Positions 1 to 64,000 of a DNA stretch of 64,000 nt are shown here, piece by piece; the first letter of the stretch is position 1, and each line of letters begins with the position of its first letter. The notes under the pieces were generated by a model that worked only from the letters and a program-made list of their open reading frames with translations, ran no database searches and was not told where the DNA came from. This DNA comes from Styela clava. Lineage: Eukaryota; Chordata; Ascidiacea; Stolidobranchia; Styelidae. The stretch is taken from positions 17,939,383-18,003,382 of the forward strand of contig NC_135252.1 of assembly GCF_964204865.1 (NCBI RefSeq). The letters are read 5' to 3'. The position numbers and the translations under genes were made by a program.

Positions 1-482
1 ACAGGTACTGCGGGAGTGACTTGACTAATCCTCGAACTCGTGATAGAACTAAAATAAGGAAATCGGAATAAAATAATGGCTTAACCCTGACCAGGTACAA
101 ATAATACATTCCGGTATCCGCCATCTTGGTATAAGCATACTTCAAATTTTGTTCAGAAGTACTTCGCTAAATTTGCTTCGCTACTATTAATATAGAAGAA
201 TTTGAATATTCTTTTATGGGGTGATTTTCTGCGTCACTGTCACTAAAATTGCTCCAGGTGAGGCTCGAACTCACAACCTCCGCATCACTCCGATACTGTC
301 ATATAAGTACGGCGCGCTAACCGATTGCGCCACTGGAGCGGGTGTTCTAATGAATTAGCGAATACTGATTAAACAATTTTATTTATTGATTAACATCACC
401 CTGCAGTCAGATTTGCCTCGGGGCTTACTCCATTAAATGAATTTGCCTGTTGCTTTTTTTCGCTCAATTTGTACATTTCTAG
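1..482. repeat. Segmental duplicate unit, copy 1 (contains tRNA-Ile)
   Basis: This stretch matches 3,655-4,113 in direct orientation with scattered substitutions and small indels. Its first ~140 bases resemble one half of the palindromic MITE at 20,285-20,520 (shared core around GTCCGCCATCTTGGT and the AAAATAAGGAAA region). It then carries the tRNA-Ile(UAU) gene, then a common tail ending near ACATTTCTAGG. The left edge may lie outside the window. I infer a locally duplicated segment or a composite repeat built on a MITE half plus a tRNA gene. Confidence 0.8.
250..339 (-). tRNA. tRNA-Ile(UAU) with a ~16-nt intron
   Basis: On the minus strand the sequence begins GCTCCAGTGGCGCAATCGG and ends in the complementary acceptor CTGGAGC plus discriminator A. 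The A box (GGCGCAATCGGTTAGCGCG) and B box (GTTCGAGCCTC) are intact. The anticodon stem CCGTA pairs with TGCGG once about 16 nt after the anticodon loop CTTATA are removed, which is where animal tRNA-Ile(UAU) genes carry their intron. A short T run (TTTT) follows the 3' end as a possible Pol III terminator. All stems pair, so this copy looks functional; it decodes the rare AUA codon. Confidence 0.9.
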
Positions 483-3029
483 GAAACAATTTTTCTTTGC
501 AGATTTTGAATGAACAACGAGACATTCAAAGATGGAAAGATAATCATATCAAGATGAGAAAAATTAGAAGATCAAACATGACTCAACAATTTATCACATA
601 TTATTGAAGATACGAGCATTGCTTGCAATTCTAACTTATGAAAATTTTTCATTGCAGCGAGAGGTCGGTTGCGTCTTCGATCAAACTTATTTCGGACGAT
701 ACATAGAAGAATTCTTTCACTTTTTGACCATTATGGAGATATTTTCTTTAACCGACAACCGCATATTTATTTTTCCATACTTTTTTGCAGTAGACTTTTT
801 AGAAACATAGCTGTGTTTACCTACCTCTGTCCATACCAAATTTCAATCAAATGGTTTGTTTTTGTCATCCACACGGTTATACCATATCGGAGGATTAGTT
901 TTTAATTCAGCTCAATGTACTAATTGTATGTTGAAACGAGCTCAAGTAGCATACTGATGTACTGTGAATCAAAACTATTTTAATAAAAAGGTTTATTAAC
1001 ATATTGGCACTTTTTATTAACATTTTTCTAGTTTCAATAGATATTAATAGTAAATTCACAGGTGTTTTCAACGCGATATAACCACACAAATGAATACCAT
1101 TGATAGAAATGTTTGAAACGGGAAAATCGTAGAACAACGCAGTTCGGTTAAAATGTAGGGACAAAATGAATAGGAGTGATTTACCTTTGGTCATTGCGCT
1201 AAAAACCATAAATGAGGGCATCACTATTTCGTTCATCTCAGTTCCAGTCCGTTAGAAAATTTGGAAATATCATTAAATCCTTATCATTGGAATTGAGACA
1301 AAGACAGAAATTACAGAAGTAAGATTTAGGGAAACAGCGCAACTTTTCGGGCCATTTCATAATTCAATGCCGATCTTATTTCTAGCCCTGATTGTCCAAT
1401 TTCATAGCTTATTTGTGATGTTTACTGCATAAAGTTGTGTTAGTTTTTCAGTGAAAATGCCAGCTTTTATTGTCGGTTCTATTTCATATATATATTGGCA
1501 TGAATGTTTAGTTTTATCTTCAATGTTGATAAGGCAGTGGAATGAGTTGTAACGGGAAGCACTGCACGCTCAGTCAACATTTCTAAACGGAGAGGGTATT
1601 AGAGTATATTGCAAGACTTAAACCAAGCAGTACAATGAGCAATAATATTTATTAAATCATGATAATTTGTATCACAACTCCAAATATTGAATAAATCATG
1701 AATGTGAGGCGGAAAACAAAAGAATCTGGCGACATCGATGTTTTAGGACAGGGGTGTGCACTTGTGCAGCCCGCGGAAAAGTGCCAATTTTGAATGGTGT
1801 GCGGCCATCGAAATCGTGTAATTCCGTTTATAATCTGGCTCCCTTTGCGTTGCAAAGCTTGTATCCGAGTCCAATTTATTGTTTATTCCTATGATGTTAC
1901 AGTGTCCTATATCTCCTAATATTATGAGATACAAATAGGCCGCGAGTCGAGGCCCTGAAAAACGCCTAGAAAGTGAGTTTCGTAGCGCACATCAGGTAAC
2001 TACCTGAAAATGATTTTAAAATGTTCCTTAAAAATTTAGTAACAAATATTGCCTGGTTCCCACTTCCAAAAGTTGCACGTTTTACGGAAAAGCGTTTTAC
2101 GGAAAAGACGCTTTTACTACAAGGAATATGTGCTACGATCTGTCCTATATTCTCTACATTTTCGGCAATGAACAACGACTTTTGCATGACGTAACAATCG
2201 AATCGTACCAGCTGTTAGCGAGCGGATGAATATTAGTTATTACTGCTCGACCTTGCGTTGAGTCGGGCAGCCTTTCCATAGCCCTGTTTAGGTATTATTA
2301 GTTAGGTTATGCTAAGACGTTGTTGAAAAATGTGAGTTATTAAACACTTGTAGATCCTTACCACGGATTTGGGCTGTGAGACGAAGCCTTGAAAACGCCC
2401 AGAAAATGAGTTTCGTAGAGCACATCTGGTAACTAAATAAATTCTTCAGTTTTGTGTGAAACTGAACATACTGAACGCATTACAACTTGTTCCCCAATCC
2501 TGATGCGAAATTGAATATAAGAGGTTCCCGGAAATTCAATTACCATAAGTTTACAACACATACATAAGAACTATGCAATTCGAGAGCCCTACAGCACACT
2601 AACACAAATGTATTTCTGTAATGTTTTGCCTGACCAAAATCGGACTTCCTCAGTCAATCATAATTTATAAGGTAGATTACAAAAAATATGGCATACATGT
2701 AACCAACAACAAAAAATACTTTAATTGTGTGACAGGAGACGCGAGTGACCTCGGAAGCAGCGACACCAACAACGCTAATTCACATTAGCGAATACATTTT
2801 ATGTAATAATCACAAGCAGTTTACAACAAGAACAGCATAAAAAGCTACATCCATTTTATAGAAGCTATCAAACGTATTAATTTTTAAGCAATGAAGTCAC
2901 AAATTAACATCGTGAGCACGAAAACACAAATAAATCAGTTATTTCTCCCTTAGAAATTTACCGGAAAAGTCAAGAAAATTAAATGAATGTACATAACATA
3001 GTGAACAGAAATATTACAATTAGTCTTTT
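483..3029. other. Intergenic stretch, no gene recognised
   Basis: Only short open frames without recognisable motifs occur here. The sequence is AT-rich with no clear splice-linked exon. A degenerate internal similarity (a phrase around TTTCGTAG.GCACATC.GGTAACTA) occurs twice, near 1,978 and 2,411, suggesting an old dispersed repeat. Nothing else can be supported. Confidence 0.6.
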
Positions 3030-3129
3030 TTTAATTTATGTGGTTATGAATTTGAACAAAGGCAATATTATTTCTAGAAACAGGACTACGACACTAACGA
3101 ATGTCCGAAAACAAAACAAATAAATGATA

Positions 3130-3540
3130 CTTATTAAATCAACTGCGATATCTAATTCACTTTCTTCTGAATTGTTTTCGAAATCCACTACCTCGAAAAT
3201 CGACTTTTCCTCTATAAGTGTACTGTGATTTTTGCAGTCAATACAAAAACAAAAATCTGTGCAATTTAAGTTGATTTTAGCACACTTGCATAAATTATTT
3301 TGACTATTTTTCCTACACTTGCAGTTTGCCAAATCAAGAACTGATTGGAGGGCCACATGCTTCTTCAGTGAATCATTGTTGGGTGGAGAGTATAATCCTT
3401 ATGTTTGTCAGTGTTAAATAGACGTGCCCTGGTATCATTTACATTCTTTATATCCTCTTCATACAGTGAACAAACAAATGCCCCAGATTTATTTAGTAAT
3501 GCCTCGTTAACCTCAAAAGATCTTCATAGTTGAGAAAAAA
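3130..3540 (-). pseudogene. Decayed transposon-associated ORF with Cys-rich (CXC-like) tail
   Basis: In one minus-strand frame, 3,540-3,390 encodes a peptide with the order LYEEDIKNVNDTRARLFN; the frame then shifts, and 3,380-3,190 continues with NDSLKKHVALQSVLDLANCKC and a cysteine-spaced run ending FCFCIDCKN. From general knowledge, this order (a KDVNEAR-type motif, a PPT.D.L..H motif, then a CxCxxxxxxxxCxCxxxxxxCTxxCxCxxC tail) recurs in proteins linked to animal mobile elements. The frameshift and the apparent loss of the segment between the H motif and the Cys tail make it a remnant. The family name is uncertain. Confidence 0.5.
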
Positions 3541-3654
3541 TGAATTGACAACCTCAATGAAGTCTACAACATGAGTTTGATGGGCAGTTCCAATTGCAGC
3601 AAAGTGCTAAAGTATTTCAATATGAATAGCCCATCTAAGCTGTTGATTTTAGGT

Positions 3655-4113
3655 ACAGGTACTGCGGGAGTGACTTGGCTAATCCTCGGACTCGTGATAG
3701 AACTAAAATAAGGAAATCGGAATAAAATAATGGCTAACCATGACCAGGTACAAATAATACATTCCGGTATCCGCCATCTTGGTAAGCATTCTTCAAATTT
3801 TGTTCAGAAGTACTTCGCTAAATTTGCTTCGCTATTATTAATATAGAAGAATTTGAATATTCATTTTATGGGGTGATTTTTTGCGTCACTGTCTTTAAAA
3901 TTGCACTAGATGAGGCTCGAACACACAACCTCCGCATCACTCCGTTACTGTCATATAAGTACGGCGCGCTAACCGATTGCGCCACTGGAGCGAACTAATT
4001 AAACAATTTTATTTATTGATTGACATCACCCTGCAGTCAGATTTGCCTCGGGGCTTACTCCATTAAATGAATTTGCCGACCGCATTTTTTCGCTCAATTT
4101 ATACATTTCTAGG
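3655..4113. repeat. Segmental duplicate unit, copy 2
   Basis: Direct repeat of 1-482 with the same order: a MITE-half-like start, a tRNA-Ile-like segment, then the shared tail. This copy has more damage than the first (small deletions after position 3,735 and a missing ~20 bp between the tRNA and the tail), so it is probably the older or less constrained copy. Confidence 0.8.
3902..3991 (-). pseudogene. tRNA-Ile(UAU) pseudogene
   Basis: Same layout as the tRNA at 250-339: an intact 5' half, A box, anticodon TAT and intron. The 3' acceptor strand has changed from CTGGAGC to CTAGTGC, so two acceptor pairs are lost, and the T-stem reads GTGTTCGAGCCTCAT with a further change. An active tRNA is unlikely. 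Confidence 0.75.
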
Positions 4114-5886
4114 TAGCATATTTTTTTTGAGGGTTTTTAATAGAACAGCGGAAGGACGGTTGTGTATCTTAGATTTGAGTATGCTCATTTGGGTTTTCCT
4201 TCAATCGGCAACGCATATTGCGAAGATCAAATGAGATATTTATCTTTCCATGTTTCCATAAAAAATATAAAGTATATAAATATTTAAACAACTAACATGA
4301 AGGCATTACTATTCAAATCATTTCAGTGTCAGTGCGATAGATAATTTCGCATAATTATTAAACCGGTCGAAGTAAATATGAAATGAAATTAACACCTCGA
4401 AACAATGCAAAATTAAATGCCAATTTATTGAAAATAGCGTGAGACTTAACGCTCACAAAATTTTTTTTTTGCGATACACTTATTACGGAGTACATTAATT
4501 CAAATTTAGGTCAAAGCAGTAGGAATATAGTAAGGACGTTCTCGCGGAATTGATAAAACCCCCCCTCCCTAATTGTCAGAAGAGATAAATCAGGGGCGGT
4601 AAAGGGCAATTGTGAATTTTCGGAAAGTCAGAATTATTGCAAAACTTGTTTTGTTTGTTCATATGCAAACATAACATTCATCTCCCTGGCACTTCTGCTG
4701 GAAGAGGAGCATGGCGGCAGAGGTCGATTTCGCGATGATATGCTGTTTGTGTTACACGTTTTATATCAGCCGCGGACCGACTGACTGATCGTAGCAACTA
4801 TTCATGTGAGTAATTAGAATAATTTACCGGAATTCAAGTTTGACGACGTGACAGAATATGCCTGAAGATTTGTTAGAAATGGAAGGGATTTACAACTTTT
4901 TCTGTGGATCGTTTATCCATAATTACAGGGGGCAAGTCACCGATAAAAGTCAGTAGGATTTGAGACGAATGCGATAATAATATAGGAAATGCTGTAGGAG
5001 GGCGTCGATACAAAAAGTTGAAGAACCAATGGTCAAGTCTAGTGTACGTGGACAATCTGATTTCGACCGCGATCGCCTAAAATCTTCAAAATAGCTCGCG
5101 ATCGACAACTCGTTAAAAAGGTCGAAAACACACGAGTTCTGAATAGGCAGATAAACTGCATACACGCAAATAAAAATAAGCTCAGTTGTTTGGGCGCATT
5201 TCTAAAGAAGTTGGAATTTGTATTTTTTATATTCAATTTAATTTGTTAATTTGATTATGTGATTGTACCCGAAGTAAAGGTTTCAACATATATTTAAGAT
5301 TCATCCAAATCGTACAATTCAAATCTCAGGCCTGAATAATTTTTTGTCGCAAGCTGGGCCGCAGCCTGGATTTTCAAAAGGGGGTTTCAAATTCAGAATA
5401 ATGATCTTTTTTGCGCACGGTAAATTATACATACGGACTCATTTCAATTGTCTTCCTTATTAATTTAGTTGTGCCAATTTAACCCGCTGTTGTTTCGACA
5501 AAATAATAGCATTATTACTCTGGAATACTACTGCAATATGTGGACATAAAAGTGTGTCGTAAAGTGTCCGATCACGCTACTCTCGGAGTGAGACAATAAC
5601 TTCAGCATACTGAAGAACTTTCTGTAGAATCGTTCGTCAGACAAGGCAAGCGGTATTCGGCACCTTCATTTATAAACCTTGACATCAGCAAATCTCGCAT
5701 TTGTTACGTAACTCTGTCAGGATCTATCAAATACTGTATGAGTATGACGTATTTTGCGCATGTAGAGTACTATATTCTTTCTGTTTCGAAACACACAACA
5801 AGCGCTGCATGAGACTGATCCAAGGTGATTTTTTGGGGTATGTTATTAAATTTACCCGACATCAGACTAGATCGCCCAGATTGACT
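4114..5886. other. Intergenic stretch, no gene recognised
   Basis: AT-rich sequence with only short, overlapping open frames on both strands and no recognisable protein motif, splice pattern or RNA fold. No feature can be supported. Confidence 0.6.
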
Positions 5887-5895
5887 ATTCGATAG

Positions 5896-6066
5896 GGTTC
5901 CATTACATTTGAACCCATGACAATTGCACCTGTATGCTATTGCACCTATGGAACTTTTTTTGTTTCACGGATAGTTAAACCCATACTAACCCTAACCCAT
6001 GGGTTTTAGCACCCGCATATAGATTGAACCCGTGGATATACGCATGGGTTCAAATGTACGGTCACC
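5896..6066. mobile_element. MITE with 9-bp target duplication, copy 1
   Basis: A 171-bp near-palindromic element. Its ends are inverted copies (GGTTCCATTACATTTGAACCC on the left; reverse complement of the right end GGTGACCGTACATTTGAACCC). It is flanked on both sides by the identical 9-mer ATTCGATAG (5,887-5,895 and 6,067-6,075), a clean target-site duplication. There is no coding capacity. A 9-bp duplication suggests a Mutator-like transposase in trans, but that is inference. Confidence 0.88.
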
Positions 6067-6675
6067 ATTCGATAGCGATCGACTGGCTGAACACCCCTGG
6101 TCTAGTCACCTAGTACAATGGTTCCCGACCAAGCGCCCGTGAGTGGAAGGGTTGCGAAAGTCCACGAATGCACTAGTAACGGGCGCAGCTACAACAGTAG
6201 GTTTCCGAGCAACAGAGATTAACAGACTTGTCCATAGCCATAGGACATATTTTTCTGACCCATTCCCATCCCATAACAACTAGGCCTGTCCTATCCCACG
6301 GGATTCCCATTGGAATAAAATTAAATAAAAGTTGCTAAATTTAGGTTTGGCGTCTATTAAATAGGACTACATATACGAAGAGACATGCAAAGCAACAAAA
6401 TTTACGGACTTGGTCAACTTTATATTCATACTATTATATATACATGTGCCCATCAGCCCCTTCACGAAGTATATTGTTAATGCTGAGTATATTTTGCTCT
6501 TTATAATCAACAAGAGAGCTATGCTCAAATATATTGACACGAAATCCATAATGAAATGTTTTTTTTTGCGCTAAAGATTTGGTTTCTGCGAGACTAACTA
6601 CTTATACTAATGTTTTACCATCATTTCCCCGAAAATCATACAATTTTCGTGTCCCACGTATCTCATGGGAAATAC

Positions 6676-6863
6676 GGTGACCGTCCATCTGAACCCACGT
6701 ACATTTGAACCCATGTGTATATCTGCGGGTGTAATCTATATGTGGGTGCTAAAACCCATGGGTTAGGGTTAGTAGGGGTTCAAATATCCACAAAACCCAA
6801 AAAAATTCCATAGTTGCAATAGTGAGCAGGTGCAATTGTCGTGGGTTCAAATGTACGGGAACC
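6676..6863. mobile_element. MITE with 9-bp target duplication, copy 2
   Basis: Same family as 5,896-6,066, inserted in the opposite orientation: left end GGTGACCGTCC, right end GTACGGGAACC. It is flanked by the identical 9-mer GGGAAATAC (6,667-6,675 and 6,864-6,872). Both copies carry an internal ACCCATGGGTTAGGGTTAG-type core. Two copies with different but perfect 9-bp duplications define the family ends precisely. Confidence 0.88.
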
Positions 6864-7008
6864 GGGAAATACAAATTTTGGGATCCCCCAAAACAGAAAC
6901 TGCAGTTTCGATTCATCCGCTCTTGTAACTTGCGCACTGCGCATCGCACACACACACTCGGCGGGTCTCAAAATTCTCTCGCTTTACAAAAATCTAGATC
7001 ACAATATC

Positions 7009-7197
7009 AATAATTGATTGATAACTCGCTAATTATACGACATAATTCGCCCAAAATCAATAGGATTCTGGTCCGAGATAAGATGAATGCACATGCAAAA
7101 TCTGGAGCAGATTCAATCTTGCTTTCGCGTGCATCTAACAAACATACAGACAAATACCTATCAACATATTTACCGATTAAAAGCGATAAGTAATAAT
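7009..7197 (+). repeat. ~300-bp dispersed repeat family, copy 1 (partial)
   Basis: Shares the order ACTCGCTAATTATACGACATAATT, ATGCACATGCAAAATCTGGAGCAG, a CAGACAGACAAATACCTATCAAC stretch and a terminal CGATAAGTAAT with copies near 22.8, 35.0, 41.8, 43.9 and 57.5 kb. Only the right two-thirds is present. The nearby GGATCCCCCAAAACAG (~6,881) is the usual left part, separated by unrelated sequence. Confidence 0.8.
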
Positions 7198-7305
7198 ACA
7201 CACAATTAGTCACCGACATTCGAAAATACTACACAATATATGAAAATCAATATTAAATCTTTTTCATGTCACATTTTTGTTTACGATGTTGATTTCATTG
7301 CAAGT

Positions 7306-7503
7306 CTAGTCAAAGTCAATCTGGCATAAAACACCAAATTTTTTTGTCACCGGGTCCTGATTGTTCATTCCGTTAGAATTTGATCCAGGTTGATAGACCG
7401 CGATGGCAACACCGGTATAATATCCGCCACTTCTAGGGTAGTTTTTCGCCCATTTCACGTAAGGTGCTTGTTCGGATCCGTTTGAGAGATAGACAATTCC
7501 ACT
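7306..7503 (-). CDS. Orphan terminal exon, possibly of a C-type lectin-like gene
   Basis: A 65-codon open stretch follows a good acceptor (TATTCAG at 7,504-7,510 on the minus strand) and ends with TAG at 7,306-7,308. It encodes WAKNYPRSGGYYTGVAIAVY, then a QPGSNSNG-like stretch, and closes FGVLCQIDFD. The exon is richer in G+C than its surroundings and shows coding-like codon choice. The Trp/Gly-rich body and a near-terminal Cys in a hydrophobic strand resemble the end of a C-type lectin-like fold, but this is tentative. No upstream exon was found on the minus strand before gene A, so it may be a 3' remnant or the end of a gene with long introns. Confidence 0.5.
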   Translation of the reverse strand, partial: SGIVYLSNGSEQAPYVKWAKNYPRSGGYYTGVAIAVYQPGSNSNGMNNQDPVTKKFGVLCQIDFD

Positions 7504-10500
7504 CTGAATATATTATAAAAACAAGATTGTAGTGTATACAAAAACTAAGATTTTATTAAAACCCATCACAGCCGGATGGCATATATTTAGAAATTATAAT
7601 TAGTAATTTATTTATTATCTTGAGAAAAAAAACATAATTAAAAAAAAAACAAATAGTATTATATCTGCGTGGATTATTTCCGCGTGGGAATTGGCCAGTT
7701 ATATAAATAGGACGGGATTGAACTCGAGCGAGTCATATCGATTCATGCGTCATAATAGGAAAATGTGATGTCTTACATTTCATATACGGAAGCCCTACAT
7801 GTATGAATGTCTACTCTGCTACATGTTTAAGAAGCATAAAATCGATGCGAATCGGATATGACGTGTTAATGTATCACTGATCCAAGACAGATCCTACTCT
7901 GATCCGTAAAAAAAAAAAAAAAAATAGGAAAATCTACCTTAATACAACCAAATACACAAAGAATATATACTATCACATTACGAAATGTGCTATGCAGTAG
8001 TAGGAAGATATACTATCACATTACGTCTCGTCAGCAGTCGCAGTTATTCGTTAGAGAGTGTCCTTTGGCAAATAGAGAACAAAAAATTTGTTCCTAGCCA
8101 TTCAGATGCAAATGATTTAGTGGAATCGGACATTTCTTATGTCGCACAACCTGACGCGAAGACACGACCTACCCAAACATAACACGTCTTCACTATGCGA
8201 CGGCGTAAGCTATAAGTCCTCTTACGGTCTCATTCTGTTGCTATAACAAATAGGAAATCAACCATACCAAACATGCGAGACTGCTATTATGATAAAAAAT
8301 GACGCGATCGGCAGGAATTGAAAAAGGTTGATTGTTTATTTACAAACTGATGCTTACTCTCGCATAAGCGTGACGTCGTACGAATAATGGTCCAGGAGCG
8401 CCATCTAGCGTGTAGAAAACAAAACAAAGCTTCCAACGAGCCCTGACTGATGTATCAGGCGTTATTGGTTAACGAGAAATTATAAATTGAAAAAAAAATT
8501 GGGCTTAGATGTGTCGGCAGCGTTGGGTTAATGTCTACCTTTTGGTTTCTAGTTATTCCAGTCCAAACTTCGATAACCGTAGATGAGTCTCCTTTACTTG
8601 CAATCCAAGGTCGAAAATAATTTAATAAATTGTCCAAGTGAGATGCTTACTAAGAAGTGCTTAGTAACATGGACATTATTGACACTGTTATCGAATTTGT
8701 TTTGTCTACGGCAGAAATGTTTATGTTTAGAAATAATTACTTATTGTAATTGATTCAATTGTATAATTATATATTCGTAAATAGTGAAATATATCATAGT
8801 ATAGTATTTTTAAATTTGAATTGATCAAAGGCGCAAAAGACCACTGAAGTTATAAGCGCCATAAAACATATAACAACAACAACATGTCTTAAAGATTTTC
8901 TTTTTCTTTAGAAAAGTTTCAGTTAATTTGCATACGGTAAAAATACGGCAATAAAATTAGCTGTTATCAATTTTACGTGGTGGTTGCTAAAGTAACAATC
9001 TCAAATTATTCATAAAATTTTTACATAGTTTCAGTGAAACACTAATTTAACCTTATGCATTGAAATTAACAAATGTACTTTATGGCCAATACGGAAAAGA
9101 ATATTTGTATAGTAAACCCCTGCTGGAAACTACAAAGTCTGGCGATATGTTTGAAATCGTAAATTACATTTTTGAAAGCATAAGAAAAAACGTGGCTGGA
9201 TCAGGATGGATGCTTTAAAACAATTCCGGGTTTGCTGCTCTCCGTCACGAACTTAGATCGGATCATGAGGGTTTATGTGTTATAATTTGATGCATTTTAC
9301 ATTTTGGTAATCAAACACTAGACTAGTGTCAAGTACTGTAAGCGTAACAAAACAACATTTTGAGGGTATCGGCCAGTTTTAACTAAATTATGGGTATGGA
9401 AATTTCTCCGAAGTAAATAATCACCGATTTGGTTTTGTAATGTGGTCGTGTAATGGAAGTTTCCCCGACCTTTGACTTTCATTGTTTTGATTTTGGTCGC
9501 TCTGACAAACATTGCAAATATTCAGACTTGTGTAGGGCGATAGACTGGTACGTTGCTCGTTTCAAAGGCCTTCGAATGGCATTTCACTGGTGATGGTGGT
9601 ATTTTAGTGCTTCTAAAGTTATACCATATTGTCAAGTGATCTATTATTAACGTTATTCCGCCTTCACATTGCCGTTACCATACCTAACTTAGTCCCAAAA
9701 GCCTATTTAACATACAAAAATGGAATCACTCAGAGATGCTTTTTTATGACTTGGTTCTCCAAGAACTTTTCTTTCCACCAGCTGGAGAAGGATGCAAAAC
9801 ATTTCATTGAAAGGTGATATTTAAACATATATGGTTGAAGAATGTCAGGGGACTGGGAGACCTGCGTGACTACCCGTACCGTATCCCATGGTTCAAAGAC
9901 TAATAGATAGCGACTAAGTTAAGACTAAAGTGGTGCGTTTAGTATAGAAACAAATGAAATGCAGGGGCAGTTTAAAAAGTCTTTTAAATACATTCTTGGA
10001 AACATTGCACAAACTACAGCAATCTGTGATTATGAACAGATAAATATTTTTTTCAGATACATTCATGATGGTTCAGTCGTCAATCTTGGTTCAACGCTAG
10101 ATTTCAAAGCCAAGTGCTATAGATAAGTTCAGGAGTCTCTGCCACCACATCATCTACAAATAGTGGTGTCACTGGATAGCCACCAAGTCTCTGATACAAT
10201 TTGTAAATTACATAAAATTACAAGACCAATGATGCTATAGTGATAAACATGGTCTAAAAATTGTTACATATTCATCAGAAATACTGGTATTTGTTGCCAT
10301 ATCGTTGGACTAACCAAGTCTATCCATCAGGGAAATAAAAGATTTGAGGGAGAGAGAAAAGATGAGAGGGAATAAAAGATTTTCCGCTGAGCCAAGCATG
10401 TACAAGCCTTCCCCAGCATTGGTAACAATCTATATGGAGGGAACAAAATGGATCAAACAGTTTTGTCGTCTGTAGTTGGTGCTAAGCCCACAAAGTTAGA

Positions 10501-11030
10501 TCGAGCCAGAGTTCCAATCATACCGGTTCAACCGAAAACTGTCGGGTATCTGATAGGTTTTACAATATAGTTTATTCATTCAGTGTAGAAATAGAATATA
10601 ACAGAATATAAAAAAATATATGATGAAGGAACAAGCAAGTAAATCCAAGAAAATTACTACAAATTATACAGTTTTCCAGATATTGTGTTGTATAGGATAA
10701 AAATACACACCAGATATATGCTTTTAGGCACAACAAACAAGAACCATGAAAGCAATGAAACGTCGAAATAATAGAATTAAATTCATTTCACAATTCCATT
10801 CACAGACATAATGTATCACAATGATTTTACTGTTGAGTTATTTTATTAAAGCTGCCTGGTTTCATCTCCTGATAATATGGAAGAATTGCGCTCACTGAGC
10901 ACTACCTCATTGTTATATAGTCGGATGGGCAAACACCCACCACTTGGTTCGGTTCTAAGTTATCAGGTGATTATGAACAAGTTGTAATTTATATGACAGT
11001 GATAAATGCAAAACAACCTAACAAAATAAG
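7504..11030. other. Intergenic stretch, nothing firmly recognised
   Basis: No convincing exon was found on either strand. An A18 run lies near 7,909. The sequence between about 10,380 and 10,550 contains a short plus-strand open frame (MDQTVLSSVVGAKPTKL...) with no motif I recognise. It may be decayed mobile-element sequence leading into the YqaJ-like trace that follows. Confidence 0.5.
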
Positions 11031-11037
11031 GATATTT

Positions 11038-11160
11038 ATCACACAAGACAGTTACTACCAAGTAAAGGGTCAACTTCTGGTATCAGGAGCAGCTTAGTTA
11101 GCAAATATGACACCAATGCTGGAAGAAGTATGTGTTTTCTCATTTTGAATTACGTTCAAA
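11038..11160 (+). pseudogene. Trace of a YqaJ-like exonuclease domain
   Basis: A plus-strand frame reads TQDSYYQVKGQLLVSGAA, then a stop, then LANMTPMLEEVCVFSF. The YYQVQGQLxVTGxxWCDF order is characteristic of YqaJ-type viral/transposon exonucleases. Only this one motif is seen and the frame is broken, so I call a faint remnant of a mobile-element gene. It could be chance. Confidence 0.3.
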
Positions 11161-13016
11161 GTGTTGCCCGATTCTAAATCTCGTTAATTTTCTCGTGCCC
11201 TTATATTATTATTATTTCTTTTTCTAGTAGGTAGCCGCGTACTTTTTGAAATCTATTTTAAGTTATGCTCGACTTCCAGTTTTCTCTGCATTTTGTTTGT
11301 ATGTTGACTTTTTGTGTTGTTTTATGAACCATAATAAAATGATGATGATGCTTGCTTACATTTTTCTGCTGTCTGACAAAGCGCTGTCATTTTCATCAGA
11401 AGCACTTAAGGTAGTTTCAACTAAAGAGTCTGGGGTCAGATCTGGTTGGATCCCTGATAATCCTTTCTCACTCCGCATGTCTCTGTATCAAAGGAAGTAT
11501 CTGGTGACAGATTCTGTTAAATTAGGATTTAAAGTTAAATTATGGCACATAAGTAATCCTTACCTAACAATTTGACGGTGCTTTTTTGTTGGGCGACAAG
11601 AATGTGATATAGAGTCAAGGTATTCATCAGTTGGTCCATCGCCTCCATGAAAATGCATGATGGAACGCATTGCTTGTATGGAAATTTATTTCATATGAGA
11701 ATTAACATATTGAATATATCATAGGTTTGAAAACAATATTTATGTTGGCCTACCTCGGTACACACATAGGTATTTCCGGTGATTTTTCCTAGATTGAATT
11801 GACTGTGAGGCCTGTTGCATTCCTTTATCCACCTTATTGCTTTTTGGCGGTCAATATGTGGCTTCGGAAAAGGTACAAAGCTTCCTCCATTTGAACGGTT
11901 GCGGTACCGTACAGGTTGTCAGACAGGCAAATACCATACCGGTAGGCGATATGCGCAGCGTTTTACACATAGTTAGCCTACCAAAAAGATTCACTAATAG
12001 ATTCTGTTTGAAAAAGACAAAGATCTGCCTAAAACGCCAGCAACCTGTGCGAAACGCGTCTAAAGTTGTCTGAGCGACTCTTCAGCGAATAATGTTTGTT
12101 TACATCTGCTCGCTTGTGATTGGTTGAAAATACGGATGTTTTGATGTCGGGGAAAGGTCCTACAATGCTCTTTCCAAATTTCTGTTTTCACTATTCATGC
12201 CAGTTTTAAAATATTCGTGCAATTTTATAAACTCAAAGGCTTTGTATTTGATTGGATGCACTGATTTCCTGTCTAAAACTAAAAAAAGATATAGGTGATG
12301 ATTCGAATATATATTTTCAATTTTTTCATTCACTAGCCCCAAACATACTTTGAATTTGAATGAACTAGTACTTGCCTGTTTATGCCTAGCCTCAATCTGG
12401 CAACATTAAATTTTTTAGCACGTCGCTCTCTTTTTTTGGCGGATGTAGGGGAAGGACGCCAGTGACATAGTTCTGGACTTTTCGATTCGTAAGTGATTAT
12501 ATTTCTATGTTTTATTTAGCCTTTATTTGGAGTGATAGTCATACAAATAGATCAAACTGTGAGTAACTGCAGAATAAACTGACCTTCTGATATCCATTAC
12601 TAGAATAATAAGGTCTCGACAACAAGGGTTGAATTGGTCTGTTTAGAATCGGACTTTCCAAGTGTTTTTTGGCATTCCATGCACATCGAATCATACTATA
12701 TCTCTCCATATTCGGTAGTTGGGTACATCGACAGCCTGGGTCCGTGACCTGAAAGAGTTGGGACCGCTGAACTAAGGCTGACTCGCGTTAGCGTTACACT
12801 GTTTCCCTATTATAAATCGCCATCGGCGTGCTCGCTCAATTATAGAAATTATAAACGACTTTTGATTTGAATATAAGGAAGATACACATGTAATATGTGC
12901 ATATCGATACATTCAGATTCGTTCGCAATTCATGAATACGTACAGTAAGTACTGTACCTACGTGCAGGTTATAACCAATCTATGGTGGACCTTTTGGCCC
13001 ACACGGCTCTGAAGTC
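11161..13016. other. Intergenic stretch downstream of pseudogene A
   Basis: An open frame at 11,246-11,575 plus and its opposite strand show no recognised motif. The rest up to the stop codon of pseudogene A at 13,017 is AT-rich and featureless to my reading. Confidence 0.5.
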
Positions 13017-13097
13017 TCATTTATTTTCGAAGTTGGAATATATCTCAAACGACTTCATGTAGTTGCAGATTGCGGTATGACAAATTTTGTATTGCTC
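13017..13097 (-). pseudogene. Gene A last exon: D2 C-terminal helix and stop
   Basis: Follows acceptor TTGCAG and encodes EQYKICHTAICNYMKSFEIY, then SNFENK and TGA (13,019-13,017). The EQYxxC...YxxxF pattern is the usual last helix of RPTP D2 domains, so the family's proteins end directly after D2. Confidence 0.85.
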
Positions 13098-13297
13098 CTG
13101 CAATCATAATATATATCGTTATTTTAGTTTTTGTGACAATAATAAAGGCATCTGAATATACAGAGAAAGATAATATAAGTTATATTTGAGTTTTTGCATT
13201 AAACAACCTATGTAAAAGTTTCAACACAGTTGTGTAAATTGATTCTTATATAAACTTTTCTGAAATCCACCAAGAAATATCATTTAGAAGAATTTAC

Positions 13298-13433
13298 CAA
13301 TGTCTGAACCATTCCTTGTCTACAATCACGCAAATCTTTTACTGCTCGGAAAACATCAACTTTATTCGCGTGGTTCAATCCTTCTATCATATTTGCGATT
13401 GCGCAAAATGCTCCAGTGCGTCCAGCTCCGTCT
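13298..13433 (-). pseudogene. Gene A D2 exon with CX5R completion
   Basis: Joined to the previous exon (ending LIHC plus AC), this gives HCTDGAGRTG, an intact CX5R in D2. It runs through GAFCAIANMIEGL to a helix ending CRQGMVQTL and a GT donor. It is the only view in this window of the P-loop exon that follows the right-hand edge of gene C. Confidence 0.85.
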
Positions 13434-15532
13434 CTATAATAATAAAAAGCAAAAAATATATGTCTAATACAAATTTTTGAAATTTGTTTTTATCACGTGA
13501 TAGTTATTACGATGGAAAATTACACAAATTAACTTACGTGCAGTGAATAAGACAAGCTGATCCCTGCACACTTCTTGTATTTCCATGCATCTCCCCTGTG
13601 ATATCCAAAATAATGCTTCTATCTTCAGGGCATTGTTCATTGCTCCAGTCGGAATATTGTATTTGAGTAACATGAATATGAATTTAAAACTTGTTACTCA
13701 TAAATATTGGTAGATTTGAACTGTCCTTTAAACTTCAACAAAAATTTTATAAAATATAACCACGAAGCATCTATTTGTATGTTTTTATAATATCGAATTC
13801 GATTTTCGTCATAAACAGATATCAGAATCGTATTTATATAACATAGAATAAAAAACTTAAATGTACAATTTGTGTGTAGTTCAACCTCCTGACTTTCTCT
13901 GAACACTTTAAAAATTCGATGAGATATCGATTCATTCATATTTTCTTTCATCAAAGTAACAGAAATGTTTTCCTTTAACGTAGCGCGGACATCATGTGGC
14001 CAATACTGAATACACTAGTGTGTAAGGAAGTAGTGCATCATCTTTTTTAGTATTAAAACCGTGTAGTAATAAGTATTAATCAGTTACATATGCATTATAT
14101 GATGAAATGACGAAAAGGTTACTCGCTGACATCATTTGAACTGCCGCAATGTAGGCCATCATTATGAACCACAGGTCAAAGGTCACGGTTTTACGAAAAA
14201 TAATAATAGGCAAGAAGTTGTATTTTGTTACACCGAGTCCGGGGTGGAAACTGATTAAAAGCCTATAACGTCTCATGTGCTCATGTTTTTTACTGAATAT
14301 TTAGAAATCATATACTAACTCCTTCAAACTAGGTTTGTTGAAAAATATATTTACGAAAATTTACCTCCCTACATGCAAGCATGATAATAGTATTAACTCT
14401 GTTATCTAATACAGATCGCCAAAAGAATGGAATTCCTTCATTCAATGGTGCTTGTGCTGCAATCATACTTGTGATTTCGTCGTAAGTCTGAAATGAATAT
14501 ATATTTCATCAAAGATGTGAGTTATTACATAATTTAACATTGAATTATTTCAAACATGTGTATTCCATCTCAGTCCAAAAATTGTTTTAACAGCAATTAA
14601 TTATTTGTCTTACCTCTATCCACGATGCATTTACATATGGCACACTTGCTTCATTGTTGCACATTGTCAAAACGACTGCATTATGATCGTCTGATAAAAA
14701 TGCAGGAAGGACATATTTAATATAGCGCAATAAAATTATTGAATATATATAGTTCAACTCACATGGGATCACATCGTCTGATATATTGCATCTTCTATTT
14801 TCGTAACGTTTTCCCGTCAGTTTTGAACATTTCAAAGGTTCTAATATTGACAATTTCCCAAATTCAGCACAAAACTCTCTTCGTTTTTCATGGTTAAATT
14901 GAAATACATTTTATTGATATAAATACTAGTTTTACCTAGTTTTATAGATCTTTTACTCAGTTTGTTTTTGCTGTTATGAAAAAATCGCTTTTCTCGTTGC
15001 AAATGGGACCAGTTGCATTGTAATTTTCAGTAAAAAAAGATTGTACATTTCGCCAGATGGCTATTGCTTTATCTATTTCAAATTTTTCTGCGGGGTGTAT
15101 GTGATTCGTTTTTGTTTTGTTTTCTGACGTCATCAAAATTAAAATTGCGCACCCTGTTCGCTTCGCGTTCGTTGCTATCTGAATGTTAGGTGAAGTCCTC
15201 GGTACGACCAGTAGTCTATTTTGTGTCCATATATATGAACTCTTATTTAAAATTCAATACCAGCTTTTTCTTATAGTTAATCTTATCTTGATATTTCTTG
15301 AAATTTGTATCTAATATCTTGTGCAATGTAATCAGTATTTTCGAACAATTAGTTTTCCAGAATCAACTCGTGTAGAAATATGTATTGGTCCTAAAGATAC
15401 AAAGATTGCTCAAGTCCTAAAATCTTTTCCAAATGGCAATATCATCTCCGACTCAAATTACTGTAAACAACTGACAGTTGATGTTGGTAATCTGTTTCTT
15501 TTTATTGATTTTAATATTAGCTGAACGCTCAC

Positions 15533-15668
15533 ACAATTTTGTATCATGCCGACACGTTGGGATCTCATCTTCAACACGCATTGCAATACATCAACATTTC
15601 CTGTATCTCTTCCTTCTTCGAGCAAATAGTCGTATCCTATAAATGTTACCGTCCTACCAGCACCAGCA
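15533..15668 (-). pseudogene. Gene A D1 exon: altered P-loop
   Basis: Encodes [20 protein letters not shown] and a conserved helix ending QRVGMIQN. The phosphate-binding loop Gly after RT is Val (GRTG to GRTV), a third change in the catalytic centre of the same domain. Confidence 0.9.
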
Positions 15669-15798
15669 CTAAAATAAATATTAATTTCACCCAATATTCG
15701 AAAATATTCTCTAATTTATGTTATCTTTCAATCAATCACTATCATTCTACTGCGTTAAATAATTCTCTTTAGTTTAACAGAAGAAAATATGGCAGTTA

Positions 15799-15951
15799 CC
15801 TGTAATGCACGATCATCGGCGTATTATACCCAAACTCTTCTAGGCATTGAATCACAACTTTATGCATTCTCACAAGATTTGATGTTGTCAATGGTATACC
15901 ATGGTCTGGCTAGTTAACATATTGGTATTGCAACACTTCCATTGCTATTTT
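15799..15951 (-). pseudogene. Gene A D1 exon: WPD Trp is a stop, catalytic Cys is Tyr
   Basis: Aligned to gene C exon 23, the WPD-loop Trp codon TGG is TAG (15,912-15,910) and the P-loop codon TGC is TAC (15,803-15,801), turning HCS into HYS at the exon end. The rest of the exon ([13 protein letters not shown], then PDHGIPLTTSN) is well conserved. Both splice sites are present. Confidence 0.92.
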
Positions 15952-16681
15952 CTGAAAGAGAGTTGTTTGAATCCCATTGCCATATTTACTTCCACATAAC
16001 ATATTTAAATATAAATTAGACTTTTATCAACCAGAAGGACTTAATAAACTCTTTGCCTGCTTATGAAATAAAATTATACATACCCCATCATTTGTTTCCA
16101 CTTGAAATGTTCTTCGTACGAAGCCGGAATATTTTACTTCCTCTGAGTTGAAAACTTCAACCACTCCAAAACTTGAAATAATTCCATAATCTGGCCAGTA
16201 CTTTTGACATTTTTTCTACAAATACAGAATAAAAAGTAGGCTTAATTAATTAAATCAAACAATATACAATATATATGTATGTGCTCATGCAGCAGGTTAT
16301 TTATTCATTTATTCGCAGTCTTTATATATAAACATATATTATCTTTATATCAATTTTCTGTATTGCTAACGATTTTGCTTACTTTTCCCGCTTCAAAACA
16401 TTTTGCCAGCAATTCAATGACTTTACATTCCTGATCAACTACCATCAGCCAAAAATCATTAACAGTTGTTGGTATAGGACCTTGAGTTGCGATGTATTTA
16501 CGTGATTTAGCAGAACCCTGTTGGTGGATAAAATGTCAAATATGGAAAATTAGAAGAATGGTGTATTTAAGTAGATTATTGTATTTTAATATATAGTATT
16601 AAATAATATTTATTAAAAGTATGAATTCAGGAGTGTGAATGATAAGTTTTAAATCATAGCTGTCTTGCAAACACCACTTAC

Positions 16682-16746
16682 ATTAACGTAGCATGCAAAA
16701 ATATATCTAGTGTCATTAGCTTTGATCCAAACACGAGTTTCGCCAT
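16682..16746 (-). pseudogene. Gene A D1 exon after the KNRY region
   Basis: Encodes [21 protein letters not shown], matching gene [20 protein letters not shown]. The PTP motif NDYINA is degraded (YINA to YIFA). Both splice sites are present. The preceding exon remnant (17,791-17,737) encodes ELKKKNIYKRILP, where the KNRY substrate-recognition motif has become KNIY. Confidence 0.85.
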
Positions 16747-16877
16747 CTGTGAGAAAGACCACAAACTTTGAGTGTTAATATCTGGATATTCCGATTTTAT
16801 TTGACCCTCGTAATGTTATTTTGGAGACTTTTTTGGTATAATAATTCTTTTAAATATATTTATATCTGCAACAGTGT

Positions 16878-16966
16878 GGGGCGCGGTAGCTGAGTGACTG
16901 AAATTGTGATGGTATCGCAGGTGAAAACCATTGGTTCAAGTCACAGAACCTTCACACTTAGGGTGG
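16878..16966 (+). repeat. tRNA-derived SINE head in gene A intron
   Basis: Reads GGGGCGCGGTAGCTGAGTGAC, then a B-box-like GGTTCAAGTCA. The same kind of sequence lies in the corresponding intron of gene C (59,500-59,593, opposite strand), about 130 bp from the same exon, in the same orientation relative to the gene. It therefore predates the A/C duplication. Confidence 0.65.
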
Positions 16967-16976
16967 GTAATAGCTA

Positions 16977-17616
16977 GAGTTACCATATTTTTTTGACTTC
17001 AAAGCGGGACGCCTCCTGTAACTTTACATTTTCCGATTTACTACATAGGCCTACATTTAAGCCATCCCGGCTGTCTTCATTGACCATATTGTCATCGAGA
17101 GTTCATGCGCATATTCTCTGTCTAAATATCGGGTTGAGGTTGAGATCGAAAAATATAAAGGAATTAAACGCTAACGATACAAATGATCCGAATTTAGATT
17201 TTTTTTATGAACAGCAAAAGGAATAAAGAATAATGAAATAGGGGGCCATTTTTAAGCATTGCGGATTTACTTATTCGCCCAAGCATGCTTTTCTGTAGAC
17301 AACACCTTAAAAGAAACGTTGTTCAATGTTACATTCACGTGAACGTCCGAACAGGACCAATTAGAATTAATTTCACATGTGATACGTTCGCTAACAATGT
17401 TAGCGGGAAACAACGAATCAAACAAAATACCGCATTCACCTTCAGTAAGTACGCTAGCGGTGCGCTACACAGCAACAACAGTAACGCGAATATATATGTT
17501 CGTGTATTATGCTGGATGGCTGAACGCAAAAGCGGGACTTTGGGCTGACGTGTCGGGACGGCGGGACAAGACGCTAAAAAGCGGGACCGCCTAAAGCGGG
17601 ACGTATGGTAAGCCTA
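16977..17616. mobile_element. Nonautonomous DNA transposon with GTTACCATA-type ends
   Basis: Ends are inverted (left CTAGAGTTACCATA; reverse complement of right CTAGGCTTACCATACG), internally GC-rich with repeated GCGGGAC blocks. A 10-bp direct repeat GTAATAGCTA flanks it (16,967-16,976 and 17,617-17,626). A relative lies at 59,915-60,633. No transposase is encoded. hAT-like affiliation is a guess from the end sequence. Confidence 0.7.
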
Positions 17617-20284
17617 GTAATAGCTAACCAGAAAGCACCTATAACTACTAGGGGTCGCTTGTGCAGACCCTTAGACAGTGTGTCATTAATAATCTTATTT
17701 AAAAATGAAAGTAACAGTATTACGTTTGTCACTAACATGGTAATATTCTTTTATAAATATTCTTCTTTTTTAATTCAGTCGCAGATGCGAAGGTGTTTGC
17801 AGACTGTATACATTATTGTAATTATTTCGTGTAAAAATGTTTACTTTTTACAAAGAAAGGTAAATTTGTTTAATCACCTGCAAAAGGTTTCTCAATCAGG
17901 AGCCCTTCACTAGCACCGAAAGAAACACTTTCTTTAGTTGGTGTAGGAATCTCAAGAAATACTCTGCAACATACAGCGATGACATGTAGGCATGCCATTT
18001 TTTAAATCACAATTCATACTGTTTATATTCAACTTTTTAAAAATAGTGTCAAAATTTTTTTTATCTTCAGCTGATATTCAGATATATATATATCCATTAT
18101 CTAAATAACATACTTATGTATTTAATTAAATAATCTTGCAATGTAGAGGCGTTGTCTCCACTTGTTCCATTTATATTTAAAATACATTTAGTATAACGAA
18201 CGGGGAACGTAGGACAAGAAAAGAGTACGTGGGACACGGCATTTAAGAAAACCCATACAAAAGCAATGAAGTTTACTATTGGAGAAACGAAAACTTTATT
18301 ATCGTAACTGTAAGTTTCAGCGAGTGACAATCTCTTGTTATATATATGCAACATACGTATTTTTTGAATTATTCCCATTACCACTGTTGTTTTTAGCGCT
18401 AATGTCACACTTTGTTTTTACTTGATCTCCAAGAATCAGATCAATTTTCGATATATTCCGTGTACTGAAAATTTATTTTTAATAGTCGGTGTTCTACAGA
18501 ATTTATTTAGTCAAATATATTTGATTAAATTGTATATAAAACAAATCCTCCAGAAGGATTGTGTTCAGTGTTTTGCAGGATATAATATCAAACTGCCATG
18601 TGTATTTGTTATGTTACGCCTACTCAAACATAATTTACTAAATTGAGGAGATTCTATGTTTTGGCAACAGAAGACATCCAACACAATAATTGCGCATAAT
18701 TTTGACATAATATGATATCATGTTGCGAACGTTCAGGTATGAATCTTGCCTAGTTCTGTTCAAAACTATTGCAATATATTCATTCTCAATTTCCGAATTA
18801 TTCAGTTTACCATACGCCCATTGTTGAAATCAGGCGAAGTCTTGCTCGTCTCGTTGACTTGAACGACGATAAAGTAACAACTAACAGTGTATAAGAACAT
18901 GTTGATTAATAAACTAGTAGTATATGTGCATTTGTTTCATATCGTGTTACAACAAAGAAGCACGTTTAATATTATTTGTTGTATCACATTTCTTTGGGCC
19001 TGGACATGTGATATATATATCACGGATTGGGGTTACCCAAATCTCACAACTTTAATTTAAATTCTTGCATGACAGCATTATTTGTCAGTAGGCAAACTTA
19101 GGCCTCGCCAGATATTAAATTCAACTTATTTTATGTGTGCATCTCTATCCGGACCACTGAATGCATTTTACTATAGCGAAAAATATCAATTAGATAACCA
19201 AATCACCTTACAGGACCATTGGTTTCATCTGGAACGTTAATTGAAAATTCCAATATTCCAGAATTCGGTATTTCACCTCTAATGTTGCTTCACCTTTAAT
19301 GTTGGATCGTGCTGTGAATTACAAACAAAAGTACAATTTTTATTCATTCTTTATAGGAGAGTGAGCAATCCGTTATTCGTTCGAATAAATCTATAATGTA
19401 CTGGGCTACTTAAGTGTGGTATTTTAATTAATAAAGTAATCTACAATCTACATTTTTATAAAATCGAACCTGGCCCGCAATTGCAAGTTATTTCTTAGAG
19501 GAATGTATTAAACATTTATATTTAACTAAATAAGTTTCAAAAGAATAATTCATCAGTACAAGATTTTATATCATGTATATCGTTCATAATCGGAAATAAT
19601 TTTACTTCATTGTGATATCAAATTACAAAAGCCTAAGACGGATTCGTAGAATAACTAAAGGAAAATCTGAATTAACACAAGTATCGGTGACACATTCTCC
19701 CATCGCCTCAGACTCTGGTCCAAACCCTGCACAAGTTTTAGCTTGAATAGAGACATTGTATTTTCTATTGAAAACGTTTGGAAGAACATAGGAGGTTTTC
19801 TCGGGTAGTAGAAATATTTCATTTTTTTCAAAGTCACCTTTGTAGTACGACGACACTATGGCTTTTGTTGATTTGATAACTGCTGAAATTGAATAATTTA
19901 TAGTTATAGGTAATATATATATATATAATTTTTAGGTATAATTTTCATGTCACATGATGATATCCACGTTCAAATAGAAATTAATAAAAATCGCCTTGTC
20001 AAATACGCTAACTCATCCTCACCGTCCTCATCTCACCTTAACATTGGATATCTATTTCGGGTTCATTAATATAGACCAAAATACATTGTAAGACCCATCA
20101 TAAGTCATCTCCAGACTTGGTTTTGTAACAGGGCCGGGTAGACCTCCAGTAGTTGCATTTCTGGTTGTGGCACTGAAGCAAGTTAACGGAGTAGTTAAGC
20201 ATGGCCCAATCTAAAATAGAAGTTGAGAGTCGAGTTTTTTTAATTTTCATATATCTACAAACGTTTGCCGCAGATAGATTTTTG

Positions 20285-20520
20285 GGTGCTCCCGATGTAT
20301 GCGAACCAAGATGGCGGACATCGGAACGTAACATGGGTAACAGGTTAGGGTTAGGCGATAATTTCTTTCCAATTTTCCTCATTTTAGTCCTATTATCAGT
20401 TCGAAGACTAGCCAAGAGCCTCCCGTAGTATTTATACCTAAAATTATGGCCTAACCCTAACCTAGTACACATATTACATTCCGATGTCCGCCATCTTGGT
20501 TCGCATACTTCGGGAGTCCC
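20285..20520. mobile_element. Palindromic MITE with 8-bp target duplication
   Basis: About 42 bp at each end are inverted copies (GCTCCCGATGTATGCGAACC on the left; ACTCCCGAAGTATGCGAACC on the right, reverse-complemented), continuing into an inverted AAGATGGCGGACATCGG block. The identical 8-mer GATTTTTG flanks it (20,277-20,284; 20,521-20,528). Half of this element resembles the starts of the duplicated units at 1 and 3,655. It sits in a gene A intron close to the place where the Ig and first FN3 exons are missing. Confidence 0.88.
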
Positions 20521-21327
20521 GATTTTTGTTTATTGAAAATTGCTGAATAATATATTCTGTCCAAGAGATCAGTAGTAATGCTTGTCAGTACAATATGTGG
20601 TTTTTGATTTGTAATCTTTCAATGATAGAGAGGGGCAATTAGAACTTGTTTTATTTAACCAGAGATTGTCAACTTTGCTGTAATGGCTTAAAGTCATGAA
20701 CAGTTTAGTATATTTAAAAATAAACAGATTTAGTTTTATTTAGGCCAACATTCATTTTCGTTATTTACTTACTCAGAAGAATTTAAATGAGTCTTGATCA
20801 GAGCTATAGTGGTCGATGTCAATTTCTTAATCCGAGATTGAATATTTGCGATTTCTGTACGGGCTGTTTCATAAGGATGAAGTCCTAAACTTGCAGTCAG
20901 TCTGTATATTCCCGAGGAAATTGTAAAGGGAATCGCTATAACAAAATAAATTCTATAAAAAAAAGATTGTTGGTTGCTGTTTTGGTTTACAAAACTCCAT
21001 CTATTTTCTAAACTTGTAATTTTCTTAAAGCGTTTACACGCCTCCAAAACCAGGGTGTCAAATTAAATTTACCCAAAATTGAGACAAACATTTTGCTACA
21101 GTGTAATATATTAAAAATGTGAATGTGGCGAAGAGTGGAAATTACTTGATAAGCTTTTAATAACACATATACATACGATTGAATTGCTGACCTTTCATGC
21201 ATATAACTCCGTTACGGCATTTTGAACCAATGGCTGAGAAATGTGCGACATTGTCTGATCTAATGCATACTTGCCACATATTCCAATTAACAATACAAAA
21301 ACGAATAAAAGTAATAAATTCCAATAC

Positions 21328-21385
21328 CTGCGCTAGCTGTTGCAAGAAATGCAAACGAAACAAACCAGCAATTGCAACCAAGCAT
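21328..21385 (-). pseudogene. Gene A exon 1: signal peptide
   Basis: Starts ATG at 21,385 and encodes [19 protein letters not shown], closely matching the signal-peptide exons of genes B and C, then a GT donor in the same phase. The 5' end of A has therefore kept a plausible start even though the gene is broken downstream. Confidence 0.8.
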
Positions 21386-24300
21386 CTCAGTTGCCCCAAA
21401 TTGTCATCATCAGGAAATATACGCTTCTATATAACAAAAAAGAACTGAAACTAAAATCGATCTATATAATTTAGTTGCTATGTAATAGGCTATTTACAAA
21501 AGAACCTTATATTAACATTGCAAAACTCGACTAGATTATAGTCATATGCTGCCACAATTATAGTACCAAACTCCAAACAATACACATTATAAGTATATGT
21601 TTCACACCCCACGCACTACGGATTTGACATCATTGAGAGGTTCCTGGTGATATATATACACATGACTTAGGACTAAGTAGATTAGCTCAATAATTAGCAA
21701 TATGTTCGATGCTAAAAGGTCTATGCGAGTATTCCAATATGCTAGATAAGTGAAATATGAATATCGACATTAACCAACTATCAGTAAGAAATATGAGTAA
21801 TCAATCTTAGTATGATTGATATGGGAAATTTGTATGATCAAATAGCGGAGATTTATTTTAAAATATCTATGCTTCAATACTTTGACTGGTGTTGAACCAT
21901 AATTTATTTTCGTTCTAATAAGATTGTTTGACGCTGAACGTTATATTTTCTATCAGTCGCATAAGCTTGTCAAAAATAAGTAAAAAAAAAGTGTAAAATA
22001 TATAAATAACAGTACAACCAAATGACCGTGGTATCGTCGTTAACATTGCCAGCTCACGTAAACAGGAGAAAAAATTACTCAGTTAACCAAACAGAGTTCT
22101 CTGAAAACTACAACAAACGATCATTAATGTGATAATTGTGGTTCCATATGAACATTTATCAACTCTATATTGATGTTAGGGAAAGACTATAGCAGCCTTC
22201 GAATCTTACATTCCCGAAACTAAGCAATAATAAATTACATGGAATGACTTTCTTCGATGGATCAAAAACATTCTAGACTACCTGAAGGTAAAGCATTAGG
22301 ATATGACAATATTCATACCCAATTTTTGGAGGCGCCGATATAGCGGAACCTATACTCATATAAGTTATTTAAATGTTATTCCCCAATTGTTCAAAACACG
22401 CTAAAAGTTCACTTGTGTTCCAAACCTATACTCCCCACGATCTTCACATTTCAGTTCTTTTTATCATGACCATACTATTCGAAAAACTTTCACACACAAA
22501 TAGGACATTCCTAACTCAATTCGTAGATCAATGCGAAATCCCGCAAGTCTCAAAACTCGGGCCAATTATTTTCATATTATTTTGTCTACGAATTTTCATC
22601 ACGCCATTAAATTATTGGTCAAACTCTATGTGAATAGATTATTACGTATCGATCTTAGGATCGGTAAGTATGTTGATAGGTATTTGTCTGTTTGTCTGTC
22701 TGTCTGTTAGATGCACGCGATATCTCACGGAAGCGAGGTTAAATCTGCTCGCAATTGCATGTGCATTCATCATTGCTCGGACCAGAAGCCTATTGATTTT
22801 AGATGAATTATGTCGTGTAATTAGCGAGTTATTGATTAATTAGTGATGGGACACGCGGTGTCACTATAGGGTCAGAGTAAATGAATGGGGGCTCCCCTAA
22901 CTTTCGATCGATAAGTCTTCGGTCTCCGACCGATATTCTCGTTTTTCTTTTGCCCAGTTATTTAGCCTAGGCAGCATGATATTGTAGCAAGCAGTTGCGC
23001 ATACTCCACCCTCCTTCGTAGGCGGATAATGCATTCTTGCAATACAGAAATGATTAGGGCTGGGAGATTCAGGGAGAACACTTTAACCGCAGCGTGACGT
23101 TTTACGCAATAATTTATAATTTCAGCTTGTTACGTCAAAATGATTCCAAAGTATTTTCGCGTGATGTTATTCAGGTATCACTCAAAATTATTCACGAATC
23201 GAGGTAGTTTCATGATCGCTCTGCTATTAACCGTTTTGTATTGTGGAACTGAAATAATTAAACTTTACTATTTTCATAAATTTGAGATAGTGAAAGTTAT
23301 GCGCCAGTATTTCGACGACAAACTGCCAAAGACATTTGCTAGGCAAACTAATGTCATTTCGTATTGCACACGATCTGCTACAAAAGGCAGATTTCCATGT
23401 CTCAAGAAACTCGTAATGTAAAACGCAAATATGCATTAAATCCATGGATGTAAATTTGTGAAATAATTTGCCAAGATTCATAAGATCACTGTCAAATCAT
23501 GGTTTAAAACAGTGGTTCCCAAATTTTTTTTTTCGCGACTTCAATTTTCCTAAAATTAAAGCCTACAGATACTCGGGACCCCACAACTATAAACATTAGG
23601 CAACTTTAAAAATTAGTATATAAGTTCACTTCGATATGCCTGTATATCGACTGCAAGTGGACGTTGACGGTGAACATTGGCCCAAAAATATATATGAACG
23701 AGTCAGACAATGCGCAGGGAAAACAGGGAAACCTTAGAAGAGTTGATAACACATGGCTTCGTATGAAAACCGCGGTGCAAAAATCTCTCAAATCAGAATT
23801 ATAACGGTTCTTTGAAGAAACATGGACGGAATTGATAAAATGTGGTAGATTGTAAGGAAGCGTACGATGATTCGGAAATAGTAAGATTGCCTCTAAATAT
23901 ACATAAATTCAAAATCTTATTTAGTATATTTTAAAAGTGTTTTTTTTATTTTCATTGCAATATACAATATGAGCATGAAAGGAAAATAGGAAAAAAGTGT
24001 ACGGAATCACATCTTTTATGTGTCTTTTATTACGCTAGAACAGGGGTGGCTAACCAGTCAGAGACCAAGAGTTGCATTTCGTACTTTGATACCGCGAAGA
24101 GCCACATTATAAACAAGAACAAACATGAACATCAGATATACCTTTATTCAACTGTGCTAGAAGCTAGTTTGATGTAAATATCACTAACCAACATGATTAT
24201 GACAGAAATTTACAGCCATTTATTATCATGTTTGCTACTCAGTGGTGGGAGTCGTTGTAGCCAATCGAAGCAGTTCGTTCACATGGGTGTCAGTCAGATC

Positions 24301-24862
24301 AGATCAATGCTTTGATTTCACGTCTTTTAGGGTAGAAAACACAGATTCGCGGACGTATGTTGACTCAAACATTGACAATACCCTGTGCGCAGGCGCCGCA
24401 GCTCATTTGACATTGGTGTATTTTTCGCATTTCAGTTGGTCTTTCTTATAGAGATCAGTTGCAGCCTCATCTGAGACTAGAGGAGATTTTAAGCTATCCG
24501 TTAAATCATAATAAATTATAAAGTATTGAAACTAAATCCAGAAAACATGTCTTCAATCTTATCGCATGCATGAAAAGTTTGTAATTGTAAATATATTTGT
24601 ACTTCCAGTATATTTTAATTTTGCGAATTTTCACATGAACACGCAATGCTTGAATGGCTATATTAAACAGTATCATTCAAATAGGATTTTGCTTGTTTTT
24701 GTCTTCCAACAGAACATGAGCTCACTCACATCATAAATATTCATTATGAAATAGTTTCTACACAGTACTCTAAATTGTCGGGTTATAATATGATTCAACA
24801 AGAATGTAGAAATAAAAAAAAATAGTTATTCCCAGAATTGATATATTGCATTACATTGACTA
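21386..24862. other. Intergenic region between genes A and B
   Basis: Upstream of gene A and downstream of gene B. Besides the ~300-bp repeat copy at 22,655-22,960 it holds two hAT-like left ends without partners (CAGTGGTTCCCAAA at 23,505; CAGGGGTGGCTAACC at 24,038) and no recognisable exon. The open frame at 23,140-23,421 (plus) has no motif I know. Confidence 0.6.
22655..22960 (-). repeat. ~300-bp dispersed repeat family, copy 2
   Basis: Nearly full-length copy in reverse orientation: starts GATCGGTAAGTATGTTGATAGG, carries a (GTCT)n stretch, CTCGCAATTGCATGTGCATTC, GGGACACGCGGTGTCACTATAG and ends near CCGATATTCTCG. No long terminal inverted repeat is evident. Confidence 0.85.
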
Positions 24863-25011
24863 TTATAAAACAGTCTCATATTGGCCAACTGCTATTTCGT
24901 ATGGATTCCATTCTGGAGGATCAGTGATGTCCTCGTAACCATGTGATGCTTCAGCAATCGTCTCATAAGTGTTGATTGACGTATTCAGATGATGTTGTGT
25001 ATCTGTAGTAC
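24863..25011 (-). CDS. Gene B exon 17: cytoplasmic tail with ITAM-like motif
   Basis: Follows acceptor GAAACAG and encodes 49 codons to TAA (24,865-24,863). Tyrosine motifs: Tyr764 in NTYETI, Tyr774 in HGYEDI, Tyr786 in NPYEIA and Tyr793 in GQYETV. YETI and YEDI are separated by exactly six residues, meeting the core ITAM rule YxxI/L-x6-8-YxxI/L, though the usual acidic residue at -3 is absent. None of the tyrosines has the S/I/V/L at -2 of a canonical ITIM. There is no PTP sequence between this exon and gene A. Confidence 0.85.
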
Positions 25012-28000
25012 CTGTTTCAATATTTATTTGCATGAAGTTATCGGATACTCAAATATATACATATGTTATATCCTATTAATATTTTCCATTCTAATGCTAT
25101 ATCTATAAAAAAGAGTCCACAAGAAATTTTAAACAAATAAAGTAATAAACTTATCGCAACAACATCAATTTTCAACCACTGAAAATTCCAAAGCCATCGG
25201 TCCAGTGGTTAATGATAAAAAGATATTTTGAATACAACTCAAAATGACAAAACGATTCATAGGTACATCCCGTGTATTTAATATATGTCCTATATTGTGG
25301 GTGTCTACACAATAATAAAATTAAATTTAACAGAATAAAGTGTTGAGAAACAAGTTATGGAATTGAGCAATTTTCCTAACATATGGGTAAGAGTTATTCT
25401 TCATCAAAAGTCCTGTCGTACATGTGAACCAAATTGGGAGTTGTGATTTGAAACCATGCGATGTTCTTTCAAATAAATTACTCATTTTTTCTTTTATTCA
25501 TATCAAATTTGTAAATACCTGGGGCCCCATTCACAAAGCTTCGTTACCGCTTAACGTGTTAGTTAAGCACCGACTTTCTCGTGAAAAGCAAAAATGGTAT
25601 TCACAGAGCTTCATAAATATTCGAGAGAAATCATTCGAGAGAATTTTTTTGGCGCCAAATGAGACGTCTCGTAAAGTACCTTCTTCTCACATTTTACCAA
25701 GAATCGGTATTTACGAAAGTTCTTTAACGCGCTGAAGAGCTCGCTAGCTAACGAGGACAATCTTCGCCTCGTTAACAGTTCGGATTGCTCTCAGCAGTGA
25801 TTCAAATTGAAATAGGCTCGTTGAGACGTTAGCATGCTTTGTAAAAATTGGCATAGTAGCAAACGTCCTTACCCGGGTAAGCGTGTATGTAGTCTAGTGC
25901 CGTTAACTTAACTGTGGGATATCTGCCGCATTTACAGATTAAACTAGGGTTGAGATTCAAAGATTGTTCAGTTGTTGAAGTCATTGTTTTTTTGTCTATT
26001 CTAGCATTGGCCTACAGTATTATAAACACAGATTCACAAATGGCTGCCGGTACCTATAGTGAATCTTGCAGAAGAAAAGCCCCAACAATCTTCCCATGTC
26101 GTATCCGAAAGAAAAAAATCCGTTAGATGTAAGTGAAAGGACCTTAATAGAGGACTGTAGACTCAATTAAAAATTAAAAATATGAAATCTTCACAAGCTT
26201 TGGCAACTCACTGATTTTATTGTCTGTTACACAAGTAGTTCACAATATGTAGTCTAAATTGTTTTGTGCCAATAAATCTCTCTCTCTGTAACTTCAGCAT
26301 TTATTCCATGTAGCCTATCCGTCAGTCTATAGATTACGCCACTGCTATATGAACGAAATTTCAAAACGCAGGCTGCAAATGTGAAGCAGACTTCAGACAG
26401 ACCGATTTTATTCGCTATTTGATTAAGGCAACCCTTCACTGGGTTAGGCCCTCGATAGCGAAGAAGCAAGAAGAGAAGAAAAGAAACGAAGATGAACTAC
26501 TCCGCCGCCGCCGCATCGACTCCTGTGAACGAAGAAACTTCCGCTGCAAAAATGCGACCGAGAACCCTCTTCCTGGAGACGAACGAAGATCTCGACTTCC
26601 AAAGACTTATGAACATCTTGAGGAGCGACCCAAGTACGGAGGAATATTGCGGGGACATTCGAGGCCTATTCGAAGGGCAGAAAGGTACGTGAATTCTAAC
26701 ATTCGCTGCTTTGGACAGTCCTGAGGCAAGTTGTCGCGAGAGGTTCCTGAGATCAACTCGTGGGCAGATGCAAACATCCGGTACAACCATCACGGTATCT
26801 TTACCAAGCGACGCCCCGACCCGTATTTCCGTAAGAGACATCCCAGAGGAAACTACTTTCACGAATACAGTTTCAAAAATCAACCAACTTGGTTGTGGAG
26901 AGGTAAAGAATGCATCCAAGAACTGGTACCGCGGAGCAAACATATACAACGGTTATGTCTCTTCTCTAATAGAGAACTTCAAGAAGGAACGACTGCCAGA
27001 TTACTTGACAATTGCGGGACAAAGATGCAAGACATATCTGCCTCGTGAGCTATACACTCCTACCTGCGGGAAATGCCTGCAAACGGGCCACACCTTCAAA
27101 GACTGTGTCAACGACCCTGTTTGCAGATACTGTAAAGAATCTGGACATCTTCAAAGACAATGTCCTCTAAAGCGAAGATAATTTCCAAGACTCTCTTGGA
27201 ATACCCAAGAGGAAAACATGAAGGTAACATCGAAAAATGTCTTACAACCACCTTATCAAAGAGCGTCGCGATCAAAAGAACAACAACCAGCAGATCCAGT
27301 GGTACAGCTGAGGCAAGACGACGCACAAAGTGGAGAAGAAAATCTACCCGAAGGACAACTGACAAGCAACCAAAATGACTCACAACCTCCGAAAGATTCA
27401 AGAAACAACACATTCGACCTCACAGTCAAAAATAAGCAACCGGAAATAGAAAAGAACAAATTCGACTTCGATGTACACGAATTCTCCACCTCCAGCTTGG
27501 ATTCAACAGATATCAAGGAAATAAGTGATTGGTCAGAATGCATAGATGAAAGTCTTGTTAGTCCACTGACTCCTCCATCGAACCAACTACAACTAAAAAC
27601 GGCCAGACCACTGAAAGAGTCGTCGACGATTGGGAATACGTCATTTCGCCCTCCTGCAAAAGGTGGTGCATATGTGAAAGTATTAGTCCCCAACATTGAA
27701 GCTCGCGACACGGAAACACCCTCCGTATTTGACAGAACACCTGACGAAACTACATCCGCTCCAGTCAATTTGGAACAAAACAATGCTCAACAATTGCCAA
27801 TGGATATACTCACATCAAAAGGAAACCTGGAAAATAAACGCAGCAGACAGGAAACTACTTCATCTGAATCGTCAACATCATTTGGAACTACCAAACCCAC
27901 CAGAGGTAGAGGAAAGAAAAAAAATAATTTGAAAAATAACCTAAACTCCACAAGTACTAGCATAGTTTCCCGGGCTACAACAAGACAATAACTGGAGTAA

Positions 28001-30023
28001 CAGGTATCCTCGCGCAAGTATCGCCCTATTGAAGGCGGAAAACTCAATACGATAATACCATCACAAAAGTAGCAGAAGTGATGAAAGGAAGTAAACCACA
28101 GTGAGTGGCAAGGTGATCTCTATTTTTGGAGAATGAACCATAGAACTTCCGTCGACACATGCTGGGCATGAAGGCCCAAAGGGCTGGATTCCATCTATGT
28201 CGTCCTGATCCGTGAAGCTAAAAAAAAAAAAAAAAAAATGAAGCAGAGAAAGCCGATAGGTTACCGCGAAGGCGAAACACACTCGACCGTAAGCGGCGAC
28301 AACTGATACGGATGAGTGATCAGTCAGTGCATTTTGTTCAACTGCGACCGTGCGTAAGATTTCGAGAGAACTCTAGTGACCGTGCGTCAAGTGCTTACGA
28401 GGTCTTTGGTGAATCGCATTTAACAAGATTTCGCTATCACGATTCTGAGAGACACAGTTACGAGATCGTAAACCCGGCTTTTTACGAAGTTTAGCGGATG
28501 TCGCCCCTGATCTATGTACACAGAAACGACATCGTCATAAGTAAAGTCGGGATTCTTACCTGCTGGTACAGGTTCTATCTTTTCTTTTTTCGAAACGTTC
28601 AATGAAATGCTTGAAATAGTTCCATGGACGTCGTCTTTCCTTTTATTATTGCGATGTCTCACATAACACAGGCACACAAAAGCAGACAAAACAGCAAGCA
28701 TTCCTCCAGCTACCACTGCCCAGGTGATATCTGTGTGAAAAGTAAAATATAGACGTTAAGTAGTCACATGAAATTTAGAGAATTGAGAGAAAATTTTAAA
28801 ATAAATCCTCCATCTGTAACAAACTTCTATGTATTTTGTATATTACAATACCACACATTATATATTTAAACAAACTTTAACAATCATACCATAACCTCAA
28901 GTGGTCAAACCTTAATTACGTTTATTACGCTTATGCATAGAAACAGTTTTCATGATCAATCTATTGTGTCACAATTTGTGTTGCAATCTAATTAAGCTGA
29001 GTGTGTTAGTGTTAATAAGGAATGTATAAAACATTCAAATTGCAAATTTAATTTGATTGTTATCTGGAACAATCTTCCTGATTGAAAGCTTATTTAAAAA
29101 CGCTCAGCTCACTAAAACGTTGAATAAATAAAATTTTGCATTTAAAGAATTATTTGGTTCGTTGTGTACATTGAAAAATTTGTTTTGTGCTTTTAAGGTT
29201 TGTGTGTCTGTGTCTAGATGTCTGAGGTTAGTCACATGGCTCGCCAGCAGGAATTATTTTTGTGGTGTTCGCAAGATATTCATTCTAATGTGAATTTTTA
29301 ATTTCGGCGTAAAATTTTTCACTGTTGACAAAGAAACCGAAAGTAAAACTTTTTTTTTTTTTCAATCACCTGTAGGAGATTTGCCAATCAGAAGCCCTTC
29401 ACTAGCACCAAATGAAACGCTTTCTCTCGTAGGTGTAGAAGTCACAAGAAATATTCTGCAACATACAACGGTGTCATGTAATTAGTTCAATAATAAAAGA
29501 ATATATTGTTTATACTTAACTTTTTTATAGTTTTACTTTTTTTTTTATCTATAGCTGATATGCAAATAAATATCCGATAACTAATATAATCTATATATTC
29601 TTTTCATAATTGAATAGCACTAAAGTATTGCAAAAAAGAGCCGGTGTTTCAAAAAATGGTGCTTCCAACTCATTGTTCTATTATATATAATATATGTAAA
29701 ACTAAAAGAACGAGGGGTAAGTAGGGCAAGTGAGACTCGGCATTTTTGTACATCCATACAGAAGCAATGAAGTGTAATATTTGTGAAACGAAAACTTTAT
29801 TCTCGTACCTGTAACTGTCAGAGAGTGACAATCTATTGTTATATGCAACATACGTATTTTTTGAACTATACCCTTCACCACTGTTGTTATTTCCGCTAAT
29901 GTCACACCTTGTTTTTTTTTGATCTCCAAGAATCAGACTTATTTTCAAACGGTTTTGCCCAACGCTTTAAAAGGAAAACGTTTATTACACAATGTTTTGG
30001 TAATGACGTAGCATGTTGTACAG

Positions 30024-30064
<41 letters not shown>

Positions 30065-33000
30065 TCTGTTTACTAAAAATATTTATAATAGTTTTAGACT
30101 TAATAAATGTAATTATTAAAAAAAATTATTTATTCTAATATATTTGATCAAGTTGCATAAAAAACAAACCCACTAGAAGGGTTGTGTTCAGAGTTTTGCA
30201 GGATATAATATCAAACTGGCATTATTTGTAATTGTTATGATACGCCTACATACACCTAATTTACACAAAATTCGAAACTGCAAATCAGGAAGAATATATG
30301 TTTTGGCAACATCCCACAAAATAATATAGCATAATCCTAACATGATGTTCTATCTTGCTCGAAACGTTCATACGTGAATCATACCTGGTTCTGTTCAAAG
30401 CTATTGCAATATATTCATATTCAATTTCTGATTTATTCAGTTTACTCATTCGTGCATAGTTAAAATCAGGCCGAGTGTTGCTTGTTTTGTTGACTTGTAC
30501 GATGATAAAGTAACAACTAATAGTGTATAATAACATTGGTGATAAAAAAAAATTAGTAGCGTTCATGGATATTTATTACTATCTTTGAAATGTATTACAT
30601 TGAAGAAGTATACCGTGATCTCATAACCAATGTTTCAAATCCCGTATGGCAGCGTAATTCGCCAAAGGCAAACTTGAAAAGCATCGTCAGACGTTTCATT
30701 TGACCTATTGCAAGCATCAATTTTCATCTCTTTTCGGGCCACTAAAACAACTTTTTACTTTGGCGAGAAACATCAATTAGATAACCAAATCACCTTATAG
30801 GACCATTAGTTTCATCTGGAACGTGAATTGAAAATTCCAATATTCCAGAAGTAGTTACTTCACCTCTGGTTGAAGGTGCTTGAATGTTGGATGGTGCTGA
30901 AAATTAAAAACAAAGTAAAATTTTTAATAATTTATCATAATAAAGTCAACCAATCCGTTATGCGTTCAAATAAAGCTATAATGTACTGGGCCACTTGAGT
31001 GTGGTATTTGTAGAACGTAATCTAAATTTTTATAAAATCGAACCTGACCCGCAATTGCAAGCAAAATCTTAGCGGTATTTTAATAAATATTTAAAAAAAA
31101 ATTACAAGAGTCTAAAACAAATTGGAAGAGACTTAAAATTAATTCTGAATTACCATTGGTATCGGTAGCACATTCTCCAACAGCCTTTGACTCTGCTCCA
31201 AACCCTGCACAAGTTCTAGCTTGAATAGAGACATTGTATCTTCTATTGAAATTTTTTGGAAGAACATATGAGGTTATATGAGATGGTAGCAGCATTTCTT
31301 TCATTTTCACATCGTCTTTATAGTATGAGGACACTATGGCTTTTGTTGAGCTGATAACGAGCTGAAATGGAATGAATAGTTTCCGGGTATAAATATTTTT
31401 ACAATTTTCGAAATATTATTATCTATTTTTAGCGTCTAATTCTAATATATAGTTTTCAAGATGGAGTTGAATTTTGAAGAGGTTTATCGATTAAACCAAC
31501 TTGAACCACATCAAATTCTGAATCGACTGAAACAACTAACGTTTTTATATCACATGATAGTATCAAAACAGAAAGTGATTAAAATCGTCTTGTCATACAC
31601 GCTAACTCATTCACGCATTAGTATTCTTATATTAAACTATACAATTCGTCCTGTCATATAATGAGCTTCAAGCCAAATTAAACAGTAAAAAGAATACAAA
31701 CCTTGTAATCGGATACATATTCCGGATTCATTACTGTTGACCAAGATACATTGCAAGAACCGTCGTAAGTCATGTTCAGACTTGGTTTCGAAACAGGACC
31801 GGGGAGACCTCCAGTGGTTGCAAGTGTGGTTGTTGCATAATGACTGAAGCAAGTTGACGGGGTTGCTAAGCAGGGCTCAATCTAAAATAGAATTTTTTCC
31901 AATTTTCACTTTATATACGGCTATAGACGTTTGCACAAGAGAGATTTGTGCTCATTGAAATTTTATAATTTATATATTTCTCCATATAAATTACCTTAAT
32001 ATTATAGGATGTTGACGATTGAAGATCTGTCACATTGGATCTGATAGAGACATTATTCGGCGTTGTAAATGAATCTCTATAATTGCTGCTGTTAAGAGTA
32101 TCCACAATTCGAAATCTATGATATATATTTTTAAATTGTTTATGAAATAAGAATGAGGAAGGAAAATAATGGAAAAAAAAACTAAACCTAGCGAACACTA
32201 GGATACCAAATTAATGGTATGGAATTTTAAAGCAAACCGATTAGTTGAATTTAATATTTTAATTATTAGTAGGTAACGAGTACTTAGTAATTATCGCTGT
32301 AGTAATTATTTAAGGTATGGTAAATTAGTTTAGCCGCAAACTTTGTATATAGTATGCCACGTTAATTGAAGTATCATCAGCTTCAGTCAGATTCATTTTT
32401 TTTCATTCCTTTATTGTAAGTTTACTTCTGGGTAATTTCATTGGGCCGTAATTTGTGACAAGATATTAACATCGGAATGCAGGTGATCAGTCAAATGCAG
32501 CTAGATACCTGTGTTTAATTCCAACTCCAAGAACATGTGGTTTCCAAGTGATCAATAAATTGGAATTACAAGGTGACGATGTAATGTTGATGATTGATGG
32601 TTGACTTGGAACTGAAAATATATTCAAACTTGTTTGTATATATATATTTACCAGAACTGTTATATATATGATTGTATATTCTTTGTCACATATCAACATT
32701 AAATATTACGCTGTGAAAAGATATTCGAGCAATAATCAATTTTGTAGTTATTAATCTTGCTCAATGAAGCCAATTTATTTTTTGTTATAAAATTGTGTTT
32801 ATATATGTATGCATTTTATGTGAAACTTCATTGCTAACCTCACCTCGTATATTAAGGATACCTGAAACCGAATGAAGAATTTGTCCAACTGTATTTGATG
32901 CGAAACATTTGTATTGTCCTTCGTCTGCAATTGTCAATTGTTTTAGATCCAAAACTAATTTTTGCCCGTTTTTGATCTGATTATTTAATTTTGTTGAAGT

Positions 33001-36000
33001 AGGTACAATGTTTCCTTTCATCCATTTAACAGTCGGTGATGGATACCCAGATACCATGCACGTTATTTCTTTTTTGCCAGTATAGGAAGTTACAATGAAG
33101 TTAGTTTTTGATAACTGCATATCGTGCGGTCCAGCTGAAAATTTATATAGATGATACATTTATATATTTCAAATATTTAAACAAGACTCCGTGAAAAGGT
33201 AGGCTACAAGATGGAGTAAACTGCTAATTTAATGTAACGAATGTCATCTGCAATAAACCTTGATTGAAGTTTCAATAATTTGTTCTATTTTACCTTGTTC
33301 GCAAATGTAGTAATGCTTGTCAGTACAATATGTGGTTCTTGATGTGTAATCACTCAATGAAAATGAATAGCAAGTAGAACCTGTGTTTTCTAACCAAAGT
33401 TTATCAGCAGGTCTGAAATGACTAAAAATCGTGAATTTACAAAATTAAATATGTTTGTTTTCATTTAGCCCAATATTCATTTTCGATATTTACTTACTCG
33501 GAATTTAAATGGCCCTTGATGAGAGATCTCGTGGCCGATGTCAATTTCAAAATTCGAGATTGGAGTTTATAGCATTCTGTTCGAGCTGTTTCATAAGTAA
33601 CTTTAGGGTGAGGACTTCCAATTGCAGTCAGTCTGTATATTCCCGAAGAAATTGTAAAGGGCATCGCTAGATCGAAACAGTATGAAAATGTAGGCACAAA
33701 TGGTTGTTGGTTCATGTTTCGGTTTATAAAAAAAAAAAACACGTTCAAAATACTTTGGGCTCATTATTTTGTCCAAACGTTCATTATTTTGTTTATGTTT
33801 TGGTTTATAAAAAAACACAAAACGTTTAATAGTGTTTACTTCAGACTCAATATTTTTTTCGAACGCGTGAGTTTATTATAAATACATCTCGATAACTACT
33901 GTGCCAAAGTGAATTTAGGTAAAAATAAGCCGAACCTTTTGCTCCCATAAATCATTTTGATTTAATAAAAATTTATGGGCGTGAGGTGATTATATGATAA
34001 TATATTATATAAAAGATCATGTAATCATTTAATAACAAATATTGTTATAAGCAATATATTCTACAAAGATATGTAAGTTCAATTTACCCCTGCCATTCTT
34101 TATATCAAGCTTCAATATAAAATCAAAATACATTCTTACCAATACTAATGCTGATATCCATACAATGAAGGCAATGGGAATGCCAGGCAACATAATAATA
34201 GTTATAAACTATTCATAAGTTGTAGAATTTTTCATTTGGCAACAATGTCATAGAAACATTAATATTTAAAGAGTTTCATTCAAATATTGCTCTTATGGCT
34301 GGATGATATTAAGTATTTTGATGAAAATAATAAGATTGTGAAAACCAATCGACCATTGACTGAGGAAAATCATATATATCAAATAAATTTTGTTTTATAT
34401 ATATATCGTGATAATTTTTGTTTAACGTTACAAACATTTATATATATGATTGGTTTGCTGACCTTCCATACATTTAACTCCTGATTGGTAGTTTGATCCA
34501 AAATCATAAAATTTTCCGTTCCTGTCAATGACGAGATAATTTTCATTCCTTCTTCCGTTTGGTTCTGCTGAATTCCTACAAAGTATCAAAACGTGCAATA
34601 ACAAATTAAAGATTTTTTATGTTAAATTTTATATGGAACTTGCGCAAATATGAATATTCCTGCGTGAATGCCCTTTACCAATATGTGCAAATATGACCTT
34701 CATTATTTGAAAATATTTTATCTACAAATAAAATCTTGTACATTATCGTCAGGCTGATAACCAAATCACGTAAGTCACTCTTTGGCGGTTTTGAGTTTTA
34801 TTTTTATACAAGAGTTATTTATGTAATGCTGCTCACCAGTCAGTGGATTCAAATTTTATACCAAGGATTCCCAAACGCATAAAAATGGAGATTAAGATGG
34901 CATGCACATTGTTGGCATTGTTATGGTTTACCACGAGACTATTGTGACGCCACAAAGACAAAACGAGAATATCAGTCAGAGACCGAAGACTTATCGAGTG
35001 AAATTTGGGGGATCCCCCAAAACAGCGCTCTTACTCCATAGTGACACCTTGTGTCCCATCACTAATTAAATATTAACTCGCTAGTTATACGACATAATTC
35101 GCCCAAAATCAATAGTAATAATAATAGCTTTTGTTTCGACAGACAGACAGACAAATACCTATCAACATACTTTACCGATTAAAATCGATAAGTAATAACA
35201 TCGGTGGAGTATTTTTTGAGTTTTTGCATCGTAGATCCCAGCTTGTAAATTTGATTTCTAGTTTATAAATTCAAATTTACACTACAGCAGGCCTGTCCAA
35301 CCTTTTTCATCTCGCGGGCCACTTTCACATGACGAAATTCGTTGCGGGCCGCAAACGTTTGTACCAAATTTTAATACCAGCCAAGTCATGATCTCGTTAG
35401 AATTTACTTAATATATATAAGGCAAGATTATTAACATAAAATCAAACAAGTTAATAATTATTTACTGGTTACTGATTAGTGCTGGCGAAATTTTAGAATA
35501 TGAAGTCTAATATTAGAATAGCAGTTTAATATTCGAATATCTGGTAACCCAAGGCGTGGACATGACACTCGCGGGTCGCTGATTTGAAAAATCAATCATC
35601 AAACAACGCACTTGTGAATATCTGACGACCACACGAGAATTTGCAGAGTTTTCACTAACAAACAAAGACGTCAAAATTGAGTCTTATATTTGAGTCATAG
35701 TGTTTTTTATTTATTTATTTTCAGTGGCTATGACATTGTCTCAATGAGCTTAATGTGCACCAATGTCGCGGAAACATCAAGTTTTAGTGGGCCGTTTTGT
35801 AAAATTTGAAACATCAATACAAGTTTTTAATGAAAAAAAAAACATTACAATAACTTCTGGACGAATATATATACTAATTTGATATGTGGAATTGCCATTA
35901 AGTATATTTTATCAGAATTATTGATGAATACGCAGTGACGATATTCCCGACATTTTATTTGACGCAATTCTTATAATTGCGCTCTTCGTTCGTCGCCTGT

Positions 36001-38998
36001 GATTGCATAATATCTTTAGAGTTCGTCGAACAGAACGCACAGTTCTACGGGAAAGAAAAAAAAACATATACGTAAAACGTAAAACACATACGTAGAAGTA
36101 AGAATTGGCATCCGGAAGTAGATAGATAGCGGGAATAATCACACCAAAATCACGAAACATATTTAAGCCTATATATAACATAGTACAAATTTTTAAAAGT
36201 CTGCTTACAAAATTTATTGGGCGGGCCGCGGGTTCGGCACCCTTGCACTACAGCATAAAAAAGTGGGCACCTGTTATATACACTTTCTGAGTCAAATTCA
36301 TGTTGTTGTATTTTATTTGAGATGCGTCGCTATTTCATTCTTTATATTTAATATTTATGTAAAGCTATTTTCGGTGGGTGTGCAGAGCCCGTTATATTGA
36401 TCATAAATATCGTATAGTGTTATATTAAAAATATTGTTATTAAACAGATACGCTGTTTTGGGATTAGACATTGTAGATACTATAAATTACATACGTTTTT
36501 CTAATGTTTGGTTTTCAGGAACGATGGTGCGTATGTCCCCAATTCATAGACACATTTATGCGTAAGTCACAGTGCTCTATTATGACGTCACATTCCTGCG
36601 TCATACAAATTAATTTAAATCCGGCTACGACTAAAAAATTAAACCATGGGAAATTATTACCTCTCAATGGCGTAACAATATCATTAGGAAGTTATTTACG
36701 TTTTTCTAAAAACTGCTAAAAATGACTTACGCAATTTGGTTATTAGCGTGACGATATATTTGTAATAGTGAGTATTCAAAAAGTCATTACCAAGAAGTAA
36801 TCGATGCTGAAGATCCATCTATCCATCTCCAATGTCCTTCGCTGGCTTCATCTGTTGCTCCAATCCAATAAGAAGTTAGTCCAGAACTACAACACATTTA
36901 TTTCCTTACGATATGTATGTCATTGAAACCCATTGATAATAAAACGCCGAATGTAATAAAAGTTATATATATATTATAACGAATATTTAAAAAAAATGAC
37001 TCTAAAATTATTTTCTATTAATTTCAAAGGATTTGAGACGAAAATATCCTTCACATATTGATGACAATAATTTAAAGTCATTTTTTTAAAATATTCGTTA
37101 TAATATATATATAACTTTTATTACATTCGGCGTTTTATTATCAATGGGTTTCAATGACATACATATCGTAAGGTAATTAAATGTGTTGTAGTTCTGGACT
37201 AAAAGACTGGACTCTAAATATTCGTTATAGTATATATATAACTTTTATTGTGCATTTTTATTTAAGTGTCTCTAGTACATTCCCATTCTTGCTAAGCTTA
37301 CAACTAAACATTTTCAATAAAGCATTAACAATTTTACCTATTCATTTTATTAGACACAACATAATTATTCTAATTATTGGACACGGAGTGGACATACAAA
37401 TCGTTTTGTTATTATGCTGTTGTTGTTCTTGTTGTAATTAGTGTTTTTGTACTATTGGATCAATTGCTTTGAATGTTTAACTGATTAAAGATTGTATTTT
37501 CGCTAGAAGGCCATTACTTTTGTTTATTTCCGTACTACTCCATTTCCATGTATTTGAGCATCGCTCTCTTGATTATTGTATTATAGACTTATTTAAATCA
37601 CCACAGAACACTGTCATAATTTAATCTCTATCTTGTCGGGAAGTTAGTTACGTGAACATTAATATAGGACTCTAATTTGAATGGACAACAAGAGATAATA
37701 TATCATACGTCAACGTCTTATCTGTAAACATCTGTAGTAAAGATCCACAATAAATCGCTTTAGTATTGTCGGAAACTGTCAGAAGTATAAATAGCATCGA
37801 TTTAAAAATGTTTAGTTAAATTTTGCGAAGAATTAATTACAACCAAACGTAAAATTAACGTAAAATTAATCGTAAATTTCATTGTAACGCCCCTCTTTGA
37901 CTTGCTTACGATTTTTACGCATATTATCGCTGACAAAACTAACACTTGTTGCATTAGAACGCCTCCGTGCAGTGATAATTGGGTAATAATTAGGGTGTGA
38001 CGTCATTAACTTGTCAAGTTTAGTGTTGAATTTGTAAATTACGTAAATACATTTATAATTTCTTCGTAACGATTTTAGCTAGAATAATGATTGTGGTGTT
38101 GTTTTGAAGGAAAATAACACAAGAAAACAATGGAACTAAAAATAATTAATTATATTCAACTACTCAACACAATAACAGTCAAGTTCAAGGTTATTTTCTA
38201 CAAATGTTGAGGCATTAGGGCGCATATCCAAAGTAATATTTGGAGAAGCGCGTTCTAGCGACATCTCGCGTGCTAGAGCTCTGGCGTACGCATTTAAAAG
38301 ACATGAGTCACGCTTTTGGGTCTAATGGTTAATGAGAAAAAGCTTTGAAAGTGGCCCTACAAAATGACCTCAGAAAGGTCGATTGGAATACTGCCAAACT
38401 TTACTAACGCTGTTGAAGCGACCAAAGGTAAAAGTAAACATTAAATAAATCATCACCCTCTGATTGTGCTAAGAACGTCATTTTTTATAGAGTTAACATC
38501 AAGTTGAACAAGACTTGATCCGCTTCCACACAAGGATTTTGCTCCTGACCAGGAATACTTAGTGTTGTAAAAAGTTAGTTTATAGAAAGGTCGGGTTACT
38601 GTCTTCCAAAGTCCTAAAAAATAACAATCATTCATCACAAATATTATCTGTGAATCACGGGAATTTATACGTTTTCGGAAATGATAAAGGTAACATTAGA
38701 CGCTACATATTTCAGGTGAGATGATACCGAAAATAGTTACTACATAAAGCAATTTGCAAAAAATGGCTATGTCACTACCTAAAGCAAAACTACAAATACA
38801 AAAATATAACATGTCAGTTGTATTTGAACATAATTTACTGAATACTTAGTAAAATGTGACATTGCATAACGCATACAACTTATTGTTAAATATTATACCT
38901 ATAAATATAAAAAAAAAAGATAAATTCATAATTTTAATACCTGCACTAGATGTTGCAAGAAATGTTAACAGAACCAACCAGCAATTGCACCCAAGCAT
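24863..38998 (-). CDS. Gene B: CTLD-CTLD-Ig-FN3 receptor with ITAM-like tail
   Basis: Seventeen exons (minus): 38,998-38,941; 38,613-38,457; 36,886-36,791; 34,575-34,463; 33,666-33,498; 33,421-33,294; 33,134-32,844; 32,611-32,509; 32,115-31,995; 31,881-31,702; 31,361-31,154; 30,896-30,794; 30,516-30,385; 29,937-29,809; 29,455-29,370; 28,730-28,560; 25,011-24,863. All junctions are GT-AG, all phases agree, and the sum is 798 codons with stop. Predicted order: signal peptide 1-19, CTLD1 ~20-141, CTLD2 ~142-240, Ig ~241-337, FN3-like modules ~338-541, membrane-proximal RPTP-type module ~542-691, TM ~695-716, cytoplasmic tail 717-797 with YETI and YEDI six residues apart. A type I cell-surface receptor. 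No stops or frameshifts seen. The ligand is unknown; signalling through SH2 proteins is inference. Confidence 0.88.
26391..28238 (+). mobile_element. ORF1-only retroelement with poly(A) tail
   Basis: Inserted in the last intron of gene B, antisense to it. The frame 26,492-27,991 encodes a ~499-codon ORF1-type protein with two in-frame stops. About 230 bp of 3' untranslated sequence ends in A19 (28,220-28,238). A 9-bp direct repeat TGAAGCAGA flanks it (26,382-26,390 and 28,239-28,247). No reverse transcriptase or endonuclease follows, so it is either a naturally ORF1-only nonautonomous element or an internally deleted LINE copy. Confidence 0.75.
26492..27991 (+). pseudogene. LINE-type ORF1 with two CCHC zinc knuckles, two in-frame stops
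   Basis: One frame runs from ATG 26,492 through TGA at 26,690-26,692 and TAA at 27,179-27,181 to TAA at 27,989-27,991. Middle part: TRISVRDIPEETTF and NYG-like basic segments. Zinc knuckles CGKCLQTGHTFKDC and CRYCKESGHLQRQC (both CX2CX4HX4C) lie just before the second stop. The C-terminal ~270 codons are Ser/Thr/Asn-rich with a basic end (RGRGKKKNN). This is a nucleic-acid-binding retroelement protein; the stops suggest it is dead or relies on a donor elsewhere. Confidence 0.8.
28560..28730 (-). CDS. Gene B exon 16: transmembrane helix and juxtamembrane
   Basis: Encodes DITWAVVAGGMLAVLSAFVC then LCYVRHRNNKRK, a single helix with a basic stop-transfer stretch and no charged residue inside the membrane. 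It is not homologous to the TM exon of gene C but matches the orphan TM exon at 42,038-42,175. The donor splits Gly (phase 1), which the last exon completes. Confidence 0.9.
29370..30896 (-). CDS. Gene B exons 12-15: membrane-proximal RPTP-type module
   Basis: Exon 12 opens APSNIQAPST; exon 13 has CYFIIVQVNKTSNT and YIAIALNRT; exon 14 has [16 protein letters not shown] and YNNRLSLSDSYR; exon 15 gives [12 protein letters not shown]. The order (C-Y-x-I-I-V, then YN..L...YR.FL) is what lies just outside the membrane in many RPTPs, so even though gene B lacks a phosphatase, its stalk is of RPTP origin. Confidence 0.82.
30025..30061. repeat. (TA)n microsatellite
   Basis: About 18 uninterrupted TA units in an intron of gene B. 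A shorter TA run lies in a gene C intron near 60,967-60,990. Confidence 0.95.
31154..32611 (-). CDS. Gene B exons 8-11: fibronectin type III-like modules
   Basis: Exon 8 opens [20 protein letters not shown] and LITWKP; exon 9 closes a module with DLQSSTSYNIK (the usual L.P.T.Y.....V pattern). Exon 10 has GLPGPVSKPSLNMTYDGSCN followed by VSWSTV; exon 11 gives [20 protein letters not shown], the G-F G pattern of an FN3 end. These are the extracellular stalk. Confidence 0.85.
32844..33134 (-). CDS. Gene B exon 7: immunoglobulin (I-set) domain
   Basis: One phase-1/phase-1 exon encodes the whole domain: ITCMVSGYPSPTVKWMKG (B and C strands, Cys and Trp), then a variable stretch, then [18 protein letters not shown] (D.G.Y.C signature). 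Symmetric phase makes it a movable module. Gene C carries the counterpart at 53,462-53,752. Confidence 0.92.
33294..33666 (-). CDS. Gene B exons 5-6: second C-type lectin-like region
   Basis: Exon 5 (33,666-33,498) encodes [20 protein letters not shown] and a YETARTECYKLQSR helix; exon 6 (33,421-33,294) encodes a short C-terminal half ending DKHYYICEQ, a typical CTLD terminus. The region is shorter than a usual CTLD (about 99 residues versus 115-130): it lacks the WIG/EPN middle, so it may be a degenerate, non-Ca2+-binding module. Confidence 0.78.
34463..38613 (-). CDS. Gene B exons 2-4: first C-type lectin-like domain
   Basis: Exon 2 (38,613-38,457) encodes [20 protein letters not shown] and a [10 protein letters not shown] helix typical of the first CTLD helix. 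Exon 3 (36,886-36,791) encodes YWIGATDEASEGHWRWMDGS-type sequence, the conserved WIG.T/W.W.DG core. Exon 4 (34,575-34,463) contains WNSAEPNGRRNEN, an EPN triplet as used for Ca2+/mannose-type binding, and closes GVKCME. A canonical WND motif was not seen, so classical sugar binding is uncertain. Confidence 0.85.
34954..35197 (+). repeat. ~300-bp dispersed repeat family, copy 3
   Basis: Begins GACAAAACGAGAATATCAG, has GGGATCCCCCAAAACAGCGC and GTGACACCTTGTGTCCCATC, skips part of the middle, and ends CAGACAAATACCTATCAAC and CGATAAGTAAT. It lies in a gene B intron with no counterpart at the same site in gene C. Confidence 0.85.
35288..36245. mobile_element. Nonautonomous hAT element with perfect 8-bp target duplication
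   Basis: Left end CAGGCCTGTCCAACC, right end (reverse-complemented) CAAGGGTGCCGAACC, both running into a GCGGGCC-rich subterminal block typical of hAT ends. The identical 8-mer CACTACAG flanks it (35,280-35,287 and 36,246-36,253). No transposase was seen in its 958 bp. It sits in the intron between gene B exons 3 and 4 and is absent from gene C. Confidence 0.9.
36879..37201. repeat. Near-perfect 323-bp palindrome overlapping the exon 3 acceptor of gene B
   Basis: Arms 36,879-37,002 and 37,076-37,201 are almost identical inverted copies (for example CATTGAAACCCATTGATAAT on one arm and its complement on the other), with a weakly complementary centre near 37,040. The left arm includes the splice acceptor and first bases of exon 3, so the mirror arm carries an inverted copy of them. 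In gene C the same intron has no such palindrome. Confidence 0.92.
37860..38075 (-). repeat. Intron segment tandemly duplicated in gene C
   Basis: Single copy in the exon 2-3 intron of gene B (contains a GACGTCATTAACTTGTC core and GCCTCCGTGCAGTGATAATT). Gene C carries two adjacent inverted-orientation counterparts at 48,770-48,955 and 48,956-49,150. Confidence 0.75.
38941..38998 (-). CDS. Gene B exon 1: signal peptide
   Basis: ATG at 38,998 begins [19 protein letters not shown]: short N-region, hydrophobic core and small residues at the likely cleavage site. The donor GTATTA splits the next codon in phase 1, matching exon 2. The same peptide, with a few changes, opens genes A and C, which supports this start. 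Confidence 0.9.
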
Positions 38999-40140
38999 TT
39001 TAGTTTCGTCAAATTGCCATCATTGAGAACAATACGTCATATCTGTAATGAATTTTCAAAATGGAAGTCACTCTATATAATTTAAATTTGCTATTTACAT
39101 TAGAACCTTCTATCTGCATTATCAAAACTTGACCACAATATAGTTTTACGCTGCGACTATAAAAAATAAACTTTAAATATCCCTCTTCATACGTATATAT
39201 ATGTTTCATGCCCCACGCAACGGATTTGACAACACTGAGGTATTCCTTGCTAAGTTACACATTACTGCGTGAGTGTGCGTAGATTTACTTCAATAATATT
39301 TACTTCAATCATAACATTATTATGATTAATATAACAAGTTTGATATATGATATTTGATTGACCAAATGGTGGAGCATCGTGTTGTAATATTCACGTTGCA
39401 CTAGTAATTACACTTATTAGGAAATTTCAGTCAATATAAAATAATATCATTTTTCAACATTCAACATTCATGTTTGAACAAGCATGTAAAGAAATTATTG
39501 TTGGCAGTAGGTCCAGCATAGGGTGCATAGCACATGATTACATTTACATTTACAGTTGTTATTTGTGGTTTTTCATAAACGTAGTCAAACATATTAAGGA
39601 TAGAATGCATTAATAACTGCGAATTTAAAATTAAGTGATCGTGTTGTAATATTTACGTTGCACTAGTGATTACACTTATTAGGTAATTTCAGTCAACATA
39701 AAATAATATCATTTTCGACATTTAACATTCATGTTTGAACAAGCATGTAAAGAAATTATCGTTTGGTAGACTTCAAAAGCAGGAGGTCTAGCATAGGTAG
39801 CATACTACATGAATACATTTATTGAAATCGTTGTTTTTTTGTGTGTTTTTTTCATAAACATAGTCAAACATATTAGTGATAGAATTCATTAATAACTTTA
39901 AATTTCAAATGAAGTGAAATTTCAGAAATAATATTTAAATACACCACAATGAAACTGCTCTTATCACAACTGGTGGAATTGATAAAAGAACTGTAAAGTT
40001 ATTCTATTGAACTTTTGTAATTGTCCAAGCCGGAAAATAGCAAACATGGAAAATATTCAGGTTTTGAGTGGTATAGAATATTATTTCAACTTCTTTATCT
40101 TGAGTGAGTCGGTGATGATATACAGGTGCATATGAAAGTA
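38999..40140. promoter_or_regulatory. Shared upstream region of gene B (inverted match to gene C upstream)
   Basis: Non-coding sequence upstream of the gene B ATG matches 46,925-47,846 upstream of gene C in inverted orientation, up to the phrase CACCTGTATA / TATACAGGTGCATATG. The promoters are thus expected here, although I can name no specific motif. Similar promoters could mean co-expression of the two receptors. Confidence 0.5.
39376..39895. repeat. Tandem duplication upstream of gene B
   Basis: Two adjacent ~250-bp units (39,376-39,612 and 39,642-39,895) share GTGTTGTAATATT.ACGTTGC, TTCATGTTTGAACAAGCATG and CATAAACRTAGTCAAACATATT. Upstream of gene C there is one unit (about 47,310-47,500, inverted). 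The region is about 0.4-0.9 kb upstream of the gene B start codon. Confidence 0.8.
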
Positions 40141-40420
40141 ATGCGTACAAAACTCTTACAAATCCGGGAAAAAGCACACACTATAATTGTTCCAAATGAT
40201 ATTTAAAAAAACAATTTTTATTTCAATGCAAAAGTATTGATTTTGCTAAAATAATATAAACATTTCCTACAGATAGGGGGCTGCGCTTTAATGGCGCTGC
40301 ATGGATATTGCTTTATTTTGGAAGTACCACAAGGTGTCGAGAAAAGTTTATAAATTCATCGTTACAGTTCCGACAATCTTGAAAGATATTATTGGATTGG
40401 TAAAGCTGACAACGCTATCA

Positions 40421-41640
40421 ACGCATGCGGCCCGTGGACACATTCCGTGCGGCCCGCAGAACAATTTTAACGTATATTCGTATTCGAGTTTTTTTCAGCT
40501 ATTCCAACTGGGGTTTAGATTCCGAGATTTGAACCTCATTTTTCTAATGCCGATGTCGGGAAGGATGTTTGTTAAATTACGGAATTTCAATGTTGTATCT
40601 ACAAGCGTCATGGCGGTGCCAATATGGGGATGATGTCCGGTGATCGATACAAGGAGAATGAATTGTCTCGTGCAGAGAGGACCCAGCCGATGAGATGAAT
40701 CGCACTTTTCATCTCAACTTCGCGTCTTAAGCTCGCGTCAGGCAACTCCTTATTTGGAGAGACGTTTTGTGCTGTTATTTTAGTGCAAACGCTGCTCTGT
40801 TATCGAGCGTGGGCCATGTGACAGCAGTGACAAAATGCAGGGATGACATAACGGCGCAGAAAATGCAGACTCGACATTTTTTTTAGCTAGGTCCCAAAAT
40901 CCCAACTCAGATGGACTTGGTTGTTCCTTGGCTGCTCACGCTGCAAGTCATAATATTAGTTAAATATAGCAATTCATCATGAAATGAGTGTCATTGTAAT
41001 GTGTAATATATTAATTGTGATGAGTGTCTGTTACTAAAAAATATAGTTTGAAACGACATTATATAACCATACACAAAAAAGATATGGAAAATACCAGAGT
41101 ACTTCTCGGGAAGCAATTTTTAAAATAACTCTTATAACTTATGCTAACAGTGCTTTATAATTTTCTCGCAAATACGCCACCCACGCAACATAATAATAGG
41201 CTGATTAAAACGGTAAACTCTCATTCGCAGGTTCGAATCACATGCGGAGATAGTTATTTGCAAGAGAATTGCTGAACCCCACGCCGCCGTAGGTTGGTTC
41301 ACGTAACCGCCGAGCGGTTACGGCTTTTTCCACCATCAAGTTCTTGTTTCCGAAAACAAATGTAACTGGCTAACTAATCCCATATCCGACATGGACTGGT
41401 AACCGGACAGGAAACCGTGATTCGCCATATGATCAAGCCGTCGTATCGGCTTTCCTCTCCCCAGAGAAAAATATGTGAATCCTATCCCATCCTTTAATAT
41501 ATTTGAGTAAACTCGCTGTATTTTGATCACTTTTGGGTTTACTCCAACTGCAGTCTGCGAGATCTCCTCAAAGTATTCTGCGACCTTTCAGCCTCGCAAC
41601 CTTAGTACTATAGAATTGGCCGACTTATTTTTAAAATACA
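40421..41640. mobile_element. hAT-like element relic, with internal insertion
   Basis: Parts 40,421-41,240 and 41,490-41,640 match the element at 57,673-58,312 in the same order (GCGGCCCG near the left end, CACATTCCGTGCGGCCCG, GGAGAATGAATTGTCTCG, CTCGCAACCTTAGTA near the right). Both terminal inverted repeats are missing. 41,240-41,490 is an unrelated insertion with a GGTTCGAATCACAT B-box-like start, possibly a SINE fragment. Confidence 0.6.
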
Positions 41641-41743
41641 TCTGCACTAGTATAAATATTGTTCCAAAAAGTCAATTTGTATATGTAAAAGACTTTGAAA
41701 TTTCGAGTTCATACTATGTCCTTTCAAAGACATTAAAGCAAGA

Positions 41744-41950
41744 TTGAATCTGCTCCAGAATTTGCATGTGCATTCATCATATGTCGGACCAGAAGCCTAT
41801 TGATTTTGGATAAAATATGTCGTATAATTAGCGTGTAATTGATTAATTAGTGACGGGACACAAGGTGTCACTATAGAGTAAGAGCGCTGTTTTGGGGGGA
41901 TCACCTAACTTTCGATCGATAAGTCTTCGGTCCCTGACCGATATTTTCGT
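41744..41950 (-). repeat. ~300-bp dispersed repeat family, copy 4
   Basis: Reverse copy lacking the (GTCT)n end: CTCCAGAATTTGCATGTGCATTC, GACGGGACACAAGGTGTCAC, GGGGGGATCACCTAACTTTCG, and an end near CCGATATTTTCG. Confidence 0.85.
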
Positions 41951-42037
41951 ATTTTTTTTTATTCCGAATAATTTTGTAACTTTATTATTAATAGATAACA
42001 GGAGCGACATTGTTACGAGTTATTTCGGCATTCTTAC

Positions 42038-42175
42038 ATGCTGATACATGTTCTATAGTTTATTTTATTTTTGTTATTGTTCCATTTTCTTTAATTTTTT
42101 TTCCATTATTGCGATGCCTCAAATAATATAATGACCCAACAATAGATGCTCCAACTAACGCCCCCAAGATTACAA
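42038..42175 (-). pseudogene. Orphan transmembrane exon related to gene B exon 16
   Basis: After acceptor TACAG it encodes VVILGALVGASIVGSLYYLR then HRNNGKKIKENGTITKIK and TAA. The RHRNN..K...GTI order and the donor position match gene B exon 16, and flanking intron sequence at 42,400-42,540 matches gene B at 28,970-29,100. The in-frame TAA and lack of neighbouring exons mark it as a broken copy, unless it serves as a short-tail exon. Confidence 0.75.
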
Positions 42176-42608
42176 CTGTATAAAAAAGTGAAAAGTAGAA
42201 GTTTAATGTCAAAATAAAAATTTAAAAATATTTCTGAAGTCTGGTCTGGTATGCATATTAACATTAAAAAAACTAACTAACATACTAAAAAATAAATATT
42301 TAAAAAGACCCCACCAAAAATATCATAACCTCAATTGGCCTAATAGTAATTTATCGGTCACATAGTCATGCGGAAAAATATTCGCCATTGTCAATATATT
42401 GCGTCACATTTTGTGCTGTAATCTAATTACACCGAGTATGACGATGTGCGGAATAGATAAAACATTATACATTTCAAATTCACTTTTATTGGTATCTGCA
42501 ACAATTTTCTCGATTGAAAGCTCATTGCTGACTTTGAACAGAATTGTATCTTTACTCGGAGTTGACGCTACAAGAAAAATCCAGCGAAATAGAATAAAGT
42601 TGAATATA

Positions 42609-43777
42609 CAGGATGTCTCAAAAATAAGCATACACTTTCAAGTTTGCATAACAATCTATTGGTTTATTCAAATTTAATAAAAGTTTACAAAAATATTCTA
42701 TAAACTACTAAGGAACAGATTATCATCTGAGTATCTCGTTGAATTTATTTATTGACAGGATATTAGATCTCAACGTGGGAACTTCAATTTTCAGACATTT
42801 TAGCCACCTTTTGATGATTCTTTTCCAACACTTTGCAATAAATCTTATGTAACTATTCCACATGTTGCTCTAATTTTTTTTTCAACTCTTCAAATTTTTT
42901 GAGGTCGTGTGGAGTAAACTTAACTTCCAAGCCCCCCCCCCCCCTCAAATGCATGGAGTTGTTCCTGTGACAATTGTGGTTCTTCTGGCATCATCACAAA
43001 AAATAACGTCCCATAATGTCTTTAGCGGAACTTGCGCACCACACAACAAGCTTCGGTGAATCACGCTCTTTCTTCTCGATACTTTAGGATTTTCTGTTAC
43101 CCATATTTGAGTGTTGTGTCGGTTTACTCTTCTGGACAGATAAAAAACAGCTTCATCACTGAGCCAAATGTTGTCAAGAATGGATGGATAGTTTCTGTAG
43201 TGATGGAGCAACGTTTCACACATTTTGACCCTACGGTCATTATCGTCTTTCTAAAGTTTGTGTACAGTTTGCAAATATGTAGGGGAACGCTTCAATATCT
43301 TTGCGTAACATTCGTTGAATAGATAGTTGATCGGCTGATCTCCAGTTCGACTGCTGCACGACGTATGGATTTTCCTTGAATCAATGCATTCGCCTCTACT
43401 GAAATCTGAATGTTTTTCTCTGAGCGTCCGCTCCTTGGTCTTCCTGATCTTTGTGCATTAACTACAGATCCAGTTTCCCTAAATTTACGATGAATTGTAT
43501 AAATTGTTCGTCGTGTAGGAGCCGCATTAATTCCAAATTCTCTGTTAATGAGGCGCTGAGTTTGCCTTACTGATTTATATGCTTCTTGCCAAACAGCAGT
43601 TTTACACCTCATTTCTTGGGTTAATCTCCTTGTCATTCTGTGGGTTGATAGAAATGTAACAATACCTAAACTTTACTTTTATCCATACTATGTTTTCTGA
43701 AGAAATGAACGCTCTATGATGAGTACATGGAAAGCAAATCAAAATTAAAAGTTTATACTTACTTTTGAGACACTCTG
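42609..43777 (-). mobile_element. Tc1/mariner-type transposon with decayed transposase
   Basis: Terminal inverted repeats CAGGATGTCTCAAAAATAAG and CAGAGTGTCTCAAAAGTAAG (right end reverse-complemented), each flanked by TA, the standard Tc1/mariner target. Length 1,169 bp. It sits in the loop between genes B and C. Confidence 0.9.
42945..43636 (-). pseudogene. Mariner-like transposase remnant
   Basis: Two frames. 43,636-43,292 is the N-terminal helix-turn-helix part, with INREFGINAAPTRRTIYTIH, a GRPRSGR hook and VELEISRSTIY. 43,223-42,945 is the catalytic core, with LDNIWLSDEAVFYLSRRVNR and HNTQIWVTENP. The two parts are out of frame with each other, and the final acidic residue of the DDE/D triad is missing. 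A C14 run (42,936-42,950) follows. Inactive. Confidence 0.85.
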
Positions 43778-43848
43778 TATATTCATATGCACTGCTGACT
43801 GACTGCAAAATGAGTTGCGAAATTTTGTTCTAATGCTTATAAATGTCA

Positions 43849-44060
43849 AAACGAGAATATCGGGCAGAGACCGAAGACATATCGATCGAAAATTAGGGGA
43901 TCCCCCAAAACAGCGCTCTTACTCCATAGTGACACCTTGTGTCTTATCACTAATTAAATAATAACTCGTTAATTATCAAAATCAATAGGCTTCTGGTCCG
44001 AGATATGATGAATGCACATGCAAAATCTGGAGCAGATTCATTCTCGCTTGCGTGAGATAT
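43849..44060 (+). repeat. ~300-bp dispersed repeat family, copy 5
   Basis: Begins AAACGAGAATATCGGGCAG, contains GGGGATCCCCCAAAACAGCGC, a small deletion, then ATGCACATGCAAAATCTGGAG and GCGTGAGATATCG. The (CAGA)n end is missing. Confidence 0.85.
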
Positions 44061-44473
44061 CGTCTGCATTTAACGGCAGTCTCTGATCGCTATCTCGTTA
44101 TTATTACCATTATGTTGTTGTTCTTATTGCTGTTGGTGTTCATTCCTTCTTTTTCCTATGAATAGATCGCCTTTGTCTTTAATTAATGCACTAATTGCTT
44201 TGAAACTCTCAGTGTTTGAAGGCCAATCTATTTAATTATTTCAAAAATTTCTGTAGGCCATATATGGAGTTCGTTTTTCGTGTTGCGTGACGTATTAAAA
44301 AAATTAGCGACTTGTGGCGGTTCTGGGTTGGTGTGGGTTAGTCACGAGGATTGCCTTACCGGTAGTCTACTGCGACAGATTGCATACCCGTACTACTTCG
44401 CTTTGACTTTTGTGTCCATATACTTGAGCATCGCTCTCTTGTTTTACAAACATTGAATACCGTCTTATTATAG

Positions 44474-45592
44474 CTTTCGGATTATGGATCTTATCAACAG
44501 TAGCAATTATAAAGTTTACTTCACAACACCAAAAAATGCCTCCATCAGGTTCAATGTCATAGGTCTTCAACCGTCAACATCTTATATTAATAAGGTAATT
44601 TCTAGGGCACGATATGTGGCTTTGTTAATTTCATTAGACACCAATCACTCTGCTGCGGACACCTGTTGCAATAAATTAGGTAATAACTTGAAAAATGTCA
44701 ATTTGTCCCTTCAACTTGCTTCAGCAATTATGCAACAACCACAAATGCAACCACTGGAGGTCTATCTGGCACTGTTACAAAACCAAGCATGGAGATGACT
44801 TTTGACGATTCGTGCAATGTATATTGGGCAACAGTAATGAATCCGGAATATATATCCGGTGTCAAGGTTTGTATACTGTCTACTGTGAGCGTGTGAAACG
44901 TATTCGAACGTGAATACAATCACGAGACAATTCATCCAAGTTGTTTTATTTCAGTATAACTGTATCAGAATATACAATATATTGAACTCTATATTTAAGA
45001 TTTGATAGAAACAAATGAGCCCGAAAGTTCTTATAGTAATATATTCTTAAGAATAAGATAACAATTTTTATCAATGAATGCTCCAAAACTTATCAATCAA
45101 CATGATGTTATACACCATTAGCTGTTACTTTATCGTCGTTCAACGAGAAATCGAGAAAAGTAAAACATTACTTGATTTCAACCATGCACGTATGATTAAT
45201 CTGAATAATTCAGAAGTTGAATATATTGCAATAGCTTTAAACAGAACCAGGTATGATTCAGACATAAACTTTTGCAAAAGAATATGATAATTATGTTCGA
45301 ATTATGTATATATATATTCATTGTGTGGAATATGGCTTCTGTTGCCAAAACATATAATCTGATCTGCTGCTTCTTTTTTGTATGAAGATGGCGTCAGTAG
45401 GCGTACAAAACAATAACACAATAATGATAGTTTGGTATCATATTCTACATAAGTTGAAAACAAAAATTCTGGGTGGGTTTGTTTTATATACAATATGATG
45501 AAATGCATTTGACTAAATACATCGTATAAGATAATTCGAAAAATACGTATGTTGCGTTTACCAGGAAATTGTTACTTGCTGTAACTCACAGG
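44474..45592 (+). pseudogene. Fragment of a further receptor copy (FN3 and membrane-proximal exons)
   Basis: Recognisable pieces in gene order: 44,474-44,594 (FRIMDLINSSNYKVYFTTPK, DLQ-type end, GT donor), about 44,706-44,869 (ATTTNATTGGLSGTVTKPSM, acceptor degraded), 45,122-45,250 (CYFIVVQREIEKSKTLLDFN to ALNRTR), and the 3' part of the next exon at 45,540-45,592 (NTYVAFTRKLLLAVTHR). The exons between the second and third pieces are missing. A partial, non-functional copy in the same orientation as gene C. Confidence 0.8.
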
Positions 45593-45599
45593 TACGAGA

Positions 45600-46920
45600 A
45601 CTCTGAAATACTACAATCTGCGTACATAAAAATACATTGTATACCGCCCGATTATTCATAGAGTTGATTCGAAATTTTGCGATTTTGGTAATTTGTTAAA
45701 TTTGCGCCACTGAGGACTATTTTTAAGATACCGCCGTTAGCGAAATCTCAAGGTCGTCGACAAAATCCTATGCGTACAATTTACTACGATAAAGTCAAAG
45801 CATTACTACTACGAAATACTACAGCAAATACAAAATACGTAGATTATATTTAGATTTGATTCGTTTTTTGCTATTTTAGGAATTTGACACACTTGAGCTG
45901 TTCTTGCAACACTATTACTTATTATTATTTGTAATATATGGTCGTTGAAAAATACCAAATACGGCGATAAATTTCCAAATATTACAATTTATATTAGAAT
46001 GATAAAAAAAAATTATTGAACATATTTTACTTACATTGATAAATCATATCTTAATCTGGGAAAGGAATCGAGTGCGACCCGGCGGTTATTTAATTAAGTA
46101 TGGATAATGGAATGTATAAACTCCAGTGACTACGATATATAGTTTCCGAACGAAAGATCATTAATTTTTGCGATTTACAACGTCTAAAATAAAGTTGTTA
46201 ATCTGTCGCGTTACTCCTGAGACAAAATTTATGGCGTTTGCCGTTATATTTTGTACACTGCTATTTAGATATAGTAGGACACTGCTTTTTAGTCCTAAAA
46301 TTCACTTCCTTACTTTCAGTGGAAATTGGATTTGTGTATTCATTCCGTAGGTTGTATTTAGCGTTTTCTTCTCAGCTGATCGTTTAACAACGAGTTTGTC
46401 ACACCTAACGACGAGGAAAAATTATTTATCAACGTCCTCGGTCATATGTCCATAAGAATACCTATGAAAAAGTAGAAATCGCGGAAATACAGTTTACCAA
46501 CATAATGCCGTTCGTTGTTCATGGCCTAAATAACCACGACATGCTGAAAAAACGATCAGCGAGTATAACCAAATTTGATATTCCGATAATGCGCGATCGC
46601 CCCCTCGTCGCCTCATTGTATTTTTCGCAACCTATTTTTCTCTTTCGCCCTCCTGAAGGCGATATCGCCCACTTTGAGACACACTGTCCAAGAGGGTAAG
46701 TTAGAGGCAAGTTAGCGCTGTTAGCTTCCCCATTCAAATAATATATTTCAAGAATGTCGGAACCGTAACGATGAATTTATAAACTCTTCTCGACATCTAG
46801 AGGTATTTCCGAAATAGAGCAATATCCACGCGACCCAATTAAATTGAATTTTTTTTTTTAAACAATTGGATCAATTATAGTATGTGCCTATTCCCGGATT
46901 TAAAAAACATTTTACCGCAT
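45600..46920. other. Unrecognised stretch in the B-C loop
   Basis: Short open frames on both strands (for example 46,168-46,350 and 46,505-46,737) without motifs. Homology between the two flanking receptor loci stops before this stretch. Confidence 0.5.
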
Positions 46921-46924
46921 GAAT

Positions 46925-47846
46925 TTCATATGCACCTGTATATTATTACCGACTCACTCAAGATAAAGAAGTTGCAATAATATCCTATACCACTCAAAAC
47001 CTGAATATTCTCCATGTTTGCAAACTTTCCGGCTTAAACAATTACAAAAGTTCACAGGAATAACTTTACAGTTCTTTTATCAATTCCACGAGTTCAATAA
47101 AGGTAATCAGTTATCAGTAATTTATTTTTTCACCATGTTGAAAAATAAGAATTCTACATACACAATTTAAAAGAAATATATAAAAAAAATCGCTTTTCAG
47201 GGTGAAGGGGGACACCGAAAAACCAAAGCTGCTTATCGAGCGGCGACACCGTTGAGAAAGTCTAACAAAACGCGACAAATACAATAACGTAGTCGTGTTC
47301 TATGCTCCCTATGCTAGACCTACCTACTGCTTTTGAAGTCTACCAAACGATAATTTCTTTACATGCTTGTTCAAACATGAATGTTAAATGTCAAAAAATG
47401 ATAAATGATATTATTTTATATTGACTGAAATTTCCCAATAAGTGTATATGTGCAATATGTGCAAAGTGAATATTACAACACGATGCTCCACCATTTGGCC
47501 ATTCAAATATCATATATCTAACTTGTTACATTTTTCATAATAATGTTATGATTGAAGTAAATCTACGTACAATCACGCAGTAATATGTATACTTAGCAAG
47601 GAATACCCCAGTGTTGTCAAATCCGTTGCGTGGGGTTTGAAACATATACGTATAAAGAGCGATATTTAGAGTTTAGTATTATAAGTAGTCGTAGCATATA
47701 CTTATATTGTAGTCAAGTTTTGCTAATGCCGATATCAGGTTCTAATGTTAATAGCAAATCTAAATTATATAGAGTGACTTCCATTTTGAAAAATTTATTA
47801 CAAATATGACATATTGTTCTTATTGATGGCTGTGTGACACACTAAG
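46925..47846. promoter_or_regulatory. Shared upstream region of gene C (inverted match to gene B upstream)
   Basis: Inverted counterpart of 38,999-40,140, beginning near CATATGCACCTGTATATTAT and reaching the gene C start codon. Likely to include the promoter; no specific motif is claimed. Confidence 0.5.
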
Positions 47847-47904
47847 ATGCTTGGGTGCAATTGCTGGTTTGTTCTGTTAACATTCCTTGCAACATCTAGT
47901 GCAG
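47847..47904 (+). CDS. Gene C exon 1: signal peptide
   Basis: Encodes [19 protein letters not shown] from ATG 47,847, then a phase-1 GT donor. Near-identical to gene B exon 1, confirming the start. Confidence 0.9.
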
Positions 47905-50900
47905 GTATTGAAAATTATGAATTTTACCTTTTTTGTATTTATAGTTATAATATGTAACAATAAGTTGTCTGCATTAGGCAATGTCACATGTTACTAAGTA
48001 TTCAGTAAATTAAGTTCAAATATAAATGACATGTTGTACTTTTGTATTTGTAGTTTTGCTTTAGGTAGTAACATAGCCATTTTTGCAATTTGATTCATGA
48101 AGTAATTATTTTCTGTATCATCTCACCCGTGATACCTAGCGTCTAAAGTTACCTTTATCATTCCCGAAAACTTATAAATTCCGTGATTCACAGATAATGT
48201 TTGAGATGAATGATTGTTATTTTTTAGAACTTTGGAAGACAGTAACCCGACCTTTTTATAAACTAACTTTTTACAACACTAAGCATTCCTGGTCAGGAGC
48301 AAAATCCTTGTGTGGGAGCCGATCAAGTCTTGTTCAACTTGATGTTGCCTCTGTAAAAAATGACGTTCTCAACACAATCAGAAGGTGATGATTTATTTGA
48401 TGTTTACTCTTATCTTCGTTCGCTTCAACAGCGTTAGTAAAGTTTAGCAGTATTCCTACCGACCATCCTGAGGCCATTTTGTAGGGTCACTTCCAAACTT
48501 TTTCTCATCAACCATTAGGTCTTTAAACGTCACTCATGTCTTTTCAAATGCGTTCGCTATACATATAGTCCGCAAGATGTTGCTAGAGCGCGCTTTTCCA
48601 AATATCATTTTGGATATGCGACTGACCCAATGCCTCAAAATTTGTAAAGAATAAACTTAGACTTGAGTGTTGTTGTGTCTAGTAGTTTATACCAATTAAA
48701 TATTATTAGTTCTATCGTTTTCTTATGGTATTTTCCAACAAAACAACACCACAATCATTATTATAGCTAAAATGTTACGGAGAAATTCACAGATGTATTT
48801 ACGTAATTTACGAATTCAACACTGAACTTAACATGTTCATGACGTCACACCCTATTTATTACCCAATTATTACTGCACGAAGGCGTCATAATGCAACAAA
48901 CTGTATTTTTTCAACGATAATATGCGTGAAAAGTCGTTACGAAGCTAAAACCGTTACCGAGAAATTCACAGTTGTATCTATGTAATTTACAAATTCAACA
49001 CTGAACTTAACAAGTTCATGACGTCACATCCTAATTATTACTGCACGGAGGCGTCCTAATGCAACAAATGTCATTTTTTTCAACGATAATATGCGTAAAA
49101 AAGTCGTAAACAAGTCAATATGCGCCGTTACAATGAAATTCACAATTAATTTTAGGTTGCTTTTACGTTTGGTTGTTATTAATTCTTAGCAGGTTTTCAA
49201 AGCTCTGACTTTACATTTTTAAATCGGAGCTATTTATTTATATTTCGGACATTTTTTGACGATGCTAAAGCGTTTTATTGTGTATCTTTACAACAGACGT
49301 TTACAGATAAATCGTTGACGTATGAGACATTAACTCTTGTTGACCATTCAAATTAGAATCCTACATTAATGTACACATAACTAACCTCCCGCAAGATAGG
49401 GAATTTATGAATCAGGTCTCTGTGGCGATTTAGTCAAGTCTATAATACAATAAACAAGAAAGCGATGCTCAAATATATAGAAATGGAGTTGTACGGAAAT
49501 ACATAAAAGTAATAGCTTTGTAGCGAAAATAGAATCTTTATCTACTGGAAATTTAAAGCAATTGATCCAGCAGTACAAAAACACTAATTGCAACATGAAC
49601 AACGACAAAGTAAGAACAAAACAATCCATATGTCCACCTCGTGTCTTAAAACTAAAATAATTATGTTGTGTCTATCAAAATGAATGAGTAAAATTGTTAA
49701 TGCTTGAAAATGTTTAGTTGTGAGCTTAGCAGGAATGGGAATGTACTAGAGAAACTTAAATCAGAAAATTCAATATGTTGTAGTTCTGGATCCGCTTATT
49801 GGGTTGGAGCAACAGATGAAGCCAAAGAAGGCCATTGGAAATGGATGGATGGATCTTCAGCATCGATTACTCCTTGGTAAATAGTTTTTTTTATAAATTC
49901 TCACTATTACAAATTTATCGTCACGCCAATAACCGAATTGCGTAAGTCATTTTTAGCAGTTTTGAGAGAAACGTAAAAAACTTCCTAATAATATTGTTAC
50001 GCCATTGAGAGTCAATAATTTGCCATGGTTCATTTTTTTAGTCGTAGCCGGATTTAAATAAATTTGTATGACGCAGGCATGTGACGTCATATTAGGGAAC
50101 TGTGACTTACGCAGAAATGTGTCTATGACTTGGGGACATACGCACCATCAGTCCTAAAAACCAAACATTCAAAAAACGTATGTAATTTACAGTACCTACA
50201 ATGTGTAATCCCAAAACAGCGTATCTGTTTCATAACATTATTTTTTAATATAACGCTATACGCTATATAATATTAATATAACGCGCTCTGCACACCCAAC
50301 AAAAATAACTTTTCCCAAATATCAAATATAAAGAATAAAATAGCGATGCATCTCAAATAATAGACAGACAACATGAATTAGACTGGGAAAGTGGATATCC
50401 CAAGTGCCCACTTTTCTATGCTGTAGTGTAAATTCAAATTTATAAACAAGAATTTAAATTTTTAAGCTAGATTCTACGATGCAAAAGTTACTCCACCTAT
50501 GTAATTTTGCCTGTTTGACGTCACAATAGTCGCAATGTGCATGTCACCTGAATCTCCATCTTATGCGTTTCGAAATCCTTGAGATAAAATCGGAGTTTAC
50601 TGACAGATGAGCATCATAACATAAATAACTTTTGTATAAAAAAACTCAAAACTCAGAGTGACTTACGCAGTTACGTTATCAGCTTGACGATATTGTGCAA
50701 GATTTTATTTGTAGATAAAATATTTTCAAGTAATGGCGGTCGGTCATAGGTAGAAAGCACATACTTGTAACGGGAATTTACGCAGGAATAATAATTTTTT
50801 CGAAAATTCCATTCAAAATTTATTATAAAAAATACTTCAATTTGTTATTGCACGTTTTGATACTTTGTAGGAATCCAGGAGAGCCAAGTGGGGGAAGAAG

Positions 50901-53900
50901 TGAAAATTATCTCGTCATTGACAAGAAAGGACATTTTTATGATTTTGGATCAAACCACCAAACAGGAGTTATATGCATGGAAGGTCAGCAAACCAATAGT
51001 ATATATAAATGTTTGTATCGCTATATAAAAATTATCACGATATATATATATATAAGTTTTAACAACCATTTTCGTTTCACTCTTTTTTAATTAGCAAATA
51101 AACAGGAATTTCTTCAATAACTTCATTGGATTATTTATTCCATCAAGAATTTGTGTGTTTTCTAATGGTCAATTGGCTTTCACAATCTTATAAGAGCAAT
51201 ACTTGAATGAAACTCTTTAAATATTGATGTTTCTATGAAATTGTTGCCAAATGAAAGTCCACAACTTATGAATAGTTTATAATTACTATTATGTTGCCTG
51301 GCATTTCCATTGCTTTCATTGCATGGATGGCGGCATTAGTAAGAATGTAGTTTGATTTTATATCAAAGCTTGATATAAAGAATGTCAGGGGTAAATTTAA
51401 TTTACATATCTTTGTAGAATATATTGCTTATAATAATAATTGTGATTGAATAATTACATGATATTTTATATATTATATTATCATCTACGCCCATAAATTT
51501 TTAATAAATCAAAATAATTAATGGAAGCAAAAGGTTCGGCTCATTTTTGCGTGAATTCGTTTTGACACAGTGGTTATCGAGGTATATAATAAACTCACGC
51601 GTTTAAAAAAAAATAATGAGTCTAAACCAGTGCTCCTCAACCTTTTTTGGAATGGTACACCTTTTTAACCTTTTCTAAAAATCTGGTGCACCCCCCTCAT
51701 TCTACATTTTCAATACGTAAAACACTCAATGTTTAGAAGTTATATATGTTTATGTCAACGCAATAGTTCGATATCTAGTTAATATGAACGTTGTTCCTGG
51801 ATTCTATCAGCCAGCTGTGCAAAGCGAGGTAACAACCTTGTTTCCAGTGCTCATCTCATTATAGTATCTACAGTCTACGCCCCTTGACTAAGTTTTATTG
51901 ATCAAATTTCATTGAGTGCAAAAAAGTCTTGTTTGGAAAGGTATGCTTCAAGCATTCGGACGAGAATGGTAACGGCATTTTGCGCAAGATTGGGATACCC
52001 TGGAAATTCTAGTAGTGCGGCCCTAAATTCGTCCTAGTTTTTATATTTTTTGAACTCTGCCTTTTGCATCAGATCTGGTCGTAATCAAAGATGTTCAACA
52101 GTTAGGTGGGCAATAGCAACCACTTCAATTGTGAATGGCTGAACGACCCATATTTATTAGACCACCAATATTCTAATATTCTACAGCCTGATAATAGGCT
52201 CCGAAGTTTAGCCGTAGCAAGATGCTCATGTAGCCTACAATTGATCTCATCTTGGTTTGCATGTTTGGGTTTCCATCTTCCCATTTAAAAGGATTAATGA
52301 GATAGTCCAGACATTCAAAATAGGAAACATTACAACTTGCTACATTATTTTGCCGCAACTTTAATTCGTTTTAAAACACGGAATTGTGCTATCCAGCTTC
52401 AAAAATGTCAAGTTCTTCACCTTGCATCGATAAATTTAGCTGATTTTCATAGCTTAGTTATTCGAGACATGAGGCTCTCAACATATGCACCGTTAACAAG
52501 ATATCACATTGCTATAAAAAGGTATTATGACGTTAAATTATGACAAGCAGATAACAGAAAATTGCAGACATAAATTAGCCATAAGTTCACAATACATGTA
52601 TAGGTCAGATATTGCATAGGCTACCATTGCCTATTTTTAGCGTATTTAATCAGAATATCGTGTGTTAGTATGTACCCTACAACATTCGGTACGGTACACC
52701 GCAGGTACACCCTATCGATTTGGTATTCATAGTTTTGGGTACACCCTGGAGTGTCTGAACTTTATTTTGTCCAAACGTTTTTTGTTTTTTTTTAAACCAA
52801 AACATGAGCAAAACAATAAACGTTTGGACAAAATAATGAGCCCAAGCTCTATACAACGTGTTGTGTTTTTTATAAACCAAAACCTGAACCAACAACTAAT
52901 CTTGCTTACATTTTTATATTGTTTTGATTTAGTGATTCCCTTTACAATTTCTTCGGAAATATACAGACTGACCGCAATTGGAAGTCCTCACCCTAAAGTT
53001 ATTTATGAAACAGCTCGAACAGCATGCGCAAAAATCCAATCTCGAAATTTGAAATTGACATCGGCCACAAAACCTCTTATTAAGGGCCATTTAAATTCTG
53101 AGTAAGTAAATATCGAAAATGAATATTGGGCTAAATGAAACAAAACAAAATTTAATTTTGTAAATTTATTATTTTTAGTCAATTCAGACCTGATGATAAA
53201 CTCTGGTTAGAACACACAAGTTCTACTTGCTATTCATTTTCATTGAGTGATTACACATCAAGAACCACACATTGTACTGACAAGCATTACTACATTTGCG
53301 AACAAGGTAAAATAGGACAAAAATATTGAAACTTCAATCAAGATTTATTGCAAATGAAATTCGTTACATTAAATTAGCAGTTTACTCCATCTTGTAGCTT
53401 TTCACGGAGTCTTGTTTAAATATTTGAAATATATAAATGTATCATCTATATAAATTTTCAGCTGGAGCGCATGATATGCAGTTATCACAAACTAACTTCA
53501 TTGTAACTTCATATACTGGCAAAAAAGAAATAACGTGCATGGCATCTGGGTTTCCACCACCGACTGTTAAATGGATGAGAGGAAAAACTGCAATTAAATC
53601 AACATCAATAAATCACCTAGCTAAAGTTGGACAAAAATTAGTTTTGGATCTAAAACAATTGACAATTGCAGACGAAGGACAATACAAATGTTTCGCATCA
53701 AATACAGTTGGACAAATTCTTTATTCGGTTTCAGGTATCCTTAATATACAAGGTGAGATTAGCAATGAAGTTTCACATAAAATGCATACATATATAAATA
53801 CAATTTTATAACAAAAAATAAATTGGCTTCATTGAGCAGGATTAATAACTTCAAAATTGATTATTGCTTGACTATTTTTTCACAACGTAATATTTAATGT

Positions 53901-56900
53901 TGATATGTGTCAAAGAATATACAATCATATATATAACAGTTCTGGTAAATATATATATACATACAAGTTTGAATATATTTTCAGTTCCAAGTCAACCATC
54001 AATCATCAACATTACATCGTCACCTTGTAATTCCAATTTATTGATCACTTGGAAACCACATGTCTGTGGACTTGGAATAAAACACAGGTATTTAACTACA
54101 TATGGATAATCACTTGCATTCCGGTGTTAATATCTTGCCACAAATTACGGCCCAGTGGAATTACCCAGAACTTACAATAAAAGAATGATAAAAATGAATC
54201 TGACTGAAGCTGATGATGCTTTACTTAACGTGGCATACTATATACAAAGTTTGCGGTTAAACTAACTTAGCATACTATAAATAATTACTAAAACGATAAA
54301 CACTACAAACATATTACTAGAAAAAGAAGGACTTATTACTTACTAATAATTAAAATACTAAATTCAAATAATCGGTTTGCTTTAAAATTCCATACCATTA
54401 ATTTGGTATCCTAGTGTTCACTAGGTTTAGTTTTTTTCCCATTAATTTTCTTCCTCATTCTTATTTCAAAAACAATTTGAATATACATATGTCATAGATT
54501 TCGGATTGTGGATACTCTTAACAGCAGCAATTATAGAATTTCATTTACAACGCCGAATAATGTCTCTATCACATCCAATGTGACAGATCTTCAACCGTCA
54601 ACATCCTATATTATTAAGGTAATTTCCATGGAGGAATATATAAATTATAAAATTTCAATGAGCACAAATCTCTCTTGTGCAAACGCCTGTGGCCAAAAAT
54701 AAAGTAAAAATTTGAAAAAATATTCTATTTTAGATTGAGCCATGCTTAACAACCCCGCCAACTTGCTTCAGCCATTATGCAACAACCACACATGCAACCA
54801 CTGGAGGTCTCCTAGGTCCTGTTTTAAAACCAAGTCTGAAAATGAATTACGACGGTTCTTGCAATGTATCTTGGTCAACAGTAACAATAATGAATCCGAA
54901 ATATATATACGATTACAAAGTTTGTATTCTTTTTACTGTTTAATTCGGCTTGTGGCTCATTATATGACAGGACGTATAGTTTAATATTGGAATACTAATG
55001 CTTGAATGAGTTAGCGTATATGACAAGACGATTTTTCTCACTTCCTGTTCAAACGTGGATACTATCATGTGACATAAACATATTGGTTGTTTCAGTCGAT
55101 TTAGAATTTCATGTGGTTCAAGTTGGTTTAATTTAGTTTAATTGCTACAGCTCTTCGAAATTAAACTCCATCTTGAAAACTATATATTGACGCTAAAAAT
55201 AGTTAATAAGATATCGCAAATTGTAAAAATATTTATACCCTAAAACTATTCATTCCATTTCAGCTCGTCATCAGCTCAGCAAAAGCCATAGTGTCCTCGT
55301 ACTATAAAGATGATTTCAAAATGATTGAAATGCTGCTACCATCTCATATAACCTCATATGTTCTTCCAAAAAATTTCAATAGAAAATACAATGTCTCTAT
55401 TCGAGCTAAAACTTGTGCAGGGTTTGGAGCAGAGTCAAAGGCTGTTGAAGAATGTGCTACCGATACCAATGGTAATTCAGAATTTATTTTTAGTTTTTAT
55501 TCTAATTCGTTTTAGACTCCAATTATCAACAGTATACATTCTGAAGTCATGTGTTTACGAAATAATCGCTTTAAATGTATTTATTCAAACAAATATCTTT
55601 ATTGCATTTCCGCTAAGATTTACCTTGCAATTGCGGGTCAGATTCGATTTTATAAAATTGTAGAATTTGTTGTAAAAACACGACAATCAAGTAGCCCAGA
55701 AAATTACAGCATTTATTTGAACGCATAACGGATATGCTCATTTTCTTAGGAAGAATAAATGAAATTTTTACATTTGTTTGTAATTTACAGCACCATCCAA
55801 CATTCAGACACCAACAACCATAGATAAAATAAGTAAATCTGGAATATTGGGATTCTCAATTAACATTCCAGATGAAACAAATGGTCCTATAAGGTGATTT
55901 TATACTCGATGTTTCTCGGCAAGGTAAAAGTTGTTAAGAATTAAAATAACAGTTATGAGATCTGGGTAAACCCAATCCATGCTTTTTCATCCATCAGACT
56001 CAAACAAGTTTGCAGGGAATAGTAAGACTATTTTTCCATTGTAAAGATAGTGACAACTATCCATAAATGGTACTGATTTTTTTATAACCGATGTTATTAT
56101 ACACTAACAGTTGTTACTTTATCATCGTACAACTCAACGAAACAAGCAACACTTTGCCTGATTTCAACACTGTACGTATGAATAAACTGAATAATTCAGA
56201 AATTGAAGATGAATATATTGCAATAGCTTTAAACAGAACCAGGTATGATACTTGAACGTTTTCAACATGATGTCATATTATCTGAGAATTACGTATAATT
56301 ATTGTGTGGGATTTCTTCTGTTGCCAAAACATACGTTCTTCCTGATTTGCTGCTTCTAATTTGTGTTAATTAGGTGTATGTAGGCGTAACATAACATTTA
56401 CACATATATAATAACAGTTTGATATTATATCCTGAAAAACTCTAATTACAATCCATCTAGTGGGTTTGTTATATATACAATGTAATCAAATTTATTTGAA
56501 TAGATAAACTTGTACATATTGACATTTATTAAAACCCAGACTAATAATTTTTTAGTAACAGAATCATGTATACATACATATACAATATGATATTTCCTTG
56601 CCAAAACAATGTGTGTTACATATTTTCCTTTTGAAGCATTGGGCATAACCGTCCGAAAATAAGTCTGATTCTTGGAGATCAAGTAAAAACAAGGTGTGAC
56701 ATCAGCGGAAATAACGACAGTGGTAATGGGAATAATTCAAAAAATACGTATGCTGCATATAACAAGAGATTGTCATCCGCTGAAACTTACAGGTACGATA
56801 ATAAAGTTTTCGTTCCTCGAATATTACACTTCATTGCTTCTTTATAGGAGTCCAAAAACGCCATGTCCCACCCGACCTACTTGCAATGCACGATTATAGT

Positions 56901-59900
56901 TTTATTTATTGTATAAAGGGAATAAATAGATATGACTTTTGGGTAACGGATATAAATCTGCATATCACCTGCAGATAAAAAAGCCTTGATACTATTTTTT
57001 AAGTCAAAAATAAACAATATATATGTAATTTTTGACCTAACTACATGCCACCGTTTTATTTTGCAGAATATTTCTCGTGACTTCTACACCAACTAAAGAA
57101 GGAATTTCATTCGGTGTTAGTGACGCACTCGTGGTCGGGAAACAGCTTGCAGGTGATTGAAAAAAGAAACAAAATATAACTTTCGATTACTTTGTCAGAA
57201 TGAATAAAAAAATAAACACTGAATGAATGAAAAAATAAACAAACTTTAACATCCGATTTCTATCAGAAAGTGAACATTTTTACACGAAAAAGAATTTCAC
57301 GATAATGTATACAGTTCGCAAACACCGCAAAAAAAAGTTGCGCATGAGCTATAATATATTGAACGAGAATATCAGTCAGAGACCGAAGACTAGCGATCGA
57401 AAGTTAGGGGATCCCCCAAAACAGCGCTCTTACTCCATAGTGACACCTTGTGTCCCACTACTAATAAATTAATAACTCGCTAATTATACGACCTAATTCA
57501 TCCAAAATCAATAGGCTTCTGGTACGACATATGATAAATGCACATGCAAAATCTGGAGCAGATTTAATCTTGCTTTCGTGAGATATCGCGTGCATCTAAC
57601 AGACAGACAAAGAGACAAACAAACAGACAGACAAATACCTATCAACATACTTACCTAAAATCGATAAGTAATTAGGGTGGTCGAAACTGCGGCCCGCCAA
57701 CACATTCCGTGCGGCCCGAAAACAATTTTGGCGTACACTACTAAACCATTGGCAAATTGTATTTATTAGCAAGAACAATTTTGATTTTTTTTAAACTTTT
57801 CCAACTGGTAGTAGTCCTTTTTCTGACCCCGATGTCGGGATTAAAGTTTGTAAAAATCACGGAATTTTATTGTTGTATCTCTAAAAAGGTCAAGACGGTG
57901 GCTATGTGGGAATGAAGTTCCGTGATCGATAAAAGGAGAATGAATTGTCTTGCGCATACACGACCTTTTCGTTTGAAGAGACGTTTTGTGCCTTTATTTC
58001 AGTCAAAACACAATATTTAAGCGTTGGCCACGTGATAGCAGTGACGAACCGCAGAGCCGTCTTGGCGCCGACATTACAAAACCAAACACGAGAAAAGATA
58101 CCGAAAATACCACGATATGTCTTGGGAAGCAATTTGAAAATAACTGAAGGCTTATATAGTTCTCTTGGAAACTGATTAGAACGATAAACTCTGATTCCTA
58201 AATATATTTAAGTGAGATTTTCTCCGACTGCGCCCCGCGAGACCTCCCTCAAAGGTTTTTGCGTCCATTCAACCTCGCAACACTGGACCACCCTTTATTA
58301 AATAGTTCTACTAATCTATATAATAATATATTGTTGCAGATGAGTGGAAAACTTTTTTTATTATTGGATTGGCCGTGGTAGTTTGCATATTGCTAGCTGT
58401 TGTAATCTTTTTCACAGTCAGGTATTTAGCTTTTTACTACGATCAATAGGTTGGAATAATTAATTTTAAGACAAAAAAAATTGTTGAATAAGATTAGAAC
58501 AATAATCCTTAACTGCTACCATTCGAATACTTCTTTAATTTTTTTGTAAACGTGGAGGTTGATTAAATTACCGAATTAAAAACATCATTGCGTAAATCAT
58601 GGCGTATAATTTGATACGCAGCAGAAAACAGAAGTATGGCTGAAGTAAACTGGGTTATTCGATTCGAATGCAAATTGTGATCGACAAACTAAGTACCTTT
58701 TTTTCCTCCTTCTCATGTGTAACCAAAAGAATTTTTTACCTGCAATAGACAAAGAACAAAATCTAACAAGATAATCGATCAAATAGTTCAATATCGAAAC
58801 AATGCACAAGGTAATGACAATCACGTTTCTGAATTTTTGATTATCAAAAGTTTCATTTATTCGAAGCGTATTAATATGCAGTAAATGAATATGATAAAAC
58901 GTACAGATAACTTGTAATTAGAATAATTACTGCATTATTAAACGAGTATTTTTGTTACGCAGTTGAAGAAGAAGAAATACCAAGCACAAATGTTCCACTG
59001 AGTAATTTTGAAGATTATTACAGGAATCTATTTCATAATGAGAAAGCATTATTTCGCGAACAGTTCAAGGTAATCTGAATAAAAGTTGAGAAAATTGATT
59101 TTATTTATACAAAGTATGTTTGAATAATCATTTTAGCATGTGGTAAATACAAAAAGATTATAGCGTAATCCTGAATTTTGGATTGGTATCGTTTTTATTT
59201 GGAAATAACTTATTTTCAGAGAATAAAAATTGAATCAAAAGCAAATATGAAAAGTACAACGTTCGCATCTACTCCTGAATTGAAGAGGAAAAATAGATAT
59301 AAAAACATATTACCATGTTAGTGCAAATTATTTCTTTTGAGTAAAGCATTTATGAGATGATCAAATTTTATGTGATATCATTATTTTATTTAAAAGTATA
59401 CGATGTATTTATACTATTTGCACTCCGAACATAGCTCTTGGCCACAGGTTGGTAACTCTTTCCGTTCGGCATTATATACCCGATTCAACAAATAGTGACT
59501 GAGGTGGCTGACATATTGGTTAAACTTGAGATTTTAATCAGCGATATTAGTTAAGTCCAACACGTCAGCCACTCGGCTACCGCGCCCATGCAGTATTTAA
59601 AGTTTGAATATATGTTTAAATTTTGAACATTCATTTTTTCACAAAGGACTTAAAATAACACTGCGAGGACCAAAGAAAATATAAATATCCAAAGTTTGTT
59701 GTCTTTCTTATAGATGACGAAACTCGTGTTTGGATCAAAGCTAATGACACCGGATACATCAATGCATGCTACGTTAATGTAAGTGGTGTTTTAAAAACAA
59801 CTATGATTTAAAATGGATAATTCACACCCTTGAATTCATATATATGGAAAATATATATTGAACTAGTCTTGTGATTGCTTTAGCATCATGATTTCGACCC

Positions 59901-62900
59901 TAGATTTTATGTGTGGCATACGTACCGTTTTAGGCGGGACAGTCCCACTTTTTAACATACTGACCTGCATCCCGACCGGTCAGCCAAAAGTCCCACTTTG
60001 GCGTTCAGCCAGCCAGCATAATACACAAACATTACCAATTAGCATGTTCTCGTTACTGTTGCTGCTGCGTAGCGTACCCGTAGCCTACCTATATTGAAGG
60101 GGAATTTTCAGTGATTCGTTAGCAGATAATTGGTGCAATATGTTACCTGTGAGGTTTGAACGTCAAGAGATTGTTGCTCAGTAGAACGTGAAAACCGTTA
60201 TCAGATGTAAAATCAATACTAATACTCTGACATTTACAAAAAAGTAACACTGAACAACGTCTTTTTGAGAAATGTGTTATACACAGAAAAGTATTATTGG
60301 GTGAATAAGTAAATTCTTAATGCTTGAAAACGGAAGGATATTTTATTATTCTTTCTTACCTTTGCTGTACATAAAAAAATCAAAATTCGAATTATTTTGT
60401 ATGGTAAATGTCAATTCCTTTCTGTTTTTCGAACTGAAACTGATATTTAGGCAGAAAACATGCGCATGAACACTCGATGACAATATGTTCAATGAAGACA
60501 GCCGGGATGGCTTCAAATGTAGGCCAATGTATTAAAATTGGAAAATGTAAATTTAAAAATCATGTAGATAAGGGGTCTTGGACATTGGAAGCGACTCGCT
60601 TTGAAGTCACAAATATATGGTTACCATATAATTTTGTATATATATATAACAATATATTATGTATAATACAATAATTTACTTCAAAAGTACTTTCCTTTTT
60701 TATTTACTTTACGTTCTTTAACCTTCCATATTGTCGACACTAACAGGGTTATGCTAAATCACGTAAATACATCGCAACTCAAGGTCCTTTGCCAACAACT
60801 GTTGATGATTTTTGGTTGATGGTCGTTGAGCAGGAATGTAAAGTCATTGTTATGCTGGCAAAATGTTTTGAAGCAGGAAAAGTAAGAAAAATCGTTAGCA
60901 ATATAGAAATATTTGTATATAAAGACTGCAAATGACGTATACATAGTGAACAAATTAACTGCTAGAATATATATATATATATATATATTGTTTAATTTTT
61001 TTAATTAAGAATATTTTCATTCTGTATTTGTAGAAAAAATGTCAAAAGTACTGGCCAGATTATGGAATTACTTCTACTTTCGGAGTAGTTAAAGTTTTCA
61101 ACTCAGAAGAAGTGAAATATTCCGGCTTTGTACGGAGAATATTTCAAGTAGAAACAAATGATGGGGTTTGTATGATATTGTTTTATAAGCAGCAGGCAAA
61201 AAGTTTATTAAGTCCTTCTGGTTAATAAAATTCTAATTTTCATTCAAATATGTTACGTGGCAATGAATTTGACAATGGGTTCAAACAATTCTCTTTCAGA
61301 ATATAGCAATGGAAGTATTGCAATACCAATATGTTAACTGGCCCGACCATGACATACCATTCACAACATCGAATCTTGTTAGAATGCATAAAGTTGTGAT
61401 TCAATGTTTAGAAGAATTTGCGGATGATACGCCAATGATTGTGCATTGCAGGTAACTGATGTATTTTCTTTTGCGAAATTAAAAAGTATTTCAGATATTT
61501 AACTCAGTATAATGACGATGATTGAAAGATAACACAAACTAGATTATATTCATAAAATTTGAATGAAATAATCTTCAATTTAGTGCTGGTGCTGGAAGGA
61601 CGGGGACATTTATAGGATACGACTATTTGCTCGAAGAAGGAAGAGATACAGGAAATGTTGATGTATTACAATGCGTATTGAAGATGAGATCTCAACGTGT
61701 CGATATGATACAAAATAGCGTCAGTGCTTTATTTTATCTTTTTTGATCATCGATTTTTGAGAGTTCTGGTAACATAGAAATTAATAAAAATAGCAGCTTG
61801 CAACTTTCGACTGTCAGTTAGTTTGAGTAGAAGATATTGCTGTCAATGGAAAGAGATTTTTTAAAACTTAAACAATCGTTGCATCCTCAGGATCAATACA
61901 TACTTCTACACAAGTTGATTCTGGAAAACTACCTGTTTAAGAATACTGATTATAATGCACAGGATATCTGGCACAAATTTCAAGAAATAACAGGGTAAGA
62001 TTAACCACAAAGAGCGAGCGAGCTAGTATTGCATTTGAAACAAGGGAGCAGTGTTCACATGTATGGACACGAATTAGTACGGTTGTGCAATCTGTTATGG
62101 TAGATCACCGTAGTCCCGTAGACTTCATCTGACAACCAGATAGCGGCACAAGATGCGCAATTTTTAATTTCGATGACGTCATCGCACATAAAAATGAATC
62201 CTATACTATACAGCCAACGGAACGTTTTGAAATAAATAAAGTAATAGTTTTCGAGCAAAAAACACAATCTTCATCTATTGGAAAAGGTCCATTATTTAAT
62301 TAGGACAGAGATTTTTCCATAGCAACAAGAATACAAAATGACAAAACGATCCATCGGTCCACGTCGTGTTCAAAACAAAGTAAGACTAGTATTTCTAATA
62401 ATAAAATATATTTGCTGTTATTTGACTAAAGGGTTAGGGAAGGAAAGTGTAATTTTTCATATTCAATTTAGCCATGAAAAACGAAGAGAGTTTCGTGATG
62501 AATTTGAGAAATTGTCAATATTAGAACCTTTGAAATGTTCTAAACTGATTGGAAGACGTTATGAAAATAGAAGATACAATATATCAGACGATGTGATTCC
62601 TTGTAAGTTGAACTATATAATATAATATTTCACATTATTGCGTATTTGTATATATTTATATTCCCACTTTGTTTTTTTTTTTCTGATCGTATCAGACGAT
62701 CATAATGCAGTTGTTTTGATAATGTGCAACAATGAAGCAAGTGTGCCATATGTAAATGCATCGTGGATAGAGGTAAGACAAATAAGTAACTGCTGTTGAA
62801 ATATTTTTGAACATCACAGATTTTTATTAGCATTGATTTTGGTATGTCATGTAGCCTACGTGTTTAAAATAATTATCAAATGTTAACTTTTACCAAAGGT

Positions 62901-63982
62901 CATATCTTGATATAATGCATATTTATCACAGACTTACGATGAAAGCACAAGTATGATTGCAGCACAAGCACCGATGAACGAAGGAATTCCATTCTTTTGG
63001 AGATCTGTACTGGATAACAGAGTTAATACTATTATCATGCTAGCTTGTGTTGAGGTAAGTTTCCATAAATGCCAAATTTTTATTTAGCCAACTTGGTTTG
63101 GTTGAAATTAGTATAGGTTGTTTTCAAATCGACTATCCAGTAGAACAGTAAAAAGTATACCGCTCCAGTAATTATATCCCGATTTATGGGCTTTCAGTCA
63201 GTTAATACCCGGATTCCGTTAAACAAAAAGCAAATTCATGAAAACTAGTGGTATTTGAAGCAAACTGTATTGAAGAGTATATTAGCAAGATTGTTGCTCA
63301 TCGTTATCGTAGTACTAAAACCTAAAACCTGAGATAATTTTTACTCATCACAATCTTTGCGATAATATTTTACCATAGTTATACACCATATTCACATAGT
63401 CAAGCATGCGAATTCAAATATTTATGAAGTGAAAACTGCAATTCTGCAAAACTACACTCGCACATGCAATTTTCTAATCCCAAAGATGATGTACTAATTT
63501 CCTACACAGGAGGGCATTCAGTATTGGCCACACGATGTTCGCGCTACGTTGAGCATGGAAAACGTTTCTGTTACCTTGATGGAAGAAAATATAAATGGAT
63601 CAATATCTCGTAGAAATTTTAAAGTCTTCAGAGGAAGCCAACAGGTTAAACTACATAGAAATTATATATTATGTTTTTATACTAGAAAACGATACTGATA
63701 ACTATTTATGATGAAAATCAATATTCGATATTATAAAGCTTACAAATATATGCTTCATGGCTTTCATTTTCAAAATCTTTGTCAAAGTATGAAGGACAGT
63801 GCAAATATGCGAATATCTAAGTGTGACAAGTTTTAAATTTAGACTCATGTTACTCAAATACAATATTCTGGCTGGAGCAATGAACAATGCCCAGAAGATG
63901 GAAGCATGGTTTTGAATATCATAGGGGAGATGCAGAGAAATGCAAGAAGTGTGCGGGGATCTGCTTGTCTTATCCACTGCAC
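47847..63982 (+). CDS. Gene C: CTLD-CTLD-Ig-FN3 receptor tyrosine phosphatase (3' end outside window)
   Basis: Thirty exons: 47,847-47,904; 48,228-48,384; 49,784-49,876; 50,871-50,983; 52,933-53,101; 53,179-53,306; 53,462-53,752; 53,985-54,087; 54,498-54,618; 54,734-54,919; 55,264-55,471; 55,791-55,893; 56,111-56,242; 56,664-56,792; 57,067-57,152; 58,340-58,421; 58,749-58,810; 58,963-59,069; 59,220-59,316; 59,714-59,778; 60,747-60,881; 61,034-61,165; 61,300-61,451; 61,584-61,719; 61,891-61,994; 62,472-62,602; 62,696-62,772; 62,932-63,054; 63,510-63,644; 63,843-63,982. Phases agree throughout, giving ~1,251 residues without a stop. Ectodomain as gene B, TM ~695-718, D1 ~770-1,070 with KNRY, WPD (933-935) and [10 protein letters not shown] (Cys969, Arg975), and D2 up to its HC (Cys1251). 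D1 should dephosphorylate tyrosines at the membrane. The remaining exons are modelled by pseudogene A (P-loop exon, then last helix and stop). Confidence 0.9.
48228..50983 (+). CDS. Gene C exons 2-4: first C-type lectin-like domain
   Basis: Exon 2 encodes [20 protein letters not shown] and [10 protein letters not shown]; exon 3 [20 protein letters not shown]; exon 4 [20 protein letters not shown] and GVICME. The EPN of gene B is EPS here, which would alter a Ca2+/sugar-contact position, so the two receptors may differ in ligand detail. Confidence 0.85.
51629..52760. mobile_element. hAT-like insertion in gene C intron 4
   Basis: Left end CAGTGCTCCTCAACC, right end (reverse complement) CACTCCAGGGTGTACC, with an imperfect direct repeat TCTAAAC / TCTGAAC outside. 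The equivalent gene B intron (near 33,850 on the minus strand) reads straight through this point, so the insertion came after the B/C split. A 60-residue open frame inside has no motif. Confidence 0.6.
52933..53306 (+). CDS. Gene C exons 5-6: second C-type lectin-like region
   Basis: [20 protein letters not shown] and [14 protein letters not shown] in exon 5; a C-terminal half ending [10 protein letters not shown] in exon 6. As in gene B, it is short and lacks the usual WIG/EPN core. Confidence 0.78.
53462..53752 (+). CDS. Gene C exon 7: immunoglobulin (I-set) domain
   Basis: [18 protein letters not shown] then a segment very different from gene B (roughly residues 267-283), then [18 protein letters not shown], identical to gene B. 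The exon has symmetric phase 1-1. Confidence 0.92.
57360..57672 (+). repeat. ~300-bp dispersed repeat family, copy 6 (best full-length copy)
   Basis: Starts GAACGAGAATATCAGTCAGAG, contains AGCGATCGAAAGTTAGGGG, ATCCCCCAAAACAGCGCTC, GTGACACCTTGTGTCC, ATGCACATGCAAAATCTGG, GTGAGATATCGCGTGCATC, a (CAGA)n stretch and ends AAAATCGATAAGTAAT. It lies in intron 15 of gene C, immediately before a hAT-like element. Confidence 0.88.
57673..58312. mobile_element. hAT-like nonautonomous element in gene C intron 15
   Basis: Short terminal inverted repeats AGGGTGGTC / GACCACCCT with a GCGGCCCG-rich subterminal region (CGAAACTGCGGCCCGCC). A relative lies at 40,421-41,640. No clear 8-bp target duplication was found. 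It ends 28 bp before the TM exon of gene C. Confidence 0.7.
58340..58421 (+). CDS. Gene C exon 16: transmembrane helix
   Basis: Encodes [20 protein letters not shown] then VVIFFTVR, a single helix. It shares no similarity with the TM exon of gene B although the preceding exon is clearly homologous. Pseudogene A has lost this exon by deletion. Confidence 0.9.
59220..61994 (+). CDS. Gene C exons 19-25: PTP domain D1
   Basis: Motifs in order: [16 protein letters not shown] (pTyr loop), [55 protein letters not shown] (WPD loop), IVHC joined to [19 protein letters not shown] (P-loop, CX5R), and [19 protein letters not shown] (Q-loop). Everything needed for catalysis is present: Cys969, Arg975, Asp935. 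Confidence 0.93.
59500..59593 (-). repeat. tRNA-derived SINE head in gene C intron 19
   Basis: Minus strand reads GGGCGCGGTAGCCGAGTGGC then TGACGTGTTGGACTTAA, a tRNA-like A-box region. The matching sequence in gene A (16,878-16,966) is in the same intron, at a similar distance from the next exon and in the same relative orientation. Confidence 0.65.
59915..60633. mobile_element. Nonautonomous DNA transposon, relative of 16,977-17,616
   Basis: Left part CGTACCGTTTTAGGCGGGAC, right part GCTTTGAAGTCACAAATATA and GGTTACCATA match the ends of the gene A element in reverse order. It is in intron 20 of gene C, whereas the gene A copy is in intron 19, so the insertions are separate events. Confidence 0.65.
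62472..63982 (+). CDS. Gene C exons 26-30: PTP domain D2 (partial, likely pseudophosphatase)
   Basis: [37 protein letters not shown] (KNRY-like position is ENRR), [47 protein letters not shown], then [18 protein letters not shown] where the WPD loop should be, ending SACLIHC at the window edge. With WSN instead of WPD the general acid is missing, so D2 is probably regulatory, as in many RPTPs. Confidence 0.88.
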
Positions 63983-64000
63983 GTACGTAATATAGTATAA

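Follow-up and report, generated by a model that had tools for sequence, protein, structure and literature searches.

Two neighbouring genes of Styela clava, B and C, lie head to head in the 64,000 nucleotides analysed here (the window) and join nearly the same lectin-like ectodomain to two unrelated signalling ends, an ITAM-like tail in B and tandem tyrosine phosphatase (PTP) domains in C. The likeliest mechanism, which we propose with moderate confidence only, is a germline paired-receptor cluster in a tunicate, in which the ITAM-like tail class is set against a class with a built-in phosphatase on overlapping ligands. An earlier note on this DNA had suggested such a pairing and implied a single head-to-head pair. 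The pairing is strengthened by the multiple copies of both classes, by the constraint on D1 and D2, by tail matches limited to the cluster, by a SYK-type kinase gene in the same genome and, as the strongest new support, by the scattering of the PTP class among tail-class ectodomains. On the contrary, the single isolated pair is ruled out, as B and C belong to a cluster of 16 copies; only two of its three head-to-head blocks join the two classes, and ITAM spacing holds in only eight of ten tails.

Gene B runs on the minus strand from 38998 to 24863, with 17 exons in phase, GT/AG ends and 803 aa, and gene C, on the plus strand, comprises 32 exons and 1329 aa and ends 608 nt beyond the window (Table 1). 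The C ectodomain uses the same 15 exons as B, followed by a transmembrane exon, D1 and D2; the final two exons (64094-64229 and 64528-64608, numbering continued past the window) supply the Cx5R loop of D2 as well as the C-terminus. Pfam matches of B are Lectin_C (2e-12), I-set (1.1e-11) and fn3 (3.2e-6), and C adds to these three Y_phosphatase (7.4e-130) in two stretches. With two PTP domains and a D1 harboring KNRY, WPD, HCx5R and the Q loop, C is a tandem receptor tyrosine phosphatase whose D1 is active-looking, judging from its catalytic motifs. Exon models, Pfam and DNA identity thus bear out the earlier description of a near-identical signal peptide, two lectin-like regions, Ig domain and FN3 stalk in divergent orientation, as well as that of C ending in an active-looking D1 plus a D2, the latter running past the window. 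For B, the 49 codons of the last exon, which contains YETIAEASHGYEDI, and its YETI and YEDI motifs were described correctly, but the tail holds four tyrosines instead of two.

Table 1. Features of the window, with positions counted from its first letter
Feature	Positions	Strand	Basis
Gene A, decayed PTP-type copy	13283..21385	-	exon search
B exon 17, 49-codon ITAM-like tail and stop: YETI-x6-YEDI, YEIA, YETV	25011-24863	-	exon model
B exon 16, own transmembrane segment and juxtamembrane, differing from the C transmembrane exon	28560..28730	-	exon model
B exons 8-15, FN3-like stalk	32611-32509, 32115-31995, 31881-31702, 31361-31154, 30896-30794, 30516-30385, 29964-29809, 29455-29370	-	Pfam
B exon 7, Ig (I-set) domain	32844..33134	-	Pfam
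B exons 5-6, degenerate C-type lectin domain 2	33666-33498, 33412-33294	-	exon model, weak Lectin_C
B exons 2-4, C-type lectin domain 1 with EPN motif	38613-38457, 36886-36791, 34575-34463	-	Pfam, exon DNA comparison
B exon 1, signal peptide	38941..38998	-	exon model
Divergent region between B and C start codons	38999..47846	.	400 nt upstream of B and C 89% identical
Relic between B and C: stalk and transmembrane exons resembling a tail-class copy	42066..42580	-	exon search
Relic between B and C: FN3 exons of another copy	44453..45601	+	exon search
C exon 1, signal peptide	47847..47904	+	exon model
C exons 2-15: CTLD1 48228-48384, 49784-49876, 50871-50983 (EPS replaces EPN); CTLD2 52933-53101, 53188-53306; Ig 53462-53752; FN3 stalk 53985-57152	48228..57152	+	Pfam, exon DNA comparison
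C exon 16, transmembrane segment	58340..58421	+	exon model
C juxtamembrane exons and PTP D1 with Q loop	58749..61994	+	Pfam, PDB sequence matches
C PTP D2, portion within the window, without WPD	62472..63982	+	exon model

The second lectin-like domain (CTLD2) is degenerate: that of B matches Lectin_C at 3.2e-4, under the curated cut-off, and weak matches were obtained for all nine paralogues submitted (of 14), the best at 2.8e-6. A PDB profile search with the CTLD2 region, using a profile built from nine of the 14 sequences, gave nothing significant (best E 0.12). Between B and C, DNA identity is 0.845-0.966 over the first 14 exons and 0.63-0.97 in introns, and the similarity ends directly past the stalk exon. 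The Ig exon, chosen for this comparison after inspection of 14 exons, differs between B and C at 31 of 291 positions, more than its flanking introns at 15 of 386 (Fisher p 0.0006). The EPN motif of CTLD1 in B is replaced by EPS in C, suggesting that their ligands may differ. A single gene alternatively spliced to both tails was considered and rejected, as, at a cut-off of E 0.02, neither a tail nor a tail-type transmembrane exon was found near genes C or E, nor a PTP transmembrane exon near B, D, F or H. Similarly, B is unlikely to borrow the PTP exons of gene A, whose transmembrane and juxtamembrane exons were not found and whose D1 is broken by a stop that replaces the W of WPD and by a change of HC to HY, turning the catalytic Cys into Tyr. 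The first two CTLD1 exons of A were not found either, and its Ig and third CTLD1 exons left traces at most.

With 240 kb more DNA, the 16 copies comprise ten with an ITAM-like tail, four with PTP domains and two pseudogenes. The head-to-head blocks are B/C and D/E (both ITAM/PTP) and H/I (ITAM/ITAM), and copies J to P are arranged in tandem. Under a looser splice rule, on which these eight models rest, complete in-frame genes with no internal stop were obtained for B, D, F, H and K in the tail class and for C, O and P in the PTP class; a stricter splice-site score removes one exon each from K, O and P, and from L beyond its stalk exon, so that only B, C, D, F and H remain complete. E is without two CTLD1 exons, I, J and N carry lesions, and L and M show a GC donor instead of GT. 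WPDH and AGAGRTG are retained in all four PTP-class copies. When 14 copies are compared in all 91 pairs, the 400 nt upstream are alike throughout (0.61-0.95, mean 0.73; J-O 0.92, B-C 0.89), whereas the mean is 0.37-0.39 after shuffling and 0.36-0.39 for stretches taken at random (three sets each), a likeness that fits shared regulation.

On trees, tail-class and PTP-class ectodomains are interspersed. In the tree of CTLD1 and CTLD2, the PTP label takes four changes, the maximum possible (shuffled mean 3.6), a single PTP clade is rejected (p-AU 1e-6), and J of the tail class groups with O of the PTP class as its sister, with support of 100/100. The FN3 tree takes three changes and likewise rejects a single PTP clade (p-AU 3e-54), which together argues that tails and ectodomains were reshuffled. 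The dN/dS of 0.17 for PTP D1 and 0.18 for D2 indicates strong constraint. A and G were excluded from trees and dN/dS; the 91, 45 and 6 pairs compared are all those of 14, 10 and 4 genes, and the rule of skipping pairs with fewer than five synonymous sites removed none. A plain birth-and-death family, with unrelated ligands, tail classes in separate cells and ectodomain mixing only from unequal crossing-over, would agree with the damage seen in A, E, G, I, J and N, with the relics between genes and with the difference of B and C at the EPN/EPS site; we nevertheless consider it rather unlikely, since both tail classes stay intact despite repeated exchange and the upstream regions are similar.

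Under the preferred paired-receptor reading, YETI and YEDI of the tail class would be substrates of a Src-type kinase, and a tandem-SH2 kinase of SYK type would dock on the phosphorylated tail and signal. A SYK-type kinase gene is present in the same genome: a 615-aa frame with two SH2 domains and a kinase, located with a kinase query, for which PDB ranks one 678-residue chain labelled EGFR first, followed by SYK and ZAP-70 entries. The PTP class would act as a receptor-borne phosphatase, its D1 active-looking and its D2 lacking WPD. Because the ectodomains are equal in length and near-identical in sequence, both classes, presumably displayed on the surface of the same cells, would come together at one contact. 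A ligand recognised by both would keep the tail dephosphorylated, and one recognised by the tail class only would set off signalling. By exchanging ectodomain segments, the two classes would go on sharing part of their ligand range even as CTLD and Ig drift. The PTP class might instead promote tail-class signalling by lifting the block that the inhibitory tyrosine places on Src-type kinases, as CD45, itself an RPTP, can promote ITAM signalling. However, CD45 is kept off ligated tails by exclusion from contacts, whereas a phosphatase with a matched ectodomain would reach the same ligated tail, and we regard such a promoting role as unlikely even though CD45 is among the best PDB matches of D1 and D2, with PTP-sigma, LAR, PTP-alpha and PTP-epsilon. 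In its favour too, excerpts of a review report that Botryllus ampullae express CD45-like RPTPs, Syk-family kinases and ITAM/ITIM pathway proteins (PMC12065747).

The four tail tyrosines, which lie within 46-48 residues, are retained at 40 of 40 places across the ten paralogous tails, with E at +1 in 39 (D once, in J). The consensus YxxL/I-x6-12-YxxL/I is found in eight of the ten tails, that of gene B among them, each time with x6 spacing, J and K having x4 instead; among 20000 shuffles of the B tail, 0.7% contain YxxL/I-x6-8-YxxL/I (1.7% for x6-12). The tail of B is thus a candidate ITAM, a motif that would be phosphorylated by Src-type kinases and bound by the tandem SH2 domains of SYK/ZAP-70. 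The residue just before the first tyrosine is not acidic, unlike that of many vertebrate ITAMs, and the dN/dS of the tail (0.44) is not below that of CTLD1 or FN3. Six tails (I, J, K, L, M, N) carry at the last tyrosine SQYETV, which fits the ITIM consensus, and some tails may therefore be inhibitory or mixed. The juxtamembrane YxxL/I sites of the PTP class (YRNL, YKNI/YRNI) were seen by eye to be without S/I/V/L at -2. In the genome, 25 of the 27 tail matches listed fall in the cluster and the other two have E 3.2 and 6.7, with no match outside the cluster better than E 3. Of these two, the one on C2 (18432710, +), near a further PTP-type copy, reads NGYEQI...NPF-stop...GQYKNI and is at most a decayed relative. 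Searches of the assembly for COX1 and for innexin matched nothing, nor did the control query of the innexin search.

The same motifs could be read as sorting signals, YETI, YEDI and YETV being endocytosis signals of the AP-2 type YxxI/V and the tail class an uptake receptor. All ten tails do have three YxxL/I/V motifs and CTLDs are suited to uptake, but four conserved tyrosines, nearly all followed by E, suit SH2 domains better than AP-2 and, with the x6 spacing of eight tails, make this function improbable. An assembly artefact merging inverted haplotype copies into one contig, as could be feared from inverted B and C arms about 90% alike over many stretches in tunicates, which are very heterozygous, is hardly credible given that B and C have different 3' ends, that a single 25.6 Mb contig carries 16 diverged copies, some in tandem and some inverted, and that mean dS by domain is 0.14-0.42.

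Among known systems, vertebrate paired receptors (KIR, LILR, PIR, SIRP, Ly49, CEACAM, Siglec) are the closest in having clustered genes, near-identical ectodomains with tails of opposite type and ectodomain exchange between classes. Their inhibitory members recruit SHP-1/2 through ITIMs and their activating members mostly borrow the ITAM of an adaptor, whereas here the phosphatase lies inside the receptor and the ITAM-like motif in the tail itself, and the ectodomain make-up differs. Vertebrate NK C-type lectin receptors are type II membrane proteins with a single C-terminal CTLD, unlike the present signal peptide, two N-terminal CTLDs, Ig and FN3 followed by the transmembrane segment. With paired receptors, defined in PMC3533184, the cluster shares highly similar ectodomains with different signalling ends and clustered genes with ectodomain exchange between classes; its two classes would further be expected to bind the same or overlapping ligands, to be co-expressed and to have opposite effects. 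In place of the usual, non-defining inhibition through an ITIM and recruited SHP, the PTP class has its own PTP domains. In another tunicate, excerpts of PMC12065747 describe the Botryllus fester family and fester co-receptors (FF/FcoR) as germline multigene pairs, with FcoR tails carrying ITIM, hemITAM or YxxI/L/V core motifs and FcoR ectodomains made of a V-type Ig, a sushi and two C2-type Ig domains. B and C differ from FcoR in that Pfam found Lectin_C, I-set and fn3 and no sushi domain, and these excerpts describe no PTP member of FF/FcoR.

RPTPs of the LAR/PTP-sigma and alpha types resemble C in their tandem PTP domains and active-looking D1 (best PDB sequence matches: PTPRS 3e-105, LAR 2e-104, PTPRA 8e-104), and differ from it in that C has a lectin-like ectodomain common to a class without PTP, and a D2 without WPD. 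For PTPRLec, a sea-urchin name, nothing was found in the literature. Pancer reportedly described in 1997 a Botryllus C-type lectin that also carries an Ig domain. An ITAM glycoprotein of the ascidian Halocynthia roretzi, presumably A74, is a parallel to the tail class. It is a membrane protein of blood cells with two ITAMs that acts in phagocytosis and aggregation, and the portion of PMC5465252 concerned mentions no PTP partner. Fugu PTP-GMC1 is a PTP listed among CTLD-containing proteins (PMC514892), and neither for it nor for the Botryllus lectin do the excerpts describe an ectodomain shared with an ITAM-like partner.

It was in vertebrates that paired receptors were first understood, and there soluble SHP phosphatases provide the inhibition. 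If the paired-receptor reading is true, the cluster would show that the sister group of vertebrates solved the same control problem independently, with both arms, ITAM-like tail and phosphatase, built in on exchangeable ectodomains, and B and C would offer a simple two-gene system, free of adaptors and recruited phosphatases, for testing directly how kinase and phosphatase balance at a contact. More tentatively, and in our view doubtfully, the cluster might work like the NK complex, in a chordate outside the vertebrates and with the phosphatase itself as inhibitory arm, so that receptors of matched length read self or microbial ligands with drifting lectin and Ig faces and the built-in ITAM/phosphatase balance decides, for example in missing-self, allorecognition or blood-cell responses.

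The earlier note had proposed genes B and C as paired receptors, opposing a kinase-coupled tail to a phosphatase on a shared ectodomain. When the 240 kb right of the window were added and exons were mapped by tblastn, the division into tail and PTP classes proved real, but the two genes are not alone: 16 copies (A to P) carry the full or partial ectodomain, composed of a signal peptide, two C-type-lectin-like domains (CTLD1 and CTLD2), Ig and FN3 stalk. Tail-class transmembrane (TM) and tail exons are found in ten copies (B, D, F, H, I, J, K, L, M, N), four form the PTP class (C, E, O, P), and A and G are pseudogenes. Gene order and strand are A-, B-, C+, D-, E+, F-, G-, H-, I+, followed by J to P, each +. 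Head-to-head blocks are tail|PTP (B|C and D|E) or tail|tail (H|I), all three with relic exons between the partners. Left of A, no strong Ig/FN3 match was present among the matches listed for the genome-wide query, of which the best candidates were scored. An extra PTP-type copy lies on another contig (C2), and PTP-domain exons gave at least 152 matches genome-wide, including further large groups on C1 and C2.

Complete models with no internal stop were obtained for B, D, F, H and K (tail) and C, O and P (PTP), a set that shrinks to B, C, D, F and H under a stricter splice-site rule. Regarding the other copies, L and M have GC replacing the GT donor 3' of the stalk exon, I is one base short in an A run of the Ig exon, N has lost one acceptor and E is without two CTLD1 exons. 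In copy J, CTLD1 is interrupted by an in-frame stop and a frame change at the least, and the model of this copy also has a stop at the signal exon end.

Positions of genes and other features (window positions unless a contig or a stretch, L041 or L042, is named)
Feature	Position	Strand	Remarks
Window	C3:17939383-18003382		genome 376.6 Mb, 379 contigs
Gene B	38998 to 24863	-	17 exons, 803 aa; every junction GT/AG and in phase
Gene C	from 47847, end 608 nt beyond window	+	32 exons (30 in window, two past it), 1329 aa
Last intron of B	28560-25011	-	
LINE ORF1-like frames, CCHC zinc knuckles	26353-27991	+	within last intron of B; by eye
Frame like transposase DNA-binding part	43292-43672	-	between B and C; by eye
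Short dispersed repeat	7014-7127, 22755-22877, 34954-35088, 41762-41884, 43842-43976, 57353-57487		in and around genes
Direct repeat	212-511 / 3864-4141		89-94% alike, spacing about 3.65 kb
Same region, translated matches	about 2-511 and 3645-4141		
PTP-type copy	C2, near 18.42 Mb		
Decayed tail relative	C2:18432710-18432808 (L042 2211-2309)	+	
PTP-domain exon groups	C1 24.8-26.4 Mb; C2 10.87-11.45 Mb		
SYK-type gene	C5, L041 113-1960	-	615-aa single open frame, no introns

Exon-by-exon models bear out the common ectodomain plan and divergent orientation noticed earlier for B and C, exons 1-15 pairing one to one and the start codons standing 8849 bases apart, facing away from each other. Identity is 0.845 to 0.966 over the first 14 exons and 0.63 to 0.97 over introns, indicating that the entire block was duplicated in inverted orientation. 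Among the matches listed, translated similarity stops about 16 bases into the intron 3' of the stalk exon, and the TM exons downstream of the stalk show no match to each other in the tblastn mapping. The Ig exon, a contrast picked after inspection of 14 exons, differs at 31/291 positions versus 15/386 in the two flanking introns (p 0.0006), which may reflect diversifying selection or a converted stretch. In copy D, the counterpart of B's last intron is only about 0.6 kb.

Pfam recognized Lectin_C, I-set and fn3 in both proteins, and two Y_phosphatase stretches in C. CTLD2 matched Lectin_C weakly in all nine paralogues submitted of the 14 having this domain (best 2.8e-6), and a profile search of it against PDB returned nothing significant. 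Among the 13 copies with the CTLD1 exon, the calcium-site motif is EPN in nine, EPS in C and H, QPN in J and DPN in K; a WND motif was recognizable by eye in none. The nearest PDB chains to the PTP region of C are PTP-sigma, LAR and PTP-alpha. D1 of C does look active, as had been claimed, with an 18-residue stretch (not shown) and the Q loop present, and WPDH and AGAGRTG are intact in all four PTP-class copies. D2 retains Cx5R and is probably weak or inactive, since WSNEQCPED stands at the WPD position.

Selection was estimated from pairwise comparisons, excluding A and G, as the ratio of mean dN to mean dS. The low ratios of D1 (0.17) and D2 (0.18), next to 0.31 for the PTP-class TM and juxtamembrane part, indicate that both domains are well conserved while the outside drifts (FN3 0.43, CTLD1 0.44, CTLD2 0.63, and Ig 0.54, with the values of copy I inflated by its frame change). 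The tail-class TM exon scored 0.64 and the tail 0.44, a value based on few changes and at least as high as the CTLD1 and FN3 ratios. Placing the PTP label on the CTLD1+2 tree requires four changes, a number equal to that of the PTP genes (500/500 shuffles as low), and forcing these genes together is rejected (p-AU 1e-6). The FN3 tree requires three (130/500 shuffles as low; together, p-AU 3e-54). The tail-class copy J groups as sister to the PTP-class copy O in the CTLD tree (100/100) and not in the FN3 tree. Parts of the ectodomain have therefore passed from one class to the other. Upstream stretches of 400 bases are alike in 91/91 pairs (mean 0.73, lowest 0.61, J-O 0.92, B-C 0.89), compared with means of 0.36-0.39 for shuffled or random stretches under the same alignment.

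The ten tails follow the pattern (T/S)xxTQxHLxxSINTYETI...GYE(D/E)I...(E/D)WNPY(E/D)IA(V/I)xQYE(T/D)(V/I)L, copy M having S for G, and all four tyrosines are retained in every copy (40/40). YxxI-x6-YxxI spacing is present in eight of them and x4 in J and K; an x6-8 pattern arose in 0.7% of 20000 shuffles of the B tail. The second half of the CD79 ITAMs likewise reads YEDI. Six tails (I, J, K, L, M, N) contain SQYETV, an ITIM-consensus site. Querying the genome with the tail and TM exon gave 27 matches, 25 within the cluster and two with E 3.2 and 6.7. A decayed tail relative lies on the + strand of C2 near a PTP-type copy of the - strand, possibly a remnant of a head-to-head pair that formed earlier.

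The cluster is best read as two receptor classes acting on overlapping ligands, one signaling through a kinase-coupled tail and the other carrying a phosphatase. Because the ectodomains are equal in length, the phosphatase would not be excluded from the contact; shared ligands would thus hold the tail class off, and ligands specific to a class would turn it on. Possibly, the PTP class is instead a CD45-like helper; the tail could also be a sorting signal, or the members independent representatives of a family. These readings are not mutually exclusive.

No pair of this make-up was recognized in the titles and abstract starts of the open-licence papers listed, which does not imply its absence from print. 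The nearest tunicate case, the FF/FcoR pairs of Botryllus, has domains unlike those of B and C, and its account, as far as consulted, describes no PTP member, in contrast to the present cluster (PMC12065747). The fusion of a lectin domain to a PTP may not in itself be novel, since a PTP, PTP-GMC1, appears among Fugu CTLD proteins (PMC514892).

As for partners, the genome encodes a SYK-type protein with two SH2 domains and a tyrosine kinase; its PDB ranking places a 678-residue entry labelled EGFR first, then SYK and ZAP-70 structures. The host is probably a tunicate, as its exon-split connexins and a GH6 match suggest. An innexin query found no match in this genome nor in 14 control genomes (those named being prokaryotes), so that this control was silent. 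GH6, known within animals only from tunicate cellulose synthase, gave one match (E 1.5e-6) and none in the controls. Connexins, which are known only from vertebrates and tunicates, gave none in the controls and 58 exon matches in the genome.
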